Below are positions 1 through 58,881 of a DNA stretch of 58,881 bases, one piece after another. The DNA comes from an uncultured Bacteroidales bacterium (GTDB lineage: Bacteria > Bacteroidota > Bacteroidia > Bacteroidales > Muribaculaceae), in NCBI GenBank assembly GCA_947573135.1, contig CANPDU010000019.1, positions 1-58,881 of the forward strand, read 5' to 3'. The position numbers and the translations under genes were made by a program. Every line of letters starts with the position of its first letter. Within the stretch, counting starts at the first letter, position 1. Under the pieces are notes generated by a model that worked only from the letters and a program-made list of their open reading frames with translations, was not told where the DNA came from and did no database searches.

Positions 1-17
1 ACCGCCCCTTCTACCGG

Positions 18-50
18 AAGCCGGATGACAGAAATGTCACCCGGCTTTCT
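18..50. terminator. Rho-independent-type terminator hairpin
   Basis: AAGCCGG and TGACA arms pair with TGTCA and CCGGCTT around a GAAA tetraloop, followed by TTCTTGATTT. It probably ends a gene lying left of the window. Confidence 0.8.
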
Positions 51-85
51 TGATTTATTTATGTTACGAATTCGGAATTTATGTT

Positions 86-93
86 TATCTTTG
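86..93 (+). promoter_or_regulatory. Bacteroidetes -7 box (TATCTTTG)
   Basis: TATCTTTG matches the Bacteroidetes TAnnTTTG -7 element. It lies 27 bp before the ATG at 120, so transcription would begin downstream of the alternative ATG at 81. This argues for the later start. No good -33 element was found at the expected distance. Confidence 0.5.
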
Positions 94-119
94 TCCATAA
101 TACCATTAAGATACAAGTT

Positions 120-1016
120 ATGAGATATTTTGTCGCTTCCATAGGATTACTGTCTGTTTTGTCTCTGTCGGCGTTTGATCAGTCAGACAAGGTCTATTCG
201 GCAATAGAGAGCGATGATTATGTTAGAGCTGACAGTCTGCTGGGCATTTGGGATGCGGAGAACAGCACGGATCCTGAATTGTTTGTGGCAAAATTCAATC
301 GATACATTAATGAAAGCCGGCATTCTTTTATAGCGCTCACTGATGATGTCGCATCGTCGGGTGAGGCGCTTATGTTCACTGATTCGACCGGCAATGTTGT
401 AGGTTCGTTACGCGAAGGCGTGGAATGGAACGATGCTATGTTTGAACGTGCTTTGGAAGTAATAGAGGACGGCATCAGATTATATCCCGATAGACTTGAT
501 ATGCGTTTCGGGTGTGCGGCGGCATTGTCTATGCGAGATCTTGACGGACGGCTGCTTGATGAACTGAAATCTACGCTCAAATACGGCGAAAAAATCTCTT
601 ACAGGTGGCTTTGGACGGGCAATGAGAAGCTCGAAAAACCTGTGCAAGTTATGCTTGACGGTATGTGGGACTATTGTACCTCTATTTATAATTCAGAGAA
701 AGATGAGCTTGCCTTTGAGCTTAGCGAAGCGCTCCTGAAATATTTTCCTGATGAGTTGAAGTTTATTAATCTGTGCGGAGCCATTAAATATCTCGAAGGA
801 TCGTATGAAGATGCACTCGCTTTTTTCAACAAGGCGTTGGCGCTTTCGCCGGACGATGATATAGTTATCGGCAATATAGCGCAAGTCAATTTTGCTTTGG
901 GTAGGTTTGATGAGGTTGAGAAACTGTGTGATCAGGTTCTGTCGCGTGAAAATGCCGATCCGGAAATGGTTAAATTTGTCAGAGATCTGAAAGCAAAAGC
1001 CCAAGACCGCAGATAG
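120..1016 (+). CDS. TPR-repeat secreted/periplasmic protein
   Basis: A 298-aa protein starting MRYFVASIGLLSVLSLSAFD, which looks like a cleavable signal peptide. An ATG at 81 would add 13 residues, but it sits upstream of a -7 box and would spoil the signal peptide. The C-terminal third contains tetratricopeptide-like helices (for example around LEGSYEDALAFFNKALALSPDD and the following repeat with FALGRFDEVEKLCDQVL). TPR domains mediate protein-protein contacts. No catalytic motif is visible and the partner is unknown. It stands alone, convergent with the antiporter gene that ends 7 bp downstream. Confidence 0.75.
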   Translation: MRYFVASIGLLSVLSLSAFDQSDKVYSAIESDDYVRADSLLGIWDAENSTDPELFVAKFNRYINESRHSFIALTDDVASSGEALMFTDSTGNVVGSLREGVEWNDAMFERALEVIEDGIRLYPDRLDMRFGCAAALSMRDLDGRLLDELKSTLKYGEKISYRWLWTGNEKLEKPVQVMLDGMWDYCTSIYNSEKDELAFELSEALLKYFPDELKFINLCGAIKYLEGSYEDALAFFNKALALSPDDDIVIGNIAQVNFALGRFDEVEKLCDQVLSRENADPEMVKFVRDLKAKAQDRR

Positions 1017-1022
1017 CGCCGC

Positions 1023-2489
1023 TCACTCCTGCAGCTGTGGCTTGAGAACACCGATCTTATAGCCTGTCCAGGCCATGACGAGTGTCATAACGGGCGACAG
1101 AATATTAAATATGCAATATGGAAGGTAGGTGAGCGTTGAGACTCCGAGCACGGTAGACTGTGTGACTCCGCATGAGTTCCACGGGATAAGAACAGACGTT
1201 ACCGATACAGAATCCTCAAGCGTACGGCTCAGGACACGCGGTTGCAGTCCGTAGAGCTGATAGACCTGGCGGTACATGTTGCCGCCTATGATTATAGAAA
1301 GATACTGGTCGGCCGTGCACGCGTTGAGAAAAAGGCCGCTGCCGACAGTAGCGCCGACGATCGACCGACGGTGATTCAGATGCTTGGTGAATGAGTCAGC
1401 GATAGAAGCGAGCATTCCGGTTCCGATCATAGCTGCACCGAAGAGCATTGCGCACAGGACGAGGCACACAGTCGGAAGCATCCCTGTGATGCCTCCGGTA
1501 GATACAAATGAGTCGAGAGTAAGGTTGCCTGTCGACAGATTTGTTTCACTCCAGAGTGTCTTTAGTATTGTAACGATTTGGTCAGTGATTCCGTGAAGCC
1601 CTCTACCGCCGATCTCAGCCAGAATTTGAGGCTGGAAAAGGAATATACCTGCAATGCCGAGACCAGATCCGACGCTGAGTGTGATAAGTGTCGGAATGCG
1701 CAGAGCTATCATAATTCCCACTATCAGGGGAATGATGAGCGTGAGCGGTGAGATATTGAAGGTCGAATGCAGAGCGCTGACAATTTCGCCTGCGTCTCCG
1801 GCTTCAACGTGAGTGCTGAAAACTCCTGCGCACAGAAAGCATATAAGGGCGATCGACATGGCGGGTATAGACGTGATCATAAGAAAGCGTATATGGTCAA
1901 ATAAATCGACGCCACAGCTCGACGAGGCAATGACAGTGGTATCGCTAAGCGGCGACACTTTATCGCCGAAATACGCGCCGGAAATGATCGCCCCGGCGAT
2001 CCAGCCTTCGCCGTAACCCATAAATTTGCCGATGCCGATGAAGGCGACTCCAATTGTGGCTATAGTTGTCCACGAACTTCCGGTCAGCACGGAGACAAGC
2101 GCGCACACGGCGCATGTGGTGACAAGAAAGAATGTCGGATTGAGAAGTTTTATTCCATAATCAACCAGTGTCGGAACGACTCCCGAAAGCAGCCACGTTG
2201 TTGAAATAAGGGCGATGAGCAGCAACAGCGGCACTGCCGGCAGGATCTGGGCCGAGCTGCGCTTGAGACCGTTCATGAGGCGTTCGGGTGAAAGTGTGCG
2301 GCTGAAAGCTGACAGTGCGACTGCAACAATTGCCGAGACGAGCAGTACGATGTGGCTGTAGTCAGAAATAGCGCTTCCGCCGGCAAAGATGATAATGCCG
2401 ATTAAGGAGAGAAGCATAAAAAAGACCGGAGCAAGCGACAGCGTCAGCGACGGGGTGCCTTTGGCGATAAAATGTCTGGATATGTTCAA
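1023..2489 (-). CDS. nhaC: NhaC-family Na+/H+ antiporter
   Basis: A polytopic inner-membrane protein with about a dozen hydrophobic segments and glycine/serine-rich motifs typical of NhaC, for example ISGAYFGDKVSPLSDTT and NACTADQYLSIIIGGNMY. NhaC exchanges Na+ for H+ and helps with sodium and alkaline stress. The reading frame is open to 2624, but the first 45 residues (MHKNILFS...) do not look like a family N-terminus. The start is therefore placed at the TTG at 2489 (LNISRHFIAKGTPSL), just before the first transmembrane helix; this start is uncertain. Convergent with the TPR gene and divergent from ssrA. Substrate specificity within the ion-transporter superfamily is inferred from family only. 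Confidence 0.85.
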   Translation of the reverse strand: MNISRHFIAKGTPSLTLSLAPVFFMLLSLIGIIIFAGGSAISDYSHIVLLVSAIVAVALSAFSRTLSPERLMNGLKRSSAQILPAVPLLLLIALISTTWLLSGVVPTLVDYGIKLLNPTFFLVTTCAVCALVSVLTGSSWTTIATIGVAFIGIGKFMGYGEGWIAGAIISGAYFGDKVSPLSDTTVIASSSCGVDLFDHIRFLMITSIPAMSIALICFLCAGVFSTHVEAGDAGEIVSALHSTFNISPLTLIIPLIVGIMIALRIPTLITLSVGSGLGIAGIFLFQPQILAEIGGRGLHGITDQIVTILKTLWSETNLSTGNLTLDSFVSTGGITGMLPTVCLVLCAMLFGAAMIGTGMLASIADSFTKHLNHRRSIVGATVGSGLFLNACTADQYLSIIIGGNMYRQVYQLYGLQPRVLSRTLEDSVSVTSVLIPWNSCGVTQSTVLGVSTLTYLPYCIFNILSPVMTLVMAWTGYKIGVLKPQLQE

Positions 2490-2662
2490 TGTTAAAACCT
2501 TAGAATTGTTATAAATCCGGAAAATGATTGCAAAGATAATAAATATATGGCTAACTGCGAGAGAATTATCCTTCGGATAGCATTTATTGGCCGAAAAAAC
2601 AGAAAAAAGTATATTTTTGTGCAAAAATACGCGAGATATGCAAAATTAACGTTAAATGAGTG

Positions 2663-2692
2663 TTGACGAATGGAGACAATTGCTTACCTTTG
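2663..2692 (+). promoter_or_regulatory. ssrA promoter
   Basis: TTG (2663-2665), a 19-bp spacer, then TACCTTTG (2685-2692) match the Bacteroidetes sigma-ABfr promoter. A small hairpin, TGAAGC-acat-GCTTCA (2698-2713), lies between the expected transcription start and the mature tmRNA 5' end and may be part of the processed leader. Confidence 0.7.
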
Positions 2693-2727
2693 TCGTGTGA
2701 AGCACATGCTTCAGGCTTTGACAAAAC

Positions 2728-3124
2728 GGGGTTGACTGGTTTTGACAGCGTGTAGAAGTGGTGTGTAAGCGTGCAGAGCAATGATGGCTACGCTCTTTAA
2801 TCTGGGACATCAGCAATTTTAAATGGCGAAAATAACTACGCTCTTGCTGCTTGATTGAAGTACAGTAGATCAGCTTAATCTCAGCAACAGTTGCAGAGAC
2901 AAGACATCGCCCGATCGTCCTTTTTCCGAGACGGATCGAACTGGCGGTGCAGGTAAATCGGAAATAGGAGATCAAGAGTCTCGCGCGATCTCCGAAATTT
3001 TAGAGACTAAGGCCGCGGTTGGTTGTCCTCCGCCTGCCACGGCACGAAAATCAAGCAAGGAATACGCACGTAGAAAGCTCATTAGTTCCGCGTTTGGACG
3101 GGGGTTCAAATCCCCCCAACTCCA
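2728..3124 (+). ncRNA. ssrA: Transfer-messenger RNA (tmRNA)
   Basis: Rescues stalled ribosomes by trans-translation. The 5' end GGGGTTGACTGG pairs with CAACTCC (3117-3123) to form the tRNA-like acceptor stem, with one G-U pair; the discriminator A is at 3124. The T arm is seen in GGGGTTCAAATCCCCC. The mRNA-like part encodes NGENNYALAA followed by TGA (2822-2854), the Bacteroidales-type degradation tag. The CCA tail is not encoded: the DNA reads CTA after the discriminator, so it must be added enzymatically. Pseudoknot regions occupy the stretch between 2860 and 3060. Confidence 0.95.
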
Positions 3125-3218
3125 CTATGTAGTTTTTTGCCGAGGCAAAGCGCCTGCGGCGATGACCGAACTAAATCGGAAAATTCGAGACTTATCGGCC
3201 TTTGGCCGCTTTGTTTAC

Positions 3219-3259
3219 AAATAAACCTCGGACTCTACAAATAGTTCCGAGGTTTATTT
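3219..3259. terminator. Bidirectional terminator between ssrA and the nitroreductase-like gene
   Basis: AAATAAACCTCGGA (3219-3232) and TCCGAGGTTTATTT (3246-3259) form a perfect 14-bp stem with A/T-rich ends on both sides, so it can serve both the tmRNA and the convergent gene ending at 3289. Confidence 0.85.
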
Positions 3260-3288
3260 ATATCCGGTTAGATCGGTTTTTGCTGAGT

Positions 3289-4083
3289 TTATTCCGGTCG
3301 GTAGGAGATTAGGTATTTCATGTTGTCGGGAGGGGTTGGGGCTGTGGTGTCGGCGGCGAAGATGCCGGCGTGACTGTAGAATTTTTCTGTTTCGTAGAAA
3401 TGACATAGCCCGATGCCGCAGTCGATGATGGCGAATTTGCTCTTAGGCATATAGTAGAAATGTACGGTCTCTCCGATGACAAGTGCGCGCCACGGCTGTG
3501 AATTGGTCGACGACGGGGCGAGACGCAGCATCTCAAGTGCTGTGCCATAGCGGCTGTTTGGGCTGAGAGGTGTAGCGAAATCTGTATCGAAAAACAGTTT
3601 TTCGAAAGGTTTACGGCGATCGCTGCCGACAGCGGCACGCATGATCTTCTCGCGAAATGACAGTCCGGAGGGAACGCCTACGGGACTGACGATGCGGAGT
3701 TGCTGTCCTTCAGTCCATGTGTCCGCCAGACGGTCGAAATCCGATCCTTTGAAAGTGCCGCCTATCCAGCAAGTGCCGAGACCGAGCTGCCAAGCTTTCA
3801 GCACAATCTGTTCGAACACAAAACCGATGCTCAGTTCTGACTGACGGGAATCGGTGCCGGCGACAAGAAAGTAAGTCATGGCGCCTTTGATGACTCCGTA
3901 GGTGCTTGGCCTGAAGCCGTCGCTGAGATCAAAATCATTCAGTTTTATAGATATATCACCTTCGAAAGGATCATATGCGTTATTGATGGCTTTGAAAAGT
4001 TCGGACGATGCGGTGCGCGACAACGGCGCTCCGTTGTAGGTGCGGACTGACCGCCGCTCCTGGATGGCTTCTATAATATTCAT
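3289..4083 (-). CDS. Nitroreductase-like protein (TM1586-type)
   Basis: A 264-aa protein with the nitroreductase N-terminal signature NIIEAIQERRSVRTYNG and a middle segment LGTCWIGGTFKGSDF, resembling the TM1586 nitroreductase group in which two half-domains are fused in one chain. A second half begins near RLAPSSTNSQPWRALV, the typical NSQPW flavin-binding motif. The family binds FMN and reduces nitro or quinone compounds; the natural substrate is not known. It follows pncB by only 9 bp on the same strand. pncB supplies NAD precursors, so a shared transcript for a nicotinamide-cofactor-using enzyme is plausible but unproven. Confidence 0.8.
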   Translation of the reverse strand: MNIIEAIQERRSVRTYNGAPLSRTASSELFKAINNAYDPFEGDISIKLNDFDLSDGFRPSTYGVIKGAMTYFLVAGTDSRQSELSIGFVFEQIVLKAWQLGLGTCWIGGTFKGSDFDRLADTWTEGQQLRIVSPVGVPSGLSFREKIMRAAVGSDRRKPFEKLFFDTDFATPLSPNSRYGTALEMLRLAPSSTNSQPWRALVIGETVHFYYMPKSKFAIIDCGIGLCHFYETEKFYSHAGIFAADTTAPTPPDNMKYLISYRPE

Positions 4084-4092
4084 AAGTGATGA

Positions 4093-5298
4093 TTATTCGG
4101 TGAGATGAAGTGTTTCGAGAAAACGACGCACGGTAGCCGGATCGCCGGTGTACTTTCCCGCGTCCTCGCTAAGTTTACATGTCTGCGAGTAGAAAGGCCA
4201 AGATTCCGTTATCTTGACATCAGTAAGTTTGATCACGATGTTGCGCGGCTTTACGCCCGGAAAATCGTTGGTGAAATGTGTTCCGATGCCGAACGACGGG
4301 CGACATTTGCCGTCGGCATACAGTTTTATTTCTATCGCGCGGTCAATATCAAGCGCGTTACTGAACACTACCTGTTTTGTCTGCGGATCAATATTGAGAC
4401 TGCGGTATTTTTCAACGATAAGATCAAGCTGGCGGAAATTGTCGCCGCTGTCGACACGCAGTCCTTTGAACATATTGGCGTAGTCTTCCGAAAAATTCAG
4501 ACTGAAGATGCGCCAGCCGTATGTGTCGTAGAGAAATGTTCCCAGTGCTCCCCTGTAGGTCAGCGCCCAGACCTTCATCGCTATATTGTTGGCCATAAGC
4601 GGGCCGTACATGCCGGCTATGGCGCAGATAAGTTCGTGGGCCATCGTGCCGATAGGTGTAAGGTCATATTTCATGGCCAGATAGACATTGCTTGTTCCGA
4701 CAAAACGCCCCGGGCCATTCATATCCGCGTTGCATTCAGACATGGCGCGTACGGCAGTGTCCTGAGCATCAAACGACGCACGCCGGCGTGTGCCGAAATC
4801 ACTGAATTCACAACCTGCGTCGATCAGCCTGTGTGCTTTCTGACGCGAGCGTTCGTAGAAGCCGTCATAATCGAGACGGTTGGTCTCGCCGGTCATGATA
4901 TAATAGAGCTCAGATATGATGGCAAGCACTTTGACTTCAAGCAAAATCGTATTGCTCCACGATCCCTCGAATTCGATTTCGAGGCGCCCGTCTGAATTCT
5001 GATCTATTCTGACGCACCGGCTGTCGTAACGGTATCCTTTGAGAAAACTGTAGAACCACGACGGAATGTAGGGGCATTTGCGTTTCATGAATGCAATCTC
5101 CTCGTCGGTTATAACGAGATCTTCGAGCATCTTGATCTGCCGGCGCAGAGCATCGGCGAAGCCGTCGGGATAAACCGTGTTGTCGCGGTCTGTAAAGTGA
5201 TATTTCACTTGTGTGCGCGGATAATTCTGGATCACGGCGCAGCACATCGTGAATTTATAGAGATCGTCGTCAGTGAAGTGGGTGATAATAGGTCGCAT
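4093..5298 (-). CDS. pncB: Nicotinate phosphoribosyltransferase
   Basis: A 401-aa enzyme that joins nicotinate and PRPP to give nicotinate mononucleotide, the first step of the Preiss-Handler NAD salvage route in the cytoplasm. Family hallmarks are the N-terminal TDDDLYKFTMC, the phosphate-binding segment FGTRRRASFDAQ, and RVDSGDNFRQLD in the C-terminal half. Its length fits bacterial PncB. The start ATG at 5298 gives MRPIITHFTDDDLYKF, matching the family. It is the first gene of a likely two-gene transcript with the nitroreductase-like gene. Confidence 0.95.
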   Translation of the reverse strand: MRPIITHFTDDDLYKFTMCCAVIQNYPRTQVKYHFTDRDNTVYPDGFADALRRQIKMLEDLVITDEEIAFMKRKCPYIPSWFYSFLKGYRYDSRCVRIDQNSDGRLEIEFEGSWSNTILLEVKVLAIISELYYIMTGETNRLDYDGFYERSRQKAHRLIDAGCEFSDFGTRRRASFDAQDTAVRAMSECNADMNGPGRFVGTSNVYLAMKYDLTPIGTMAHELICAIAGMYGPLMANNIAMKVWALTYRGALGTFLYDTYGWRIFSLNFSEDYANMFKGLRVDSGDNFRQLDLIVEKYRSLNIDPQTKQVVFSNALDIDRAIEIKLYADGKCRPSFGIGTHFTNDFPGVKPRNIVIKLTDVKITESWPFYSQTCKLSEDAGKYTGDPATVRRFLETLHLTE

Positions 5299-5372
5299 AA
5301 GTCGTTAAGAATATGTTGTGCCGCTTGAAAATTTACTGTAAGATTAAAACTGCCGACAGAGCGACAATGTTG

Positions 5373-6296
5373 TCACGCCGGGCAGACGATCGACAATATT
5401 TTCCGGCATATGGCGGCAATCTGTGCGTCGGCGTCGTCCTGACTGCCCGGGAAATCTTTTGTGAGAATGGCCACAGCAAGCGAGCGTCCGTCGGGGAGCT
5501 CGATATAGGCCACATCATTGACGGCGACTATCTCGCCACGATCATTCGTGTAGCCACTGCCTGTGCGGTGATAGAGCTTTGCGCCGGAAACGTCCCCTAC
5601 AGCGGCCGCGATACGGTTTTCAGCGCTGCGGCATTCGCTGAGCCATTGCCTGATCGCAGCCTGTTTTTCAGGCGATACGAGCGAGTCATTGAAGACTTTG
5701 TAGATCAGGACCGCGCACGACAGCGGCGAGCTGTTGTTGAGATAGCTGAGGTCGTGATCGGCCTGCATCTGGCGCTCGGTGTATGCGAGAGAAAACGATT
5801 CCGGCACATTCCACCTGCGTATTATCGAGTCTGTAGCGGCGACCGATACGATGCGGTCAAACAGTATGTTGCTTGCATTGTTGTCGCTGTGGATCAGCAT
5901 ATAACCCATAAGCTGTCCGACGCTTAATTCCAGATCGCCCTCGGGGTAATCTTTGAGCATGGGGCTCCATGTATTGGGTGAAACGTCGCTGCGGCTGATA
6001 AAAAGTGTCGTATCCAATGTCATGCCCTGCTTGTCGAGAACGTCAGCGACTGCGAGAGCCTCATGAAGTTTAAACACGCTCATCAGCGGATATCCCGCAG
6101 CTTCGCCGGCAGTGACAGTATCGCCGTCAGAGGTGATTACGGCAACTCCGACCGAGCCTGATGCGGCACTGACTAACGAATCAAGGCTGTCGGTCAGAAC
6201 TGACGCCACCGGATCCGGAGACTTGCGGCCGCACGACGACAATGCAATAATAACGGCCAGCAGTGAGCAGAAAGATGAGATACGATAATTTTTCAT
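5373..6296 (-). CDS. Class A beta-lactamase, lipoprotein (CfxA/CblA-like)
   Basis: A 307-aa serine beta-lactamase of the subclass typical of Bacteroidetes. Visible motifs are the active-site S73-V-F-K76, the S137-D-N139 loop, an omega-loop Glu in YTERQMQ (E174, with N188 downstream) and R244-T-G, the position equivalent to KTG. The N-terminus MKNYRISSFCSLLAVIIALSSC ends in a lipobox-like ALSSC, so the protein is probably anchored to a membrane facing the periplasm. It hydrolyses beta-lactam rings; the spectrum cannot be read from the sequence. No insertion sequence lies beside it, so it appears to be a resident gene rather than a recent acquisition. It shares its upstream region divergently with the esterase gene. 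Confidence 0.88.
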   Translation of the reverse strand: MKNYRISSFCSLLAVIIALSSCGRKSPDPVASVLTDSLDSLVSAASGSVGVAVITSDGDTVTAGEAAGYPLMSVFKLHEALAVADVLDKQGMTLDTTLFISRSDVSPNTWSPMLKDYPEGDLELSVGQLMGYMLIHSDNNASNILFDRIVSVAATDSIIRRWNVPESFSLAYTERQMQADHDLSYLNNSSPLSCAVLIYKVFNDSLVSPEKQAAIRQWLSECRSAENRIAAAVGDVSGAKLYHRTGSGYTNDRGEIVAVNDVAYIELPDGRSLAVAILTKDFPGSQDDADAQIAAICRKILSIVCPA

Positions 6297-6356
6297 TTTA
6301 ATAGTAGTATTTATTCACTGCAAAGTTACGAAAATATAGATTTGGCAGAAACGGCT

Positions 6357-6388
6357 CTTGCATATAAGAAGCGGTTGTCTTATTTTTG
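6357..6388 (+). promoter_or_regulatory. Promoter of the esterase gene
   Basis: CTTG (6357-6360), a 20-bp spacer, then TATTTTTG (6381-6388). It fits the Bacteroidetes promoter and gives a leader of about 30 nt before the ATG at 6425. Confidence 0.6.
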
Positions 6389-6424
6389 CATCAGTAAAAC
6401 AATCAGAATCAAGTAAAATCAGAC

Positions 6425-7582
6425 ATGAAAAAGACAATTGTAACATTTATCGCGCTGGCGTGCGGCGCGGCAGTGCAGATCTTTGCCCAGCAGGCGATCT
6501 GGGGTGTGCCCTCAATCATTTCTCCCGAAGTCAGCACCGACCGCACCGTGACATTCCGTCTCAATGCTCCTAATGCTCAGAAAGTCATGATCACAGGCGA
6601 TTTTCTGAAATCAGGGGTAGTCGAAATGGAGAAGGACACCTCCGGCATATGGACTTTCACTTCCGAGGCCATCAATCCTGAAATGTACAGATACAATTAT
6701 ATTGTCGACGGGCTGACAATAGCTGATCCGGCCAATGTGTTCGAGGTACGCGACGCATGCACGGTGTTCAACTATTTCCTCGTACCCGGCGAGGGATCGC
6801 GGCTCTATGAGATCAACGATGTCGACCACGGGACTGTTGCGAAAGTCTGGTATGATTCGCCTGCGCTCGGCATGAAGCGACGCATGAGCATTTACACTCC
6901 TCCGGGCTATGAGACATCGGGCGACCGACGCTATCCGGTGCTCTATCTGCTTCACGGCATGGGCGGCGACGAAGAAGCATGGCTTACTCAGGGCCGTGCG
7001 GCTCAGATTCTTGACAATCTTATCGCTGAAGGCGCAGTCGAGCCTATGATCGTCGTGATGCCTAACGGCAACGCTTCGCAGGAAGCGGCTCCCGGCGAGA
7101 CACATTTCGGACTCGTGCCCCCAACGGTCGCGCTGCCTCATACGATGGACGGAGCGTTCGAAGAAGCCTTCCCCGATATTATCGCTTATGTTGACCGGAC
7201 ATACCGTACAAAAGCTGACAAACAGCACCGCGCGATTGCCGGACTGTCGATGGGCGGCTTCCATTCATTGCACACTTCGAAGCAGTATCCTGACATGTTT
7301 GATTATGTCGGTCTCTTCTCGGCTGCGATCAATCCGCGGGTCGAAGGATCGGAAATATATAAAGACCGCGAGGCGAAGCTCCGCCGTCAGTTTGCCGACG
7401 CTCCCAAACTTTACTGGATCGCGATCGGCAAAGACGACTTCCTGTATAAGGACAACGAGGCATACCGCAAAGCACTTGACGATATGGGCGTAAAATATGA
7501 TTATCATGAATCAGCCGGAGGCCACATCTGGAAAAACTGGCGCGCCTATCTGAGCGACTTTACCCGACGCCTGTTCAGATAG
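6425..7582 (+). CDS. Secreted CE1-like esterase with N-terminal immunoglobulin-like domain
   Basis: A 385-aa protein. A signal peptide (MKKTIVTFIALACGAAVQIFA) is followed by an early-set beta-sandwich of the CBM48/E-set type (about residues 30-125, with SPEVSTDRTVTFRLNAPNA). The rest is an alpha/beta-hydrolase of the esterase D/carbohydrate esterase 1 family, with LYLLHGMGGDE for the oxyanion region and G-L-S275-M-G as the nucleophile elbow. The likely catalytic His is H367 in SAGGHIW, and the acid is near GKDD. Related enzymes remove feruloyl or acetyl groups from plant polysaccharides. A decayed duplicate of its last 80 codons lies at 9374-9613, showing that paralogues existed nearby. Confidence 0.88.
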   Translation: MKKTIVTFIALACGAAVQIFAQQAIWGVPSIISPEVSTDRTVTFRLNAPNAQKVMITGDFLKSGVVEMEKDTSGIWTFTSEAINPEMYRYNYIVDGLTIADPANVFEVRDACTVFNYFLVPGEGSRLYEINDVDHGTVAKVWYDSPALGMKRRMSIYTPPGYETSGDRRYPVLYLLHGMGGDEEAWLTQGRAAQILDNLIAEGAVEPMIVVMPNGNASQEAAPGETHFGLVPPTVALPHTMDGAFEEAFPDIIAYVDRTYRTKADKQHRAIAGLSMGGFHSLHTSKQYPDMFDYVGLFSAAINPRVEGSEIYKDREAKLRRQFADAPKLYWIAIGKDDFLYKDNEAYRKALDDMGVKYDYHESAGGHIWKNWRAYLSDFTRRLFR

Positions 7583-7677
7583 CCGGATTGCATTTTTCCG
7601 TTAAAATTTTGTAACGGTTTATGAGTTTCTGTGTCTTGTAAAAAGATAGTAATTTTTAAAGTGCAATAGATTTTATT

Positions 7678-9246
7678 ATGAGACAGAGAAATATCATTTT
7701 TGCAATATTGCTTCTTTCGGCCGGAGTTTTTTCCAGAGCTGAGAACACAGTGATAAAATCGCCGGGTTATTTTACCGACCCTATCCGCGACGGCCACGAA
7801 CTGTTTCCGGACAGCCTTGTATATCCAAGCGATGCGGAGGAAATTGTCATACCGGATGTCGGCATGTTCGGGCTTCTGGGTGAATACAAGTTTCCCAATC
7901 TGAAAAAAGTGACCTTTGGCGACGTGGATTATCTGCCCGGAGGATTATTCATGGATATGCCCGAACTTGAAGAAGTGGTGTTCGGTGGGATGATAGGCCA
8001 TTTTGACTGCACGCTGATCATGAATTGTCCCAAGCTTAAATCTATTGTGTTTAAGGGACCGGTCTCCTCTACCGGCGGACCGGGTTTTCTGTATAATCTG
8101 CCGAGCCTTGAAAGCGTTGTCTTTGAGAGCGTCGTGGTTGATTTAGGTATAGAACTGGCTGCGCACCAAACTTTCCCCAAGCTGGCCGGCCTTACTAACA
8201 ACGGAGCTTTCCTAAAAGTGTATAGCGACAGTCTGGTCGCCGCGACAACCGAGCAGTTGAAAGACAATCCCCGGCTGATTGCCGATATGGAGAGAATATC
8301 CCGGTGGCAGTCGGAAGTGCTGACGGCAAAGAATCCCGGCTTTATGAGAAAGAGTGAGTACTCGTCCGCAAAAATTTTGCAGCCCATATTGGCCGAACTC
8401 GGCAGTCGTGAGGCCGAGAGTCTGAAGAAAGCCATGGAGTATGCCTGGAATTTGGGTGATGATGTCAAAAATGAACTTGAGATTTTAAAGGAAGCTCCGG
8501 ACTATGCTGACGGCGCGCCCTCCCCTGACTTAAAATTCCGCTACGCCGATGCCACTGACAGTCTCCTGACATTGTCACGCGAACGCTTCAATCTCGACAG
8601 TATCGCCGGTGACGGAGATGATATCAGCCGAATTAAAAATCTGCTCTATTGGGTGCACAATAATTTTCCCCATAACGGCAACAACGGCCTGGCACCTGGA
8701 CCACGGAACATGAGAAACACCTATGACAGCATGCGTCGCGACAGCTGCGGCTATAATTGCCGCGCGCTGGCAATATGCCTTACCGAAGCTCTGCTTGCCG
8801 AAGGAATTCCGGCGAGATATATCACCTGTCTGCCCAAGGCATGGGATACTGACAGTGATTGCCATGTAATATGCGTGGCGTGGAGCGAATCTTTAGGCAA
8901 ATGGATATGGGTCGATCCCACTTTTGCAGCCTATGTCACGGACGACAAGGGGCTGTTGCTGCATCCCGGAGAAGTACGTTATCGCCTTCAGCACGACCTG
9001 CCTGTCATCTTAAACAAAGATGCCAACTGGAATAATAAATGGCCTGAAGAGCAGGATCATTATATTGACTACTACATGGCCAAGAATCTGTATATTCTTG
9101 ATGCCAACACATATAATCAGGCTGAACCCGAAGGCCCGAGCAATCATCAGCAAGGCCGTCATGTGGCTCTGGCTCCCAAAGGAATCACATACCCCAACTC
9201 TCACTTCAACACGACTGATGAACAATGGTTCTGGCAAAGACCTTGA
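7678..9246 (+). CDS. Secreted leucine-rich-repeat plus transglutaminase-like protein
   Basis: A 522-aa protein with a short signal peptide (RNIIFAILLLSAGVFSRA). Residues about 40-160 contain degenerate BspA-type (LRR_5) repeats such as FPNLKKVTFGDVDYLPGGLF and MPELEEVVFG. The C-terminal half is a transglutaminase-like/protease fold with the expected triad: C361 in GYNCRALAICLTEAL, H396 in DCHVICVAW and D413 in WVDPTF. Members of this fold act as peptidases or amidases, or cross-link proteins. Combined with a recognition repeat domain it could act on dietary or host proteins, but no substrate can be named. It lies alone downstream of the esterase. Confidence 0.8.
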   Translation: MRQRNIIFAILLLSAGVFSRAENTVIKSPGYFTDPIRDGHELFPDSLVYPSDAEEIVIPDVGMFGLLGEYKFPNLKKVTFGDVDYLPGGLFMDMPELEEVVFGGMIGHFDCTLIMNCPKLKSIVFKGPVSSTGGPGFLYNLPSLESVVFESVVVDLGIELAAHQTFPKLAGLTNNGAFLKVYSDSLVAATTEQLKDNPRLIADMERISRWQSEVLTAKNPGFMRKSEYSSAKILQPILAELGSREAESLKKAMEYAWNLGDDVKNELEILKEAPDYADGAPSPDLKFRYADATDSLLTLSRERFNLDSIAGDGDDISRIKNLLYWVHNNFPHNGNNGLAPGPRNMRNTYDSMRRDSCGYNCRALAICLTEALLAEGIPARYITCLPKAWDTDSDCHVICVAWSESLGKWIWVDPTFAAYVTDDKGLLLHPGEVRYRLQHDLPVILNKDANWNNKWPEEQDHYIDYYMAKNLYILDANTYNQAEPEGPSNHQQGRHVALAPKGITYPNSHFNTTDEQWFWQRP

Positions 9247-9273
9247 CGCCTGTAAACGATATTTGTTAATAAA

Positions 9274-9303
9274 TGCGGCCGGACTGTGGGGAGTCCGGCC
9301 GCA
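9274..9303. terminator. Terminator hairpin (duplicate of the PUL terminator)
   Basis: TGCGGCCGGACT and AGTCCGGCCGCA form a 12-bp perfect stem with loop GTGGGG. It is a copy of the hairpin at 12987-13024, but with the loop in reversed orientation. Confidence 0.75.
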
Positions 9304-9373
9304 GCTGTTGTGTTACTGATGGATTATTCCGTTTTTTTGAACTTTTTGACTTTGAGGGAGCCGTCGCTGTTGA
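9274..9373 (-). pseudogene. Remnant: C-terminus of a paralogue of the last PUL gene
   Basis: This 100-bp segment aligns without gaps to 12991-13090, the 3' end and terminator of the minus-strand gene ending at 13041; I count about nine mismatches. Read on the minus strand it encodes VNSDGSLKVKKFKKTE and a stop, versus INSDGSLKVKKFKKSK in the intact gene. The copy is cut off after about 18 codons by fusion to an esterase remnant. No start or upstream part survives. Confidence 0.85.
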
Positions 9374-9613
9374 CGGGTCGAAGGATCTGAAATCTATAAG
9401 AACCGCGAGGCTAAGTTCCGCCGTCAGTTAGCCGACACTCCCAAACTTTACTGGATCGCGATCGGCAAAGACGACTTCCTGTATAAGGACAACGAGGCAT
9501 ACCGCAAAGCGCTCGATGATATGGGCGTAAAGTATGAATATCACAAGTCAGCCGGAGGCTGCATCTGGAAAACTGGCGCTCCTATCTGAGCGACTTTACC
9601 TGACGCCTGTTTA
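9374..9613 (+). pseudogene. Remnant: 3' end of a CE1-like esterase
   Basis: Matches the last 240 bp or so of the intact esterase gene (7336-7582). The translation VEGSEIYKNREAKFRRQLAD... continues to GVKYEYHKSAGGCIWK, where the catalytic His region GGHIW has become GGCIW. One A is missing from an A-run, which shifts the frame to a stop. The 5' three-quarters of the gene is absent, replaced by the remnant at 9274-9373. It is not a functional gene. Confidence 0.88.
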
Positions 9614-9859
9614 AGTGAATGAAGTGAAATTTCATCGAAGACGTTACCAAACATGGCAAAAAATAAGCAAAAATTCAGCAGCAAGAAGATTAAATTCATT
9701 TTTGTTATGCTAAAACCATGACGGTGCCAAATGTGCATAAAAAGCATGCTATTTGGCTGTGTGATGTAAGAATCTCCTATTCAATGAACAGCATCCATTC
9801 ACAAATCACAGCCGATGATTTGTTTGTAGTTGCATAAGTCCTCAACGTATGTAATTGGG

Positions 9860-9889
9860 TTGATATTAAATTTAATCTTATTATCTTTG
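9860..9889 (+). promoter_or_regulatory. Promoter of a short ORF upstream of galM
   Basis: TTG (9860-9862), a 19-bp spacer, then TATCTTTG (9882-9889) give a very good Bacteroidetes promoter, with the expected start about 13 nt before the ATG at 9909. Confidence 0.6.
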
Positions 9890-9908
9890 TGGTATAACAC
9901 AAATTCTT

Positions 9909-10076
9909 ATGAATAGATTTATCATATATACTTACCAGTTTGCTCCATTGCAAAATGTAACCACCCCATCTCTGTTTGAAAGCACAGAGAACATTTTGCC
10001 TATACAAGAGCGTATTTGTAATTTCGCGTTTGTCGGTTCAGTCCGCAAGTTATCGGTAATTTTAATAATTTATTAA
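9909..10076 (+). CDS. Short ORF, 55 codons, unknown (possible gene fragment)
   Basis: ATG at 9909 opens MNRFIIYTYQFAPLQNVTTP and runs to TAA at 10074, with sequence LFESTENILPIQERICNFAF before a low-complexity tail. I do not recognise it with confidence. The early YTYQFAPL followed by an acidic LFE segment looks like the beginning of a longer soluble protein, so it may be a 5' fragment whose remainder was lost in the same rearrangement that produced the scar to its left. It lies immediately behind a strong promoter, with a leader of about 13 nt, which supports expression. It ends 9 bp before galM and may be co-transcribed with it. Whether the peptide is made is unknown. Confidence 0.4.
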   Translation: MNRFIIYTYQFAPLQNVTTPSLFESTENILPIQERICNFAFVGSVRKLSVILIIY

Positions 10077-10085
10077 ATCAATCTC

Positions 10086-11225
10086 ATGAAATACAGTCTG
10101 TTTCTCCCTTTATTTGTATTGGCTTTAATCGGATGCTCTCCGGCGTCACGTGTTTCTGACGGTCTTGAATCCGGATTAAATGCTGAAAACTTTTCGTCGT
10201 CGGTCGACGGAAAGACAACCGGTCTGTTTGTTCTCCGTAATGCAAACGGCATGGAAGTCGCCATCACTAACTTTGGCGGCCGCATTGTCTCGCTCATGGT
10301 GCCTGACAAGCAGGGTACACTGAGGGATGTCGTGCTTGGGCATGATTCCATACAGGACTATGTTAATATTGACGGTAATTTCGGCGCTATAATAGGCCGT
10401 TACGGCAACCGTATCAATCAGGGTCGGTTTAAAATTGATGACACCGAGTACCAGTTGCCGCGTAATAATTTCGGACATTGTCTGCACGGCGGCGACAAGG
10501 GTTTTCATAACAGAGTGTGGGACGTTAAGCAGGCCGACGATCATTCTCTGAGTCTCTGCCTCAGGAGTCCTGACGGCGAAGACGGATTTCCGGGTAATAT
10601 TGAAGCTAATGTCATCTATACTCTGACCGACAGCAACAGCCTCAGTGTTGTATATGAGGCCACGACCGACAAACCGACTATACTGAACCTCACCAATCAC
10701 TCTTATTTCAATCTTTCGGGAGATCCGTCAAACGATATCCTGCATGATCAGATTTGCATAAGGGCGTCGCATATAACTCCGATAGATTCCACGTTTATGA
10801 CGACAGGCGACTTTATGCCGGTCGAAAACACTTTGTTCGACTTCAGGACTCCGCGCACGATTGAAGAAGGAATAGCGTCTGCCGATCAGCAGATTGTCAG
10901 CGGGAAAGGCTATGACCACAATTTCGTGATAGACAATCCGGGAGACTTGTCTGCTCCGGTTGTCACTGTCTCAAGTCCGGCGAGCGGTATTGTCATGGAA
11001 ATATTTTCCGATCAGCCCGGAATTCAATTTTACACAGGCAACTTCCTCGACGGAACGGTAAAAGGGAAAAAAGGTATCGCATACAGGCGTCATAGCGCAT
11101 TGTGTCTTGAGCCTCAGCATTTCCCCGATTCTCCCAACAAGCCAGACTGGCCGTCGACAATTGTCAGACCCGGAGAAACTTACCGAACTCAGACCATCTA
11201 CCGCTTCTCGGTAAATGAGGATTAA
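10086..11225 (+). CDS. galM: Aldose 1-epimerase (galactose mutarotase), lipoprotein
   Basis: A 379-aa enzyme that interconverts alpha and beta anomers of aldoses, mainly galactose and glucose. Family motifs include NFGGRIVSLMVPDK, IGRYGNRI, NNFGHCLHGG, LTNHSYFNLSG with the catalytic His pair region, and LCLEPQHFPDSPN containing the catalytic Glu. The N-terminus MKYSLFLPLFVLALIGCSPAS carries a lipobox (LIGC), so the protein sits outside the cytoplasm, as is common in Bacteroidetes. It is placed between the esterase scar and the AbiE pair, inside the segment bracketed by the 100-bp direct repeat. It could process sugars released by the neighbouring PUL, but it is on the opposite strand and not in the operon. 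Confidence 0.92.
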   Translation: MKYSLFLPLFVLALIGCSPASRVSDGLESGLNAENFSSSVDGKTTGLFVLRNANGMEVAITNFGGRIVSLMVPDKQGTLRDVVLGHDSIQDYVNIDGNFGAIIGRYGNRINQGRFKIDDTEYQLPRNNFGHCLHGGDKGFHNRVWDVKQADDHSLSLCLRSPDGEDGFPGNIEANVIYTLTDSNSLSVVYEATTDKPTILNLTNHSYFNLSGDPSNDILHDQICIRASHITPIDSTFMTTGDFMPVENTLFDFRTPRTIEEGIASADQQIVSGKGYDHNFVIDNPGDLSAPVVTVSSPASGIVMEIFSDQPGIQFYTGNFLDGTVKGKKGIAYRRHSALCLEPQHFPDSPNKPDWPSTIVRPGETYRTQTIYRFSVNED

Positions 11226-11278
11226 AAGTTCCCCTAATGTTTAACGGACAGTAATAAAATAAATTAGTCACAGGATTA

Positions 11279-11310
11279 TTTGGCAGTAATTTATTTTAGT
11301 GCTATATTTG
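11279..11310 (+). promoter_or_regulatory. Promoter of the abiE operon
   Basis: TTTG (11279-11282), a 20-bp spacer, then TATATTTG (11303-11310), about 20 bp before the ATG at 11330. A full-consensus Bacteroidetes promoter, consistent with an independently expressed toxin-antitoxin operon. Confidence 0.7.
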
Positions 11311-11329
11311 TAAATAAAATCATTGCGAA

Positions 11330-12085
11330 ATGGGCACTAAAATAAATGATATCCGTCAACTAACCGCTTCTAACGGTATTCTGCTTACGTCTTGGCTGGA
11401 GAAGCAAGGAGTAAGCAGAAGCGGAATATCCGATTATGTAGAATCCGGGTGGTTGCTTCGTATATCTACCGGAGTATATAAATTTGCCGGTGATAATCCG
11501 ACTTTATTTGGCGTGTTGGCTTCATATCAGGCTCAAACCGATTTGAAGTATCATATAGGGGCGGCTACTGCTTTGGATTTAAAAGGTTTTTCCCATTATA
11601 TAAACATGGGAAAACCGACCGCAGTCATATTCACTCCTGTAAGGCCTCCTCTACCTAAATGGATCAGTCAGGCAGAACTTGATATGAATATTATGGAGGT
11701 GTCGTCCAAAGTTATAGGAGAAAAAGGGATAGAGCAGATAGAGTATGACGGTATGACATTGACTGTGTCGGGTCCCGAGCGGGCAATAATGGAATGTCTG
11801 TTGCTTTCGCCCATGCGATATGACCTGATGGATGTATATTATCTAATGGAGATGCTGACATCTCTCAGAGTCACACTTGTACAGCAGTTGCTTGAAGACT
11901 GCACATCAGTGAAAGTAAGGCGGCTTTTCCTGTTTATGGCGGAAAAGGCCCGACATCGCTGGTTCTCAAAACTTGATCTTTCAAGGATATCACTCGGAAG
12001 CGGAACGCGCAGTTTTGCTAAAGGTGGAGTTAAGAATGCGGCGTATGATATAGTAATCTCAAAAGAACTTGCAGAATATGAATGA
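11330..12085 (+). CDS. abiEi: AbiEi-family antitoxin (type IV toxin-antitoxin)
   Basis: A 251-aa protein with the AbiEi layout. An N-terminal winged-helix segment (DIRQLTASNGILLTSWLEKQGVSRSGISDYVESGWLLRISTGVYKF) is followed by the AbiEi antitoxin core containing YHIGAATALDLKGF and the conserved VSGPERAIMECLLLSPMRYD. In characterised AbiE systems the antitoxin represses its own promoter and protects against AbiEii without binding it (type IV). It overlaps the start of the toxin gene. The system may act in phage defence or stabilise this segment, and no function has been shown for this copy. Confidence 0.87.
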   Translation: MGTKINDIRQLTASNGILLTSWLEKQGVSRSGISDYVESGWLLRISTGVYKFAGDNPTLFGVLASYQAQTDLKYHIGAATALDLKGFSHYINMGKPTAVIFTPVRPPLPKWISQAELDMNIMEVSSKVIGEKGIEQIEYDGMTLTVSGPERAIMECLLLSPMRYDLMDVYYLMEMLTSLRVTLVQQLLEDCTSVKVRRLFLFMAEKARHRWFSKLDLSRISLGSGTRSFAKGGVKNAAYDIVISKELAEYE

Positions 12086-12980
12086 CGTATACAGACGTAA
12101 AGTAGAACTTCTACTGCGTATACTTCCATTCGTCACGGATGAGGAATGCTTTGCAATACATGGAGGAACCGCAATCAATCTTTTTGTGAAAAATCTTTAT
12201 CGTCTGTCTGTTGATATAGATGTGACTTACATACCTATTGAAGACAGAAATACCAGCCTTGGACATATAAATGACGCTCTTATGAGAATCGCAGACAGGG
12301 TTAAAAGTCGTTTTCGCGACATTAGAATAATAGCACATCTCGACATAAGTAAAATCACATGCGAAAGCCGAGGATGTCAGGTCAAGATTGAAGTCAACCA
12401 GACAAAGCGTGGTCTCGTCTGTGGAGAAGCAACATTGTGTCCGTTATGTGAAAAGGCTCAAGATTTGTTTGGCATGGAAGTTGATGCCAGAATCGTGTCT
12501 ATCCCACAGCTATATGGCGGAAAGATTTCTGCGGCTCTGTCCCGACAGCATCCACGCGACATTTTTGATATAAGCCAGATGGATTTCTCGGTAGAAGATG
12601 TGAAGGAAGGTCTTATATTCTGTTTGCTTGGAAGCGATCGCCCCATTCATGAATCTTTCGCTCCAAACCTGATCGACAAACGCGATGCGATGGAACGTCA
12701 GTTTGCCGGGATGAGTGAAATCCCGTTTACATACGAGGAATTTGAATCGACAAGAGATAAACTTATAAGGGATGTCAATTTGGCTATGACGGAAGAAGAC
12801 AAGAGATTTCTTATCAGGTTTGAAGAACTGACTGTTGACTGGAACGATACTGTTTATTCCGATTTCCGGGATTATCCGTCTGTAAAATGGAAAATCCAAA
12901 ATTTGCAGAAACTGAAAAAGTCCAATCCGAAAAAGTTAATGACAGAGGTTGACAGGCTTAGCAAGATATTCAAAGTATAA
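12078..12980 (+). CDS. abiEii: AbiEii-family nucleotidyltransferase toxin
   Basis: A 300-aa toxin of the DNA polymerase beta-type nucleotidyltransferase superfamily (AbiEii/AbiGii). The Gly-rich HGGTAINLF and the acidic pair in LSVDIDVTY form the nucleotide and metal site. Further family features are the lysine-containing QLYGGKISAALSRQHPRDIFDI in the middle, which matches the conserved K...R.RDxxDI motif. AbiEii-type enzymes modify tRNA or other targets and cause growth arrest. The ATG at 12078 is preferred over a TTG at 12069; it overlaps the antitoxin stop by 8 bp, consistent with translational coupling. It ends just before the PUL terminator hairpin. Confidence 0.88.
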   Translation: MNDVYRRKVELLLRILPFVTDEECFAIHGGTAINLFVKNLYRLSVDIDVTYIPIEDRNTSLGHINDALMRIADRVKSRFRDIRIIAHLDISKITCESRGCQVKIEVNQTKRGLVCGEATLCPLCEKAQDLFGMEVDARIVSIPQLYGGKISAALSRQHPRDIFDISQMDFSVEDVKEGLIFCLLGSDRPIHESFAPNLIDKRDAMERQFAGMSEIPFTYEEFESTRDKLIRDVNLAMTEEDKRFLIRFEELTVDWNDTVYSDFRDYPSVKWKIQNLQKLKKSNPKKLMTEVDRLSKIFKV

Positions 12981-12986
12981 TCTTAG

Positions 12987-13024
12987 CAGCTGCGGCCGGA
13001 CTCTCCACAGTCCGGCCGCAGCTG
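12987..13024. terminator. PUL terminator hairpin, 16-bp stem
   Basis: CAGCTGCGGCCGGACT (12987-13002) and AGTCCGGCCGCAGCTG (13009-13024) pair perfectly around CTCCAC. It lies between the convergent abiEii stop and the last PUL gene and can end both transcripts. There is no long T-run, so termination efficiency is uncertain. Confidence 0.75.
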
Positions 13025-13040
13025 TTGTGTTATTGATGGA

Positions 13041-14042
13041 TTATTTCGATTTTTTGAACTTTTTGACTTTGAGAGAGCCGTCGCTGTTGATGTGGAAAAT
13101 GCAAGGCTTGCCGTCGATATAAGCGCCGTATTCGAATGTCAGGCCGTCGGCAGCGTTCCGGCAGTTGTCGGCAACCGGTTCGCGGAACCAGGAGTAAATG
13201 CCGTGCCAGTTGAAGCGGTCTCCGGCCTTTACGGGCTGCATGCCGATGATCTTATGGTAGGTCTTGCTCCAGCTGTTGCCGATGAAGATGATATCGTCAT
13301 CGCGCACCATGTGATGGTCGCCGAGTCCGTCGCGCGTCATGTGAGCGGCCTGATAGCCGTTTTTCGAATGCTCAATAAATGTACTGAACTTCGGCGCCGA
13401 CGCTTTGGTAAACTGGATTTCATTGCCGGTGCTGGTCACGGGATATGTCGTCCACGTTGCGAATTGTCCTCCCGGCGTAAGGGTCTCGAATTCGTTCATG
13501 AACATCGACTGCATGCCGTAATAGCGTTCTATCGTCTCCGGAGCGCACAGAAATTCATGCGACGTCCTGACGTCGATCGAGTTGCCTGACACGGTATAAA
13601 CGACGTGTTCATTGGCTAGATCGCTGTCGTCGGTAGGATGCAGGAGTATGTTGTCGACTTCGACAGTGAGTATCTTGCCGTCGACGGTGCAGTCGCCGGT
13701 CAGCTCTTTGCCGTCGACTTTAACCTTGACATTGCGTGTATGGGCTGAAAGACGGTCATCGTTGACATGATTGCCGCCTGACCATCCTTTCTGATCGATG
13801 AGAAAGGGTCCGATGTTGTCGCTTTCGGTGTGGTTGACCTCTTTGCCGTCGATCGACACGCTGCTGAACGTATAGAGATTGTTTGCCATGCAGTTGGCAA
13901 ACGCGATGTCGATGTCGCCCCAGGGCGTTTTCTCGGAATATGCTATTTTGCCGTTGCGAAAGGTCACTGTGGCCGCATCAGAGACGGCAGGACATGCAGC
14001 GAAAAATGACGCAACGGCTATGACAGACAGATTAAGTTTCAT
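13041..14042 (-). CDS. Secreted PUL protein, unknown beta-rich family (paralogue B)
   Basis: A 333-aa protein with a signal peptide (MKLNLSVIAVASFFAACPAVSDA). I do not recognise the family. It is clearly paralogous to the gene directly upstream: shared segments include SDNIGPF, a GGNH motif (SGGNHVND/MGGNHNTP), a TRNVKVKVD/TREVKVMVD strand, YVVSGNSIEV-like strands, YYG-QSMF, and a WHxxYSWFREPV motif near the C-terminus. The alternating hydrophobic pattern suggests an all-beta fold, as in lectins, lyases or mutarotase-like enzymes. It lacks the sorting domain present in its paralogue. Its ATG overlaps the upstream stop (ATGA), so translation is coupled. The frame is open to 14105, but the signal peptide fixes the start at 14042. 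Confidence 0.75.
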   Translation of the reverse strand: MKLNLSVIAVASFFAACPAVSDAATVTFRNGKIAYSEKTPWGDIDIAFANCMANNLYTFSSVSIDGKEVNHTESDNIGPFLIDQKGWSGGNHVNDDRLSAHTRNVKVKVDGKELTGDCTVDGKILTVEVDNILLHPTDDSDLANEHVVYTVSGNSIDVRTSHEFLCAPETIERYYGMQSMFMNEFETLTPGGQFATWTTYPVTSTGNEIQFTKASAPKFSTFIEHSKNGYQAAHMTRDGLGDHHMVRDDDIIFIGNSWSKTYHKIIGMQPVKAGDRFNWHGIYSWFREPVADNCRNAADGLTFEYGAYIDGKPCIFHINSDGSLKVKKFKKSK

Positions 14043-15229
14043 TTCACGATGAGTTTGACAGAATGTCCTTTCATATCGTTGACGATGTAGATGCCCGGGC
14101 GGCATGAGAATGTGCCGGCTCCGCGCCAGATGATTTTTCCGGCGACATCGAAGCAGCAGGCGGCGGGCGCACTGTCACTGATGGTGACAGTGCCGTCACC
14201 GGCGAAAGCGAAGGGTGCGTCACGATCGACTGTAATGTCGTCGATGCCGGCGGTCTGAGTGGATTTTCCGTCGGCTCCGACTTTCATGTTGACAGGTTCC
14301 CCCTCGATATAAGTCTGATACTCGAACACGGGATCAGTCGTTTTTCCGTCGAAAGTGTCAGTAACGGGTTCGCGGAACCATGAGTAAAGTGCATGCCACT
14401 GCGTGTTGTCACCGGATTTCACCTGATGATCCCACATCAATACGTGATATGACTTGCCTGTTGCTGCGCCATAATTACGGAAAAGGTACACCTCGCCTGA
14501 CGATGAAACAGCAGAGGCATCACCGATCCCTTCGTTGTATTTCAGGACAGCCTGATAACCGTTGTCACAGCGCTCGATGAAGGTGGAGAAATCAGGTTTT
14601 TCAGATTTCATGACATCGATTTCCTTTTTGCCGGCAAGAGAAATCCAGGTTTTATTCTTGGTGCCGGGAAGAAGGAGTTTTGTCGCGGGAAACATAGACT
14701 GCGGGCCGTAATAACGGCTTACGAACATCGGTGACGGATAGCGGAAAGCGTGTTCTGCCCAGACTTCTATACTGTTACCGGAAACAACGTATGTGATATA
14801 TTCGTCGGCGAACTTCTTGTCGTCGGTATAGAAAATTTCGTTGCGGACGTCAATGGTGACAACTTTGGCGTCGTTGACAGTTCCAGAGGTCAGTTCTGCG
14901 TCGTCAACCATAACCTTTACTTCTCTTGTGAAAGCCGAAGGTTTCGAACCGCCCTGAGGGGTGTTATGATTACCTCCCATCCATGCTCCGCCGGCGAAAA
15001 ACGGACCTATATTGTCGCTTGACGCAGCCGAATTGACAAGTTTGTTGTCAAGATAGATGTTGTAGAACGTAAACAGTTTGTTTGTCATACATTTCTGAAA
15101 GACCATACGGATTTCGCCGCTTTCGGTGTTTTCGGAAAACGTCAGAACACCATTCGAATAGGTAACTTTAGCCGCTGATGCCGCCAGACTGCAGAGTGCG
15201 AACAGCAGCAAAATAAGATTCTTTTTCAT
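14039..15229 (-). CDS. Secreted PUL protein, unknown beta-rich family with T9SS-type C-terminus (paralogue A)
   Basis: A 396-aa protein: signal peptide (MKKNLILLLFALCSLAASA), a body homologous to the downstream gene (TVTYSNG/TFRNG start, SDNIGPFFAGG, GGNHNTPQ, FTREVKVMVDD, WHALYSWFREPV), then a roughly 60-residue Por-type sorting domain ending GIYIVNDMKGHSVKLIVK. The terminal domain is the type IX secretion/surface anchoring signal of Bacteroidetes, so this copy is expected on the cell surface while paralogue B is not. The function is unknown; location in the PUL suggests glycan binding or cleavage. It overlaps both neighbours by 4 bp. Confidence 0.75.
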   Translation of the reverse strand: MKKNLILLLFALCSLAASAAKVTYSNGVLTFSENTESGEIRMVFQKCMTNKLFTFYNIYLDNKLVNSAASSDNIGPFFAGGAWMGGNHNTPQGGSKPSAFTREVKVMVDDAELTSGTVNDAKVVTIDVRNEIFYTDDKKFADEYITYVVSGNSIEVWAEHAFRYPSPMFVSRYYGPQSMFPATKLLLPGTKNKTWISLAGKKEIDVMKSEKPDFSTFIERCDNGYQAVLKYNEGIGDASAVSSSGEVYLFRNYGAATGKSYHVLMWDHQVKSGDNTQWHALYSWFREPVTDTFDGKTTDPVFEYQTYIEGEPVNMKVGADGKSTQTAGIDDITVDRDAPFAFAGDGTVTISDSAPAACCFDVAGKIIWRGAGTFSCRPGIYIVNDMKGHSVKLIVK

Positions 15230-16356
15230 TTACGCTTGTTTTTATTATTGCCGGGTATAAGAGACGGATTGGCGCGGCGGTCGACAATTATTGTTGCGAG
15301 ACGGTCCATGATAGCCTGATTTTCAGGACAGGGATTTTTCACAAAGTCGAGCATAAGATGGCCTCCGGTGTAGTAGGCGATGGCAGCATCGGTGAAGACG
15401 TTGTGTCGCCAAAAGCCGTCCATATATGCGTTCATGCGGTCGTAGGATGAATTTTCTTTCTGGAAGAGAGCGTTTTCGTCGCATTCGAATTCCATGCCCA
15501 TGCCGTACTGGCGTGCGAGAGAACAGGCCTCGTCGATGCGTGAGTCGGGAATGTTTTTGTTGAAGAAGTGGTTGGGCTGGTGGTAGACAATGTCAAAACC
15601 GAGGTCGCGCCAGTTTTCAAAACCTTTGGCCTTGAAGTAGGGGATCCATACAAACTGCAGGCCGAGCTGATGGATATAGGGCGATATATGGCGAGTGAAG
15701 CCGTCGAGATGCCACATGTCTTCATCGACCCAGTAGATACCTGTGAGTTCAAGATTATTGAAGCCTGCTTTGGCGAAACGGTCGGTTAGCTGGTTGAGAT
15801 ACCACTGGCATGCGAGCTTGGCATCCTCGACATTGTCGAAGTCGAGCGCCTTACCGTTGACTTCGCCCCAGTCTTTCTGATGAGGCAGCGGCGTCGGGAG
15901 AGTGATGACAACTTTATGCTTGAAGCCCGGATCGCCTATTTCGGCTTTCTGATGCTCGATTGAAGTGTTGAGCGCATCGAGAGCCTTGCCTTTTTCGAAC
16001 ATACGGTCGAGATAGCGCTGCCAGTCCTCTTTGCGGGCGTCGCGTTTGCCGCGGTAGCCGGGCGCATAGTTACATTCGGGCATGTCGGCGAACTCAAGGA
16101 ACAGAAAACCGTCGAACAGCCAGTTTTTTTTGCCATTGGCGAATTTATGGACGACATAAGGCTCGATCTGGTCTTCGGTCCAGGGTATGCGCTGGCTGCC
16201 GCCCTGATAGATCAGTGCGAGATCGCGGATCTGGTTTATAGAGAAATTTTTTTCGGTCGACTGCCATGCCGGACCCTGATGTTTGTCCGATTTTGCTACA
16301 GCAGGGATCGAAATCGCAATAGCTAACAGCGGGAGCAGGAAATGTTTCAGTTTCAT
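15226..16356 (-). CDS. DUF4855 family secreted protein, copy 3
   Basis: About 376 aa with signal peptide MKLKHFLLPLLAIAISIPAVA. It shows the DUF4855 hallmarks QIRDLALIYQGGSQRIPWTEDQIEPYV, WLFDGFLFLEF, then LELTGIYWVDEDMWHLDGF, FVWIPYFKAKG, YHQPNHFF and GMGMEFECDE. The repeated acidic residues at the ends of predicted strands (YWVDED, EFECDE) resemble a TIM-barrel glycosidase, but no activity is established. An upstream ATG at 16395 overlaps the previous stop (ATGA) and would add 13 residues; the later ATG gives a cleaner signal peptide. No sorting domain is present, so it is probably periplasmic or a soluble secreted protein. Confidence 0.82.
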   Translation of the reverse strand: MKLKHFLLPLLAIAISIPAVAKSDKHQGPAWQSTEKNFSINQIRDLALIYQGGSQRIPWTEDQIEPYVVHKFANGKKNWLFDGFLFLEFADMPECNYAPGYRGKRDARKEDWQRYLDRMFEKGKALDALNTSIEHQKAEIGDPGFKHKVVITLPTPLPHQKDWGEVNGKALDFDNVEDAKLACQWYLNQLTDRFAKAGFNNLELTGIYWVDEDMWHLDGFTRHISPYIHQLGLQFVWIPYFKAKGFENWRDLGFDIVYHQPNHFFNKNIPDSRIDEACSLARQYGMGMEFECDENALFQKENSSYDRMNAYMDGFWRHNVFTDAAIAYYTGGHLMLDFVKNPCPENQAIMDRLATIIVDRRANPSLIPGNNKNKRK

Positions 16357-16391
16357 TATAAACGGGATTAGGTGGTTATTATGTTTTTTTG

Positions 16392-17495
16392 TCATTTGTC
16401 AGGTGTCAGAGAAGCGTTTTTGCGGCGGTCGACGATTATGCGGGCGAGGTGGTCGATGAGCGCGGAGTTTTCGGGCGACGGATTTTTAGCGAACTGTGCT
16501 ATGCCGACGCCGCCTTCATAGTAAGCGAGAGCCGCATCGGTGAATACGTTGTTACGCCAGTATGCGTCGATATAGCCCGTCATGCGGTCATAAGATGAAT
16601 CTTCGGCATCGTGAAGAGCTTTAGCGTCAAATTCGAATTCGAGCGCCATGCCGTTCTGGCGGGCAATGGAGCAAGCCTCGTCGAGACGGCTGTCGGGAAT
16701 ATTTTTACCGAAGAAGTGGTTGGGCTGATGGTAGGCGATATCGAAGCCGAGATCCTGCCAGCGGTCGTAGCCGTGGGCCTTGAAATAAGGAATCCATACA
16801 AACTGCAGTCCTTTTTCGTGAACGTAGGGTGCGACATGCTTTGGAAATCCGTCGAAATGGAGCATATCTTCGTCGACCCAATAGATGCCCGTAAGCTCAA
16901 GATTGTCGTAACCGCCCTTGTTGAAACGGTCGACGAGCTGATCGAGAAACCATTTGACGGCAAGCTTGCAGTCGTCGACGTTGTCGAAGTCAAGCTGACG
17001 TCCGTTTAGTTCGCCCCAGTCTTTCTGATGATGGATCGGGGGGAGGACGGTGAGTACAACTTTATGCCTGAAGCCCGGATCGCCGAGGAGTTGTTTCTGC
17101 CCGGCGATACATTTATTGAGTGCGTCGAGCGACTTGCCGGGTTCGAACACTCGGTCGAGATAGTGCTCCCAGTCACCTTTCTGTGCGTTGGGCATACGGA
17201 GACCGGGAATATACTGCCTGTCACCGTCGACAAATTCAAGAAAGAGGAAACCGTCGAACAGCCAGTCTTTCGAGCCGTCGGCAAATGTGTGGGTGACGTA
17301 GGGCACGAACTGTTCGGGGGTCCAGTCGGGACGGTGCCGTCCGCCCTGATAGATCAGCACGAGATCGCGGATCTGATTGATTGAATAGTTTTTCTGAGCG
17401 GATTGCCACGCGGAGCCGGAATTTTTATCGGCTGCAATCGCAGACACAGATGCCGCGGCGCAGGCGAAAGCGAGAATGATTGATTTGAAATTCAT
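16392..17495 (-). CDS. DUF4855 family secreted protein, copy 2
   Basis: A 367-aa protein with signal peptide MNFKSIILAFACAAASVSAIA. It is strongly similar to copy 3 along its whole length: SINQIRDLVLIYQGGRHRPDWT, WLFDGFLFLEFVDG, YDNLELTGIYWVDEDMLHFDGF, WIPYFKAHGYDRWQDLGFD, YHQPNHFFGKNIPDSRLDEA and MALEFEFDAKAL. It ends in VDRRKNASLTPDK without a sorting domain. Tandem duplication with copy 3 is evident. The shared acidic residues suggest an uncharacterised glycoside hydrolase, although that is inference. It lies 5 bp downstream of copy 1. Confidence 0.83.
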   Translation of the reverse strand: MNFKSIILAFACAAASVSAIAADKNSGSAWQSAQKNYSINQIRDLVLIYQGGRHRPDWTPEQFVPYVTHTFADGSKDWLFDGFLFLEFVDGDRQYIPGLRMPNAQKGDWEHYLDRVFEPGKSLDALNKCIAGQKQLLGDPGFRHKVVLTVLPPIHHQKDWGELNGRQLDFDNVDDCKLAVKWFLDQLVDRFNKGGYDNLELTGIYWVDEDMLHFDGFPKHVAPYVHEKGLQFVWIPYFKAHGYDRWQDLGFDIAYHQPNHFFGKNIPDSRLDEACSIARQNGMALEFEFDAKALHDAEDSSYDRMTGYIDAYWRNNVFTDAALAYYEGGVGIAQFAKNPSPENSALIDHLARIIVDRRKNASLTPDK

Positions 17496-17500
17496 CTTCT

Positions 17501-18832
17501 TTATTTAACGAAAAGTTTCATAGAATTGCCTCGTCTGTCGGATACGATATACAGTCCGGACTCGCAGGCAAATGATCCGGCACCGGTGTAAAGCAGGCGG
17601 CCTGAAATGTCGTGGCAGCATGTGTCGGCAGCAAGAGTGATGCAGCCGTCGCCGGTCGTCGCGATTGTAACCTGATCAGTGGTGACGTCGTTGATGGCTG
17701 CGTTGTCGCGTCTGGCTTTCTGACGTGCGGCGACAAAGCGTGCCATGCGGTCAATTGTGGCATGGTCTACGGGATCAGTGCTTTTATCCATGTGTATGAA
17801 GCCTTGTGTGCCTGAGTAGTATGCAATGCCGGCCTTGTCGAAAACGCCTTTTTCGTCGAATACATCCATATAATCATTAATATGCTGATGGAGAGTCGGA
17901 TTTACTTCGTGAAGGGCGTTGCTTTTAGCCTGAGTTTCGAATTCAAGCTCAAGCCCCATGCCGTAGTTCTTAGCGGCGTCGACTGTCTCGGTCAGCAGTG
18001 AGAACGGTTTCTCTGCACCGTTGTTGTCGAGGAAGGCATAGTTAGGCTGGATATAGCACATGTCGAAGTTGTATGTGTCTTTCCATTGCGACCAGTACTT
18101 CTGATTGTTTGAGTAGTATGGAATCCAGTATGAACGGAGTCCTTTAGAATGAATATAATCGTTGATTTCGGCCATGATGTCGCCGTTGGAGAAAAGTCCT
18201 TCCTCGATCCAGTAGACGCCTTCGAGATCGATGTTTTTGAAGCCGGCTGCCTCCCATCGGGCAAGGATTTCGTCGATATACCATTTCACGGCCGAAATGC
18301 GGTCGTTTTTGGAAATAAATCTAAGGCTTTTTCCATAAGCCGTACCCCATATGGATCTCGACCATTCACCGTTTTTATTTTTAGACGGCGCACAGCAGCT
18401 GATCACGACCTTGTGGCGTAAGGGCGGCTCGCCGAGGGTCTGTTTCTTATCGGAAATCAGTTTGTCGAGAGCATCGAGTTTCATGTCAGGTGCGAAAAAC
18501 TGGTCGAGCAGCCACGTCCAGTCGGACTGAGTCGCGGGATTGAGTCCGCTGCCGTTCTGGAACTGTACGTCGCCGTGTGAAAACTCAAGAAAAAGAAAAC
18601 CATCGAAAAACCAGTCTTCCGAGCCGTCGGCATAGCGGTGAGTGACATAGGGCGTGAGATCATCCTTGGTCCACGACGGACGGTGGGTGTTGCCGGCGTA
18701 GATCAACGCGAGATCGGAAATTTTGGGATCAGAACCGAACTGACCGACATTACCGTCGGCAAATACACCTATTGTGCCGGCCATAGAGACAATGGCGGCG
18801 ACAATGATTTTTTTCAGATTAAACCGTATCAT
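17501..18832 (-). CDS. DUF4855 family protein, copy 1, with T9SS-type sorting domain
   Basis: A 443-aa protein with signal peptide (FNLKKIIVAAIVSMAGTIGVFA). It is the most divergent of the three DUF4855 copies: ISDLALIYAGNTHRPSWTKDDLTPYVTHRY, WFFDGFLFLEFSHGD, DLEGVYWIEEGLFSNG, YWIPYYSNN and MGLELEFE. The last 70 residues form a Por-type domain ending ESGLYIVSDRRGNSMKLFVK, which neither of the other copies has, so this one is likely displayed at the surface. Its ATG overlaps the GH3 stop by 4 bp (ATGA). Confidence 0.83.
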   Translation of the reverse strand: MIRFNLKKIIVAAIVSMAGTIGVFADGNVGQFGSDPKISDLALIYAGNTHRPSWTKDDLTPYVTHRYADGSEDWFFDGFLFLEFSHGDVQFQNGSGLNPATQSDWTWLLDQFFAPDMKLDALDKLISDKKQTLGEPPLRHKVVISCCAPSKNKNGEWSRSIWGTAYGKSLRFISKNDRISAVKWYIDEILARWEAAGFKNIDLEGVYWIEEGLFSNGDIMAEINDYIHSKGLRSYWIPYYSNNQKYWSQWKDTYNFDMCYIQPNYAFLDNNGAEKPFSLLTETVDAAKNYGMGLELEFETQAKSNALHEVNPTLHQHINDYMDVFDEKGVFDKAGIAYYSGTQGFIHMDKSTDPVDHATIDRMARFVAARQKARRDNAAINDVTTDQVTIATTGDGCITLAADTCCHDISGRLLYTGAGSFACESGLYIVSDRRGNSMKLFVK

Positions 18833-21800
18833 TTATTGAGAATTTTTCTAAGAATTGGCAAAAGAGTGTCGCAGTATTTGCGGAAACCGATGTCGGTGTA
18901 GTGATATTCGTCGGAGGTCGCGTCGCCGTCCTCGGGCTGAAGATCGACCTGCTCGACATAATAGGTGTTGTCAAGACCGTTTTCGACCATACTCTGATAG
19001 ACATTGCGGATGGCGTTGTTTTTATTCCGGACTTCATCGGTGATTGCTTTATTGAGCGGTATGCCCGGGAATTTGGGATCCTCGATGAAGATTATCGGAG
19101 TGTCGGGATGACGGTCACGGAGAATTTTGACAAACTGCTCGGTCCGGTTGTTGATCTGATCGACCGAAGAGTTGGGAATATTGTCCATTATATATGCCGC
19201 AGCATCGATATCGGCCATCATTTCGGCAATTTCGTAGTCGAGTTTGCCGTTGGCGCTGAAACCGAGGTTGATGAACTCGCAGTCGAGTTCGCGCTGGAGA
19301 ATGTTTGATGCCGCCATGCCCGGGCGCGAAGCCGTGGCTCCATGGATGAGCGAAGTGCCGTAGATCACAACGGGTTTGCCGCGGCGCGGCGATTCGACGA
19401 CGGGCGGCGCGATTGTGTAGCCTTCGTCGATGCCGATTTCGAGGCGGTCGACCTGATCGTAGAGCGAGAGGTGGATCATGTATTCACGCATCTCCGGCTC
19501 CATATTGGCGGCGGCAGTCCAGTAGGTAGGATTGCCCATCGGGCGTCCCGGTCCGAGATAGCGCCAGCGTCCTTCGTCGGTGAGGACGTAGAGGTCGAGT
19601 CCGCGTGTGCCGAGATCGGCCATGTGGGTCATATGATTGTTGAAGACGGTGTTCCATTTAAGAATTATGTCGGGCGAGTTGCTGCGGAAGCGGACCGATA
19701 TGCCGGCTGAGTGCTGTCCGAGCTCGTAGACTTCATAGCGGGTGACATCCTTGCGGAAGGCCGGGATGCGGGCATATATGGGCAGCGAGTCGGGGTAGAC
19801 GCGGCCGAGGATCTCAAACTGCGAGGCGTCGTGCCATGTCAGTTTCTGTTTATGCTCGAAGAAGGGGTTGATGGTGTTAACCGGCTGCACGGGCGCAAGA
19901 ATATCGTTAACCTTACGCACAAGTTTTTTGTTTACCTTGAACTCGGCTTCGGAACGATAGTTGCCGGGGTGTCCGCCAAGGTGAGCCTTATATGTTCCGG
20001 GGTCGGTGATCCAAGCCGAGGCTGTGTCGTCGAACGATGCGAGGTCGGCGTCATTCACCTTAATGGTGACGCGCTGGCTTTCGCCGGGCTGCAGCAGACG
20101 TGTCTTCTCAAATCCGCGCAGTTCGGCCACAGGCTTGAGCATCGTTTTGCTTTCGGGGGCGGAGACATAGAGCGCAACGACCTCCTTGCCCGGCCGGTCG
20201 CCCGTATTGGTGACGGTCACCGACAATTCGGTCGAAGAACCGCGACGGCGGACCGACGGATCAGTATAAGCGAACTCGGTATAGCTCAGACCATAGCCGA
20301 AGGGATAAGCCGGGGCGAGGCCCGAGGCGTCGAAATAGCGGTAGCCGACCCATATGTCTTCCTGATATTCGGTATAGTCGAAGTTGCGGCCGCCCTGTTG
20401 TCCGAGATAGGGATAGTTGCGGGCCGACGGGATGTGGTCATAGGCGACAGGTAGTGTCATAGGCAGGCGTCCCGACGGATTGACACGTCCGGAAATGACA
20501 TCGGCGACGGCATCGCCGCATTCCTGACCGGGGAACCATGCCATGAGTATCGCGTCAGGGAGAGAGCTCCACGACGCTATCTCCATTGCTCCGCAGACAT
20601 TGAGTACTACGACGACAGGTTTGCCGACAGCGTGGAAAGCCTTACAGACGTTGTCGATCAGAGCGGTTTCCTCCGGCGAAAGATTATAGTCGCCGGCAAG
20701 ACTTCGGTCGGACGTCTCGCCTGATTTGCGGCCAATGACAACGACTGCCGCTTCGTTTTCATCGGCCTGACGCTTGAGCAGCGCCGAGGCTCCGGCGATG
20801 TTCATCTCAGGGATTACAGTGCGGTGATAGGAAATTTTCATCCAGTCGGGAGCCCACGTGGCGTTGTCGAGCACGGCTTCCTGAGCCGCGATATAATGGC
20901 GGTAGACCTCGGCGAGAGCCGGATTGATGCGGTAGCCGGCAGCTTCGAGGCCTCGGTCGATGTCGACAATATGCGATTTGTTGACATTAGACGATCCGGT
21001 GCCTCCGGCGATCGACTTGTAGGCTGTGGCGCCGAAAAGAGCTATCTTTGAGCCTTCGGGCAGCGGCAGCACGTCATTGCCGTTTTTCAGGAGCACCATG
21101 CTCTCGCCGGCAATCTGACGAGAAGCTTCGGCGTGGGCGGCGAGATCGGGCTCCGTACGGCTCCAGCCTTTGGCCGAGATTGATTTGGCAACGAGGCGCA
21201 GAACGTCGCCCACACAGGCATCGAGCTGCTTTTCGGAAATCTTGCCGTCTTTGACAGCCTTGATGATTTCCTGTACGCGGTCTTCGTTGCCGGGCATGAT
21301 CAGCGGGCAGCGCGCGTTGATGAGGCCGTCGGCCGGACGCCATACGGTCCAGTCAGTCAGAGCGAGGCCGTCGAAGCCCCACTCGTCGCGCAGCAGAGTG
21401 GTCATCAGTTCGCGGTTGGTCTGGGTAGGCTCGCCTGAAATATAATTGTAGGAACCCATCACAGTCCAGGGTCGGGCATCGCGCACGACGATCTCGAACG
21501 GCCGGGCATAGATCTCACGCAGGGCGCGCCGGGTCATACGGGCGTCGTTGACCTTTTTGCCGGTCTGCTGATTGTTGGCGATGAGGTGTTTGAGACTCGT
21601 GCCTATGCCTTTCGACTGTATGCCCTTGATTAGTTCTGACGCAAGGGCGCCCGTCAGTAAGGGGTCTTCGGAATAATATTCGAAGTTGCGTCCGCACAGC
21701 GGATTGCGCATGATATTGACGCCGGGCGACAGAATGACGTCGACGCCGTAGGCCCGGGCTTCGTCGCCCATGATCTCGCCCTGGAGGGCGGCCATGTCGC

Positions 21801-22215
21801 GGTTCCATGTCGCGGCGAGCGCCGTTGTCGAGGGGAATGCCGTGCAGTAGGCCGGCTTCTGACTGCCGGCAGATCCGGACTGAGTGAATTCCGTAGCGAC
21901 GGGCAACCCGTTTTCGTCGTAAGTCACGACACTTTCCTGCCAGGGGAGGGGATTGATGCGTATGCCAACAGGTCCGTCGGCAAGATTTATCGACGGTATG
22001 CCCAGTTCTTTGATCTCATAGGTCCATCCGGCGGCTCCCGGCGTGTAGTGGCTCAGGCCGGAATTACATCCGCCGACACCGACGAGCAGACGGGCTTTCT
22101 GTTCGAGAGAGAGTTTTCTGATTGTGTCATCGACTTTGCCGGCTGTGATCGGAGCCGCGGCGGCTATGTAAAATGCGATTGATATCGACGAAAGTAAGAA
22201 GAGCAGTTTTTTCAT
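18829..22215 (-). CDS. GH3 beta-glycosidase fused to GxDLY and SGNH/GDSL esterase domains
   Basis: A 1128-aa secreted enzyme. After the signal peptide (KKLLFLLSSISIAFYIAAAAP) comes a glycoside hydrolase 3 module: NLADGPVGIR, the KHLIANNQQTGK segment, the likely nucleophile D288 in LALTDW, then the GH3 C-terminal domain and a fibronectin III-like domain (FGYGLSYTEFAY..., near residues 640-760). Unusually, the chain continues with a GxDLY-type beta domain (LGTRGLDLYVLTDEG) and an SGNH hydrolase with catalytic S955 in YGTSLIHGA and a terminal DEYHYTDIGF block. One polypeptide may therefore remove a glycosyl residue and an ester group from the same substrate. It overlaps the next gene by 4 bp and lies after a strong intra-operon hairpin. 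Confidence 0.9.
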   Translation of the reverse strand: MKKLLFLLSSISIAFYIAAAAPITAGKVDDTIRKLSLEQKARLLVGVGGCNSGLSHYTPGAAGWTYEIKELGIPSINLADGPVGIRINPLPWQESVVTYDENGLPVATEFTQSGSAGSQKPAYCTAFPSTTALAATWNRDMAALQGEIMGDEARAYGVDVILSPGVNIMRNPLCGRNFEYYSEDPLLTGALASELIKGIQSKGIGTSLKHLIANNQQTGKKVNDARMTRRALREIYARPFEIVVRDARPWTVMGSYNYISGEPTQTNRELMTTLLRDEWGFDGLALTDWTVWRPADGLINARCPLIMPGNEDRVQEIIKAVKDGKISEKQLDACVGDVLRLVAKSISAKGWSRTEPDLAAHAEASRQIAGESMVLLKNGNDVLPLPEGSKIALFGATAYKSIAGGTGSSNVNKSHIVDIDRGLEAAGYRINPALAEVYRHYIAAQEAVLDNATWAPDWMKISYHRTVIPEMNIAGASALLKRQADENEAAVVVIGRKSGETSDRSLAGDYNLSPEETALIDNVCKAFHAVGKPVVVVLNVCGAMEIASWSSLPDAILMAWFPGQECGDAVADVISGRVNPSGRLPMTLPVAYDHIPSARNYPYLGQQGGRNFDYTEYQEDIWVGYRYFDASGLAPAYPFGYGLSYTEFAYTDPSVRRRGSSTELSVTVTNTGDRPGKEVVALYVSAPESKTMLKPVAELRGFEKTRLLQPGESQRVTIKVNDADLASFDDTASAWITDPGTYKAHLGGHPGNYRSEAEFKVNKKLVRKVNDILAPVQPVNTINPFFEHKQKLTWHDASQFEILGRVYPDSLPIYARIPAFRKDVTRYEVYELGQHSAGISVRFRSNSPDIILKWNTVFNNHMTHMADLGTRGLDLYVLTDEGRWRYLGPGRPMGNPTYWTAAANMEPEMREYMIHLSLYDQVDRLEIGIDEGYTIAPPVVESPRRGKPVVIYGTSLIHGATASRPGMAASNILQRELDCEFINLGFSANGKLDYEIAEMMADIDAAAYIMDNIPNSSVDQINNRTEQFVKILRDRHPDTPIIFIEDPKFPGIPLNKAITDEVRNKNNAIRNVYQSMVENGLDNTYYVEQVDLQPEDGDATSDEYHYTDIGFRKYCDTLLPILRKILNK

Positions 22216-22272
22216 TCCGGTCTGGTTTGTTTAATCAGGACGTACGGAACCGTAGGTCCTTACATATATAAT

Positions 22273-22315
22273 AATCAAGAAGAGTGGGCGAAATTCTCGC
22301 CCGCTCTTCTTGATT
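22273..22315 (-). terminator. Intra-operon hairpin (attenuator or RNA stabiliser)
   Basis: AATCAAGAAGAG and GGGCG pair with CGCCC and CTCTTCTTGATT around AATTC, about 18-19 bp of stem with one G-U type pair. It sits between the 466-aa secreted protein gene and the GH3 gene, within a same-strand run. There is no uridine tract typical of a full terminator. It may stabilise the susCD end of the transcript or reduce downstream expression. Confidence 0.7.
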
Positions 22316-22330
22316 GGTTATGAAGTCTGA

Positions 22331-23731
22331 TTATTTAACGACGATCTTGGCTGCTTTATTGTCTGCCTTGACAATGTAGACACCTGCGGGAACAGCGATC
22401 GAACCGTTGCCCTCGGCGATCAGCTGCCCGGCAACAGAGTAAACCTGAGCCACACTTTCGCTTTCAACGATAATACGGCCTTCGCCACCGAATATTTTAG
22501 CCTCGTTAATGTCGGCGACAATATCTTCAACACCGGCAGAACCGGTGAGGTCGAGTTGCCATACTTCCATTACTTTACCTGGACAATAGAGATAGATACG
22601 GAATTTACCGTCCTCACCTTCGATTGGTTCAACGTTGAGGCCGCGGTATGTGCCGGCTGCGCCATAATCTTCTGTCGCATACTTGAAGGCAACGGGTTTG
22701 TGAAGCTGCACTGACCAGTCTTCAGGATCTTCAGTCGCTGTCTTGTTTTTGGGAGAGTCAAGGAGTTCCTCCGGCATTACAAAAAAGCCGTCGGCAGAGG
22801 GATATCCACCAAACATTCCAGACGGATAGATTACATAATTATTACCGTCATAGTTGAAGATATAGAAGCCGCTGCAGTTATTATGGTTAGGAAGGTTAAA
22901 CCATTTGTTTGCGAACATATAATCTTCTCCGTCAAATTCGAAGACTGCAAGATTATTTCCCCAGCCGTTAAGACCGTAAGTTACATTAAGGTGAGGATTA
23001 GCCATTACTGCAATATTCTCACTGCCGTTGTACATCTGAGCTTGTGCCTGTGAGGTAATTGTATTTGCCGGGCTGGGGAAGCCACCTTCTTTAAGTGCTG
23101 ATGTAATATTAAAGGTAGGAACATTGTCACTGACTTGTTCGAGTTTTTCATAAATAAATTCTGCGCCCCATTTATTTTGGACTGCAACAGGAATTTCAAC
23201 GTAATCATTGACCATATCCCCGACTACGTGAGGCAATTCGTCGAAACGAATTGACTGAGGAAGTCCGGCCATAGGTATATCACGTGCAATAATTTCGTCA
23301 GTTTTCGTGTCGATTACACTGAATTTTGTTTTGTCAGAGTGATAATATGCGCCAGGGACGAGCTTGCCTTTTTCGGTATAGCAAGAGCGAGGATCATTCC
23401 ATCCGCCATCGTCATGACGGAAGTAAACGTGTCCGGCATCATCGCAGTTGATTGATATCCACGTTTCCTTGTGATCGATCATTTTGATCTGGCCGTCTTT
23501 ATTATAGATTTCTATGCCCGTTTCTCTTACAGTAACGTAGAATTTACCGTTTATACCGATACCGGTTCGGGCGAGATCAGAATTTTTTGCCTGACCGGTC
23601 GGAATCCCGTACCATTCGAGTGTCAGATTCTCAGAAGTCTTGTTGGGGCCATAAGACGGCTCGGGATCTGCTGCAAACATTGTACCGACAGTACCTGTTG
23701 CAAGTAAAGACAGAAGTAATAGTCTTTTCAT
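22331..23731 (-). CDS. Secreted PUL protein with T9SS-type sorting domain, unknown
   Basis: A 466-aa protein with signal peptide (MKRLLLLSLLATGTVGTMFA) and a C-terminal sorting domain ending PAGVYIVKADNKAAKIVVK. The body has many short beta-strand segments with aromatic and Gly-Asn patterns (NNLAVFEFDGEDYMFANKW, GFYIFNYDGNNYVIYPSG, MEVWQLDLTGSAGVEDI), like a beta-propeller; I do not recognise a named family. Position after SusC/SusD and a putative glycosidase suggests a surface glycan-binding role, as SusE/SusF play in other PULs, but no homology to those is claimed. Confidence 0.72.
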   Translation of the reverse strand: MKRLLLLSLLATGTVGTMFAADPEPSYGPNKTSENLTLEWYGIPTGQAKNSDLARTGIGINGKFYVTVRETGIEIYNKDGQIKMIDHKETWISINCDDAGHVYFRHDDGGWNDPRSCYTEKGKLVPGAYYHSDKTKFSVIDTKTDEIIARDIPMAGLPQSIRFDELPHVVGDMVNDYVEIPVAVQNKWGAEFIYEKLEQVSDNVPTFNITSALKEGGFPSPANTITSQAQAQMYNGSENIAVMANPHLNVTYGLNGWGNNLAVFEFDGEDYMFANKWFNLPNHNNCSGFYIFNYDGNNYVIYPSGMFGGYPSADGFFVMPEELLDSPKNKTATEDPEDWSVQLHKPVAFKYATEDYGAAGTYRGLNVEPIEGEDGKFRIYLYCPGKVMEVWQLDLTGSAGVEDIVADINEAKIFGGEGRIIVESESVAQVYSVAGQLIAEGNGSIAVPAGVYIVKADNKAAKIVVK

Positions 23732-23774
23732 AAATTTAGTGTTTAGGAGGTTAACTTAGATATTGCTTATATTG

Positions 23775-25808
23775 TTATTTCATATTGTATCGTTCGGCTG
23801 AAATGGGTTTCAGCTTTACTTTCTTGCCTGTCGGGAGAGTCACTTCGTGTGGCTTCGAGTCGCTGTTAACGACGTAGAGCACACGCTGTCCTGACGGCGA
23901 AAGCCATTCGGCGCCCTTGACCATATAGTCTTTCCCGAAGACGGGAATGTCGGCTATAGGATTGTCACCTTCAGGAATAAATTCGCGGATGTAGCGGCCG
24001 CCGATAAACACATCGTGCTGCTTTTTGCGGAAGTCGACAAGGTTTTTGAGGAACTGAGCCTCATAGGCCGACTTATCGTCGACCCACAGCAGGCGCGGAT
24101 CGACCCATCCGAGCTGAGCGCCGTAGAGCAGACACTGCATGTTCTCGTAACGGAAATCGCCGTTGCGCACGTCGAAATAGGGCGAATAGGTAAAGGCCGC
24201 TGTCAGCACGCGGTCGGAATAGATCAGCGGATAGAGAGGCACAATCTTGCATGTCGGACTGTGAGGGGTGTTGACTGTCAGCAATATGTCGAAGCAAGGA
24301 ATGTAGCATTCGGCATTTTCCTCAGAAAAAACGACGTTGCCCGGCCGCAGATGATCGCGTCGCAGATCGCTCATCATGTCGCGGTAGGCGTGATACCAGA
24401 ATTCGCCGCCACCGACGGGGTGTCCGTGGTTTGTGGCATAGCAGGGGTAAGGAGCGGCGGCCGCTATCTGGTCGATATATAGACCGTTAGTGCCGAGTTC
24501 GTCCTGAATGCGGTCGGCCAGTTCCAGAATGATGTCATGCCAGATCGGCGAGGCCGGACAAGTGACGGTGTTGGGCACCTGTGAGGTTGGGTAGATCTCG
24601 GTGTAGAGATTTCCGTCGGGACGGCGGCAGGAAGCGTCCTTGCCGTTGCGCGGGCCGTAGCTTTCGGTTGCCGGATCCCACAGACGACCGTTGATGTAGG
24701 GCATCACCTGACAATTGCGGTCACGCACTTGTTTGATTACCGGCGCAAATTTTTCATTGGCAGGGAAATAGTCGGGGTAGTGGGAGTCGTAGGGATGATT
24801 ATGCCAGAAATACCAGTGGAAAGCGATATCCTCGCCGAAATAGTCGATCGCACGGTTGACGGCGGTTATAGTCGTATCGCCGAGATATTTGGCCCGCAGC
24901 CAGAGATCTTTCTCGATCATCCAGTCGGGGATCTCACGCTCGGCGAGAGTCTTGGATCCCCACTCGGTGGTGAGCGCGAAGGGACGGTACCAGTCGACAG
25001 CGGCAGCGCTCCAGTCGACGGGGTGACGGCCTGTGACCGTGATCCAGGGCACGGCAAAACGTCCGGCGGTGTGATCGTTCCATCCTTCAGAAGTGACGAC
25101 TTTGGTGTTGAATATGGTCGCGCCGCCTTTAGCATCGACTGTCATGAGTTTTCCGCAGGCGTTAAAGTCGCGCGGAGAGTAGAAGTAGACTCCGTTGCCG
25201 TCGTCGACCATCATCATCTGCATAGATCCGCTCCACGACGGATAGTTTGCCTCATAGTGGCCGCCTTCGCGGTGAGCGTACTCGTTGCCCCAGCCGCCGG
25301 GAGTGATTACCTTGGCGCTGTCGGGCGAAACGACACTGACAGCAGGGAATTTAAAGTCTGTTATGCTCCAGCCGTCGGGGAGCGACGCCGAGAGATCCCA
25401 TTCGAGCAGCGGCGAGTCGTCGGGGAGTGTCACTTTCATCTCGACGGGATAGTCATTGCCGTCATAGAGGAGCTTGGTGTTCCATGTAAACACAAGAGTA
25501 GCCGAACTGTCGGTGCGCTCGATGCGGTAACCCTGATATGCGGCGCACGAAGGATCTACTTCGGGTGTCTGACCCTGAACACCGCGGTAGGTCAGTGTCC
25601 ACGGCTTAGTGTTCAGCCCCGGACGCACGGCTTCGTTGCCGTCGGCCGATTTCATTGACAGAATGTCGAAGGCTTTTCCGGAGGTGAAAGTGGCCGAAGT
25701 ATGGTTGTTGGCGATTGTGACAGACACAGAGTCACCGTTAATGCCTGTACGGGCATCAACGGTGAGTGTAAGAGTCAGTAATATTGCCGAATATAACAGA
25801 TTTTTCAT
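23775..25808 (-). CDS. DUF6259-like putative glycoside hydrolase
   Basis: About 677 aa, signal peptide KNLLYSAILLTLTLTVDA. An N-terminal beta-sandwich of about 250 residues is followed by a TIM-barrel-like region: DIAFHWYFWHNHPYDSHYPDYFP, QVMPYINGRLWD, GTNGLYIDQIAAAAPYPCY and NVVFSEENAECY. The Asp in YIDQ and the Glu in FSEENAE lie where retaining glycosidases of this architecture carry their catalytic pair. I match it to DUF6259 proteins from memory, with no experimental activity known. The ATG at 25808 overlaps the SusD stop by one base (TGATG); a TTG one codon earlier is less likely. Confidence 0.75.
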   Translation of the reverse strand: MKNLLYSAILLTLTLTVDARTGINGDSVSVTIANNHTSATFTSGKAFDILSMKSADGNEAVRPGLNTKPWTLTYRGVQGQTPEVDPSCAAYQGYRIERTDSSATLVFTWNTKLLYDGNDYPVEMKVTLPDDSPLLEWDLSASLPDGWSITDFKFPAVSVVSPDSAKVITPGGWGNEYAHREGGHYEANYPSWSGSMQMMMVDDGNGVYFYSPRDFNACGKLMTVDAKGGATIFNTKVVTSEGWNDHTAGRFAVPWITVTGRHPVDWSAAAVDWYRPFALTTEWGSKTLAEREIPDWMIEKDLWLRAKYLGDTTITAVNRAIDYFGEDIAFHWYFWHNHPYDSHYPDYFPANEKFAPVIKQVRDRNCQVMPYINGRLWDPATESYGPRNGKDASCRRPDGNLYTEIYPTSQVPNTVTCPASPIWHDIILELADRIQDELGTNGLYIDQIAAAAPYPCYATNHGHPVGGGEFWYHAYRDMMSDLRRDHLRPGNVVFSEENAECYIPCFDILLTVNTPHSPTCKIVPLYPLIYSDRVLTAAFTYSPYFDVRNGDFRYENMQCLLYGAQLGWVDPRLLWVDDKSAYEAQFLKNLVDFRKKQHDVFIGGRYIREFIPEGDNPIADIPVFGKDYMVKGAEWLSPSGQRVLYVVNSDSKPHEVTLPTGKKVKLKPISAERYNMK

Positions 25809-27619
25809 CAATAGTCGGGATTAGTGAGGTTGGGGTCACGGTCAGTGTCGACGCGCGGTATCGGCCACCACTGGAAGCGGGGCGCCCAGAACCGGTTTTC
25901 GTCGCGAACACGCAGTTTGTCTTTGTAATGCTCGTAGTGAGCTACATCGTTGAGGTTGCTGCGGTGAGGATCGAGACCGTAGCTAAAGTTCGGGATATCG
26001 GTCGCTTCTAGCCCCTCATATTTGATGTCAGCAATAGGATTGCCATAAGAGGGGAATTCATTAGTAATATCACCAATCTGCCAGCGACGGACATCAGTAA
26101 AGATCACGCCCTCCATGGCAAGCTCACATTTGCGTTCGCGGCGCACACGCTGACGGAATTTATCCTGAACGCTGAGATCGCCGAGACTCTCGCCTGCGAC
26201 ACAGGCTTTTGAGTCGATAACGGGCTGACCGGCGCGGCGGCGGACGGCGTTAATGGCTTCGAGAACAGATGCGTCCTCATATTTTCCCATTTCAATCATT
26301 GCTTCGGCGTAGGTGAGGTAGACTTCAGCTGCACGGATAATAGAAATGTCGCAGGTGCTTTCGGCGCAGCTTTCTGCAAGATCTTCATTATATTTATTCC
26401 ACAACCAGCCTGAGCCGTGGCGGCAGAACGAAGCCTCAGTACCAGTTACATCTGCATTGTCTTTTGTTCCCCATAACTTAGGATTACGCGGTCCGGGAAA
26501 AACCCTGGCCTTACTATCGTATGCATTTATGATCAATTTAATTACAGACGCACCGCCATTGTTAGAATAAACCATTGTATCGCCATGTGCGAGAAGTGTC
26601 TGACGGAAGCGAAGGTCTCGTTTCTGAGTCGGCTTTTGGGGGTCGTAGAGCGGTGACTGGTCGATGCGGAGACCGTCGATGCACTCGTAGGTATCGGCAA
26701 GAAGCTGAGATGGGAAGCGTACCGTCGAGCCTCCGGCTGTACGTGATGTATGGCCGAGTCGTGTACGATGGAAGTGACGGCGCACATCTGCTTCGTAACA
26801 GAGCTCCCAAATCATTTCACTGCGGACATCAGCTTTCTTTTGTCCGTCGAGAGTGAAGAGATCGGCAAAGTTTGTGGCGAGCTCACGGTGATCCATCACT
26901 TGCTTGGCCGCATCAGCCGCTTTCCGGAAATAAGCCTGGCCCTCGCCGCCGAAATCAAGACTACCGGCGAAAAGTGCGAAGCGAGATAATAAAGCATATG
27001 CAGTCGCTCGGTCGACGTGTCCACGAACAGACGCAGTCCATTCAAGAACATCGCTTTCTGCGATTTCAGTCAAGTCATTGATAAGATAGTCGACGATATA
27101 TTTTTTATCGGTTCTGCCAACAGTATATTCTGAGGGTGTAACTGACTTAGTGAAGAAAGGAATGTCGCCAAAAGTGGTTACTAGATTGTAGTAGCCATAC
27201 GCGCGGAGAATTTTAGCTTCGGCTTTAAGACGGCGGTAATCGTCAGATAAGTCTTCACTATCGTCGCGCGTTCCTTCAAGCACTGAATTAGCTCGGCCTA
27301 CAATACCCCAGTGTCCAGACCAGTAGGAATTGACGTATGACTGGTCGGGCGTCAGACCGCCGCCTGCACCGATAGTACGGTTTTCTGTTGTCTCAAGACC
27401 ATAAGCGGTGTAAACGTCCTGAACCATTGTCGGCGGAACGTCCCAGTTAAGGTTGAATGGTACGATGCGGTAGATGGCAGTCACGCCTTCGTCAAGGCCG
27501 GCATCTGTCTTATAATAGCCGTCTGAGTCGTAAGCTGAGCTATGTTTGTCGAGGAAGTCTGAGCAACTTGCCAGTGAAGATGCAGCTGCGACAAATAATA
27601 TATAAATTGATTTTTTCAT
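25808..27619 (-). CDS. susD: SusD/RagB family surface glycan-binding lipoprotein
   Basis: A 603-aa lipoprotein: MKKSIYILFVAAASSLASC with the lipidated Cys at position 19, followed by SDFLDKHSSAYDSDGYYKT, the typical SusD start. TPR-like helical segments appear in EAKILRAYGYYNLVTTFGDIPF and the C-terminal AEVYLTYAEAMIEMGKY and NAVRRRAGQP motifs. SusD caps the SusC transporter and captures the glycan at the outer membrane. It is located 13 bp after susC, as in nearly all PULs. Confidence 0.95.
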   Translation of the reverse strand: MKKSIYILFVAAASSLASCSDFLDKHSSAYDSDGYYKTDAGLDEGVTAIYRIVPFNLNWDVPPTMVQDVYTAYGLETTENRTIGAGGGLTPDQSYVNSYWSGHWGIVGRANSVLEGTRDDSEDLSDDYRRLKAEAKILRAYGYYNLVTTFGDIPFFTKSVTPSEYTVGRTDKKYIVDYLINDLTEIAESDVLEWTASVRGHVDRATAYALLSRFALFAGSLDFGGEGQAYFRKAADAAKQVMDHRELATNFADLFTLDGQKKADVRSEMIWELCYEADVRRHFHRTRLGHTSRTAGGSTVRFPSQLLADTYECIDGLRIDQSPLYDPQKPTQKRDLRFRQTLLAHGDTMVYSNNGGASVIKLIINAYDSKARVFPGPRNPKLWGTKDNADVTGTEASFCRHGSGWLWNKYNEDLAESCAESTCDISIIRAAEVYLTYAEAMIEMGKYEDASVLEAINAVRRRAGQPVIDSKACVAGESLGDLSVQDKFRQRVRRERKCELAMEGVIFTDVRRWQIGDITNEFPSYGNPIADIKYEGLEATDIPNFSYGLDPHRSNLNDVAHYEHYKDKLRVRDENRFWAPRFQWWPIPRVDTDRDPNLTNPDY

Positions 27620-27632
27620 TGCAATCAGATAA

Positions 27633-30600
27633 TTAGAAATCTAAATTGAGACCGAAAAGGAATGATTTGTTGAGCGGATAGCAACTTGCGCCGGCACTTG
27701 TTTCCGGATCAAAACCTTTATAAAAATTATCGCCGCGGATAGTAAACAGGTTCTGCATAGTGACGTAGAAGCGAACGCGTTCTATAGTTGCCTTATTAGT
27801 CCATTTACGAGGAAGAGTATATCCGACTACAAGGTTTTTCAGACGACAGTAGGCACCGCTTTGTACCCAAAATGAAGATTCGTAGTTATTGGGGTGGTTA
27901 CCGTTGGGATCTTGAAGAAGGATCGGAAACTTGGCGTTTGGATTGTCCTCGCTCCATGTATCAAGCTGATATTCATAGACTGTGGTATTGCCAATGAACG
28001 GGCGAGAACCTCCGCCACTGTAGTACACATCCTTTTTGGGTACGCCGTGGAACATTGCTGAAAAGTCGATGCCTTTCCACTCAAAACCGAGTGAGACACT
28101 ATATTCATAGTGTGCACGGTTTTCACCGATGACCGTTCGGTCGTCAGCAGTAATCTTGCCGTCACCGTTAAGATCCCGATATTTGATGAAACCGGGTTTT
28201 GTGTTTGCTCGTTCGTTGACTACGGCATAAATGTAATTACCGTTTTCATCTTTAGCGTTGATTTCGTCATATGACTGGAAGAAGCCGTCGGCAACATAAC
28301 CATAGTAGCTGTTGATAGGCAATCCTTCGTCGGTGATCCTTGTGCCGATATATGGATTGTGACCGTAAAGATCGAGTACTTTATTTCGTACGTCTGAGAT
28401 ATTGCCTCTGACAAAGTAGTTGAAATCGCCTATGCGGTCGTTCCAAGAGAGTGAGAGTTCCCAGCCGCGGTTACGCATATCTCCGGCATTGACAGTCGGT
28501 GCACCAAGTGCTACAAATTCCGGGACCGGGAATGTCTGAAGCATATCGGTCACTTTGCGGTAATAGAAATCAAATGTACCCGAGAGACGGCTGTTGAAAA
28601 GGCTGAAATCAAGACCAAGATCCCACTGTGATGATTTTTCCCACCCTATTTCAGCATTAGGAAGCTGGACTTGAGCCGCGCCTGTAGAGAAGCCTTTATC
28701 AAACCAATAGCCGTAGCCGTCGCCTGCTGAGACTGCGGAAAGATAAGGGAAAAAGCTGCCTATAGACTGGTTGCCTAGTCGGCCATATGACCCTCGGATC
28801 TTGAGGTTATCGACAACTGGGCGGAGAGATTCCCAGAAATGTTCCTCGGAAATACGCCATCCGACCGATGCAGATGGGAAAAATCCCCAGCGTTTGTGAG
28901 CGAGAAAGCGGGATGTGCCGTCGTAACGACCTGTGAATTCGAACAGATAACGATTGTCGAAGATGTAGTTGAGACGGAAAACATATGCAAGCATTGACCA
29001 TTCGTAGCGGTAGGTCGAGTTGGTGGCTGTTGTAGAATCTCCGTGGCCTACATCCTCATAACCGTCGTAACGATGTCCTTTACGGTTGCCTGTCAGCGAG
29101 CTGTTGAAGAACTCTTCGCTCTGCATGCCGCCCATGACTTTGAGATAATGTTTTTCCGCAAAGGTATTTTCATATGTGGCCATGACGTTATATTGCTTCA
29201 AGATCGAAGCAGAGCGTTCTTCATTGGCGGAGCGGAGAGAGCTCGGATAGAGTTTGCCCTCATTACCAGACCAAAGTTCGTAATTGTTGGCGTAAGCTTT
29301 TGTGATACCGTCATTACGCTTCCATGTGTAGGTGCCGAGAATATTAAGGCCCTTAAATGGATTGATGTTGGCTGTGACCTTTGCGATATATTCGGGAGCT
29401 ACGCTATGATTATAACCACCGGCATTAATTGCTGCGACGGGGTTATTGCCGTTATTGTTCCCGGCTCCCCAGGTTCCGTCGGCGTTGACTGCAGACCAGG
29501 TAGGAATAAATGTCATCGCATAACCGATATACTGGTTGGCCGATCCACCGATTGGGGCGTGGACAACTGACTGACGCACACTCATATCAACTCCGAGGCT
29601 TAACCATTTGTTGACTTCAAAATCGGAGTTGAGCCGCAGATTGGTTCGCTCGAATGTGTTGTTGGCCACCATACCGTCCTGTTTGTAATAACCGGCTGAA
29701 GCAAATAGTCTGATCATCTTGCTGCCGCCGCTGACCGTTACAGCGTAATTTTGAGCCAAAGCACTTTTTTTCATGATCATATCGCGCCAGTTTGTGTCGT
29801 GACGATTGATACCGTCAGCACCTTCTGTCAGATAAGCATTGATGAGGTCTTCGTTCATAGCAGACTGTCCTTCATTGATACGTGCCTGATCTACAGCACG
29901 AAGAAAGCCGATAGCATCGACTGATTTAGGCATAGAGGTTGGTTTATTGATGCCGAGGTAGCCATTAAACGAAACTTTAATTTTACCTTCCGAACCGCGT
30001 TTGGTGGTGACGAGAATCACACCGTTTGACGCACGGGCACCGTAGATTGATGCAGATGCAGCGTCTTTAAGAACCGAAATAGATTCTATTTGATTAAGAT
30101 CGATACGGTTGAGATCGCCTTCTATACCGTCGATAAGCACGAGAGGAGACTGCGTAGAGGATATTGAGCCCTCGCCACGGATGCGTATAGAAACCTGATC
30201 GGCACCTGGCGCTCCTGATGATTGTGTGGCGGTAAGGCCGGGCACAATTCCCTGAAGTGCAGATGATCCGTTTGAAACACTGCGTTTTAAGATTTCCTTA
30301 CTGCCGACACTCTGAACTGCGCCCGTGAGGTTGATTTTTTTCTGGGTGCCGTAGCCGACCACGACGACATCGTCGAGAGTGTTGTTGTCAGTCAGAAGCG
30401 TCACGTTGTGTACGCCGGCTTTGCTGACTTTGATTTTCTCCGGTTTCATGCCGAGATACTCGAATGACAGTGTCGTCGGGGCGGAAAGGGTGATTGAATA
30501 ATTGCCGTCGATATCCGTTATGACTGCTGCCTTGCCGTTTTCGGCCTTTACAGAAACGCCGATAAGCGCTTCGCCTTCTTCGTCGGTGACAGTGCCTGTC

Positions 30601-30695
30601 ACCTTAAAGCTTGATTGGGCTGATGCGAAAGCGGCGGTAAACAGTAGAGTCGCGATGAGAGTCGTCAGCCGTGACAGATTAAAAAGTCTCTTCAT
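27633..30695 (-). CDS. susC: SusC/RagA family TonB-linked outer membrane transporter
   Basis: A 1020-aa TonB-dependent receptor. After the signal peptide it has a carboxypeptidase-regulatory-like domain (VTGTVTDEEGEALIGVSVKAENGKAAVITDIDGNYSI), a TonB box followed by the SusC signature (DDVVVVGYGTQKKINLTGAV), the plug domain (SPLVLIDGIEGDLNRIDLNQIESISVLKDAASASIYG) and a 22-strand barrel ending in LFGLNLDF with a terminal Phe. It imports oligosaccharides across the outer membrane using TonB energy. No N-terminal STN domain is present, so signalling through an anti-sigma factor is unlikely, in line with ROK control of this locus. Confidence 0.96.
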   Translation of the reverse strand: MKRLFNLSRLTTLIATLLFTAAFASAQSSFKVTGTVTDEEGEALIGVSVKAENGKAAVITDIDGNYSITLSAPTTLSFEYLGMKPEKIKVSKAGVHNVTLLTDNNTLDDVVVVGYGTQKKINLTGAVQSVGSKEILKRSVSNGSSALQGIVPGLTATQSSGAPGADQVSIRIRGEGSISSTQSPLVLIDGIEGDLNRIDLNQIESISVLKDAASASIYGARASNGVILVTTKRGSEGKIKVSFNGYLGINKPTSMPKSVDAIGFLRAVDQARINEGQSAMNEDLINAYLTEGADGINRHDTNWRDMIMKKSALAQNYAVTVSGGSKMIRLFASAGYYKQDGMVANNTFERTNLRLNSDFEVNKWLSLGVDMSVRQSVVHAPIGGSANQYIGYAMTFIPTWSAVNADGTWGAGNNNGNNPVAAINAGGYNHSVAPEYIAKVTANINPFKGLNILGTYTWKRNDGITKAYANNYELWSGNEGKLYPSSLRSANEERSASILKQYNVMATYENTFAEKHYLKVMGGMQSEEFFNSSLTGNRKGHRYDGYEDVGHGDSTTATNSTYRYEWSMLAYVFRLNYIFDNRYLFEFTGRYDGTSRFLAHKRWGFFPSASVGWRISEEHFWESLRPVVDNLKIRGSYGRLGNQSIGSFFPYLSAVSAGDGYGYWFDKGFSTGAAQVQLPNAEIGWEKSSQWDLGLDFSLFNSRLSGTFDFYYRKVTDMLQTFPVPEFVALGAPTVNAGDMRNRGWELSLSWNDRIGDFNYFVRGNISDVRNKVLDLYGHNPYIGTRITDEGLPINSYYGYVADGFFQSYDEINAKDENGNYIYAVVNERANTKPGFIKYRDLNGDGKITADDRTVIGENRAHYEYSVSLGFEWKGIDFSAMFHGVPKKDVYYSGGGSRPFIGNTTVYEYQLDTWSEDNPNAKFPILLQDPNGNHPNNYESSFWVQSGAYCRLKNLVVGYTLPRKWTNKATIERVRFYVTMQNLFTIRGDNFYKGFDPETSAGASCYPLNKSFLFGLNLDF

Positions 30696-30708
30696 TAACG
30701 ATAGATTG

Positions 30709-30718
30709 TTCGGTTAAT
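30709..30718 (-). promoter_or_regulatory. Possible single ROK operator half-site upstream of susC
   Basis: TTCGGTTAAT, in the 35-bp gap between the ROK gene and susC, matches TTTGGTTAAT (reverse strand of the repeats at 32054-32099) at nine of ten positions. Short and therefore weak evidence on its own. Confidence 0.35.
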
Positions 30719-30730
30719 ATTTTAAGGTGG

Positions 30731-31948
30731 TTAGTCTATATAGTCGTCGAAGGCGCAGCGTCGGGCTGTGGCGCAGGATCCGATGAGTCCCGACTGGTCG
30801 CCGAGCTGCGAGATAACGATTTTTGTATCTTTGTTGACGAGATTGAGCGAATAGCGGCGCACGGCGGTCATCACCGGCTGCAGGATATAGTCGCCGACAG
30901 CCGACAGCGCACCTCCGAGTATCACTTTTTCGGGGTTGAAGATATTGATTATGCCGGCAAGCCAGCGGCCGAGCTCACGGCCCATGTCCTCGACAAGCTC
31001 GATACAGAGGAGATCTTCGCTGTCTATGGCTTCGAAGATGTCGTCGAGAGTGATGGTTTTGTTTTCGCGGTAGCGGTCGGCGATCAGCGAGTTGGCGCCG
31101 GCTTCGAGTCGCTCGATGAGCTTGCGGACAAGCGCGCGGCCCGAGGCCTCGGTTTCGAGACAGCCTTTCTTGCCGCAGTGGCAGATGATTTCGTTGTCGT
31201 AGGTGACCATATGGCCGATCTCGCCGGCGAAACCTGATTTGCCGTAGTAGATCTTGCCGTCGATGATTATGCCGAGTCCGATGCCCCAGCTGAGATTTAG
31301 GAATATGAGGTTGTCGATCTTGCTGCAGTCGCCGTAGATATATTCGCCGTAGGTCATTGCGCGGGTGTCGTTCTCGATGCACACGCGTAGCCCGAGCTTT
31401 TCGGAGAGCACCTCGCTCAGAGGCATTTCCTCGAAGTTGTAGCGGCTGTAGCTGTAGCCCATCATGGGGTTGACACGGCCCGAAATGTTGACATTGACGG
31501 CGAGGATGGCCGAGCGGTCGACCGACCGCGAGTTGATAAAGCGGTTGATGATGTCGCAGAGTTGTGACAGATTGTCGACGGAGTTGCATGATTCGAAGTC
31601 GATGTCGAGCTGTTTTTCGATCACTTTTCCTCCGAAATCCATAAGCCCGAGTGAAAGTGATCCGTTTTTGATATCGACGCCGACGAAATAGCAGGAATCG
31701 GGATTCAGGCCATAGGTGTTTGGATGCCGTCCGCTGCCGGTCTCTGTTTTGCCGCCTTCTTTGATAAGGCCTGTGTCGGTCAGTTCGTCGACAAGTTTGG
31801 ATACGGTCGGAATGCTTAGTCCCAGACGCTTTGCAAGGTCAGGGATAGTGGCATTGCCGTGTTTCATGTGATAAGCGATGATCCGTCGTTTCGACTGAGC
31901 GCTTTTTGTACCTTTCTCGATTTCTTTCAGTAGTGCCAGTGCTGCCAT
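30731..31948 (-). CDS. ROK family transcriptional regulator
   Basis: A 405-aa protein of the NagC/XylR type. An N-terminal winged helix (HMKHGNATIPDLAKRLGLSIPTVSKLVDELTDTGLIKEGG) precedes a sugar-kinase-like ROK domain with DIKNGSLSLGLMDFGG, the zinc cluster CHCGKKGCLETEASG and VILGGALSAVG. ROK regulators bind a sugar or sugar phosphate and usually repress nearby catabolic genes. It lies 35 bp upstream of susC on the same strand, with no obvious terminator between, and upstream of its own start are tandem 23-bp repeats covering the promoter. It is therefore the likely controller of the whole PUL. No ECF sigma, SusR or hybrid two-component gene is present here. Confidence 0.9.
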   Translation of the reverse strand: MAALALLKEIEKGTKSAQSKRRIIAYHMKHGNATIPDLAKRLGLSIPTVSKLVDELTDTGLIKEGGKTETGSGRHPNTYGLNPDSCYFVGVDIKNGSLSLGLMDFGGKVIEKQLDIDFESCNSVDNLSQLCDIINRFINSRSVDRSAILAVNVNISGRVNPMMGYSYSRYNFEEMPLSEVLSEKLGLRVCIENDTRAMTYGEYIYGDCSKIDNLIFLNLSWGIGLGIIIDGKIYYGKSGFAGEIGHMVTYDNEIICHCGKKGCLETEASGRALVRKLIERLEAGANSLIADRYRENKTITLDDIFEAIDSEDLLCIELVEDMGRELGRWLAGIINIFNPEKVILGGALSAVGDYILQPVMTAVRRYSLNLVNKDTKIVISQLGDQSGLIGSCATARRCAFDDYID

Positions 31949-32039
31949 GGGGAAAAGGTTGTTGTATATGTGATTGTCGATTAATTAATTTTATTCCGGG
32001 AGTGATAAATGTTTGGGTTATTATAGTTGTATTTTTCAG

Positions 32040-32071
32040 CAAAGTGAGTAAATTATTGGCGATTAACCAAA
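32040..32071 (-). promoter_or_regulatory. Promoter of the ROK-led PUL transcript
   Basis: On the minus strand, TTTG (32071-32068), a 20-bp spacer and TCACTTTG (32047-32040) resemble a Bacteroidetes promoter with one mismatch in the -7 box (TC for TA). The -33 box lies inside the first 23-bp repeat. Confidence 0.5.
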
Positions 32072-32099
32072 TTTTTTATTGGCGATTAACCAAATTTTT
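32054..32099. repeat. Tandem 23-bp direct repeat, probable ROK operator
   Basis: Two identical, directly abutting 23-bp units (32054-32076 and 32077-32099) share the core TTGGCGATTAACCAA, with TTGG and CCAA as inverted ends. They overlap the -33 region of the ROK promoter. The position and spacing of about two helical turns fit autoregulation by a dimeric repressor. Repeat identity is directly seen; protein binding is inferred. Confidence 0.7.
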
Positions 32100-32232
32100 C
32101 GAAGATAAAGCAGTGTTAAATAAATATATGTTTAAATGTCTGCAATTTTGTTGTCGGATGATGAATGTTTCGCGATGAGTCCGCGATCCGGTTGGCGGAT
32201 TGTGGAATTATTAGTAACTTCGCACGATACTT

Positions 32233-32898
32233 ATGATAGAAATCAGAAACATAGTCAAACGCTATGGCGAACTCGAGGTGCTCAAGGGCATCGACCTCGA
32301 CATTGTACCGGCGGCCGTGACCTCGGTCGTTGGGCCGAGCGGCGCAGGCAAGACAACCTTGCTTCAGATCGCAGGTACGCTCATGACGCCTGACCGCGGG
32401 ACAGTCAGCTATGACGGCACTGATGTGTTCAGCCTCGGCGACAGGCGGCAGTCGGCGTTCCGCAACCGCAAGATCGGCTTTGTGTTTCAGTTCCATCGTC
32501 TGCTGCCCGAGTTCTCGTTGCGCGAGAATGTCGCTATGCCTGCGCTGATAGGCGGTGCGTCGCGTCAGGCGGCTTTCGCTGAAGCCGACCGTCTGATAGC
32601 GCGTCTCGGCCTTGCTCCGCGCAGCGACCACAGGCCGACCGAGCTCTCGGGGGGCGAGTGTCAGCGTGCGGCGGTCGCACGCGCTCTGGTCAACGGCCCG
32701 TCGGTGGTTCTCGCCGATGAGCCCACGGGCAGCCTCGACTCTAAAAACCGTCTGGAGCTCCACCGTCTCTTCTTCGATCTGCGCGATGAGATGGGTGCGA
32801 CGTTTGTCATAGTCACTCATGATGAAAATCTCGCGGCCGACAGCGACCGCATCGTTCATATGGAAGACGGTCTGATCAGACATCTGACCGTCAGATAG
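32233..32898 (+). CDS. lolD: ABC transporter ATP-binding protein, LolD/MacB-type
   Basis: A 221-aa ATPase with Walker A GPSGAGKT (34-41), Q-loop, signature LSGGE (138-142), Walker B VVLADEP (158-164) and the H-switch VTHDEN. Length and motif context match LolD, which powers release of lipoproteins from the inner membrane together with LolC/E permeases. No permease gene is adjacent, as is common for Bacteroidetes lolD, so a MacB-like role cannot be excluded. It is divergent from the ROK gene, and the 280-bp spacer holds the ROK repeats. Confidence 0.85.
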   Translation: MIEIRNIVKRYGELEVLKGIDLDIVPAAVTSVVGPSGAGKTTLLQIAGTLMTPDRGTVSYDGTDVFSLGDRRQSAFRNRKIGFVFQFHRLLPEFSLRENVAMPALIGGASRQAAFAEADRLIARLGLAPRSDHRPTELSGGECQRAAVARALVNGPSVVLADEPTGSLDSKNRLELHRLFFDLRDEMGATFVIVTHDENLAADSDRIVHMEDGLIRHLTVR

Positions 32899-32934
32899 TT
32901 TATTTGTTTATTAATTTTTAATCGCATTCAGTCA

Positions 32935-33669
32935 ATGGTAACTAAGAAATTAACAACAACTCTCGGAGCCATATTTGCCTTTCTCCTCATCGGCATTATG
33001 TCGGCATCATGCAACAGCGACAGCAATACAGGCGGTCTTCCGGCTGACCTGTGTGTCGATTTCGCTACTTTTACAAAAACTTCCGACAACGGCAGTGTAT
33101 TCACGCTCCGCAAAAGTGCAGATTCAGAACTTGTCACTCTGACAGCTGCTGTCAAGATCGACACCGAGAAACTTAAACCCGGCTCGCGCGTCATCATCCA
33201 CTATCTGCCGTCGGGAGGCCAGCAGCCTTATCAGAGCGGCCCGATTGATCTCTACGGTATCTCAGAAATTCAGAACGGCACTCCTGAAAAAGCGTCTCTG
33301 TCGACGATCGAAGGCTGGCCGTCAGAGCGCCTGAAGATGATGTCGCTCACCCGTTCGGGACAGTATCTCGACGTTTGGGCCGAACTGTCGTTCAGCAGCA
33401 AGCCCGAGCGCTTTGTCCTTGCAGTCGACGAGGCAACTCTCTCTGACGAATATCCGCAGCTCTATATCGTGTTTACGTCCGACAATTCGATCGGCCGTAT
33501 CAGACAGTACTACGCATCGTTTGACCTCAGTTCTGTCTGGGATCTTCCGACCTGCAAGGGCGTCAGTGTCAATTACGAAGGGACTGCCGGCAACGAGAGC
33601 GTGAAATTCGACAAGCCCGGGCGCGAACCAATCACCCCCGGCGAAGATCCGGATGCTCCCGCTAAATAA
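32935..33669 (+). CDS. NigD-like lipoprotein
   Basis: A 244-aa protein with a lipoprotein signal peptide (LLIGIMSASC) followed by two beta-domains in the order of NigD-like proteins: an N-terminal OB-like part (VFTLRKSADSELVTLTAAVKIDTEKLKPGSRVIIHYLP) and a C-terminal immunoglobulin-like part (SRSGQYLDVWAELSFSSKPERFVLAVDE region). The C-terminus is a Pro/Asp-rich tail. Family members sit at the cell surface; the name comes from a bacteriocin locus but most have no known function. It follows lolD closely and is expected to be lipidated. Confidence 0.75.
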   Translation: MVTKKLTTTLGAIFAFLLIGIMSASCNSDSNTGGLPADLCVDFATFTKTSDNGSVFTLRKSADSELVTLTAAVKIDTEKLKPGSRVIIHYLPSGGQQPYQSGPIDLYGISEIQNGTPEKASLSTIEGWPSERLKMMSLTRSGQYLDVWAELSFSSKPERFVLAVDEATLSDEYPQLYIVFTSDNSIGRIRQYYASFDLSSVWDLPTCKGVSVNYEGTAGNESVKFDKPGREPITPGEDPDAPAK

Positions 33670-33703
33670 TAAGTATAACTAATCCTATAACATTTATACC
33701 GTC

Positions 33704-34024
33704 ATGGCAAACGAAAATAAAACCGAATTAAAAGTAGAACTTACTCCCGACGTCGCTTCGGGTCACTATGCTAATTTTGCTGTAATAGCCCATTCTGCAA
33801 ATGAGTTTTTTATCGACTTTGTGTCGGTGGCGCCCAACATGCCTCAGGCAAAGGTTCAGAGCCGCATAATCATGACTCCCGAAAATGCCAAGAATGTACT
33901 TTTTGCGCTCCGCGACAACATCGCCAAATATGAATCAATGTTCGGCGAAATCAAACACAAGACTCCCGTCAGCCAAAACGGCGGCAACAACGGCGGCGAC
34001 CTGCCCAATCCTTTCATGGCCTGA
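33704..34024 (+). CDS. DUF3467 family protein
   Basis: A 106-aa cytoplasmic protein matching DUF3467: KVELTPDVASGHYANFAVIAHSANEFFIDF and RIIMTPENAKNVLFALRDNIAKYESMFGEI. Small, conserved in Bacteroidetes, no activity known. The C-terminus is a Gly/Asn-rich tail (QNGGNNGGDLPNPF). It lies between the NigD-like gene and cysS with short gaps and may be co-transcribed with cysS. Confidence 0.88.
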   Translation: MANENKTELKVELTPDVASGHYANFAVIAHSANEFFIDFVSVAPNMPQAKVQSRIIMTPENAKNVLFALRDNIAKYESMFGEIKHKTPVSQNGGNNGGDLPNPFMA

Positions 34025-34072
34025 CCATAAGTTCTGCTGACAGTTAGTCAATCTACATTGAGTGTGTCAATC

Positions 34073-35569
34073 ATGAAACCCAACAATCTGACGATATATA
34101 ACACTCTCTCCCGAAACAAGGAAACGTTCAGGCCTCTCCATGAGGGACTTGTCGGCATGTATGTCTGCGGACCGACGGTCTATGGCGACGGTCATCTCGG
34201 TCACGCACGTCCGGCGATAACATTCGACATCGTGCAGCGCTATCTGAAGCATCTCGGCTACAAGGTGCGCTATGTCCGCAACATCACCGATGTAGGCCAT
34301 CTCGAGCATGACGCCGACGACGGCGAGGATAAGATAGCAAAGAAAGCGCGTCTCGAGCAGCTCGAGCCGATGGAAGTGGTGCAGTATTATCTCAACCGCT
34401 ACCACAAGGCGATGGATGCCCTCAATGTTCTTCCCCCGTCGATCGAGCCCCACGCCTCGGGCCATATAATCGAGCAGATCGAATACATAAAGAAGATACT
34501 CGACAGCGGATATGCCTATGTCAGCGACGGATCGGTATATTTCGATGTTCCGAAGTTCAACCGTGATTACGGCTACGGAAAACTCTCGGGCCGCAATATC
34601 GATGAACTTCTGGCCACGACGCGCGACCTCGACGGGCAGAGCGAGAAGCACAACCCGGCCGACTTCGCCCTCTGGAAAAAAGCTGCTCCCGAGCATATCA
34701 TGCACTGGCCGTCGCCATGGAGCGAAGGCTTCCCCGGGTGGCACCTCGAATGCTCGACTATGAGCGAGAAGTATCTCGGCTCGCATTTCGATATCCACGG
34801 CGGCGGCATGGACTTGAAGTTCCCCCACCATGACTGTGAGATCGCGCAGTCGGTCGCTCATAACGGCGAGCCTACCGTCAGATACTGGATGCACAATAAC
34901 ATGATCACCATCAACGGTAAGAAGATGGGCAAGTCGCTGGGCAATTTCATCACACTCGACGAATTTTTCACCGGCTCGCATCCGTTACTGACTCAGGCCT
35001 ATTCGCCGATGACGATCCGTTTCTTCATCCTCCAGGCCCACTACCGGGGCACGGTCGATTTCAGCAACGAAGCCCTGCAGGGCGCTGAAAAGGCTCTCGG
35101 CCGCATGCTCGACGCCTATCGCCGTCTGCGCGACCTGAAGCCCGGCGCCGACACGCCCGTCCACGATATTGCGGCCATTGAGCGCCGGTGCTATGAAGCG
35201 CTCGACGATGATTTCAACACTCCGATGGTCATCGCGGCTCTGTTTGATGCCTGCCGCATCATCAATATGATCAAAGACGGCAACGCTGCCGCCTCGCAGG
35301 CCGACATCGACGCCCTGCGCAGCCTGATGGATACGTTTATGGTCGAGATCCTCGGCATTGTGCCCGATGTGACGGCTGCTGCCGAGGCCGACGGCGGTCA
35401 GTCGGTAAAGCCTTTTGAAGACGCGGTCGATCTCCTGCTCGAAATACGTGCCGGAGCGAAACGCAACAAAGACTGGGCCACCTCTGATCTGATCCGCAAC
35501 CGTCTGTCGGAGATAGGTTTTGACGTCAAAGACACGAAAGACGGCTGGGAGTGGAGCCTGAAAAAATAA
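34073..35569 (+). CDS. cysS: Cysteinyl-tRNA synthetase
   Basis: About 498 aa, class I aminoacyl-tRNA synthetase that charges tRNA-Cys. It has the HIGH-type motif H41-L-G-H44 after CGPTVYGDG, zinc ligands including C32, LECSTMS and FPHHDCE, and the KMSKS-type loop written [10 protein letters not shown]. The C-terminus ([32 protein letters not shown]) is typical. The ATG at 34073 gives [12 protein letters not shown], the family start. A non-ATG start at 34058 would add five residues without support. Its 3' end overlaps the next gene by 19 bp. Confidence 0.96.
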
Positions 35570-36498
35570 CCGCGGTTTCCGGAAAAGAGCGTCTCCGCGG
35601 CCATGCGGCCATGCTGCTGGCGGCGGTGTTCTGGGGAGCGATGAGTCCCCTTGCCAAACAGGTGATGCTTTCCGGAGCTGTTCCCCCGCTGGCGCTTTCG
35701 GCGATACGCATCGTCGGAGGCGCCGTCGTTTTTTGGCTTGCCGGACTTTTGTTGCCGCGCAGTGTTGTCGGCAGCGGTGAGATCGCTCTGCGTGATCTGC
35801 CCGTCCTACTGCTCATGTCGGTGCTGATTGTCTCGGCCAATCAGGGACTGTATATAGTCGGCATCGGCTTCACGACTCCCTTTGAGGCCACTGTCATGAC
35901 AACGATGACACCGGTGTTCACGATGCTGCTGGCCGCACTGTTTATCGGCATGCCGATGAGTTTCAAGAAAGTCGGCGGTGTGGCCCTCGGGCTCGGCGGA
36001 GCGCTGTTGCTGGCTTTTTCGTCGAAGTCCGACGGCGCAGGTGTGGCGCGGAACCCGATGCTCGGCAATCTGATGTGTCTCGGAGCTCAGGTGTGTGCGG
36101 CGGTCTATTTCACTATGTTCCGCCGTGTGATCGACCGGTATCATCCGTTTACACTGCTGAAATGGCTGTTTCTTGCCGGATCGGTGACATGGGTCCCGTT
36201 TACCTGGCCCAGTCTGTCGGCCGTGCGTCTCGACCTGATCGACAGCGGCTTGGCCGTGAGTATAGCGTTTATTATTCTGTTTCCGACCTTTCTGAGCTAT
36301 CTTTTCATGGTCTATGCCCAGAAGAGGCTTAAACCGACGTCCGTAGCCATGTACAACTATGTCCAGCCGCTGACTGCGGCAGTGCTTGCTTCGCTGATGG
36401 GTCTGGCAGTGTTCGGATGGTCTAATATTCTGGCTGCCGTTATGATCTTCAGCGGCGTGGCTCTTGTAGCTCTGTCGCCCGGTAAGAGTCAGTGCTGA
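35551..36498 (+). CDS. EamA/DMT family transporter
   Basis: A 315-aa inner-membrane protein with ten predicted transmembrane helices and two EamA repeats: [21 protein letters not shown] in the first and [23 protein letters not shown] in the second. The terminal [21 protein letters not shown] block is typical of drug/metabolite exporters. The substrate cannot be inferred. The start is a GTG at 35551 inside the cysS 3' end, suggesting translational coupling. It is followed by a strong bidirectional terminator. Confidence 0.87.
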
Positions 36499-36513
36499 CT
36501 TCTTTTGATGTGC

Positions 36514-36556
36514 AAAAAAAATGTGGCGGAGTCCGTTGGATCCGTCACATTTTTTG
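36514..36556. terminator. Bidirectional terminator
   Basis: A-run plus ATGTGGCGGA pairing with TCCGTCACAT and a T-run (36514-36556); one internal mismatch. It separates the convergent EamA gene and the sorting-domain protein gene. Confidence 0.85.
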
Positions 36557-36574
36557 TATGCTGTCGTTTATGTT

Positions 36575-37753
36575 TTACTGAGCGAGGATTTTTGTCACTG
36601 TGCTGCCTGTCTTGACGAGATAGAGCCCGGCGGCCGGAAGTGTTATCGAGGCTCCGGCTGCAGCATCGCTTAAAGAGGCGATGCGATTGCCTGTGATGTT
36701 GTAGATCTCGGCATTTTCGGCTCCGAACACATAAAGTGTGCGGCCGTTGACGCGGACAGTGGCTGTCGATATTTCGGCCTCTGCGATGCCGGCCGGGGTG
36801 TCGGTCGAGAGGTGGAGTTCGGCGGGTGTGCCTTCGGGCACGACGAGATAGGCTTTGTTGCGCGGCAGATATTTTATATCGGCCGTTGTGAAGCCTATAG
36901 ATCCGTCGGAGAGACGCCCCAGCACACGCATGGTCTTTTTGTCGTAGTCGGTCAGGTTGTAGTGGATAACGTCGTCGTCGTTGCAGAAGTAGACTCCTTT
37001 CAGCATACTTCCGGTGACAGGCCGGCCGCTGCCTCCGATGTTGAGGCGGTTGCCCGAGGCAGTCGCAGCCGATGCTTTGACGATCACGGGTGTGCCCTTA
37101 GCCACGGTGCCTTCGATTTCCTTGATGTATGCTTTGCCGTCGGCGACAGCCTGTACGTAGTAGGCCTTCATGCCGTCGGAATAGAATGTGAAAGGGAAGT
37201 CTGCGTAGAGCGTCGCGTAGTATTCGCCGCCGTCTTCAAATTCGGGTGTGATGCCGAAATAGTTGTTCTGAGTGTCGAGCGGGGTGAAATACCAGCGGTA
37301 GTATTCGCCGTTTTCAAGAGAGGTGACGTAGCCGCGTTGCGCTGTCGAGCGGGTGCCGTCGCCGATATAGCGTGTCAGTCCGCTGTTGCGGCCGAAAATG
37401 CTGTATGTGCCCTTGGTTTTGTCGGCCATGCGGATGCTCACGGGGTAGTCGATGATAGCGTTGACGCCTGTGCCCTGTGTCTGCAGGTCATAGTCCTGTT
37501 TTTTGCCGTTGAGGTCCATGACGTAGATCACAGTCGACGGATCGGAGATGGTGTTTTCGTGCCCCTTCCATAGCTGTATGGCTCCCAGTTCGGCTGTTGT
37601 GGCCTGAAAATTCAGCTTGCCTTTGTCGTCGAGCACGTAAATGTAGCGTTCGGTCTTGGCGTTGTGGACGCGGTAGTAGCCGTCGCCGTCAATTATCGCG
37701 GAAGCGGAAACTGCGATTGCGCAGGAGAGTAATGTTGCAAATGTTTTTTTCAT
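36575..37753 (-). CDS. Secreted protein with beta-trefoil-like start and T9SS-type sorting domain
   Basis: About 392 aa; signal peptide MKKTFATLLSCAIAVSASA fixes the start at 37753, although the frame is open to 37777. The first 150 residues begin DGDGYYRVHNAKTERYIYVLDDKG, resembling ricin-like beta-trefoil starts that bind sugars; this is a pattern-based suggestion. The last 70 residues are a Por-type sorting domain (EIYNITGNRIASLSDAA...GLYLVKTGSTVTKILAQ). It is expected to be surface attached or secreted by the type IX system. No enzyme motif is recognised. It stands alone between two terminators. Confidence 0.7.
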   Translation of the reverse strand: MKKTFATLLSCAIAVSASAIIDGDGYYRVHNAKTERYIYVLDDKGKLNFQATTAELGAIQLWKGHENTISDPSTVIYVMDLNGKKQDYDLQTQGTGVNAIIDYPVSIRMADKTKGTYSIFGRNSGLTRYIGDGTRSTAQRGYVTSLENGEYYRWYFTPLDTQNNYFGITPEFEDGGEYYATLYADFPFTFYSDGMKAYYVQAVADGKAYIKEIEGTVAKGTPVIVKASAATASGNRLNIGGSGRPVTGSMLKGVYFCNDDDVIHYNLTDYDKKTMRVLGRLSDGSIGFTTADIKYLPRNKAYLVVPEGTPAELHLSTDTPAGIAEAEISTATVRVNGRTLYVFGAENAEIYNITGNRIASLSDAAAGASITLPAAGLYLVKTGSTVTKILAQ

Positions 37754-37890
37754 TCGTATGTCTGTGTGCGGACACATGGTCCGGTTTTTTATTTGGCAAA
37801 ATTACGATAAAATAGTTTAATACTGAAAACTAAGATGTTAAAAAAGTTGAGTTTAGCAGTCTGCAGATTGTTAAAACGGCTATAAATGTG

Positions 37891-37925
37891 AAAAAGCCCG
37901 GATCTGGTTAAGATCCGGGCTTTTT
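37891..37925. terminator. Perfect bidirectional terminator
   Basis: AAAAAGCCCGGATCT and AGATCCGGGCTTTTT form a 15-bp perfect stem around GGTTA. It ends the omp transcript on the minus strand and can act in both directions. Confidence 0.92.
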
Positions 37926-37944
37926 GAGCTTATCGTTTGAATTA

Positions 37945-39105
37945 TTATTCTACGATACAGATTGCGACGCGGTTCTGGGCCGGAGTCGAGTAGGGCTGCT
38001 CTTCTTCTTCGCCCATGCTCTTGGCGATGATGCGGTCAGCTGCGATGCCATAGTCTTTGATAAGAGCGTTGACAACAGCGTCGGCGCGTTGTTTCGACAG
38101 ACGCAGGTTGATCTTGAGGTTGCCTGTGCCTTTGTCGGCATAGCCGGTCACGGTCACCTTGGTGTCGGGGTGCTGCTTCATGTAGCGGGCTACTTCAGCA
38201 ACTTTGTACATTTCGTCCTTGGTGATCACGCATTTCGAGATCTTGAAGAATACGTCGCGGCTCAGAGGTGCGGGCACTTCTTTGTAGACTACTTTCTCTA
38301 CGATCTTTTCAACCGGAACTTCGACGATGCGCTCGACAACGTTGGTTTCGTTGTTGTCCATGCCGGCGCGCGAAGCTTTGCGTTTGTTCTTGGTGAACGT
38401 TGTGCCGAAAGAGTATTTCACGCCTACGAGACCGTTGAAATACCAGTCAGCGTTGCCTGCTTTCTTCGAGTTGTAACCGTCGGGGAGCACGTTGGCCTGA
38501 AGTTCGAGACCGAGCTTGAGGTTGCTGGTGAGGTTGAAGTCGACGAAAGCGCCGAACTGAGTCACAAAGCGGGTCTTGGTGCCTGACCAGATGTAGCGGA
38601 GCACGTCGGGACGGGCATTCTCGGCGAGGTCGCCGTAGAGAGAGCCTTTGAGAGCGTTGTTGACGGTGTTGGCTTCGTCGTTTTTCCACGCTATGTTGGC
38701 GCCGATACCGGCGAAGACGCCTGCGCTTACAAGACGCTCGGGGTTGAAGCCGCCGATGAGGTTTGTAAGGTCGACTGTGACGTCGGCTGTCGGTGCGATA
38801 TAGTTCCATTTCCAGTCTGAGCGCTTGCCGTCGATGGTGATGGAGCCTTTCGAGTTAAGGCCGTTGAACACCAGGCGTGCGCCTAATACCGGATTGAAGC
38901 GGTAGCCTGCGCCTATCTGGGCGTTGAACGATGACAGACGTCCGAAACTTGTTTCGCCCAAGGTCTCCTGCATACCAACCTGTCCCTGGATGTACCAGTG
39001 GGGCTGGAAGACATATTCGGTCTCCTCGGCTGCTTCCTGTGCGTTTGCCATGAAGGCTGCACAGAGAGCGAATGAGGCCGATAGTAATAACTTATTGATT
39101 TTCAT
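37945..39105 (-). CDS. OmpA-family outer membrane protein
   Basis: A 386-aa protein: signal peptide, an eight-stranded barrel-like N-terminal domain (YIQGQVGMQETLGETSFGRLSSFNAQIGAGYRF...), a linker with VVERIVEVPVEKIVEKVVYKEVP repeats, and a C-terminal OmpA/MotB peptidoglycan-binding domain (KVTVTGYADKGTGNLKINLRLSKQRADAVVNALI) with the conserved Asp and Arg positions. It links the outer membrane to peptidoglycan and may be abundant. It follows the 902-aa lipoprotein gene by 39 bp, so the two may share a transcript. Confidence 0.9.
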   Translation of the reverse strand: MKINKLLLSASFALCAAFMANAQEAAEETEYVFQPHWYIQGQVGMQETLGETSFGRLSSFNAQIGAGYRFNPVLGARLVFNGLNSKGSITIDGKRSDWKWNYIAPTADVTVDLTNLIGGFNPERLVSAGVFAGIGANIAWKNDEANTVNNALKGSLYGDLAENARPDVLRYIWSGTKTRFVTQFGAFVDFNLTSNLKLGLELQANVLPDGYNSKKAGNADWYFNGLVGVKYSFGTTFTKNKRKASRAGMDNNETNVVERIVEVPVEKIVEKVVYKEVPAPLSRDVFFKISKCVITKDEMYKVAEVARYMKQHPDTKVTVTGYADKGTGNLKINLRLSKQRADAVVNALIKDYGIAADRIIAKSMGEEEEQPYSTPAQNRVAICIVE

Positions 39106-39144
39106 GAGTGTTTGTTTCTAAAAGTTTTGAACCTTGACGATTGA

Positions 39145-41853
39145 TTAGCGTGCGATCATGATGTAGCACTTAACGGTCGAAGTGTGGCCGGTGTAGTCAA
39201 GAGCCTGATATGCAACTTCGTAGCGGTCGCCGTCGGCTGCGCCTTTGACGTTGAGGGCAACGCGGTACTGGTTGTGGCTGAGGATCTTGGCGAGAGTGGC
39301 GTTAGCCTGCTGCTTGAGCTCGGGCTTTTCGTTGCCGTTCTTGTCTGTAACCTTGACAACGCCTACGATCTTCTTGAATGCGGGAGCTACGGTCTCGAAG
39401 CTGTAAGTGGTAGCCCAGAGTGAGATAGCCTCGCCGCTGCCTTTGAAGATGGTGGGCAGCTCGGGATCTGTACTGAGCACGCCGAACGGAAGTTCAACCT
39501 CGGGGTTGCCGCCGTTCCATGCGAGTTTGCCTGCTTTCTTGTAGAGAAGCACTGACTGCAGGTAGTGGTTGGGATCGTCGAGAACATTGTTGACGCGTTC
39601 AGCAACTGCGTTGTATTTGTCGATAAGGGTGTTGACCTTGCCGAGGTAGTCGTTGTTGATCTGGTCTACGAGGCTGTCGAGCTTATCCTGGATGTTACCC
39701 ATCATAGAGTTGACCTGACCTACGAGATCAGCAACAACGCCGACCGGTTTGGTTGAGTCGTAGGGATATTTGGGATCCTTAGCGTCGGGATCGTTGAAGA
39801 GAGCATACCAGATTGATTTTTCAACGCGGGCGTCGAGGCTGTTGTCACCTTCGCCGAGCCATTCGTCGATTGCTGCGGTCAGGTTGTCCTGAATATCCTG
39901 AGCCTGATCGGTGATGTTGATGTCGACAGGAATGTCACCGCTGACAGTGATAGTTTCGCCGTCTTTTTCGCCGTCAAGTTCTGCATGAACGGTTGTGTGT
40001 ACCCAGATTTCATCGAGAGTGCCGAATTCGGGCTTGCCGAAGTTGAGTTTGAGGCTGAAGTTGTTGCCGTCTACTTCGAATGTTCCGAGGTCGAGATCAA
40101 CCATGTCCTTGCTGATTTCGATAGAACCGAAAGTCGGGATGTGACGGAATGAAGAGCCTTTGAGTGTTGCAAACGAAAGGGGTTTGAAGGCTGTTGCTGC
40201 GATGCCGTAGTTAGAGTAAACCTTCTGGGGAGTCATGATCCAGTTGTTGTTGGCGTCTTTAGCTGTAGCTGCTTCGTAAGTGTAGCGGAGGGCATTGGCT
40301 TCGCAGATGTCCTGAAGCTGTGCGTAGACTTTCTTGAGCATGGTAGCCATGTCAGAAGCTGTGCGGTTCTGCACGGCGTCTTTGATAGCCTGTGCGAGGC
40401 CCGGTTCGATGTTGACTTTGATTTTGCTGAGATCTTCAACGGGCACTACTGCCTGAGCCTGATAGAGGCCGTTGCCGTTGCCGGCTGCGCGAGTGCCGAC
40501 ACCGAATTTGAGGACTGTCTCGTCGTCTTTTTCGATATTGGTGAGCTCTACGACGGGATCGTCGTCACGGCTGTTGACGAGAGCAAAGCCGTCGAGGTCG
40601 AGAGTGTTGACTGTGCCGGGGTTGACGGTGAACCAGAAGTTGCCGAGAGCGGCTTTGCCGTCTGCGTTGCGGGTAACGATGAGTTCGGGCACAGAGTAGC
40701 TTTCAGATGTGATGGTGCTCCAGTCGATGTCGTCGTTGGCTGTGCTGTAGCATTCAGCGCCGCGGCCTGAAGCGGGGAAGCTGTTGACCTGAGTTGCGCG
40801 TTCGCCGTAGCAAGTCATGAGCACCATAGAGTTGATGCCGAACGGAGTGTTGAAACCGCCGAACACAGAGTTGTGTGAAGCCTGAAGAACGAGGCTTGTA
40901 ACCATGTCGTTGAGACGGTTGAGTATTTTGTCGACGTCGTCCTGAAGGTCGGCGATGGCTGCGCTGTTGTCCATGATGTTCTGCATCACTTCACCGTAGT
41001 TCCACCAGTCGGTTGCGCCTTCGGGAAGCTGAGCGTTCTTGAAGATCGTTTCATACATCGTCTTAATGCCGGCGAGATCCTCATAAACTCCGTTGAGAGC
41101 GTCGAGCGCATCGCCGTTGAGTTTGTCCTTAAGGGCGATGATGGCTTCGAGAGCCTGCTGGTTAGTCTTGACCCAATTGCCTTGAGCAACGAGATCGGCG
41201 AATTTCTCGGGCGTCATATCTGCGCCGAGGATTGCCTCGATGTTGGACACTCTCTGGAGAAGACCGTCTGCGCCGTCTTTGCCGTTGAGGATTTCATTAA
41301 GAGTGTTAATGTCACCCTGCATAGTGGCGATAGTGCCTTTTTTACCTTCTTCTCCGAAAAGTTCCTTAAGCTGATCCTGAATGCCGGCGATGGTTCCATT
41401 GGCAGCGACGAGCTCTTTAAGAGCCTTCACTTCATCTTCCGTGAAATCTTTGGTGCAGTCACATGCTTTTTTTTCCTCGAGGGCGGCGAGACGATCGGCA
41501 AGGCTTTTCTGGCCGTTTACACCATTGAACAGATCGATTATGCCCTGAATAGAAGCTGTAGTCGCATATTCACTAAGAGCATCACTAATCATTTGCTTGA
41601 TTTGCGCCTCAGTGAAGTGGGGATTGTTGTTGATTTTGTTTTCCAGCTCCTGAATCTTGGTGTTGTAATCACTCTGTTTGACATAGCCGTCGAGACTTGC
41701 CTGAAGAGCTTTTAACGCCTCAGTGAGAGAAACTTGCTTGGAATTGACCTGGTTGTACAGATCTTCATCGGTGTCTTTACAGGAAGTAAACGTGCTGAAA
41801 CCGCCGGCGGTTACCGCCAAGAGGAGCACACCTGTGATGAAATGTTTCTTCAT
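39145..41853 (-). CDS. Large coiled-coil surface lipoprotein, unknown
   Basis: A 902-aa lipoprotein: GGFSTFTSC is the lipobox, after which CKDTDEDLYNQVNSKQVSLTEALKALQASLDGYVKQ begins a long coiled-coil stretch (to about residue 330) with a short collagen-like GKDGADG motif. The C-terminal part is beta-rich (FNTPFGINSMVLMTCYG... and later TVKCYIMIAR), with a second coiled coil near residues 690-770 (MMGNIQDKLDSLVDQINNDYLGKVNTLIDKYNAVAERVN). Architecture suggests an extended, trimeric or fibrous surface structure, possibly major. No named family is recognised. It has a long leader of about 240 nt. Confidence 0.72.
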   Translation of the reverse strand: MKKHFITGVLLLAVTAGGFSTFTSCKDTDEDLYNQVNSKQVSLTEALKALQASLDGYVKQSDYNTKIQELENKINNNPHFTEAQIKQMISDALSEYATTASIQGIIDLFNGVNGQKSLADRLAALEEKKACDCTKDFTEDEVKALKELVAANGTIAGIQDQLKELFGEEGKKGTIATMQGDINTLNEILNGKDGADGLLQRVSNIEAILGADMTPEKFADLVAQGNWVKTNQQALEAIIALKDKLNGDALDALNGVYEDLAGIKTMYETIFKNAQLPEGATDWWNYGEVMQNIMDNSAAIADLQDDVDKILNRLNDMVTSLVLQASHNSVFGGFNTPFGINSMVLMTCYGERATQVNSFPASGRGAECYSTANDDIDWSTITSESYSVPELIVTRNADGKAALGNFWFTVNPGTVNTLDLDGFALVNSRDDDPVVELTNIEKDDETVLKFGVGTRAAGNGNGLYQAQAVVPVEDLSKIKVNIEPGLAQAIKDAVQNRTASDMATMLKKVYAQLQDICEANALRYTYEAATAKDANNNWIMTPQKVYSNYGIAATAFKPLSFATLKGSSFRHIPTFGSIEISKDMVDLDLGTFEVDGNNFSLKLNFGKPEFGTLDEIWVHTTVHAELDGEKDGETITVSGDIPVDINITDQAQDIQDNLTAAIDEWLGEGDNSLDARVEKSIWYALFNDPDAKDPKYPYDSTKPVGVVADLVGQVNSMMGNIQDKLDSLVDQINNDYLGKVNTLIDKYNAVAERVNNVLDDPNHYLQSVLLYKKAGKLAWNGGNPEVELPFGVLSTDPELPTIFKGSGEAISLWATTYSFETVAPAFKKIVGVVKVTDKNGNEKPELKQQANATLAKILSHNQYRVALNVKGAADGDRYEVAYQALDYTGHTSTVKCYIMIAR

Positions 41854-42294
41854 TTTGTTTTAATTGAAAATGTTTATATAATTATGTTTATATTAATTAA
41901 AAGTTAGTTGAGTAGATAGCTAAGTGCGTTCATTCATTTAGGTGGGGCTGTCTGAAACAGTCATGCACGGTGACACTCCGTTGATTAACGTTGTCGTCGC
42001 CGCTAAAGTTCGGCCGCAGCCGATTTTTTTTGATACAATATTTGTGTAGAAATTTCAAAGTAGATAATTGTTTCTGTTAGGTGTGAGATAAATTTATCAA
42101 GTGGCAAAGTTAATGAAATAGTTTTAATATATGCAACTTTTAACGAAAAAAATGTTTTCGGCATTGGATTTTCGGAAATCAGGACGAATTTCGAGGCAAA
42201 TCCGGTAGGAACACACGGCAAATTTCTGCCTCAGAAGATATATGTCACGAATATACTGCATTTTTTAGAGAGTGGAGTATGTTTGTGACGATTT
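41854..42294. other. Long A/T-rich intergenic region, divergent regulatory space
   Basis: About 520 bp separates the divergent lipoprotein and beta-barrel genes. It holds one promoter per direction and a long minus-strand leader with a small CTGT-ctga-ACAG hairpin near 41951. I see no ORF or known riboswitch. Confidence 0.6.
42105..42136 (-). promoter_or_regulatory. Promoter of the 902-aa lipoprotein gene
   Basis: On the minus strand, TTG (42136-42134), a 21-bp spacer and TAACTTTG (42112-42105) match the consensus. It implies an untranslated leader of about 240 nt before 41853. Confidence 0.55.
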
Positions 42295-42325
42295 TTTGGA
42301 AATTTTGAAGAAATCACTATCTTTG
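42295..42325 (+). promoter_or_regulatory. Promoter of the beta-barrel protein/helicase genes
   Basis: TTTG (42295-42298), 19-bp spacer, TATCTTTG (42318-42325). Full consensus; gives a leader of about 40 nt to the ATG at 42375. Confidence 0.75.
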
Positions 42326-42374
42326 TGTGTTCTAAGAGCTTGTTTAAAAATAAAAACACCAATCACTCAACGAA

Positions 42375-43391
42375 ATGTCACATCTCCATCAAATCATGTC
42401 GCGCTCGCTGATCGCGCTCGCCTTGGCAGCCTCGGCCGCGACGGCCGCCGCCCAGACAGCCGCTACTCAGGCAGCTGCGACGGCAAATTGCTCGCAGTCA
42501 GTTTTTAAAACTCACAATATTTTCACGCAGCTCGAAGTCGGTGCGGGCATAGGCACCACGGGTATAGGCGTCAACGTGGCGACCAATGTGACCGATTATG
42601 TGAGAGTCAGAGCCGGAGTCGACTTCACGCCCCATATCAGAGTGCCGATGTCGTTCAGCCTGCAGAGCTATACCGACGGCGGCGGTGTCAATGCCGGCAA
42701 TTTCGAGAAGATGCAGAATTATATGCGCCGTCTCACAGGCGTGGAGGTCGATGACCGCGTGGAGCTCGACGGCATACCGACGATGACCAACTTCAAGCTT
42801 CTCTTCGACGTCTATCCCTGGGTCGGCAAAGGGTGGCGCTTTACCGCCGGTTTCTATCTCGGTTCGCGGCGCACGGCCAAAGCCATCAATACTATGGGCG
42901 AGATGCCGTCGCTGCTCGCGGTCAATATCTACAATAACTTCTACGACTTCATAATGAGCGACGACGCGATCGACAAACCGATATTCGGCGGAACGTATCT
43001 CGATCCGTTTATGGTCGACGAAATCCGCGAGGATCTCGAGGGGCAGGGCTATATGGGCATCCACGTCGGCGACTATAAGGACGGCCGGCCATATATGATG
43101 CAGCCCGACACCGACGGCATGGTCAAGGTCAACGCGTTTGTCAACCGTTTCAAGCCCTATGTCGGTGTCGGTTACACCGGCGATCTCGGCAAGACGCACC
43201 GCTGGAAGCTCGACGTCGACTGCGGCGTGATGATGTGGGGCGGCACACCCTCGCTGATCGTCCACGACGGTGTCAACCTCAGTAAGGATATTGTCAATAT
43301 CAAAGGCAAGCCCGGCGACTATGTCGACATGATGAAGGCCTTCAAGGTCTATCCTGTAGTCAGCGTCAGCGTCAGCTACAGGTTTTTCTGA
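42375..43391 (+). CDS. Outer membrane beta-barrel protein, unknown
   Basis: A 338-aa exported protein. The signal peptide starts at M1 or M8 (MSRSLIALALAASAATAAAQ); both ATGs are in frame. The mature part shows alternating residues ending in aromatic positions (FTQLEVGAGIGTTGIGVNVATNVTDYVRVRAGVDFTP, WRFTAGFYLGSR, WKLDVDCGVMMWGG, VYPVVSVSVSYRFF), with a terminal Phe as required for BAM-assembled barrels. No family name is claimed. It is followed 22 bp later by the RecD-like helicase gene, a functionally unrelated neighbour. Confidence 0.78.
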   Translation: MSHLHQIMSRSLIALALAASAATAAAQTAATQAAATANCSQSVFKTHNIFTQLEVGAGIGTTGIGVNVATNVTDYVRVRAGVDFTPHIRVPMSFSLQSYTDGGGVNAGNFEKMQNYMRRLTGVEVDDRVELDGIPTMTNFKLLFDVYPWVGKGWRFTAGFYLGSRRTAKAINTMGEMPSLLAVNIYNNFYDFIMSDDAIDKPIFGGTYLDPFMVDEIREDLEGQGYMGIHVGDYKDGRPYMMQPDTDGMVKVNAFVNRFKPYVGVGYTGDLGKTHRWKLDVDCGVMMWGGTPSLIVHDGVNLSKDIVNIKGKPGDYVDMMKAFKVYPVVSVSVSYRFF

Positions 43392-43413
43392 CAACATTTT
43401 CTGACGCCCGGCG

Positions 43414-44832
43414 ATGGATGCAAACGAATTTGCCGCCAATGTGCTGCTTGCGCTCCCTTACGAGGCCAATGACCAGCAGGTGGCGGTAGTCGCGGCGCTG
43501 TCGCGTTTCTGCGCGCCTGTGCCGTCGAGCAGCGACAGGGTGTTTGTGCTCAACGGTTATGCCGGCACGGGCAAGACTTCGCTCACCGGCGCGCTGGTGA
43601 AGACACTCGGCGCCGCAGGCATAACGAGCGTGCTGCTCGCCCCGACCGGAAGGGCGGCCAAAGTATTCGCCGCCAATGCCGGCCACGCCGCCTACACTAT
43701 CCATCGAAAGATCTACCGCCATCAGTCAGGCGCGGAACCGGGAGCCGGACGCGCTACCCTTCAGGAAAACAACGGCAGCAACATCGTCTTCATCGTCGAC
43801 GAGGCCTCGATGATCGGCGGAGCCGACGAGCGCGGCGCAAATCTGCTCGAAGATCTGATCCATTATGTCTATTCGGGCATCAACTGCCGCCTGATATTGC
43901 TCGGCGACACCGCCCAACTGCCGCCTGTCGGTTCTGTCGAGTCGCCGGCGATGGACCCCGATGTGCTTCGCGGCTACGGGCTGAAAGTCTCTAAGGCCAC
44001 CCTTACTGCAACAGCGCGTCAGCGTGCCGGATCGGGCATACTCTACAACGCTACGTGGCTGCGGCGCGCCATGCAGGCCGATCCGCTGCCCGCGCCGCGG
44101 ATTTTCACCTCGGGCTTCGACGATGTCACTGTCGTCGCCGGTGAAGAGCTGCCCGAGCAGCTTGAGACTGCCTATCGCCGCGACGGTCTCGACGAGACGC
44201 TCCTCATCACGCGCAGCAACCGCATGGCGACCGAATATAACCGCGCCATACGCGCCAACGTATTATATATAGAAGAGGAGCTGCAGCGCGGCGAGCTGCT
44301 GATCGTGGCCAAAAACAATTATTTCTGGACGCGCAAGCTCAAGGATGTCGATTTTATCGCCAACGGCGACGTTGTGACGGTCGAACGCCTGATCGGCACC
44401 GAAATCCGCTACGGGCTGCGCTTTGCCGACGTCGAGTTGTCGATGCCCGACCGCGGGGGCGCCGTCGTGCCGGCAAAAATAATGCTTGCGACACTCACGA
44501 CCGATATGGCCGGAATGTCGCAAGACGATTATAACAGATTGTATTACGGTCTGATAGACGATCCGGAAATGTTCTCACCGGATATGCCTTATGAGATGAG
44601 GGTCAAGCGCCTGCGCGACAATCCATACTGGAACGCTCTTCAGGTGAAGTATGCCTACGCGGCCACATGCCATAAGGCGCAGGGCGGACAGTGGGCCAAC
44701 GTGTTTGTCGATCTCAGCTATATACCGCCCGAAGCCATGGGCACTGATTTCTACCGCTGGCTTTACACCGCCGTGTCACGTGCGCGCCGACGCCTCTATC
44801 TTATCAATCCGCCTGTCGGAGCCGATCAGTGA
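43414..44832 (+). CDS. RecD-like superfamily 1 helicase
   Basis: A 472-aa ATP-dependent DNA helicase of the RecD/Dda type. Walker A is GYAGTGKT (48-55), Walker B IVDEAS (D129/E130), motif III region LILLGDTAQLPPVGS, and the C-terminal UvrD-like motifs YAATCHKAQGGQW and YTAVSRARRRLYLI. It lacks the N-terminal domains of full RecD2, so a Dda-like or Pif-like single-strand translocase is plausible. Its stop overlaps the convergent slyD stop region by 7 bp. Confidence 0.87.
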   Translation: MDANEFAANVLLALPYEANDQQVAVVAALSRFCAPVPSSSDRVFVLNGYAGTGKTSLTGALVKTLGAAGITSVLLAPTGRAAKVFAANAGHAAYTIHRKIYRHQSGAEPGAGRATLQENNGSNIVFIVDEASMIGGADERGANLLEDLIHYVYSGINCRLILLGDTAQLPPVGSVESPAMDPDVLRGYGLKVSKATLTATARQRAGSGILYNATWLRRAMQADPLPAPRIFTSGFDDVTVVAGEELPEQLETAYRRDGLDETLLITRSNRMATEYNRAIRANVLYIEEELQRGELLIVAKNNYFWTRKLKDVDFIANGDVVTVERLIGTEIRYGLRFADVELSMPDRGGAVVPAKIMLATLTTDMAGMSQDDYNRLYYGLIDDPEMFSPDMPYEMRVKRLRDNPYWNALQVKYAYAATCHKAQGGQWANVFVDLSYIPPEAMGTDFYRWLYTAVSRARRRLYLINPPVGADQ

Positions 44833-45410
44833 CAGCCGCCGCACGATCCTCCGCCGCATGATCCGCTGCCGCAGTCGCTGTCGCCGCAGTCTCCGTGACA
44901 GCCGCAACCGCAGCCTCCGGCCGGACGCAGATCTTCTTCGGTGACTTCGCGGACTGTCTTGACTGTGCCCTTGACGCGCACCTTGCAGTCGACAAGCTGG
45001 TGGTTGAAGTCCATCTTCACATGGGTCGGCGTCACTTCGGTGACAAGACCCTCGATGCGGTAGCCGTCGGCTGTCATCATCGGCAGACGCACACCCTTGC
45101 GTATATTCTCTTCATCAAATTTGCCGTCGATCTCAAATATTTCGCGGTCAAGCTCAACGACTTCGTCGGGATTATGACGTCCGAACGCTTCGTCGGGGTT
45201 GGCAACGACGTCATATCCGTCGCCGGCTGCGAGGCCTTCGAGAGCGGTCTCAAGCGGCTTGATCATGCCTTCGGTCACTCCGAAGACCACACACTCGGGA
45301 GCTTCGTCGGTGACTTCGTGAACCAGAGTCTCGCTGCCGTCGTCGTTGATTTTATAGAGATTGAACACGAGTTCGACAAATTTGCCCGGTTTGATTGTTT
45401 CCTTTTCCAT
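44826..45410 (-). CDS. slyD: SlyD-type FKBP peptidyl-prolyl isomerase with metal-binding tail
   Basis: A 194-aa protein. FKBP-like segments VFGVTEGMIKPLETALEGLAAGDGYDVVANPDEAFGRHNPDEVVEL surround the insert-in-flap domain, and VDFNHQL-type sequence (MDFNHQLVDCKVRVKG) ends the fold. The last 30 residues are an unusual Cys/Gly/His tail with CGCGCHGDCGDSDCG and more CxxC-like pairs. SlyD combines prolyl isomerase and chaperone activity and delivers nickel; a tail this Cys-rich suggests strong binding of Ni, Zn or Cu. The stop lies within the convergent helicase 3' end. Confidence 0.92.
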   Translation of the reverse strand: MEKETIKPGKFVELVFNLYKINDDGSETLVHEVTDEAPECVVFGVTEGMIKPLETALEGLAAGDGYDVVANPDEAFGRHNPDEVVELDREIFEIDGKFDEENIRKGVRLPMMTADGYRIEGLVTEVTPTHVKMDFNHQLVDCKVRVKGTVKTVREVTEEDLRPAGGCGCGCHGDCGDSDCGSGSCGGGSCGGCH

Positions 45411-45537
45411 AAATATATCAAAGTTTTTGAGTTATTGTAATCATAATGATACTGCAAATATAACAAATACAACAAAAATCGTGCCATATATTATCGTATT
45501 AATTTGTAACTTTACGGATAAATAATCCTACTGTGCC

Positions 45538-46104
45538 ATGATTTCAGATAAAATATTGAACGTCGCCGTCTACTGCAGCGCGGCCGGTGATCTCCCCGAA
45601 AGCTGGGTCGACGCCGCCCGCGAGCTGGGGCGGTGGATAGGCCGGCGCGGCGCAACCCTCGTCTATGGCGGCGTCGACGCCGGGCTGATGACAGTCGTAG
45701 CCCGCGGTGTCAGAGACGGTGGCGGCGGACGGGTGACCGGCGTCATTCCGGACTTGCGCCGCGACATGGCATCGCCGCTCAACGACACCGAAATAGCCGT
45801 CGCCGGTCTGGCCGAGCGAAAAGCCGTGATGTGCCGCATGGCCGATGTGTATGTCGTCCTTCCGGGAGGCTACGGTACTCTCGACGAGTTTTTCACGACT
45901 CTCGCCGATATACTTTTCAACCGTCTGACCGGCAAAACGATAATCTTATACAATCCCGACGGCCTCTACGACTCTCTGCTCGCTCAGTTCGACACACTTG
46001 TCGCTGCCGGACTTATCAGGCAAGGATCGTTTGAATGCATCCGTGTCGCTGCCTCTGTAGAAGAACTTATCAGCAGTCTCGAACGTTACACCTCAGAAAA
46101 TTAA
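45538..46104 (+). CDS. LOG family protein (TIGR00730 type)
   Basis: A 188-aa Rossmann-fold protein with the lysine-decarboxylase-like/LOG motif PGGYGTLDEFF and upstream LVYGGVDAGLMTVVARGV and MADVYVVLPGG. LOG enzymes hydrolyse nucleoside 5'-monophosphates such as cytokinin ribotides, releasing the base; the old lysine decarboxylase label is incorrect for this group. The bacterial substrate here is unknown. The next gene starts 10 bp downstream. Confidence 0.9.
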   Translation: MISDKILNVAVYCSAAGDLPESWVDAARELGRWIGRRGATLVYGGVDAGLMTVVARGVRDGGGGRVTGVIPDLRRDMASPLNDTEIAVAGLAERKAVMCRMADVYVVLPGGYGTLDEFFTTLADILFNRLTGKTIILYNPDGLYDSLLAQFDTLVAAGLIRQGSFECIRVAASVEELISSLERYTSEN

Positions 46105-46113
46105 TGATTGACT

Positions 46114-46671
46114 ATGAAAAAGAGTAATGTATATACCCGCACAGGCGACCGCGGCACCACGTCGCTTGTCGGAGGCACCCGGGTGGCCAAGGATTCTCCC
46201 AGACTCGAAGCTTACGGAACGGTCGATGAGCTCAATTCGTGGCTCGGTCTTATAGCTGCCGGACGCAGCATCAGCGATGACGACCGTGCCCTGTTGAAAA
46301 ATATCCAGAACCGGCTCTTCGACATCGGATCAATGCTTGCCACAGAGCCCGAAAGCCGTTGGCAGCCCCAACCGCTCGGATCCGGCGCTGTCACGGAAAT
46401 CGAACATGCCATCGACCGCCTCGACAACGCGCTTCCGGCTCACAACCGCTTCATCCTCCCAGGAGGATGTGAGGATGCGGCACGCGCTCATATCGCCCGA
46501 TGCGTGGCGCGACGCGCCGAAAGACGCATAATAAGCCTTGCGGCCGACGTCGCAGTCGACAGTGATATAATCACTTATGTCAACCGCTTGAGCGACTATC
46601 TCTTCGTCCTTGCGCGTGCGATCAACCATAATTTCGGTTCTGAAGAAATATTTTGGGAGAAAAATAGTTGA
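46114..46671 (+). CDS. PduO-type cob(I)alamin adenosyltransferase
   Basis: About 185 aa. Family motifs are YTRTGDRGTTSLVGGTRVAKDSPRLEAYGTVDELNSWLG at the N-terminus, FILPGGCEDAARAHIARCVARRAER and NRLSDYLFVLARAINH at the C-terminus. It transfers the adenosyl group from ATP to cob(I)alamin, giving coenzyme B12. The ATG at 46114 is preferred over a TTG at 46108. It probably forms an operon with the LOG gene. Bacteroidales commonly depend on B12 for methionine and methylmalonyl-CoA enzymes. Confidence 0.93.
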   Translation: MKKSNVYTRTGDRGTTSLVGGTRVAKDSPRLEAYGTVDELNSWLGLIAAGRSISDDDRALLKNIQNRLFDIGSMLATEPESRWQPQPLGSGAVTEIEHAIDRLDNALPAHNRFILPGGCEDAARAHIARCVARRAERRIISLAADVAVDSDIITYVNRLSDYLFVLARAINHNFGSEEIFWEKNS

Positions 46672-46696
46672 CGTATCGAGAAATTTACTACATTTG
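46668..46696 (+). promoter_or_regulatory. Promoter of the DUF2795 gene
   Basis: TTG (46668-46670), 18-bp spacer, TACATTTG (46689-46696). Leader of about 65-70 nt before the ATG at 46771. Confidence 0.65.
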
Positions 46697-46770
46697 CGCA
46701 CTTTATCGGGGGCTGATACGTTTTGCCCTCAATGACAATCTCGATAATTAACCATTAAAAAATACGAACT

Positions 46771-46992
46771 ATGTATTGGACACTCGAACTTGCATCAAAA
46801 CTCGAAGACGCACCATGGCCTGCAACCAAAGACGAACTTATTGATTATGCGATGCGTAGCGGCGCGCCCCTCGAAGTTATCGAAAACCTTCAGGAGATCG
46901 AAGACGAAGGCGACACCTACGAAAGCATCGAAGACATCTGGCCCGACTACCCCTCCAAAGAAGACTTCCTCTTCAACGAGGAGGAGTATTGA
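46771..46992 (+). CDS. DUF2795 small acidic protein
   Basis: A 73-aa protein matching Bacteroidetes DUF2795: MYWTLELASKLEDAPWPATK, DELIDYAMRSGAPLEVIENL and an acidic end SIEDIWPDYPSKEDFLFNEEEY. The function is unknown; it is highly conserved and usually has its own promoter, as here. It is the last chromosomal gene before the mobile island, which begins just after its terminator. Confidence 0.9.
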   Translation: MYWTLELASKLEDAPWPATKDELIDYAMRSGAPLEVIENLQEIEDEGDTYESIEDIWPDYPSKEDFLFNEEEY

Positions 46993-47032
46993 TATAAAAT
47001 CCGCCCGATTTTAAGACGTAACAAGCTAATAT

Positions 47033-47076
47033 AAAAGCGATTGACAAGCAACAAAATAAACTTGTCAATCGCTTTT
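47033..47076. terminator. Terminator of the DUF2795 gene
   Basis: AAAAGCGATTGACAAG (47033-47048) and CTTGTCAATCGCTTTT (47061-47076) form a perfect 16-bp stem followed by a T-run. The loop and right arm contain CAAAATAAACTTGTC, repeated at 47092-47106. Confidence 0.92.
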
Positions 47077-47157
47077 TGTATCCTTTTACCGCAAAATAAA
47101 CTTGTCTATTTTCAGGCATTTAGCTCCGCCGAAATTTGTTAACTTGTCTATTTTTCA
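47052..47157 (+). repeat. Direct repeats at the left island edge (possible integrase arm sites/attL)
   Basis: CAAAATAAACTTGTC occurs at 47052-47066 and 47092-47106. AACTTGTCTATTTTCA (47099-47114) is repeated with one extra T at 47141-47157. These short repeats immediately precede an integrase gene, where tyrosine recombinases usually have arm-type binding sites. The 11-mer TGTCTATTTTT (47145-47155) recurs at 57519-57529. Confidence 0.5.
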
Positions 47158-47206
47158 TTAAATTTGCACCATATTCCAACCTTGGTGAGTATTGAAACAA
47201 GCAAAT

Positions 47207-48562
47207 ATGGGCAGACAAAAGAAACCGTTCCCCTTGGGGCATTTCAGACTTCGCTATCCGAAGAATTACGATAAGACGAAGGTATATCCGGTGGAGATAG
47301 AATATATTTTCAGCGGGAAACCCCTCCGCCGGAGCATGAATATTTCCGTGAAAGTCGAAGACTGGAATCCGAATGGCAATAATGGTCGTGGCGAAATTCG
47401 CGCATCCATGCCGGATAGCGTCAGGTTCAACAATCTCCTTTTGATGAAGGTCAACAAGATTGATGCCGCCCTCAACGAGTATCATCAGGCGCACCCAGGC
47501 GAAATATCTGAGGAAATCATATCGGCGTTTCTCGATGATAAACCCATTACCCGAAAGGATAAAGGCGAGGACTTCATTACCTTCGTATTGAAACGTCTTG
47601 ACTCCGAATACAGCCGTAACAAGATTGGCTATAGCCGTTATAAGAACGGACAAAGCTGCATGAATATCTTTCAGCAGTTCTTGCGAGCTACCAATAATGG
47701 AACTTATAAGCCGGACGGACTATATATAGGTGAAGTCACACCGGAACTAATTGACAAATACATCAAATGGCGCCGGGATTTCAAGAATAACTCAGATGCC
47801 ACGATCAACCACTCACTGACACCAATATTGAAAGGATGCGAGGCAGCTTGTAAGATGGGATTGATTGACCGCGAAGTCAATGCGGCGATTCAGGATATGC
47901 GCATTCAAGAAAAGGCATCGCTTGAAGCTGAGGGCGAGAAAGAGTTTGACGGTCATAATCTCAGCAAGGAGCAACTTGCCAAACTCGTGGAGTTTTATCA
48001 GAACGATACCGAGCCTCGCCGTAAGGAGTTTATCGAAATGTTTCTCTTTGCCTTTCATGCGTGCGGTCTCCGTATTGTAGATGTGATGACTCTGCAATGG
48101 GCGCACATTAATTTTGAGAAGAAAGAGCTGAGTAAGGTTTTGATTAAGACCAACAAACGCCACAAAATTCCACTTACAGAACCTGCATTGCGTATTCTCC
48201 ACAAGTGGCAGGGTATGTCCCGCCGGAGTAAATATGTATTCGATCTTGTGAAAGATTCACTCAGTCTCAACGATGCGGACGCACTCTACCGCGCGAGAAA
48301 TACGGCGACCAAAAATATCAACCAATCATTGCGAGTGGTGGGTGAACGGTTGGAATTTCCTTTTCCCCTTTCATTTCACACTGCGAGACACACCTTCGCC
48401 GTGTTTGCCATCAATGACGGACTGTCCATGACCGTTGTAAGCCGTCTTCTCGGACACAGCTCTACCGACATCACCGAGAAGGTCTATGCCCGGCTACTGC
48501 CCCAGACGCTCACCGCCGAGGTCGAAAAACTTCACTACTCCTTCCTCCCGGAAGAAATGTAA
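47207..48562 (+). CDS. Tyrosine recombinase/integrase 1
   Basis: About 451 aa. An arm-binding N-terminal domain and a SAM-like domain (DFITFVLKRLDSEYSRNKIGYSRYKN) precede the catalytic domain with Arg in HACGLRIVDVMTL, His-x-x-Arg-His in FHTARHTFAVFAI, LLGHSS, and the nucleophile Tyr in TEKVYARLLP. The start ATG at 47207 (MGRQKKPFPLGHF) is preferred over a TTG at 47192. It catalyses integration and excision of the mobile island. It is only distantly similar to the two integrases at 51.6-53.9 kb, so it may belong to a separate, nested element. Confidence 0.92.
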   Translation: MGRQKKPFPLGHFRLRYPKNYDKTKVYPVEIEYIFSGKPLRRSMNISVKVEDWNPNGNNGRGEIRASMPDSVRFNNLLLMKVNKIDAALNEYHQAHPGEISEEIISAFLDDKPITRKDKGEDFITFVLKRLDSEYSRNKIGYSRYKNGQSCMNIFQQFLRATNNGTYKPDGLYIGEVTPELIDKYIKWRRDFKNNSDATINHSLTPILKGCEAACKMGLIDREVNAAIQDMRIQEKASLEAEGEKEFDGHNLSKEQLAKLVEFYQNDTEPRRKEFIEMFLFAFHACGLRIVDVMTLQWAHINFEKKELSKVLIKTNKRHKIPLTEPALRILHKWQGMSRRSKYVFDLVKDSLSLNDADALYRARNTATKNINQSLRVVGERLEFPFPLSFHTARHTFAVFAINDGLSMTVVSRLLGHSSTDITEKVYARLLPQTLTAEVEKLHYSFLPEEM

Positions 48563-48610
48563 CTATCACCATCCCAATGCGATAATATTTACAAATAAAA
48601 CCCAATACCA

Positions 48611-49180
48611 ATGAATGAAATTGAACTCGTCCGATCCAAAATCTATGAGTATCGAGGTCAGCGCGTAATGCTCGATAGTGATTTGGCTGAACTTTACGGA
48701 GTTACCACCGGTAATTTTAATAAAGCAGTCAAGCGCAATATAGAGCGTTTCCCCGATGATTTCATGTTCCAACTGAATGATGAGGAGTATTCAAACTTGA
48801 AATTCCAAATTGGAATAGCAAGTTCCTATGGCGGTCGTCGCACAAACCCATATGTATTCACCGAACAAGGTGTAGCGATGTTGTCAAGTGTATTGAGAAG
48901 CGAAGCTGCAATACGAGTAAACATCAGCATAATGAGAGCCTTTGTCATGGTGCGTCAAGCATTGATACAGCCTTCGAATGAATTCAAGCAGCTGCGTGAA
49001 AGTGTAAATCAGCTGAAGGAATATGTAGAGGAGATTCTGGCTGATCAGAATGACATCAACGAAGAAACTCAGGCACAACTCGATGCTATTTCGGAATCGC
49101 TCGCTGAATTACAAGTGAAGAAATCTACTCCCCGAAAGAGAATCGGTTTTCTGCCATCTAATGATTCCACCGAATCATAA
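48611..49180 (+). CDS. ORF6N domain protein
   Basis: A 189-aa DNA-binding protein of the phage/mobile-element ORF6N family: [45 protein letters not shown] and [34 protein letters not shown]. The C-terminus is a coiled coil ([18 protein letters not shown]). It follows integrase 1 by 48 bp. Its role is unknown, although ORF6N/KilA-N-type proteins are typical accessory regulators of phages and integrated elements. Confidence 0.88.
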
Positions 49181-49230
49181 TCTGTTGTTGGCAACAATCA
49201 TTTAGTCAGCGACAAAATAATCCACTAAGT

Positions 49231-49256
49231 TTAAAGGAGGTGTTGAGCCTCCTTTT
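49231..49256 (+). terminator. Short terminator
   Basis: AAAGGAGG-tgttgag-CCTCCTTTTTT hairpin with T-run, ending the integrase 1/ORF6N unit. Confidence 0.75.
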
Positions 49257-49300
49257 TTCATGCCCGTATCAAAGTTTTGTAACCGTAATCTATGGAGCCA

Positions 49301-49326
49301 GAGTGCCGTAATTTAGTGCCGATTTT
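49301..49326. repeat. GTGCCG tandem motif, copy 1
   Basis: GTGCCG at 49303-49308 and again at 49316-49321 (13-bp period), the second followed by ATTTT. The same arrangement recurs at 54042-54064. Both sit about 150 bp upstream of an HTH gene. Confidence 0.6.
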
Positions 49327-49468
49327 GTGATTTAGTTATACTGAGCTAAAAATCAGGGCATTTTGTGTGCATTATTTCTAAATCGATGGCGAATGAGATA
49401 CTTTTGCAGCCGATTTGAAAATGATGGCGGAAAAATCCGCAGCGCACAAAAGAATAAACAATATATAA

Positions 49469-49780
49469 ATGCCAAAATCAAGTATCGAAATTACAACAGC
49501 GGAGGACATGCTCAAAAGAATCCTCCATATGCTTGAGGAATCGCAGGAACGAAGCACCTCAGGCAATGGCACTTCAAACGAGTGCCGCATCTACACCAAC
49601 AAGGAGCTGATGAAACTGCTCGGCGTAGATAGCCGTTATCTCAAAAATCTTCGAGATAATGGCTATCTCTCCTATTCCCGACATGGGGATAAGTTCTGGT
49701 ACACACAGAATGATGTTGACACATTTCTACGACGCTTCAAGTATGAAGCATTTGCAAATATGGGAGGACGCATCGGATGA
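49469..49780 (+). CDS. Helix-turn-helix protein of mobile element (excisionase-like), copy 1
   Basis: A 103-aa protein with a C-terminal MerR/excisionase-type winged helix: YTNKELMKLLGVDSRYLKNLRDNGYLSYSRHGDKFWYTQNDVDTFLRRF. Such proteins control excision or replication of Bacteroidales integrative elements. Its stop overlaps the primase-helicase start by 4 bp (ATGA). Confidence 0.8.
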   Translation: MPKSSIEITTAEDMLKRILHMLEESQERSTSGNGTSNECRIYTNKELMKLLGVDSRYLKNLRDNGYLSYSRHGDKFWYTQNDVDTFLRRFKYEAFANMGGRIG

Positions 49781-50985
49781 CAACTGATAATAAAATTTGT
49801 CCCTATATCCGAGTCGGCACGGATTATTATCGTGAAGTCAATCGACCGCAGGCGAACGGCACCACTTGTAAGTGTCTCGTCTATTGGAAGGCTTCAATCA
49901 TCAAGGCTGACTTCGGAAAGGATTATCTGAATGATGTGCCGAAGTATGACTGTTTCTGCACAGTTCCGAGCCATACCGATTACCGCAAGATAATCGGCAA
50001 CGCATACAATCTCTATGAGCCAATCACTCATCATCCCGAACCGGGAGACTGGAGCGCGATTGACGGCCTGCTTCGCCACATCTTTGAGGAGCATTACGAG
50101 TATGGTCTTGACTATATCCAGTTGCTGTATCAGATGCCGCTTCAAAAACTCCCGATTCTGATATTGGTATCGGAGCAACGCAACACCGGTAAGACCACTT
50201 TCCTCAATCTGCTCAAGGCAATCTTTCAGGACAACGCCACTTTCAACACCAACGAGGACTTCCGCAGCAAGTTCAATTCCGATTGGGCGGGGAAGCTGCT
50301 TATCATGGTAGATGAAGTTCTGCTGTCGCGCCGCGAGGATTCAGAGCGACTGAAGAATCTCAGTACGGCAACCTCATACAAGATGGAGTCCAAGGGCAAG
50401 GACCGAAACGAGATTGCCTTTTTCGGCAAGTTCGTCCTCTGTTCCAACAATGAGCATTTCCCCATTGTAATCGACCGCGAAGAAGTTCGCTACTGGGTGC
50501 GCAAGGTCAACTCTCTGGAAACTGACGACCCGTTCTTCATGAAGAAACTTGTGGCACAGATTCCTGCGTTTCTGCACTTCCTTATGCAAAGAGAACTGTC
50601 GGTACAATGCGAAAACCGAATGTGGTTCAGTCCGGAAAAGCTGCGCACCGCCGCCCTGAACCGCATCGTAATCTCCAACCGCTCCAAGATTGAGTTTGAG
50701 GTTGCCGAACTGCTCATGGACATCATGGACAGCACCGGCGAATCATCGGTGTCATTCGTGGTGAACGACATCGCCACCTTACTCAATTACCGGAATGTCC
50801 GTGCCGATACAAGCGAGATACGGCGTCTCCTACAGATCTACTGGCACCTCAAGCCGGTCTCGAACTCCCTCACTTACCGCGCCTATGCTGTCGGCATGTA
50901 CCCAGCAAAGTACACCGCCAAGACAGCCGTCGGCAGATATTACACCGTTACCAAAGATTTTATTTTGAATTTATCATTGTTTTGA
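49777..50985 (+). CDS. Primase-helicase family protein (DUF5906-like, SF3 helicase core)
   Basis: A 402-aa protein. The middle carries a P-loop (ILILVSEQRNTGKTTFLNLL, K139), Walker B LLIMVDEV and a sensor-like FVLCSNNEHFPIVIDREEVRYW, typical of superfamily 3 replication helicases such as phage and plasmid primase-helicases. An N-terminal Cys pattern (YDCFCTVPSH) is also present. It would unwind the element for autonomous replication after excision. It lacks a clear primase domain. The gene ends at the edge of an iteron-like repeat cluster, which supports a replication role. Confidence 0.8.
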   Translation: MTTDNKICPYIRVGTDYYREVNRPQANGTTCKCLVYWKASIIKADFGKDYLNDVPKYDCFCTVPSHTDYRKIIGNAYNLYEPITHHPEPGDWSAIDGLLRHIFEEHYEYGLDYIQLLYQMPLQKLPILILVSEQRNTGKTTFLNLLKAIFQDNATFNTNEDFRSKFNSDWAGKLLIMVDEVLLSRREDSERLKNLSTATSYKMESKGKDRNEIAFFGKFVLCSNNEHFPIVIDREEVRYWVRKVNSLETDDPFFMKKLVAQIPAFLHFLMQRELSVQCENRMWFSPEKLRTAALNRIVISNRSKIEFEVAELLMDIMDSTGESSVSFVVNDIATLLNYRNVRADTSEIRRLLQIYWHLKPVSNSLTYRAYAVGMYPAKYTAKTAVGRYYTVTKDFILNLSLF

Positions 50986-51170
50986 TGAATTGATGAATAC
51001 TTTAATGAAAGGGATGAAAATAAGCAAGTTATAACGCCGTAGGCTCTCATCAGAAGATTTTACAGGCGTTGAGAAGCCTCCAATTATTCCCCTTTCATTA
51101 AATATCATCTTATGATGAAATGAATTGAACTGTAATACTGCGAGTTACACACGCTTTCATCATTTCATCA
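50982..51170. repeat. Iteron-like/palindromic repeat cluster, possible replication origin
   Basis: TTGATGAATTGATGAAT at 50982-50998; TTTAATGAAAGGG (51001-51013) is the exact inverse of CCCTTTCATTAAA (51090-51102); TGATGAAATGA (51113-51123) is the exact inverse of TCATTTCATCA (51160-51170); and ATCATCTTATGAT (51104-51116) is palindromic. The cluster begins at the helicase gene 3' end and is A/T rich. The remaining non-coding stretch up to 51571 shows no ORF. Confidence 0.6.
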
Positions 51171-51571
51171 AATTACTACCGATTTTAATTTCACAAAAAA
51201 CAGCGTATTCCGGACGTCGAGGCCGCTATTGAATAGATGTCGGGCGCATCCGGAAAGACGAAGAGGGATTGCTTGCAATAAGACCTATGATGGTAGAGCC
51301 TAATACCCATTATATAGAAAACAAGAGAAACAATGGGAGGGAGAATGGGATTAAAAGTCTTAATATTAGTTTATTATGAATTTAGACAAATTCCGATGAT
51401 TTCCGAGAATTGCGCTTTTAAGTGTCATTTTTGTTTCCCAAAGTGAGATGGATTTCGGATTATTTTCGTAACTTTGCCATACTGACAGATACGGTGTTAA
51501 GAATAGGAAAACATCGGAAATGTATCACGAATTTATATAGAATTTTTCTAATACACAAACCTCTCTCCAAT
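51171..51571. other. Non-coding stretch upstream of integrase 2
   Basis: About 400 bp without a convincing gene. It contains TAACTTTG at 51469-51476, a -7 box that may drive integrase 2, but no clear -33 element was found. Confidence 0.5.
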
Positions 51572-52696
51572 ATGGGAAGAAACAGGAAACAAATAACCGG
51601 AAATGTGCCGATAAACCTGCGGTTCCAGAAACGGGCCGGAGACCGCAAGGCTATTCTGATCGACCATTTTTATGACGGGAAGCATCACTATGAGAACACG
51701 GGGCTGTTCCTCATAGCCGAGACAAACGAGAAAGCCCGAAGGGAGAACGCTCGCACCATGCGCAAGGCGAATGACCTCTTGCATCAGCGAATCGACGAAT
51801 ATTTTTCATCGAAGACAGCTCCTGTTGCAGAAGAGCATCCGGTTACAATGCTGGAGTGGTTTGACTTTTTTATCGACGAGCAGGAGCGGCGCGGCATCAA
51901 AGCAATTCCCCGCATCAGGTGCTACCGTAAAATTCTCGCAAAGTTTGACGATACGACAAAACTCAAGGATGTTGACAAGGATTTCTGTCTGAGATTTATA
52001 ACGTATCTTCGCAATGAGTACCTTACCAAACAAGGGAGGCAGCTCAGTCCGAAATCAATTTTCAATTTTTGTGGTTACCTATCTTGTTCGCTCAATATGG
52101 CTGTGCAAGTTGACCGAATCGTCTCTAATCCGTGGAACTGCCTATCTCGAAATGAGAAGCCAAAGAATGATGTGAGCAAACGCGAATACCTGACGATTGA
52201 CGAGGTCAAAGCTCTTATAGCCACTCCTTGCAGGAACGAGACCGTAAAGCGCGCCTATCTGTTTTCATGTTTCTGCGGGCTGCGCTTAGGCGATGTCATC
52301 AGCCTCAAATGGGAAAGCATCACCAATGACGGCGAGCGGTGGAAAATCGGAATCGTGGCAAGCAAGAACCAGCGAGTTCTCCACATACCGTTGAGCGCAC
52401 AGGCGATGAAATGGATGCCGGAAAAGACTGGCGAATTTGTTTTCCCTACTCTTAAGAAACAATCCGTCTCACATCATCTGAAGATTTGGGCGAAGGCCGC
52501 GGGGATAACCAAGACCGTAACATTCCATACTTCGAGGCATACCTTCGCAACAATGCTGCTGACTCTGGGAACCGACATCTATACAGTGTCGAAGATGCTC
52601 GGACATTCAAGCGTGAAACCGACACAGATTTACGCCAGGATCATCGATGAGGCAAAGGACAACGCCGTATGTCTCGCCGACGGCATAGACTGGTAA
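51572..52696 (+). CDS. Tyrosine recombinase/integrase 2
   Basis: About 374 aa from ATG 51572 (MGRNRKQITGNVPINLRF). The open frame extends to 51422, but the added residues are unlike family N-termini and cover a -7 box. Arm DNA-binding and SAM-like domains precede catalytic motifs CGLRLGDVISLKW, FHTSRHTFATMLLTLGTDIYTV, LGHSS and TQIYARIIDEAK. It is closely related to integrase 3, which starts 57 bp after its stop. Pairs of integrases of this type in Bacteroidales elements often act together. Confidence 0.92.
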   Translation: MGRNRKQITGNVPINLRFQKRAGDRKAILIDHFYDGKHHYENTGLFLIAETNEKARRENARTMRKANDLLHQRIDEYFSSKTAPVAEEHPVTMLEWFDFFIDEQERRGIKAIPRIRCYRKILAKFDDTTKLKDVDKDFCLRFITYLRNEYLTKQGRQLSPKSIFNFCGYLSCSLNMAVQVDRIVSNPWNCLSRNEKPKNDVSKREYLTIDEVKALIATPCRNETVKRAYLFSCFCGLRLGDVISLKWESITNDGERWKIGIVASKNQRVLHIPLSAQAMKWMPEKTGEFVFPTLKKQSVSHHLKIWAKAAGITKTVTFHTSRHTFATMLLTLGTDIYTVSKMLGHSSVKPTQIYARIIDEAKDNAVCLADGIDW

Positions 52697-52753
52697 AGAC
52701 ACACGTCTTTAATATTATTTCTAAATTTTATCATTTCAAAATCATACTCTCCA

Positions 52754-53896
52754 ATGGCAAGACCAAGAACTACCAAATTAAAAGAGCCGGTAAGGATGCG
52801 ATTCAAGAAACTCGCCAACGGCTCAAAGTCGATATACCTTGACATCTATGTTGATGGCAAACGTAGCTACGAATACCTGAAGCTCTACATCCTTCCCGAA
52901 CTGAACGCCAACATCAAGGAACAGAACCGCACCACTATGGCGGCCGCAGAGAAGATAAAGTCCCAGCGTATAATCCAGCTTACCGAGGACAAGGCTTCGC
53001 TTCGCCACGTTTCCAAACGTGCAGGCATCCTCGTTTCCAACTGGCTTGACACCTATAAGGAGGACAGAGAGAAAAACGGCGCACGGGGCATGAAGATTGT
53101 CAGGACGCTCAAACGGATACTCGAGCTGTATCGCAAAGGAGCGAGGATGAAGGATGTGAACAAGGAATTCGTTCTTGGCTTCACAGATTTCATGCGCAAC
53201 GATTACCGTACCCCGCAAGGTAAACCAATAGCCGCATTTACCCAGCGTAGCTATTTCGGCATCTTCAATTCCGCACTCAACGCTGCTGTGCAGGCTGATG
53301 TCATTCCCGACAATCCGGTGAATCGCCTTACTCCGCAGGAACGCATCAAGGCACCGGAGAGTAAGAGGGAATACCTGTCAATCGACGAGATCAGGACACT
53401 TATAGCCACGGAGTGTTCACATGAGATAGTCAAGCGCGCCTTCATGTTCTCATGCTACTGCGGTCTGCGACTGAGCGATGTATATGCACTCAAATGGAAA
53501 GACCTTGTGCGTGACGGTGACATCTGGCGAGTCGGAATCGTCATGAAGAAGACCGCGACACCGAACTATCTCCCTCTTTCAAAACAGGCGACTGCATGGA
53601 TGCCGGAGCGTGGCGATGCCGCCGACAGCGACAATGTTTTTGCACGGCTGCCTAAAGGACAATATCTGAATGACCTTATAAAAGCATGGGCGAAGAAAGC
53701 CGGATTGTCAAAGCATGTCACGTTTCATACGTCGAGGCATACCTTCGCAACCATGCTGCTGACACTCGGCGCGGACCTTTATACTGTATCGAAGCTTCTT
53801 GGTCACGCCAATGTGAAAACTACTCAGATCTACGGAAAAATTGTTGACCAAAAGAAGGATGATGCCGTGAGCCGGATTGACAAGGCTTTTGAATAA
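52754..53896 (+). CDS. Tyrosine recombinase/integrase 3
   Basis: A 380-aa protein with an arm-binding domain (RMRFKKLANGSKSIYLDIYVDGKRSYEYLKLYI), SAM-like domain and catalytic motifs CGLRLSDVYALKW, FHTSRHTFATMLLTLGADLYTV, LGHANV and TQIYGKIVDQKKDDAV. A tandem paralogue of integrase 2 with the same layout. All catalytic residues are present, so both look active. Its likely partner is the HTH protein at 54201. Confidence 0.93.
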   Translation: MARPRTTKLKEPVRMRFKKLANGSKSIYLDIYVDGKRSYEYLKLYILPELNANIKEQNRTTMAAAEKIKSQRIIQLTEDKASLRHVSKRAGILVSNWLDTYKEDREKNGARGMKIVRTLKRILELYRKGARMKDVNKEFVLGFTDFMRNDYRTPQGKPIAAFTQRSYFGIFNSALNAAVQADVIPDNPVNRLTPQERIKAPESKREYLSIDEIRTLIATECSHEIVKRAFMFSCYCGLRLSDVYALKWKDLVRDGDIWRVGIVMKKTATPNYLPLSKQATAWMPERGDAADSDNVFARLPKGQYLNDLIKAWAKKAGLSKHVTFHTSRHTFATMLLTLGADLYTVSKLLGHANVKTTQIYGKIVDQKKDDAVSRIDKAFE

Positions 53897-54041
53897 TACA
53901 GCAAATCACCTTTTATAGCCATCTGTTCCCTGTTTGTTAGAGATATAAGATAGCTTGATTTTCTTCCCTGTGCCTTGTCCGGCATGGGGATTTTTCTTGC
54001 CCTGCCATTCACAATTAAAACTGCTGTAACGGCGTGGACGA

Positions 54042-54065
54042 GTGCCGAAAAAAGGTGCCGATTTT
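54042..54065. repeat. GTGCCG tandem motif, copy 2
   Basis: GTGCCG at 54042-54047 and 54055-54060 with the same 13-bp period, second copy followed by ATTTT, as at 49303-49326. It lies 146 bp upstream of the HTH gene at 54201. The 304-bp gap 53897-54200 holds this motif and no ORF. Confidence 0.6.
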
Positions 54066-54200
54066 ACGATTTTCATAGATAAGCTTAAAAGACAGTGGCT
54101 TATACAGCCATCTTCGTTTGTTTTCCATTCCTGTATTATAGCTTTGCAGTCCGAACAAGAAAACTAATCGCAAACTTTATCATAACCAACAGGAATTTTA

Positions 54201-54440
54201 ATGACAAAACCAAGTATGTTGACGCCGACCGAGGCGGCTAAATATCTCGGAATCAAGCTCAGCTATCTCTACAAGCTGATGATGCGCCGTGTCATCCCGT
54301 ACTACAAGCCGGGAGGCAAGCTCTGCTACTTCGACCCCGAAGACCTCGACAGGTGGCAGCGCAGTGTCCGTGTCGCAACGGACGATGAGATTGAAAGTCA
54401 GGCACAGTCCTACATTCTCAAAAACAGTATCAGACCATAA
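54201..54440 (+). CDS. Excisionase-like helix-turn-helix protein, copy 2
   Basis: A 79-aa protein: LTPTEAAKYLGIKLSYLYKLMMRRVIPYYKPGGKLCYFDPEDLDRWQRS is a MerR-type/excisionase winged helix common in Bacteroidales mobilisable elements. It probably directs excision with integrases 2/3. The next gene follows at 20 bp. Confidence 0.85.
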   Translation: MTKPSMLTPTEAAKYLGIKLSYLYKLMMRRVIPYYKPGGKLCYFDPEDLDRWQRSVRVATDDEIESQAQSYILKNSIRP

Positions 54441-54459
54441 CCAAATTTATTAACCTATC

Positions 54460-54936
54460 ATGATTGAAACAACCAAACCTACTATTCAGAATGTGGAACA
54501 GACCATCGAAACGGTGTCAGCTCCAAATCTTCCCCGTAAGGAGAGAAAGAGTAAAACGATTGAAGAATCGCAGATAATTCAGATTGAGCGCAAGCTGTTA
54601 TCCTCGCTCGGCATAAATGAAGCGGACGCGCTTGCGGCGTGTATCGCAATCGGTGCGGGCAATCAGGAAGCGGCGACAGTGAAGGGCCCCGACCGGCACC
54701 GTCTCAATCTCTTTCTCAACTCCGGAACAAACAGGAAGGAGATGTCCGTGCAGGAACTTTCGGAACACCGTCAGGCACGGGCCCGTCAGCTTGTCAAATC
54801 TGCAATCCGCTATCTCGACAAGGAGGAGATGACGGCGGCGATGTTCACCGTCAGTGAAATAGCACGATGCAAGACCGACATTGACGAGGGCGTGAGGATG
54901 ATACAGTTCTACAACTCATCAATGTCAGGGAAGTAA
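54460..54936 (+). CDS. Mobile-element protein, unknown
   Basis: A 158-aa soluble protein with a charged, flexible first 45 residues (PRKERKSKTIEESQIIQ) and a helical C-terminal region (SVQELSEHRQARARQLVKSAIRYLDKEEMTAAMFTVSEIARCK). No family recognised. Found between the excisionase-like gene and the replication/mobilisation genes, so a regulatory or accessory transfer role is likely but unproven. Confidence 0.6.
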   Translation: MIETTKPTIQNVEQTIETVSAPNLPRKERKSKTIEESQIIQIERKLLSSLGINEADALAACIAIGAGNQEAATVKGPDRHRLNLFLNSGTNRKEMSVQELSEHRQARARQLVKSAIRYLDKEEMTAAMFTVSEIARCKTDIDEGVRMIQFYNSSMSGK

Positions 54937-55070
54937 CAGTTTTAACCGTGAGCCGGAGTGTTGTGCGGATGGCGAGAACACACATGGAATAATCTCAGAT
55001 TAATTTCATCTAAAGTTGGCTCTTCTATCCGGCAACATTTTGGTCGCACTATCTACGCAAACAAGTACAC

Positions 55071-55508
55071 ATGAACAAACAATCCAAGGAAACATACAAA
55101 TTTCAAATACCGTCGCGCTTTGAAATCATTACTTTCAGAATGACTGTCGAGGTGATGAATCTGCTTAGCGGCGCCACCGAGAACAAACGCGGCGACAAGG
55201 TAAGCAACACAATCCTCTTTTATGACCTGCTGTCAAGAAAGGCTGTAAATGCGAAAGTCTCAAACGATTTCCGCCGCCCTCTGGCATTGAAACCGGGACA
55301 GGCGCAGTATTCGGAGATTCGCCTCGCGGAGCAATGGCAGATGAACCGGACCCGATTGCGCAATGTCCTTGACAGGATGGAACAGGCCGGACTTATCTAC
55401 ACTGACCGTTCACTTGTAAGGTCGGTGATAACATTCCCCTCCGTACTGGGCTGGAGCCGCCCTGACAAGACTTATATCCACAACACCGTCTTTTTCAATG
55501 TGGATTGA
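55071..55508 (+). CDS. Winged-helix protein of mobile element, possible replication/regulatory function
   Basis: A 145-aa protein with a winged-helix-like C-terminal half (YSEIRLAEQWQMNRTRLRNVLDRMEQAGLIYTDRSLVRSVITFPSVLGW). The order and size resemble small DNA-binding proteins between the integration and mobilisation modules of Bacteroidales elements. It might regulate the mob genes. Name uncertain. Confidence 0.6.
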   Translation: MNKQSKETYKFQIPSRFEIITFRMTVEVMNLLSGATENKRGDKVSNTILFYDLLSRKAVNAKVSNDFRRPLALKPGQAQYSEIRLAEQWQMNRTRLRNVLDRMEQAGLIYTDRSLVRSVITFPSVLGWSRPDKTYIHNTVFFNVD

Positions 55509-55770
55509 GCTTCCTGCAGCCGATATGGTGAATCTTCCGAGCTGCATAATGCCTCATAGTTAGCCGTATGTCTTAAGCCGCAGGAAAGCAGGAAACAGGG
55601 ATTTCGTTGCAAGATATGCCGCTGTATTTCACTCCCTGTCGGTCACTGCACACACGGCTCTCTTGCGTTGCCGCACAGGGCAACGGGACGCCGCTCGCAG
55701 GCTCGCACCGATGACCTTTATAATAATCAGTATAATTTATAAGATTCTCATAACCAATTTATAACTTCCG
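55509..55770 (+). other. oriT: Candidate oriT region upstream of mobC
   Basis: This 262-bp stretch has no ORF. It contains the hairpin CGTTGCC-gcacag-GGCAACG (55666-55685) flanked by G/C-rich sequence, then an A/T-rich segment before mobC. In mobilisable elements the relaxase nick site usually lies just upstream of the mob operon, which fits. The nick site itself cannot be named. Confidence 0.5.
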
Positions 55771-56193
55771 ATGAATAAACCTAATGAAAACAGTGGCCGC
55801 CGCCGTTCCACCATGTCGTTCCGTGTGAACGAATCGCAGAGGAAACGGATAGAGGGCCTCGCCGCCCAATGCGGGATGAACCGCAGCGAATACCTGCTGT
55901 CACGGGCCTACGGCTACAAACCGAAAGCCAGTCTGACATTTGCGCAGACCAAAGTCCGCGACGAGCTTATAATCGCCCGCAGCGACTACGCCAAATATAC
56001 CTCGATGCTGAACGCCATGCCGCAGCACGAGCGCATGGCGATGTTCCGCGACCAGCCGTGGATGACCGAGGCGTTGGGTCGCCTCCATAAGACTGCGGAA
56101 CTCATAACCGATATAATCGACAGATATTTCTCCCCTAACCGCGTACCGGGAGCATCATCTGAAACGTACAAGGAACAGGAACCGTCATGGTAG
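55771..56193 (+). CDS. mobC: MobC-like mobilisation protein (ribbon-helix-helix)
   Basis: A 140-aa protein: RRRSTMSFRVNESQRKRIEGLAAQCGMNRSEYLLSRAYGY is a ribbon-helix-helix DNA-binding domain as in MobC relaxosome accessory proteins, followed by a helical tail. It would bind oriT and load the relaxase. It overlaps the relaxase start by 7 bp. Confidence 0.85.
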   Translation: MNKPNENSGRRRSTMSFRVNESQRKRIEGLAAQCGMNRSEYLLSRAYGYKPKASLTFAQTKVRDELIIARSDYAKYTSMLNAMPQHERMAMFRDQPWMTEALGRLHKTAELITDIIDRYFSPNRVPGASSETYKEQEPSW

Positions 56194-57389
56194 CGAAGGC
56201 AGCATCGATAAGTCACGGCATCAACTGTATAAGATACATATCCGGCGAGTCGAAGAACAAGGAAAATCCGGAATTGATTTACCGTGTCAAGGACAATCTT
56301 CTTCCGTGCGAGCTCGATGCAATGGGCATCTGGGATCTGATGAAAGCCGGTGCGCCGATGAAGAAGAGTGTTATCCGCATGGAAATCTGTCCCGGCGGAG
56401 AGCACACCGAAAACTTCACAATGCAGGACTGGCAGAAGCTGTGGGATGACTTTGTAAGGGAGTTCGACAAAATTGAGCTGGAGGATGAAAACGGCAAGGT
56501 GTATTCGCATAAAACCAACATTGCGGACAGCATCTATACAGTCTGGCTTCATTATGAATCCGACAGCGGCATACCGCATCTTCACGCCGCAGTGTGCCGG
56601 AAAGACCGCTTCGGCATGACCAACAACGACCACAACATTCACATCCGCGCACAGGAGGCAGCGCAGGCTGTAGCCATCCGGCGGGGCTGGATAACAGCCG
56701 CCGAAATCCATAAGATGAACGCAGACAAGATTGCCGACGACCTTACGGAAATTCTGCGTGCCATGCCGTCATGGTCGTGGAATGATTATGCCGCCCGGAT
56801 CCGGGCAAAAGGTTATACTATTATGATACGTCCCGGCAAGAAAGGCCCTTACGGTTATTCTATCGGAATGGGCAAAGTCCGATTCAAGGCATCCGAACTT
56901 GGCACAGGTCGAAAGCTGACAGCATCGAGAATCGAAGACACATGGAATAAACTTCACAGTCAGTCCGCAGTTAAGTCGAAGCAGCTGGTCAAGCACGCCG
57001 GAACAAAGCCTGTTGTGCCTGTTGTATCTCCTGACAAACAAGTTCTGGATTATACCACTTGGCAAGAAGGAACATCGAGATACGAGCTTACACATGGAGG
57101 CAAAACTTCTCAGTTCTACATTCCCAACGATGTCATGCAGGTATTCGACGACGAGTTTGACTACCGCGAGATTGTAAACTGGCAGGAGCTTACCGATATG
57201 GCGGTTGCATTGTTCGTTGGTCTGACGGCACTCGACACCGTTTCAACCGGAAGCGGCGGAGGCGGTTCATCCAACGATGACAACTGGCGCGACCGCAAAG
57301 ACGAAGACGAGATTGAACGTGCCCGCAGATGCGCCCGCGCAGCGGCAGCCCGCCTCGGCAAGACCCCGAAATCAGGCCGCAGAAGATAA
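56187..57389 (+). CDS. Relaxase/mobilisation nuclease (MobA/MobB-like)
   Basis: A 400-aa relaxase. The N-terminus has SHGINCIRYISG, an internal EICPGGEHTENFT segment, and the three-histidine metal motif H122 (WLHYES), H131 and H133 (GIPHLHAAV). It nicks one strand at oriT and stays linked to the DNA for conjugative mobilisation by a helper system; no type IV secretion genes are present here. The C-terminal part has basic and Gly/Ser-rich linkers, ending GKTPKSGRRR. It is the last gene of the island. Confidence 0.88.
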   Translation: MVAKAASISHGINCIRYISGESKNKENPELIYRVKDNLLPCELDAMGIWDLMKAGAPMKKSVIRMEICPGGEHTENFTMQDWQKLWDDFVREFDKIELEDENGKVYSHKTNIADSIYTVWLHYESDSGIPHLHAAVCRKDRFGMTNNDHNIHIRAQEAAQAVAIRRGWITAAEIHKMNADKIADDLTEILRAMPSWSWNDYAARIRAKGYTIMIRPGKKGPYGYSIGMGKVRFKASELGTGRKLTASRIEDTWNKLHSQSAVKSKQLVKHAGTKPVVPVVSPDKQVLDYTTWQEGTSRYELTHGGKTSQFYIPNDVMQVFDDEFDYREIVNWQELTDMAVALFVGLTALDTVSTGSGGGGSSNDDNWRDRKDEDEIERARRCARAAAARLGKTPKSGRRR

Positions 57390-57483
57390 TGCTTTCACTT
57401 TATTGCAAACAAGAAATCCGGTTGATTCCTGCTAAATAGTCGTTACGAATAATTTCCTCGATACGACAACTCATGATACATAG

Positions 57484-57529
57484 AGACAGGCTATCTCGAC
57501 ATCACTGCGGAGGTTGCCTGTCTATTTTT
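57484..57529 (+). terminator. Terminator-like inverted repeat after the relaxase gene
   Basis: AGACAGGC (57484-57491) pairs with GCCTGTCT (57516-57523), followed by ATTTTT. The loop is 24 nt, so it is weaker than others here. The same T-run forms the right-edge 11-mer TGTCTATTTTT. Confidence 0.5.
57519..57529 (+). repeat. Candidate right attachment sequence (11-mer)
   Basis: TGTCTATTTTT here matches 47145-47155 exactly and in the same orientation. These two positions lie just outside the first and last genes of the island. Confidence 0.4.
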
Positions 57530-57595
57530 GCATGGGTATCGGACAAGCCCCCGGCAACGATTGCCGAGGGCCGGAGGTTTGTATGAAAAAACTGT

Positions 57596-58081
57596 TTACG
57601 GGTTGGGGAATTGTATTGAGGGAATCGGAAGGTCATTGCGCCGGATGAATTTCTTGATGTCATCGGGGACACCTTTCTGGTGTGGCCTCAGCCACATTTC
57701 CGTCGGTGTCAGTTTTACGACTATATAATATTCCGTTGCATCCCATAAATTGTCACTGTCGGGCGCATCATACCAAGTGAGTTCAAGACGCGGTTTTCCG
57801 TCTTCTTCATTCGCAGGATCTGAAACGTGCCATGTGTATCTCTTATAGAAATCGGCTGTTCCGTCCGGCAAAAGGTAATATGTGACGAGTCCACCCCACG
57901 ACTAAGTGTTTTCGCCCCCAGTAGTAAAACGGTATATAAGCGGATTATCATTGCTTCCGTCCTCAACTAATTGCCATTGCCCTTTGATTAGTTTGGTATC
58001 AGGATAGTCTGGAGCATCATCATCGCAAGCACTGAACGTAAGTGCAAGGAGAGGAAGTAAAAACAGAAGTAGATTCTTCAT
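57596..58081 (-). pseudogene. Lipoprotein gene interrupted by an in-frame TAG
   Basis: ATG at 58081 begins MKNLLLFLLPLLALTFSACD, a lipoprotein signal, continuing DDDAPDYPDTKLIKGQWQLVEDG to residue 59. Codon 60 is TAG (57904-57902), but the same frame then continues without shift (SWGGLVTYYLLPDGTADFYKRYTW...) to a natural stop at 57596, about 160 codons in all. The downstream half reads as ordinary folded protein (WLRPHQKGVPDDIKKFI). The simplest reading is a nonsense mutation in a small surface lipoprotein of the lipocalin-like type. A second ORF starting after the stop at a TTG would lack a signal peptide. Confidence 0.8.
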
Positions 58082-58176
58082 CTAATTTGATTTGAGATTA
58101 TTTCAAGATTGCAGACCTGGCTGATTCTGGCTCTGATTAATGATACGGCTACTCATAAGAGAGATTTGATACGATT

Positions 58177-58599
58177 TTATTCATTCTCAAACCAATCCGG
58201 GATAAAATCTTCGGGTAGGTCTTCTGAATCCTTACGCTCTTTTGATAATACCTCCAACAGCTCGTATTCAGTCCAGGCAGGTTCGCCCATCCTATAATCC
58301 AGATAACTTGTTTTACTAATGCGGATTTGATATTCGTACCCCTGCTCGTAGTCAAACTTTGTGATGTAGCCAAGAGGTTGCCACTCCGACTGCGATTCGT
58401 TCTTGACTGCGTACACATTAGTGAGGGTGCTGTTGCCGCACGATGTAACAACTCCCGGAAGCATCCTTGATGCTATGGTCAGTGTGTACTCTTTGTAATC
58501 AGTTATTTTCCTGCCCTGGTTTTCGTCATCGTCGCAGCCGACAATGGCGATTGAGCAGAGGAACGCCATCAGGATTCCTAATAATCTGGTGGGTTTCAT
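58177..58599 (-). CDS. DUF4377-like lipoprotein
   Basis: A 140-aa lipoprotein (signal SIAIVGC). The mature part has a beta-rich DUF4377-like domain: EYTLTIASRMLPGVVTSCGNSTLTNVYAVKN, WQPLGYITKFDYEQGYEYQIRISKTSYL and the acidic end DFIPDWFENE. The function is unknown. It lies 14 bp downstream of a TonB-receptor-like gene on the same strand, suggesting co-expression. Confidence 0.8.
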   Translation of the reverse strand: MKPTRLLGILMAFLCSIAIVGCDDDENQGRKITDYKEYTLTIASRMLPGVVTSCGNSTLTNVYAVKNESQSEWQPLGYITKFDYEQGYEYQIRISKTSYLDYRMGEPAWTEYELLEVLSKERKDSEDLPEDFIPDWFENE

Positions 58600-58613
58600 A
58601 TTTTAGAGATATT

Positions 58614-58881
58614 TTATTTCATAATTGCTGAACTTGCACCTGATTGTTCTCCGACTTCGTTTCCTCGCTGAACTTTCTTTCCGTATCCGAAAGTATATGT
58701 TACCGAAAGGTTCAAACGGCGATGAAGGTTGTTTCCATCAACGAATCGCGTTTCAGAATATAAGGGAGTTGACAACGTATTAGTAGCACAGAGCCAGTCA
58801 TTGCGAAATAGATTCATCGCGCTTAACCTGATATTCCAGTTTGCCCGGCTCCATCCTGCGAGTATCTGGTAGAAATCACGG
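58614..58881 (-). CDS. Outer membrane beta-barrel (TonB-dependent receptor-like) protein, C-terminus only
   Basis: The frame enters from the right window edge and ends at 58614, giving about 88 residues. Sequence such as ILAGWSRANWNIRLSAMNLFRN and NNLHRRLNLSVTYTFGYGKKVQRG is typical of the last strands of outer-membrane beta-barrel family receptors in Bacteroidetes. The start and plug lie outside the window. Confidence 0.75.
   Translation of the reverse strand, partial: RDFYQILAGWSRANWNIRLSAMNLFRNDWLCATNTLSTPLYSETRFVDGNNLHRRLNLSVTYTFGYGKKVQRGNEVGEQSGASSAIMK

What the first reader, a model, noticed from the sequence alone, without database searches (positions are those of the whole stretch)
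13041..31948. PUL built mostly from enzyme families of unknown activity
A ROK-regulated SusC/SusD locus carries one recognisable GH3 enzyme; the rest are a DUF6259-like protein, a beta-rich sorting-domain protein, three tandem DUF4855 proteins and two tandem paralogues of a family I could not name. Tight overlaps suggest one co-expressed machine. The target glycan cannot be deduced, so the enzymes and specificity may be new.
Basis: partly seen in the sequence, partly recalled or inferred. Interest (0 to 1): 0.75.

Follow-up and report, generated by a model that had tools for sequence, protein, structure and literature searches.

The report
Gut PUL, likely for phosphate-linked glycans
This is a real sugar-import and sugar-digestion operon of a gut Bacteroidales bacterium, built mostly from uncharacterised enzyme families; many relatives elsewhere fuse or pair the same enzymes with phosphodiester-cutting enzymes, which suggests that its unknown food is a phosphate-containing glycan and makes that guess testable.

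Summary
In detail: 11 minus-strand genes form a PUL: ROK regulator, SusC, SusD, DUF6259, beta-rich tail protein, GH3, three DUF4855, two Pfam-less paralogues. DUF4855 models as a confident TIM barrel with conserved Glu after strand 4 and at the end of strand 7, so it is probably a glycosidase. The paralogues (PA family) model as a stand-alone beta-supersandwich. Of 49 PA-family loci, 32 carry DUF4855; 22 of the 32 also encode a GDPD, EEP, NAGPA or calcineurin-type enzyme, against 0 of 17 without DUF4855. Eight loci fuse DUF4855 to GDPD, two fuse PA to EEP. Two relatives share the reported product order of B. [quoted passage not shown] Best reading: a PUL for an amino-sugar glycan with phosphodiester bonds, such as teichoic acid or an inositol-phosphate glycolipid headgroup. 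Against it: the window holds no GDPD, EEP or NAGPA, so its clade lost them, uses copies elsewhere, or eats something else. No substrate is shown.

The parts
30731..31948 (-). ROK-family regulator (Mlc/NagC-like)
   Evidence: NCBIfam Mlc E 3e-57, NagC E 2.5e-56, both below curated cut-offs
32055..32093 (-). two exact copies of TTGGTTAATCGCCAAT (32055-32070, 32078-32093), candidate ROK operator; a 3-mismatch third copy at 31973-31988
   Evidence: the only matches in the window at up to 3 mismatches; chance mean 0.56. TTGG-N5..9-CCAA not seen in 350 bases upstream of three related ROK genes
27633..30695 (-). SusC (TonB-dependent receptor with CarbopepD_reg_2 and plug)
25808..27619 (-). SusD
   Evidence: SusD_RagB E 2.7e-39
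23775..25811 (-). DUF6259 protein, guessed to be a TIM-barrel hydrolase (not modelled); TTG start in this ORF call
   Evidence: E 1.2e-101; very weak profile link to GHL10
22331..23731 (-). beta-rich protein (BETA) with T9SS-like C-terminal tail; no known family
   Evidence: (Por_Secre_tail E 0.0022, below cut-off)
18829..22215 (-). GH3 + Fn3-like fused to GxDLY + SGNH esterase
   Evidence: GH3 N and C, Fn3-like, GxDLY E 1.5e-38, Lipase_GDSL_3 E 2.2e-57
17501..18832 (-). DUF4855 no. 1, with a C-terminal tail like that of PB
16392..17495 (-). DUF4855 no. 2 (modelled)
15226..16395 (-). DUF4855 no. 3
14039..15229 (-). PB: beta-supersandwich domain + tail (modelled)
13041..14105 (-). PA: paralogue of PB, 41% identical, no tail; likely start at 14042
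12984..13027 (.). 19-pair hairpin between the converging operon end and the AbiE genes, terminator-like
   Evidence: scored on the + strand

Best explanation
It is a polysaccharide utilisation locus for an amino-sugar-containing glycoconjugate that carries phosphodiester bonds. SusC/SusD would import fragments. DUF4855 (three copies) and DUF6259 would be glycosidases, GH3 would trim released sugars, and the fused SGNH esterase would remove ester groups. The PA/PB supersandwich proteins would be companion binding or carbohydrate-active domains that act next to the phosphodiester. A NagC/Mlc-like ROK protein would repress the operon at the two TTGG-N7-CCAA sites. Shown by computation: gene content, order, two folds, conserved acids, and the association of these families with phosphodiester enzymes in relatives. 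Inferred: all activities, the substrate class and the regulation. In the window clade, phosphodiester cleavage would have to be done by enzymes encoded elsewhere in the genome or by other bacteria.
For: Of 49 PA-family loci, 32 carry DUF4855. Of these 32, GDPD is in 16, EEP in 7, NAGPA in 8, calcineurin-type in 2, and at least one of the four in 22; 0 of the 17 PA loci without DUF4855 have any. DUF4855-GDPD fusions in 8 loci and PA-EEP fusions in 2 (Pfam-checked for L112 and L097, and L055, the same contig as L098). NAGPA lies within a few kb of DUF6259 at 13 of 16 over-cut-off DUF6259 places in 198 same-family genomes. All four GDPD seeds keep two His motifs, the EEP seeds their motifs, and three of four NAGPA seeds DGGGS (motifs recalled). 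Amino-sugar enzymes recur in related loci: GH89, GH20, N-acylglucosamine 2-epimerase over cut-off, GH2 with exo-glucosaminidase Ig domain. DUF4855 is a TIM barrel, pLDDT 91.6, with E209 and E288 in 32 of 32 rows and E286 in 31 of 32. In 8 genomes reached through these loci, 15 of 15 DUF4855 copies lie inside them by coordinates.
Against: A six-frame scan finds no GDPD, EEP or NAGPA in the 58,881-base window. Of the 32 DUF4855 loci 10 have none of the four enzymes: L090-L093, L099, L100, L104, L105, L109, L134; in L090 and L091, as in the window, DUF6259 is followed directly by BETA, without NAGPA. In L118 and L119 the GDPD and EEP lie on the other strand several kb away, in L117 the NAGPA does, and the EEP of L108 is on the other strand. 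The 17 control loci are not ideal: several are short contigs or belong to distant PA branches. The loci are not deduplicated (L112 and L113 near-identical, L118 and L119 the same genus). NAGPA and GDPD are common in the family (99 and 135 of 198 genomes). The DUF4855 model has no close solved relative (best TMq listed 0.45) and its top hits by E-value are tryptophan synthase alpha chains, not glycosidases. No assay.
Confidence: 0.45

Rival explanations
1. The substrate is a Gram-positive glycerol-phosphate polymer (wall or lipoteichoic acid). GDPD would cut glycerol phosphate as GlpQ does, the SGNH esterase would remove D-alanyl or acetyl esters, GH89, GH20, GH36 and GH27 would take off GlcNAc or Gal, and NAGPA would cut the GlcNAc-alpha-1-P linkage unit. 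This is a narrower form of the best explanation, and its odds are part of that one's.
For: GDPD in 16 of 32 DUF4855 loci; GH36 in 3, GH27 in 2 and GH89 in 3 of 32; N-acylglucosamine 2-epimerase; calcineurin-type phosphoesterase. A calcineurin-family enzyme, PhoD, is reported to cut teichoic acids (PMC11488536, passages). The teichoic chemistry is recalled knowledge.
Against: No such phosphodiester enzymes in the window. Nothing in hand specifies glycerol. DUF5009 in L112 and L113 is not explained. Four paper searches for a Bacteroides or Muribaculaceae link listed no relevant title; the listed papers were not opened.
Confidence: 0.22
2. The substrate is the headgroup of an inositol-phosphate glycolipid: host GPI anchors or plant glycosyl inositol phosphoryl ceramides. 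DUF5009 and GH89 would together remove alpha-linked glucosamine, and EEP or GDPD would cut the phosphodiester. Also a narrower form of the best explanation.
For: DUF5009 with GH89 and DUF4855-GDPD in L112 and L113. Some EEP proteins score against PGAP2IP, a GPI-processing family (E 1.7e-6, 3.4e-9; 0.0022, below cut-off). The B. [quoted passage not shown] The logic of alpha-glucosamine removal is recalled.
Against: No known alpha-mannosidase family and no inositol gene appeared among the neighbours that were Pfam-scanned (a sample of the genes). DUF5009 was seen only in L112, L113 and its duplicate L146. EEP also scores as exonuclease III. No paper search was made for GPI or GIPC degradation.
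Confidence: 0.18
3. An ordinary PUL for a neutral or O-acetylated dietary or host glycan; the phosphodiester enzymes are unrelated neighbours or salvage phosphate.
For: The window has GH3 plus esterase and no GDPD, EEP or NAGPA. GDPD and NAGPA are common in the family. BT_0439 was detected in supernatants of B. thetaiotaomicron grown on galacto-oligosaccharides and hMOS (PMC5238430, Table 2 passage).
Against: Eight DUF4855-GDPD and two PA-EEP fusions, and 22 of 32 against 0 of 17 loci, are hard to explain by chance neighbours.
Confidence: 0.35

Closest known systems
Bacteroides thetaiotaomicron BT0438-BT0449 region (GH89, SusC, SusD, DUF4855 BT0442, DUF5009, GHL10, calcineurin-like phosphoesterase, GHL10)
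   Same: SusC/SusD with DUF4855; L112 and L113 reproduce the reported product order and also carry a PA-family gene and DUF4855 fused to GDPD
   Different: The window has DUF6259, BETA, GH3-esterase and three DUF4855; GH89, GDPD, DUF5009, GHL10 and the phosphoesterase are not among its PUL proteins. The B. thetaiotaomicron sequence itself was not examined here; its annotation is from PMC10434189 passages
Bacteroides salyersiae and B. nordii loci L110 and L116 (no description found)
   Same: DUF6259, BETA, GH3, two DUF4855 and PA in the same order
   Different: NAGPA lies between DUF6259 and BETA and a GDPD follows PA; L110 has a separate esterase gene
GlpQ-type GDPD phosphodiesterases and the NAGPA (uncovering enzyme) family
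   Same: Domains found beside or fused to the window's families in relatives
   Different: Absent from the window; activity on teichoic acid or GlcNAc-1-phosphodiesters is recalled, not tested

Membership tests
Sus-type polysaccharide utilisation locus | adjacent SusC and SusD genes | tested here: met
Sus-type polysaccharide utilisation locus | co-oriented carbohydrate-active enzymes and a sugar-type regulator | tested here: met
   GH3 and SGNH, ROK, gene layout
Sus-type polysaccharide utilisation locus | induction by and growth on a defined glycan | not testable with these tools
   no expression or growth data
DUF4855 (PF16147) | full-length match over curated cut-off | tested here: met
   three proteins, 265-347 bits against 27
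Clan GH-A-like retaining glycosidase (for DUF4855) | TIM barrel | tested here: met
   model pLDDT 91.6 with eight main strands; matches to TIM-barrel proteins only weak, TMq up to 0.45, best E-values to tryptophan synthase
Clan GH-A-like retaining glycosidase (for DUF4855) | conserved Glu at the ends of strands 4 and 7 | tested here: met
   E209 and E288 32 of 32, E286 31 of 32 rows; positions against strands; all three window copies keep them
Clan GH-A-like retaining glycosidase (for DUF4855) | sequence relation to a solved glycosidase | tested here: not met
   no PDB chain at E up to 1 with the profile
beta-supersandwich (galactose-mutarotase-like) fold (for PA/PB) | fold match | tested here: inconclusive
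   Foldseek E down to 3e-7 to GH38, heparan lyase, GH36, GH97 and YidC chains, but TMq only 0.31-0.41 and rmsd 7-22 in the 50 rows shown; that these share a supersandwich is recalled
beta-supersandwich (galactose-mutarotase-like) fold (for PA/PB) | epimerase or lyase catalytic residues | not tested
Phosphodiester-glycan (teichoic-type) utilisation locus | phosphodiester-cutting enzyme within the locus | tested here: not met
   no GDPD, EEP or NAGPA in the window, though 22 of 32 related DUF4855 loci have at least one such enzyme
B. thetaiotaomicron BT0438-BT0449 type locus | DUF4855 with SusC/SusD | tested here: met
   BT0442 from PMC10434189 passage
B. thetaiotaomicron BT0438-BT0449 type locus | GH89, DUF5009, GHL10 and calcineurin-like phosphoesterase in the cluster | tested here: not met
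   none among the ten window PUL proteins scanned or ten flanking genes; the rest of the window was not scanned for them

The most novel reading that the evidence does not exclude
DUF4855, DUF6259 and the PA supersandwich family are three new carbohydrate-active families dedicated to one widespread but unrecognised Bacteroidota system that harvests phosphodiester-linked glycans, either the teichoic acids of neighbouring Gram-positive bacteria or the headgroups of inositol-phosphate glycolipids. The window clade keeps only the glycan-trimming half and relies on phosphodiesterases encoded elsewhere in its genome or in the community.
Probability: 0.25. Interest if true: 0.85.

Novelty: new variant of a known kind. 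Interest (0 to 1): 0.58.

Why it matters
PULs are well known, but this type consists mostly of families with no assigned activity, and its apparent B. thetaiotaomicron counterpart is reported as switched on in the gut by an unknown substrate. If the phosphodiester lead is right, it names a small set of purified substrates to test and could assign functions to three families at once. It would also show gut Bacteroidota feeding on an unusual class of glycans. For teichoic acids I found no PUL in four searches of the held papers; GPI anchors and plant sphingolipid headgroups were not searched.

Tried and rejected
Sequence searches of PB, DUF4855 and DUF6259 against solved structures gave nothing meaningful. 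Profile comparison found no DUF4855-DUF4434 or DUF4855-DUF6259 relation and only a very weak DUF6259-GHL10 one (probability 6.5%), so I do not claim these kinships. The GDPD hit to 7ww4/7wwc, called a beta-1,3(4)-glucanase, was considered as a laminarin lead. The matched stretch is their GDPD-like N-terminal part, and a paper passage names 7WWC both as a P. terrae glucanase with laminarin, without accompanying publication, and as a B. circulans xylanase; I do not use it as function. NCBIfam equivalogs for the GH3 (best: exo-alpha-L-arabinopyranosidase) all fall far below their cut-offs, so I give no substrate for it. I first took two genes of the second DUF6259/DUF4855 locus (L052) for SusC/SusD; one search shows GH2 and GH20, so that locus is not called a PUL. 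BETA counts are partly tail matches and are not used. The ORF caller lost the PA gene in four loci (L103, L106, L111, L136) and counted L146, a duplicate of L113, so counts come from the six-frame rerun without L146. Sigma-70-like promoters were no more frequent than chance. One search found five exact Bacteroides-type promoter patterns (consensus recalled) in the window, none inside this operon or just upstream of its ROK gene.
Full report
What is there. Eleven co-oriented genes run on the minus strand from 31948 to 13041. In transcription order they are a ROK regulator, SusC, SusD, a DUF6259 protein, a beta-rich protein with a T9SS-like tail (BETA), a GH3 + Fn3-like + GxDLY + SGNH-esterase protein, three DUF4855 proteins, and two proteins of a family without any Pfam entry, here called PB and PA. 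Four of the ten gene junctions overlap by 4 bases, a fifth probably does (PB/PA), three have gaps of 5 to 35 bases, and the two beside BETA are wider (43 and 115 bases); a small terminator-like stem lies in the wider one. A 19-pair hairpin separates the operon end from an AbiE-type gene pair that faces it. Upstream of the ROK gene two exact 16-base copies with TTGG-N7-CCAA symmetry stand 23 bases apart; with a degenerate third copy they are the only such matches in the window. I read them as a candidate operator. They were not found upstream of three related ROK genes.

What the unknown proteins look like. DUF4855 no. 2 models with pLDDT 91.6 as a TIM barrel. E209, just after strand 4, and E288, at the end of strand 7, are invariant in the 32 aligned rows and E286 is kept in 31 of 32; all three window copies keep them. 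That is the layout of retaining clan-A glycosidases (recalled). Against it: no solved chain is related by sequence, structural matches have TMq of at most 0.45 in the 50 rows shown, and the best by E-value are tryptophan synthase alpha chains; glycosidases of GH26 and GH84 and B. thetaiotaomicron BT_0435, labelled a putative fucosidase, are among the others. PB models with pLDDT 90.3 as an all-beta domain plus tail. Its matches are parts of GH38, heparan lyase, GH36 and GH97 enzymes and YidC, at low TM (0.31-0.41) and high rmsd. I read this as a beta-supersandwich (recalled fold knowledge), not as proven. PB keeps many invariant polar residues (N73, H88, E143, Y174, E219, K259, H262, W278 and others in 32 of 32 rows), more than I would expect of a plain binding module. 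I could not test catalysis. DUF6259 and BETA were not modelled.

Relatives in the same family. A protein search with PB in 198 same-family genomes hit 24; most of the weaker hits are to the tail only. DUF4855 matches in 27 of 198 (26 over cut-off) and DUF6259 over cut-off in 15 of 198. At 13 of 16 over-cut-off DUF6259 places a NAGPA gene (PF09992, phosphodiester glycosidase) lies within a few kb. The three others are the window, G182, and G108, whose contig I did not read. NAGPA is common in the family (99 of 198 genomes), but with at most ten copies in any of these genomes, each more than a million bases long, that proximity is not chance.

Relatives across the phylum. A scan of one genome per species with a PA/PB alignment gave 48 named loci, from Muribaculaceae, Bacteroides salyersiae, B. 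nordii, B. faecalis, Alistipes, Dysgonomonas, Sphingobacterium and others. With one further locus (L147) I scanned 49 in six frames. All 49 carry the PA family, 32 also DUF4855. In those 32, GDPD occurs in 16, EEP in 7, NAGPA in 8, a calcineurin-type phosphoesterase in 2, and at least one of these four in 22. In the 17 loci without DUF4855 none occurs. DUF4855 is fused to GDPD in 8 loci, PA to EEP in 2, DUF4855 to PA in 2, and GDPD to EEP in 2 (Pfam support for examples). Limits of this count: the set is not deduplicated (L112 and L113 are near-identical, L118 and L119 the same genus); flank lengths differ and several controls are short contigs or distant PA branches; the GDPD, EEP and NAGPA profiles were built from four seeds each; presence means within the fetched stretch, and in L117 (NAGPA), L118 and L119 the enzymes lie on the other strand some kb away. 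In 8 genomes reached through these loci, all 15 DUF4855 copies sit in them by coordinates, so the family looks dedicated to this kind of locus; but the window's own genome also has three DUF4855 genes on contig C3 with no PUL gene recognised nearby. In 296 genomes drawn from the whole phylum only 4, the window's own among them, have DUF4855. PA is in 5 of 99 genomes of the genus of B. salyersiae.

Other recurring neighbours point to amino sugars: GH89, GH20, N-acylglucosamine 2-epimerase over its curated cut-off, and, in the second DUF6259/DUF4855 locus of the window's own genome, GH2 with an exo-glucosaminidase Ig domain and a sugar isomerase that resembles GlmS and GlmD below their cut-offs. 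Alpha-galactosidase families GH36 and GH27 also occur.

Link to a known open case. L112 and L113 carry GH89, SusC, SusD, a surface protein (BT_3987-like by Pfam in L112), DUF4855-GDPD, PA, a CE2-like esterase and, on the other strand, DUF5009, GHL10, a calcineurin-type phosphoesterase and GHL10. Table passages of PMC10434189 list the B. thetaiotaomicron products BT0438 alpha-N-acetylglucosaminidase, BT0439-40 SusC/SusD, BT0442 DUF4855, and BT0446-49 DUF5009, family 10, calcineurin-like and family 10, in the same order. [quoted passage not shown] I did not have the B. thetaiotaomicron sequence, so the equivalence rests on gene order and product names.

Interpretation. Repeated fusion of DUF4855 with GDPD and of PA with EEP, and the NAGPA neighbour of DUF6259, say that these families often work on the same molecule as phosphodiester-cutting enzymes. 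Together with the amino-sugar enzymes and the esterases, the most economical substrate class is an amino-sugar glycan with phosphodiester bonds. Teichoic acids fit GDPD, NAGPA, esterase and alpha-galactosidase. Inositol-phosphate glycolipids (GPI anchors, plant GIPC) fit EEP, GDPD and the DUF5009 + GH89 pair. I cannot choose between them.

The result against this reading is that the window itself contains no GDPD, EEP or NAGPA. Nor do its nearest relatives L090-L093, as far as their short contigs go, nor the 21-kb loci L105 and L109. In L090 and L091, as in the window, DUF6259 is followed directly by BETA where most relatives have NAGPA. The genome has three NAGPA and five GDPD matches, one NAGPA in the second DUF6259/DUF4855 locus, so action in trans is possible but not shown. 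For the window operon alone a plainer substrate remains quite possible.

Verdict. Kind of system: a PUL, known; its enzyme set: an uncharacterised variant.

Noticed in passing
window 11330-12980 (+): AbiEi-type antitoxin (11330-12085) and AbiEii nucleotidyltransferase (12069-12980) gene pair, a type IV toxin-antitoxin, facing the PUL across a strong hairpin
   Followed up: no
window 2728-3125 (+): tmRNA gene with tag GENNYALAA
   Followed up: no
L052 (own genome, contig C11): Second DUF6259/DUF4855 locus: SIS isomerase, ROK kinase, GH2 with exo-glucosaminidase Ig domain, GH20, a 746-aa protein without Pfam, DUF6259, NAGPA, DUF4855, ADP-ribosylglycohydrolase; DUF6259-NAGPA-DUF4855 recurs in L069, L070, L072, L073, L078
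   Followed up: partly
L051:10308-14403 (own genome, contig C3): Three further tandem DUF4855 genes; of the neighbours only two were Pfam-scanned (a Rho-like and a DUF2807 protein) and none matched a window PUL protein
   Followed up: partly
L127:15560-17032: GDPD fused to a 3-keto-disaccharide hydrolase domain, beside a DUF4855 gene and a GH97 gene
   Followed up: no
L059:4765-8559 and L056:12301-15582: BETA family repeated inside one protein (1265 and 1094 aa) next to single BETA genes, so it expands by repetition in this locus type
   Followed up: no
L089 (G169) and similar proteins of G033, G042 and others: The DUF6259 profile gives sub-threshold hits around profile positions 100-205 to proteins mostly of about 1100 aa, one of which is GHL10 by Pfam; a possible distant kinship
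   Followed up: partly
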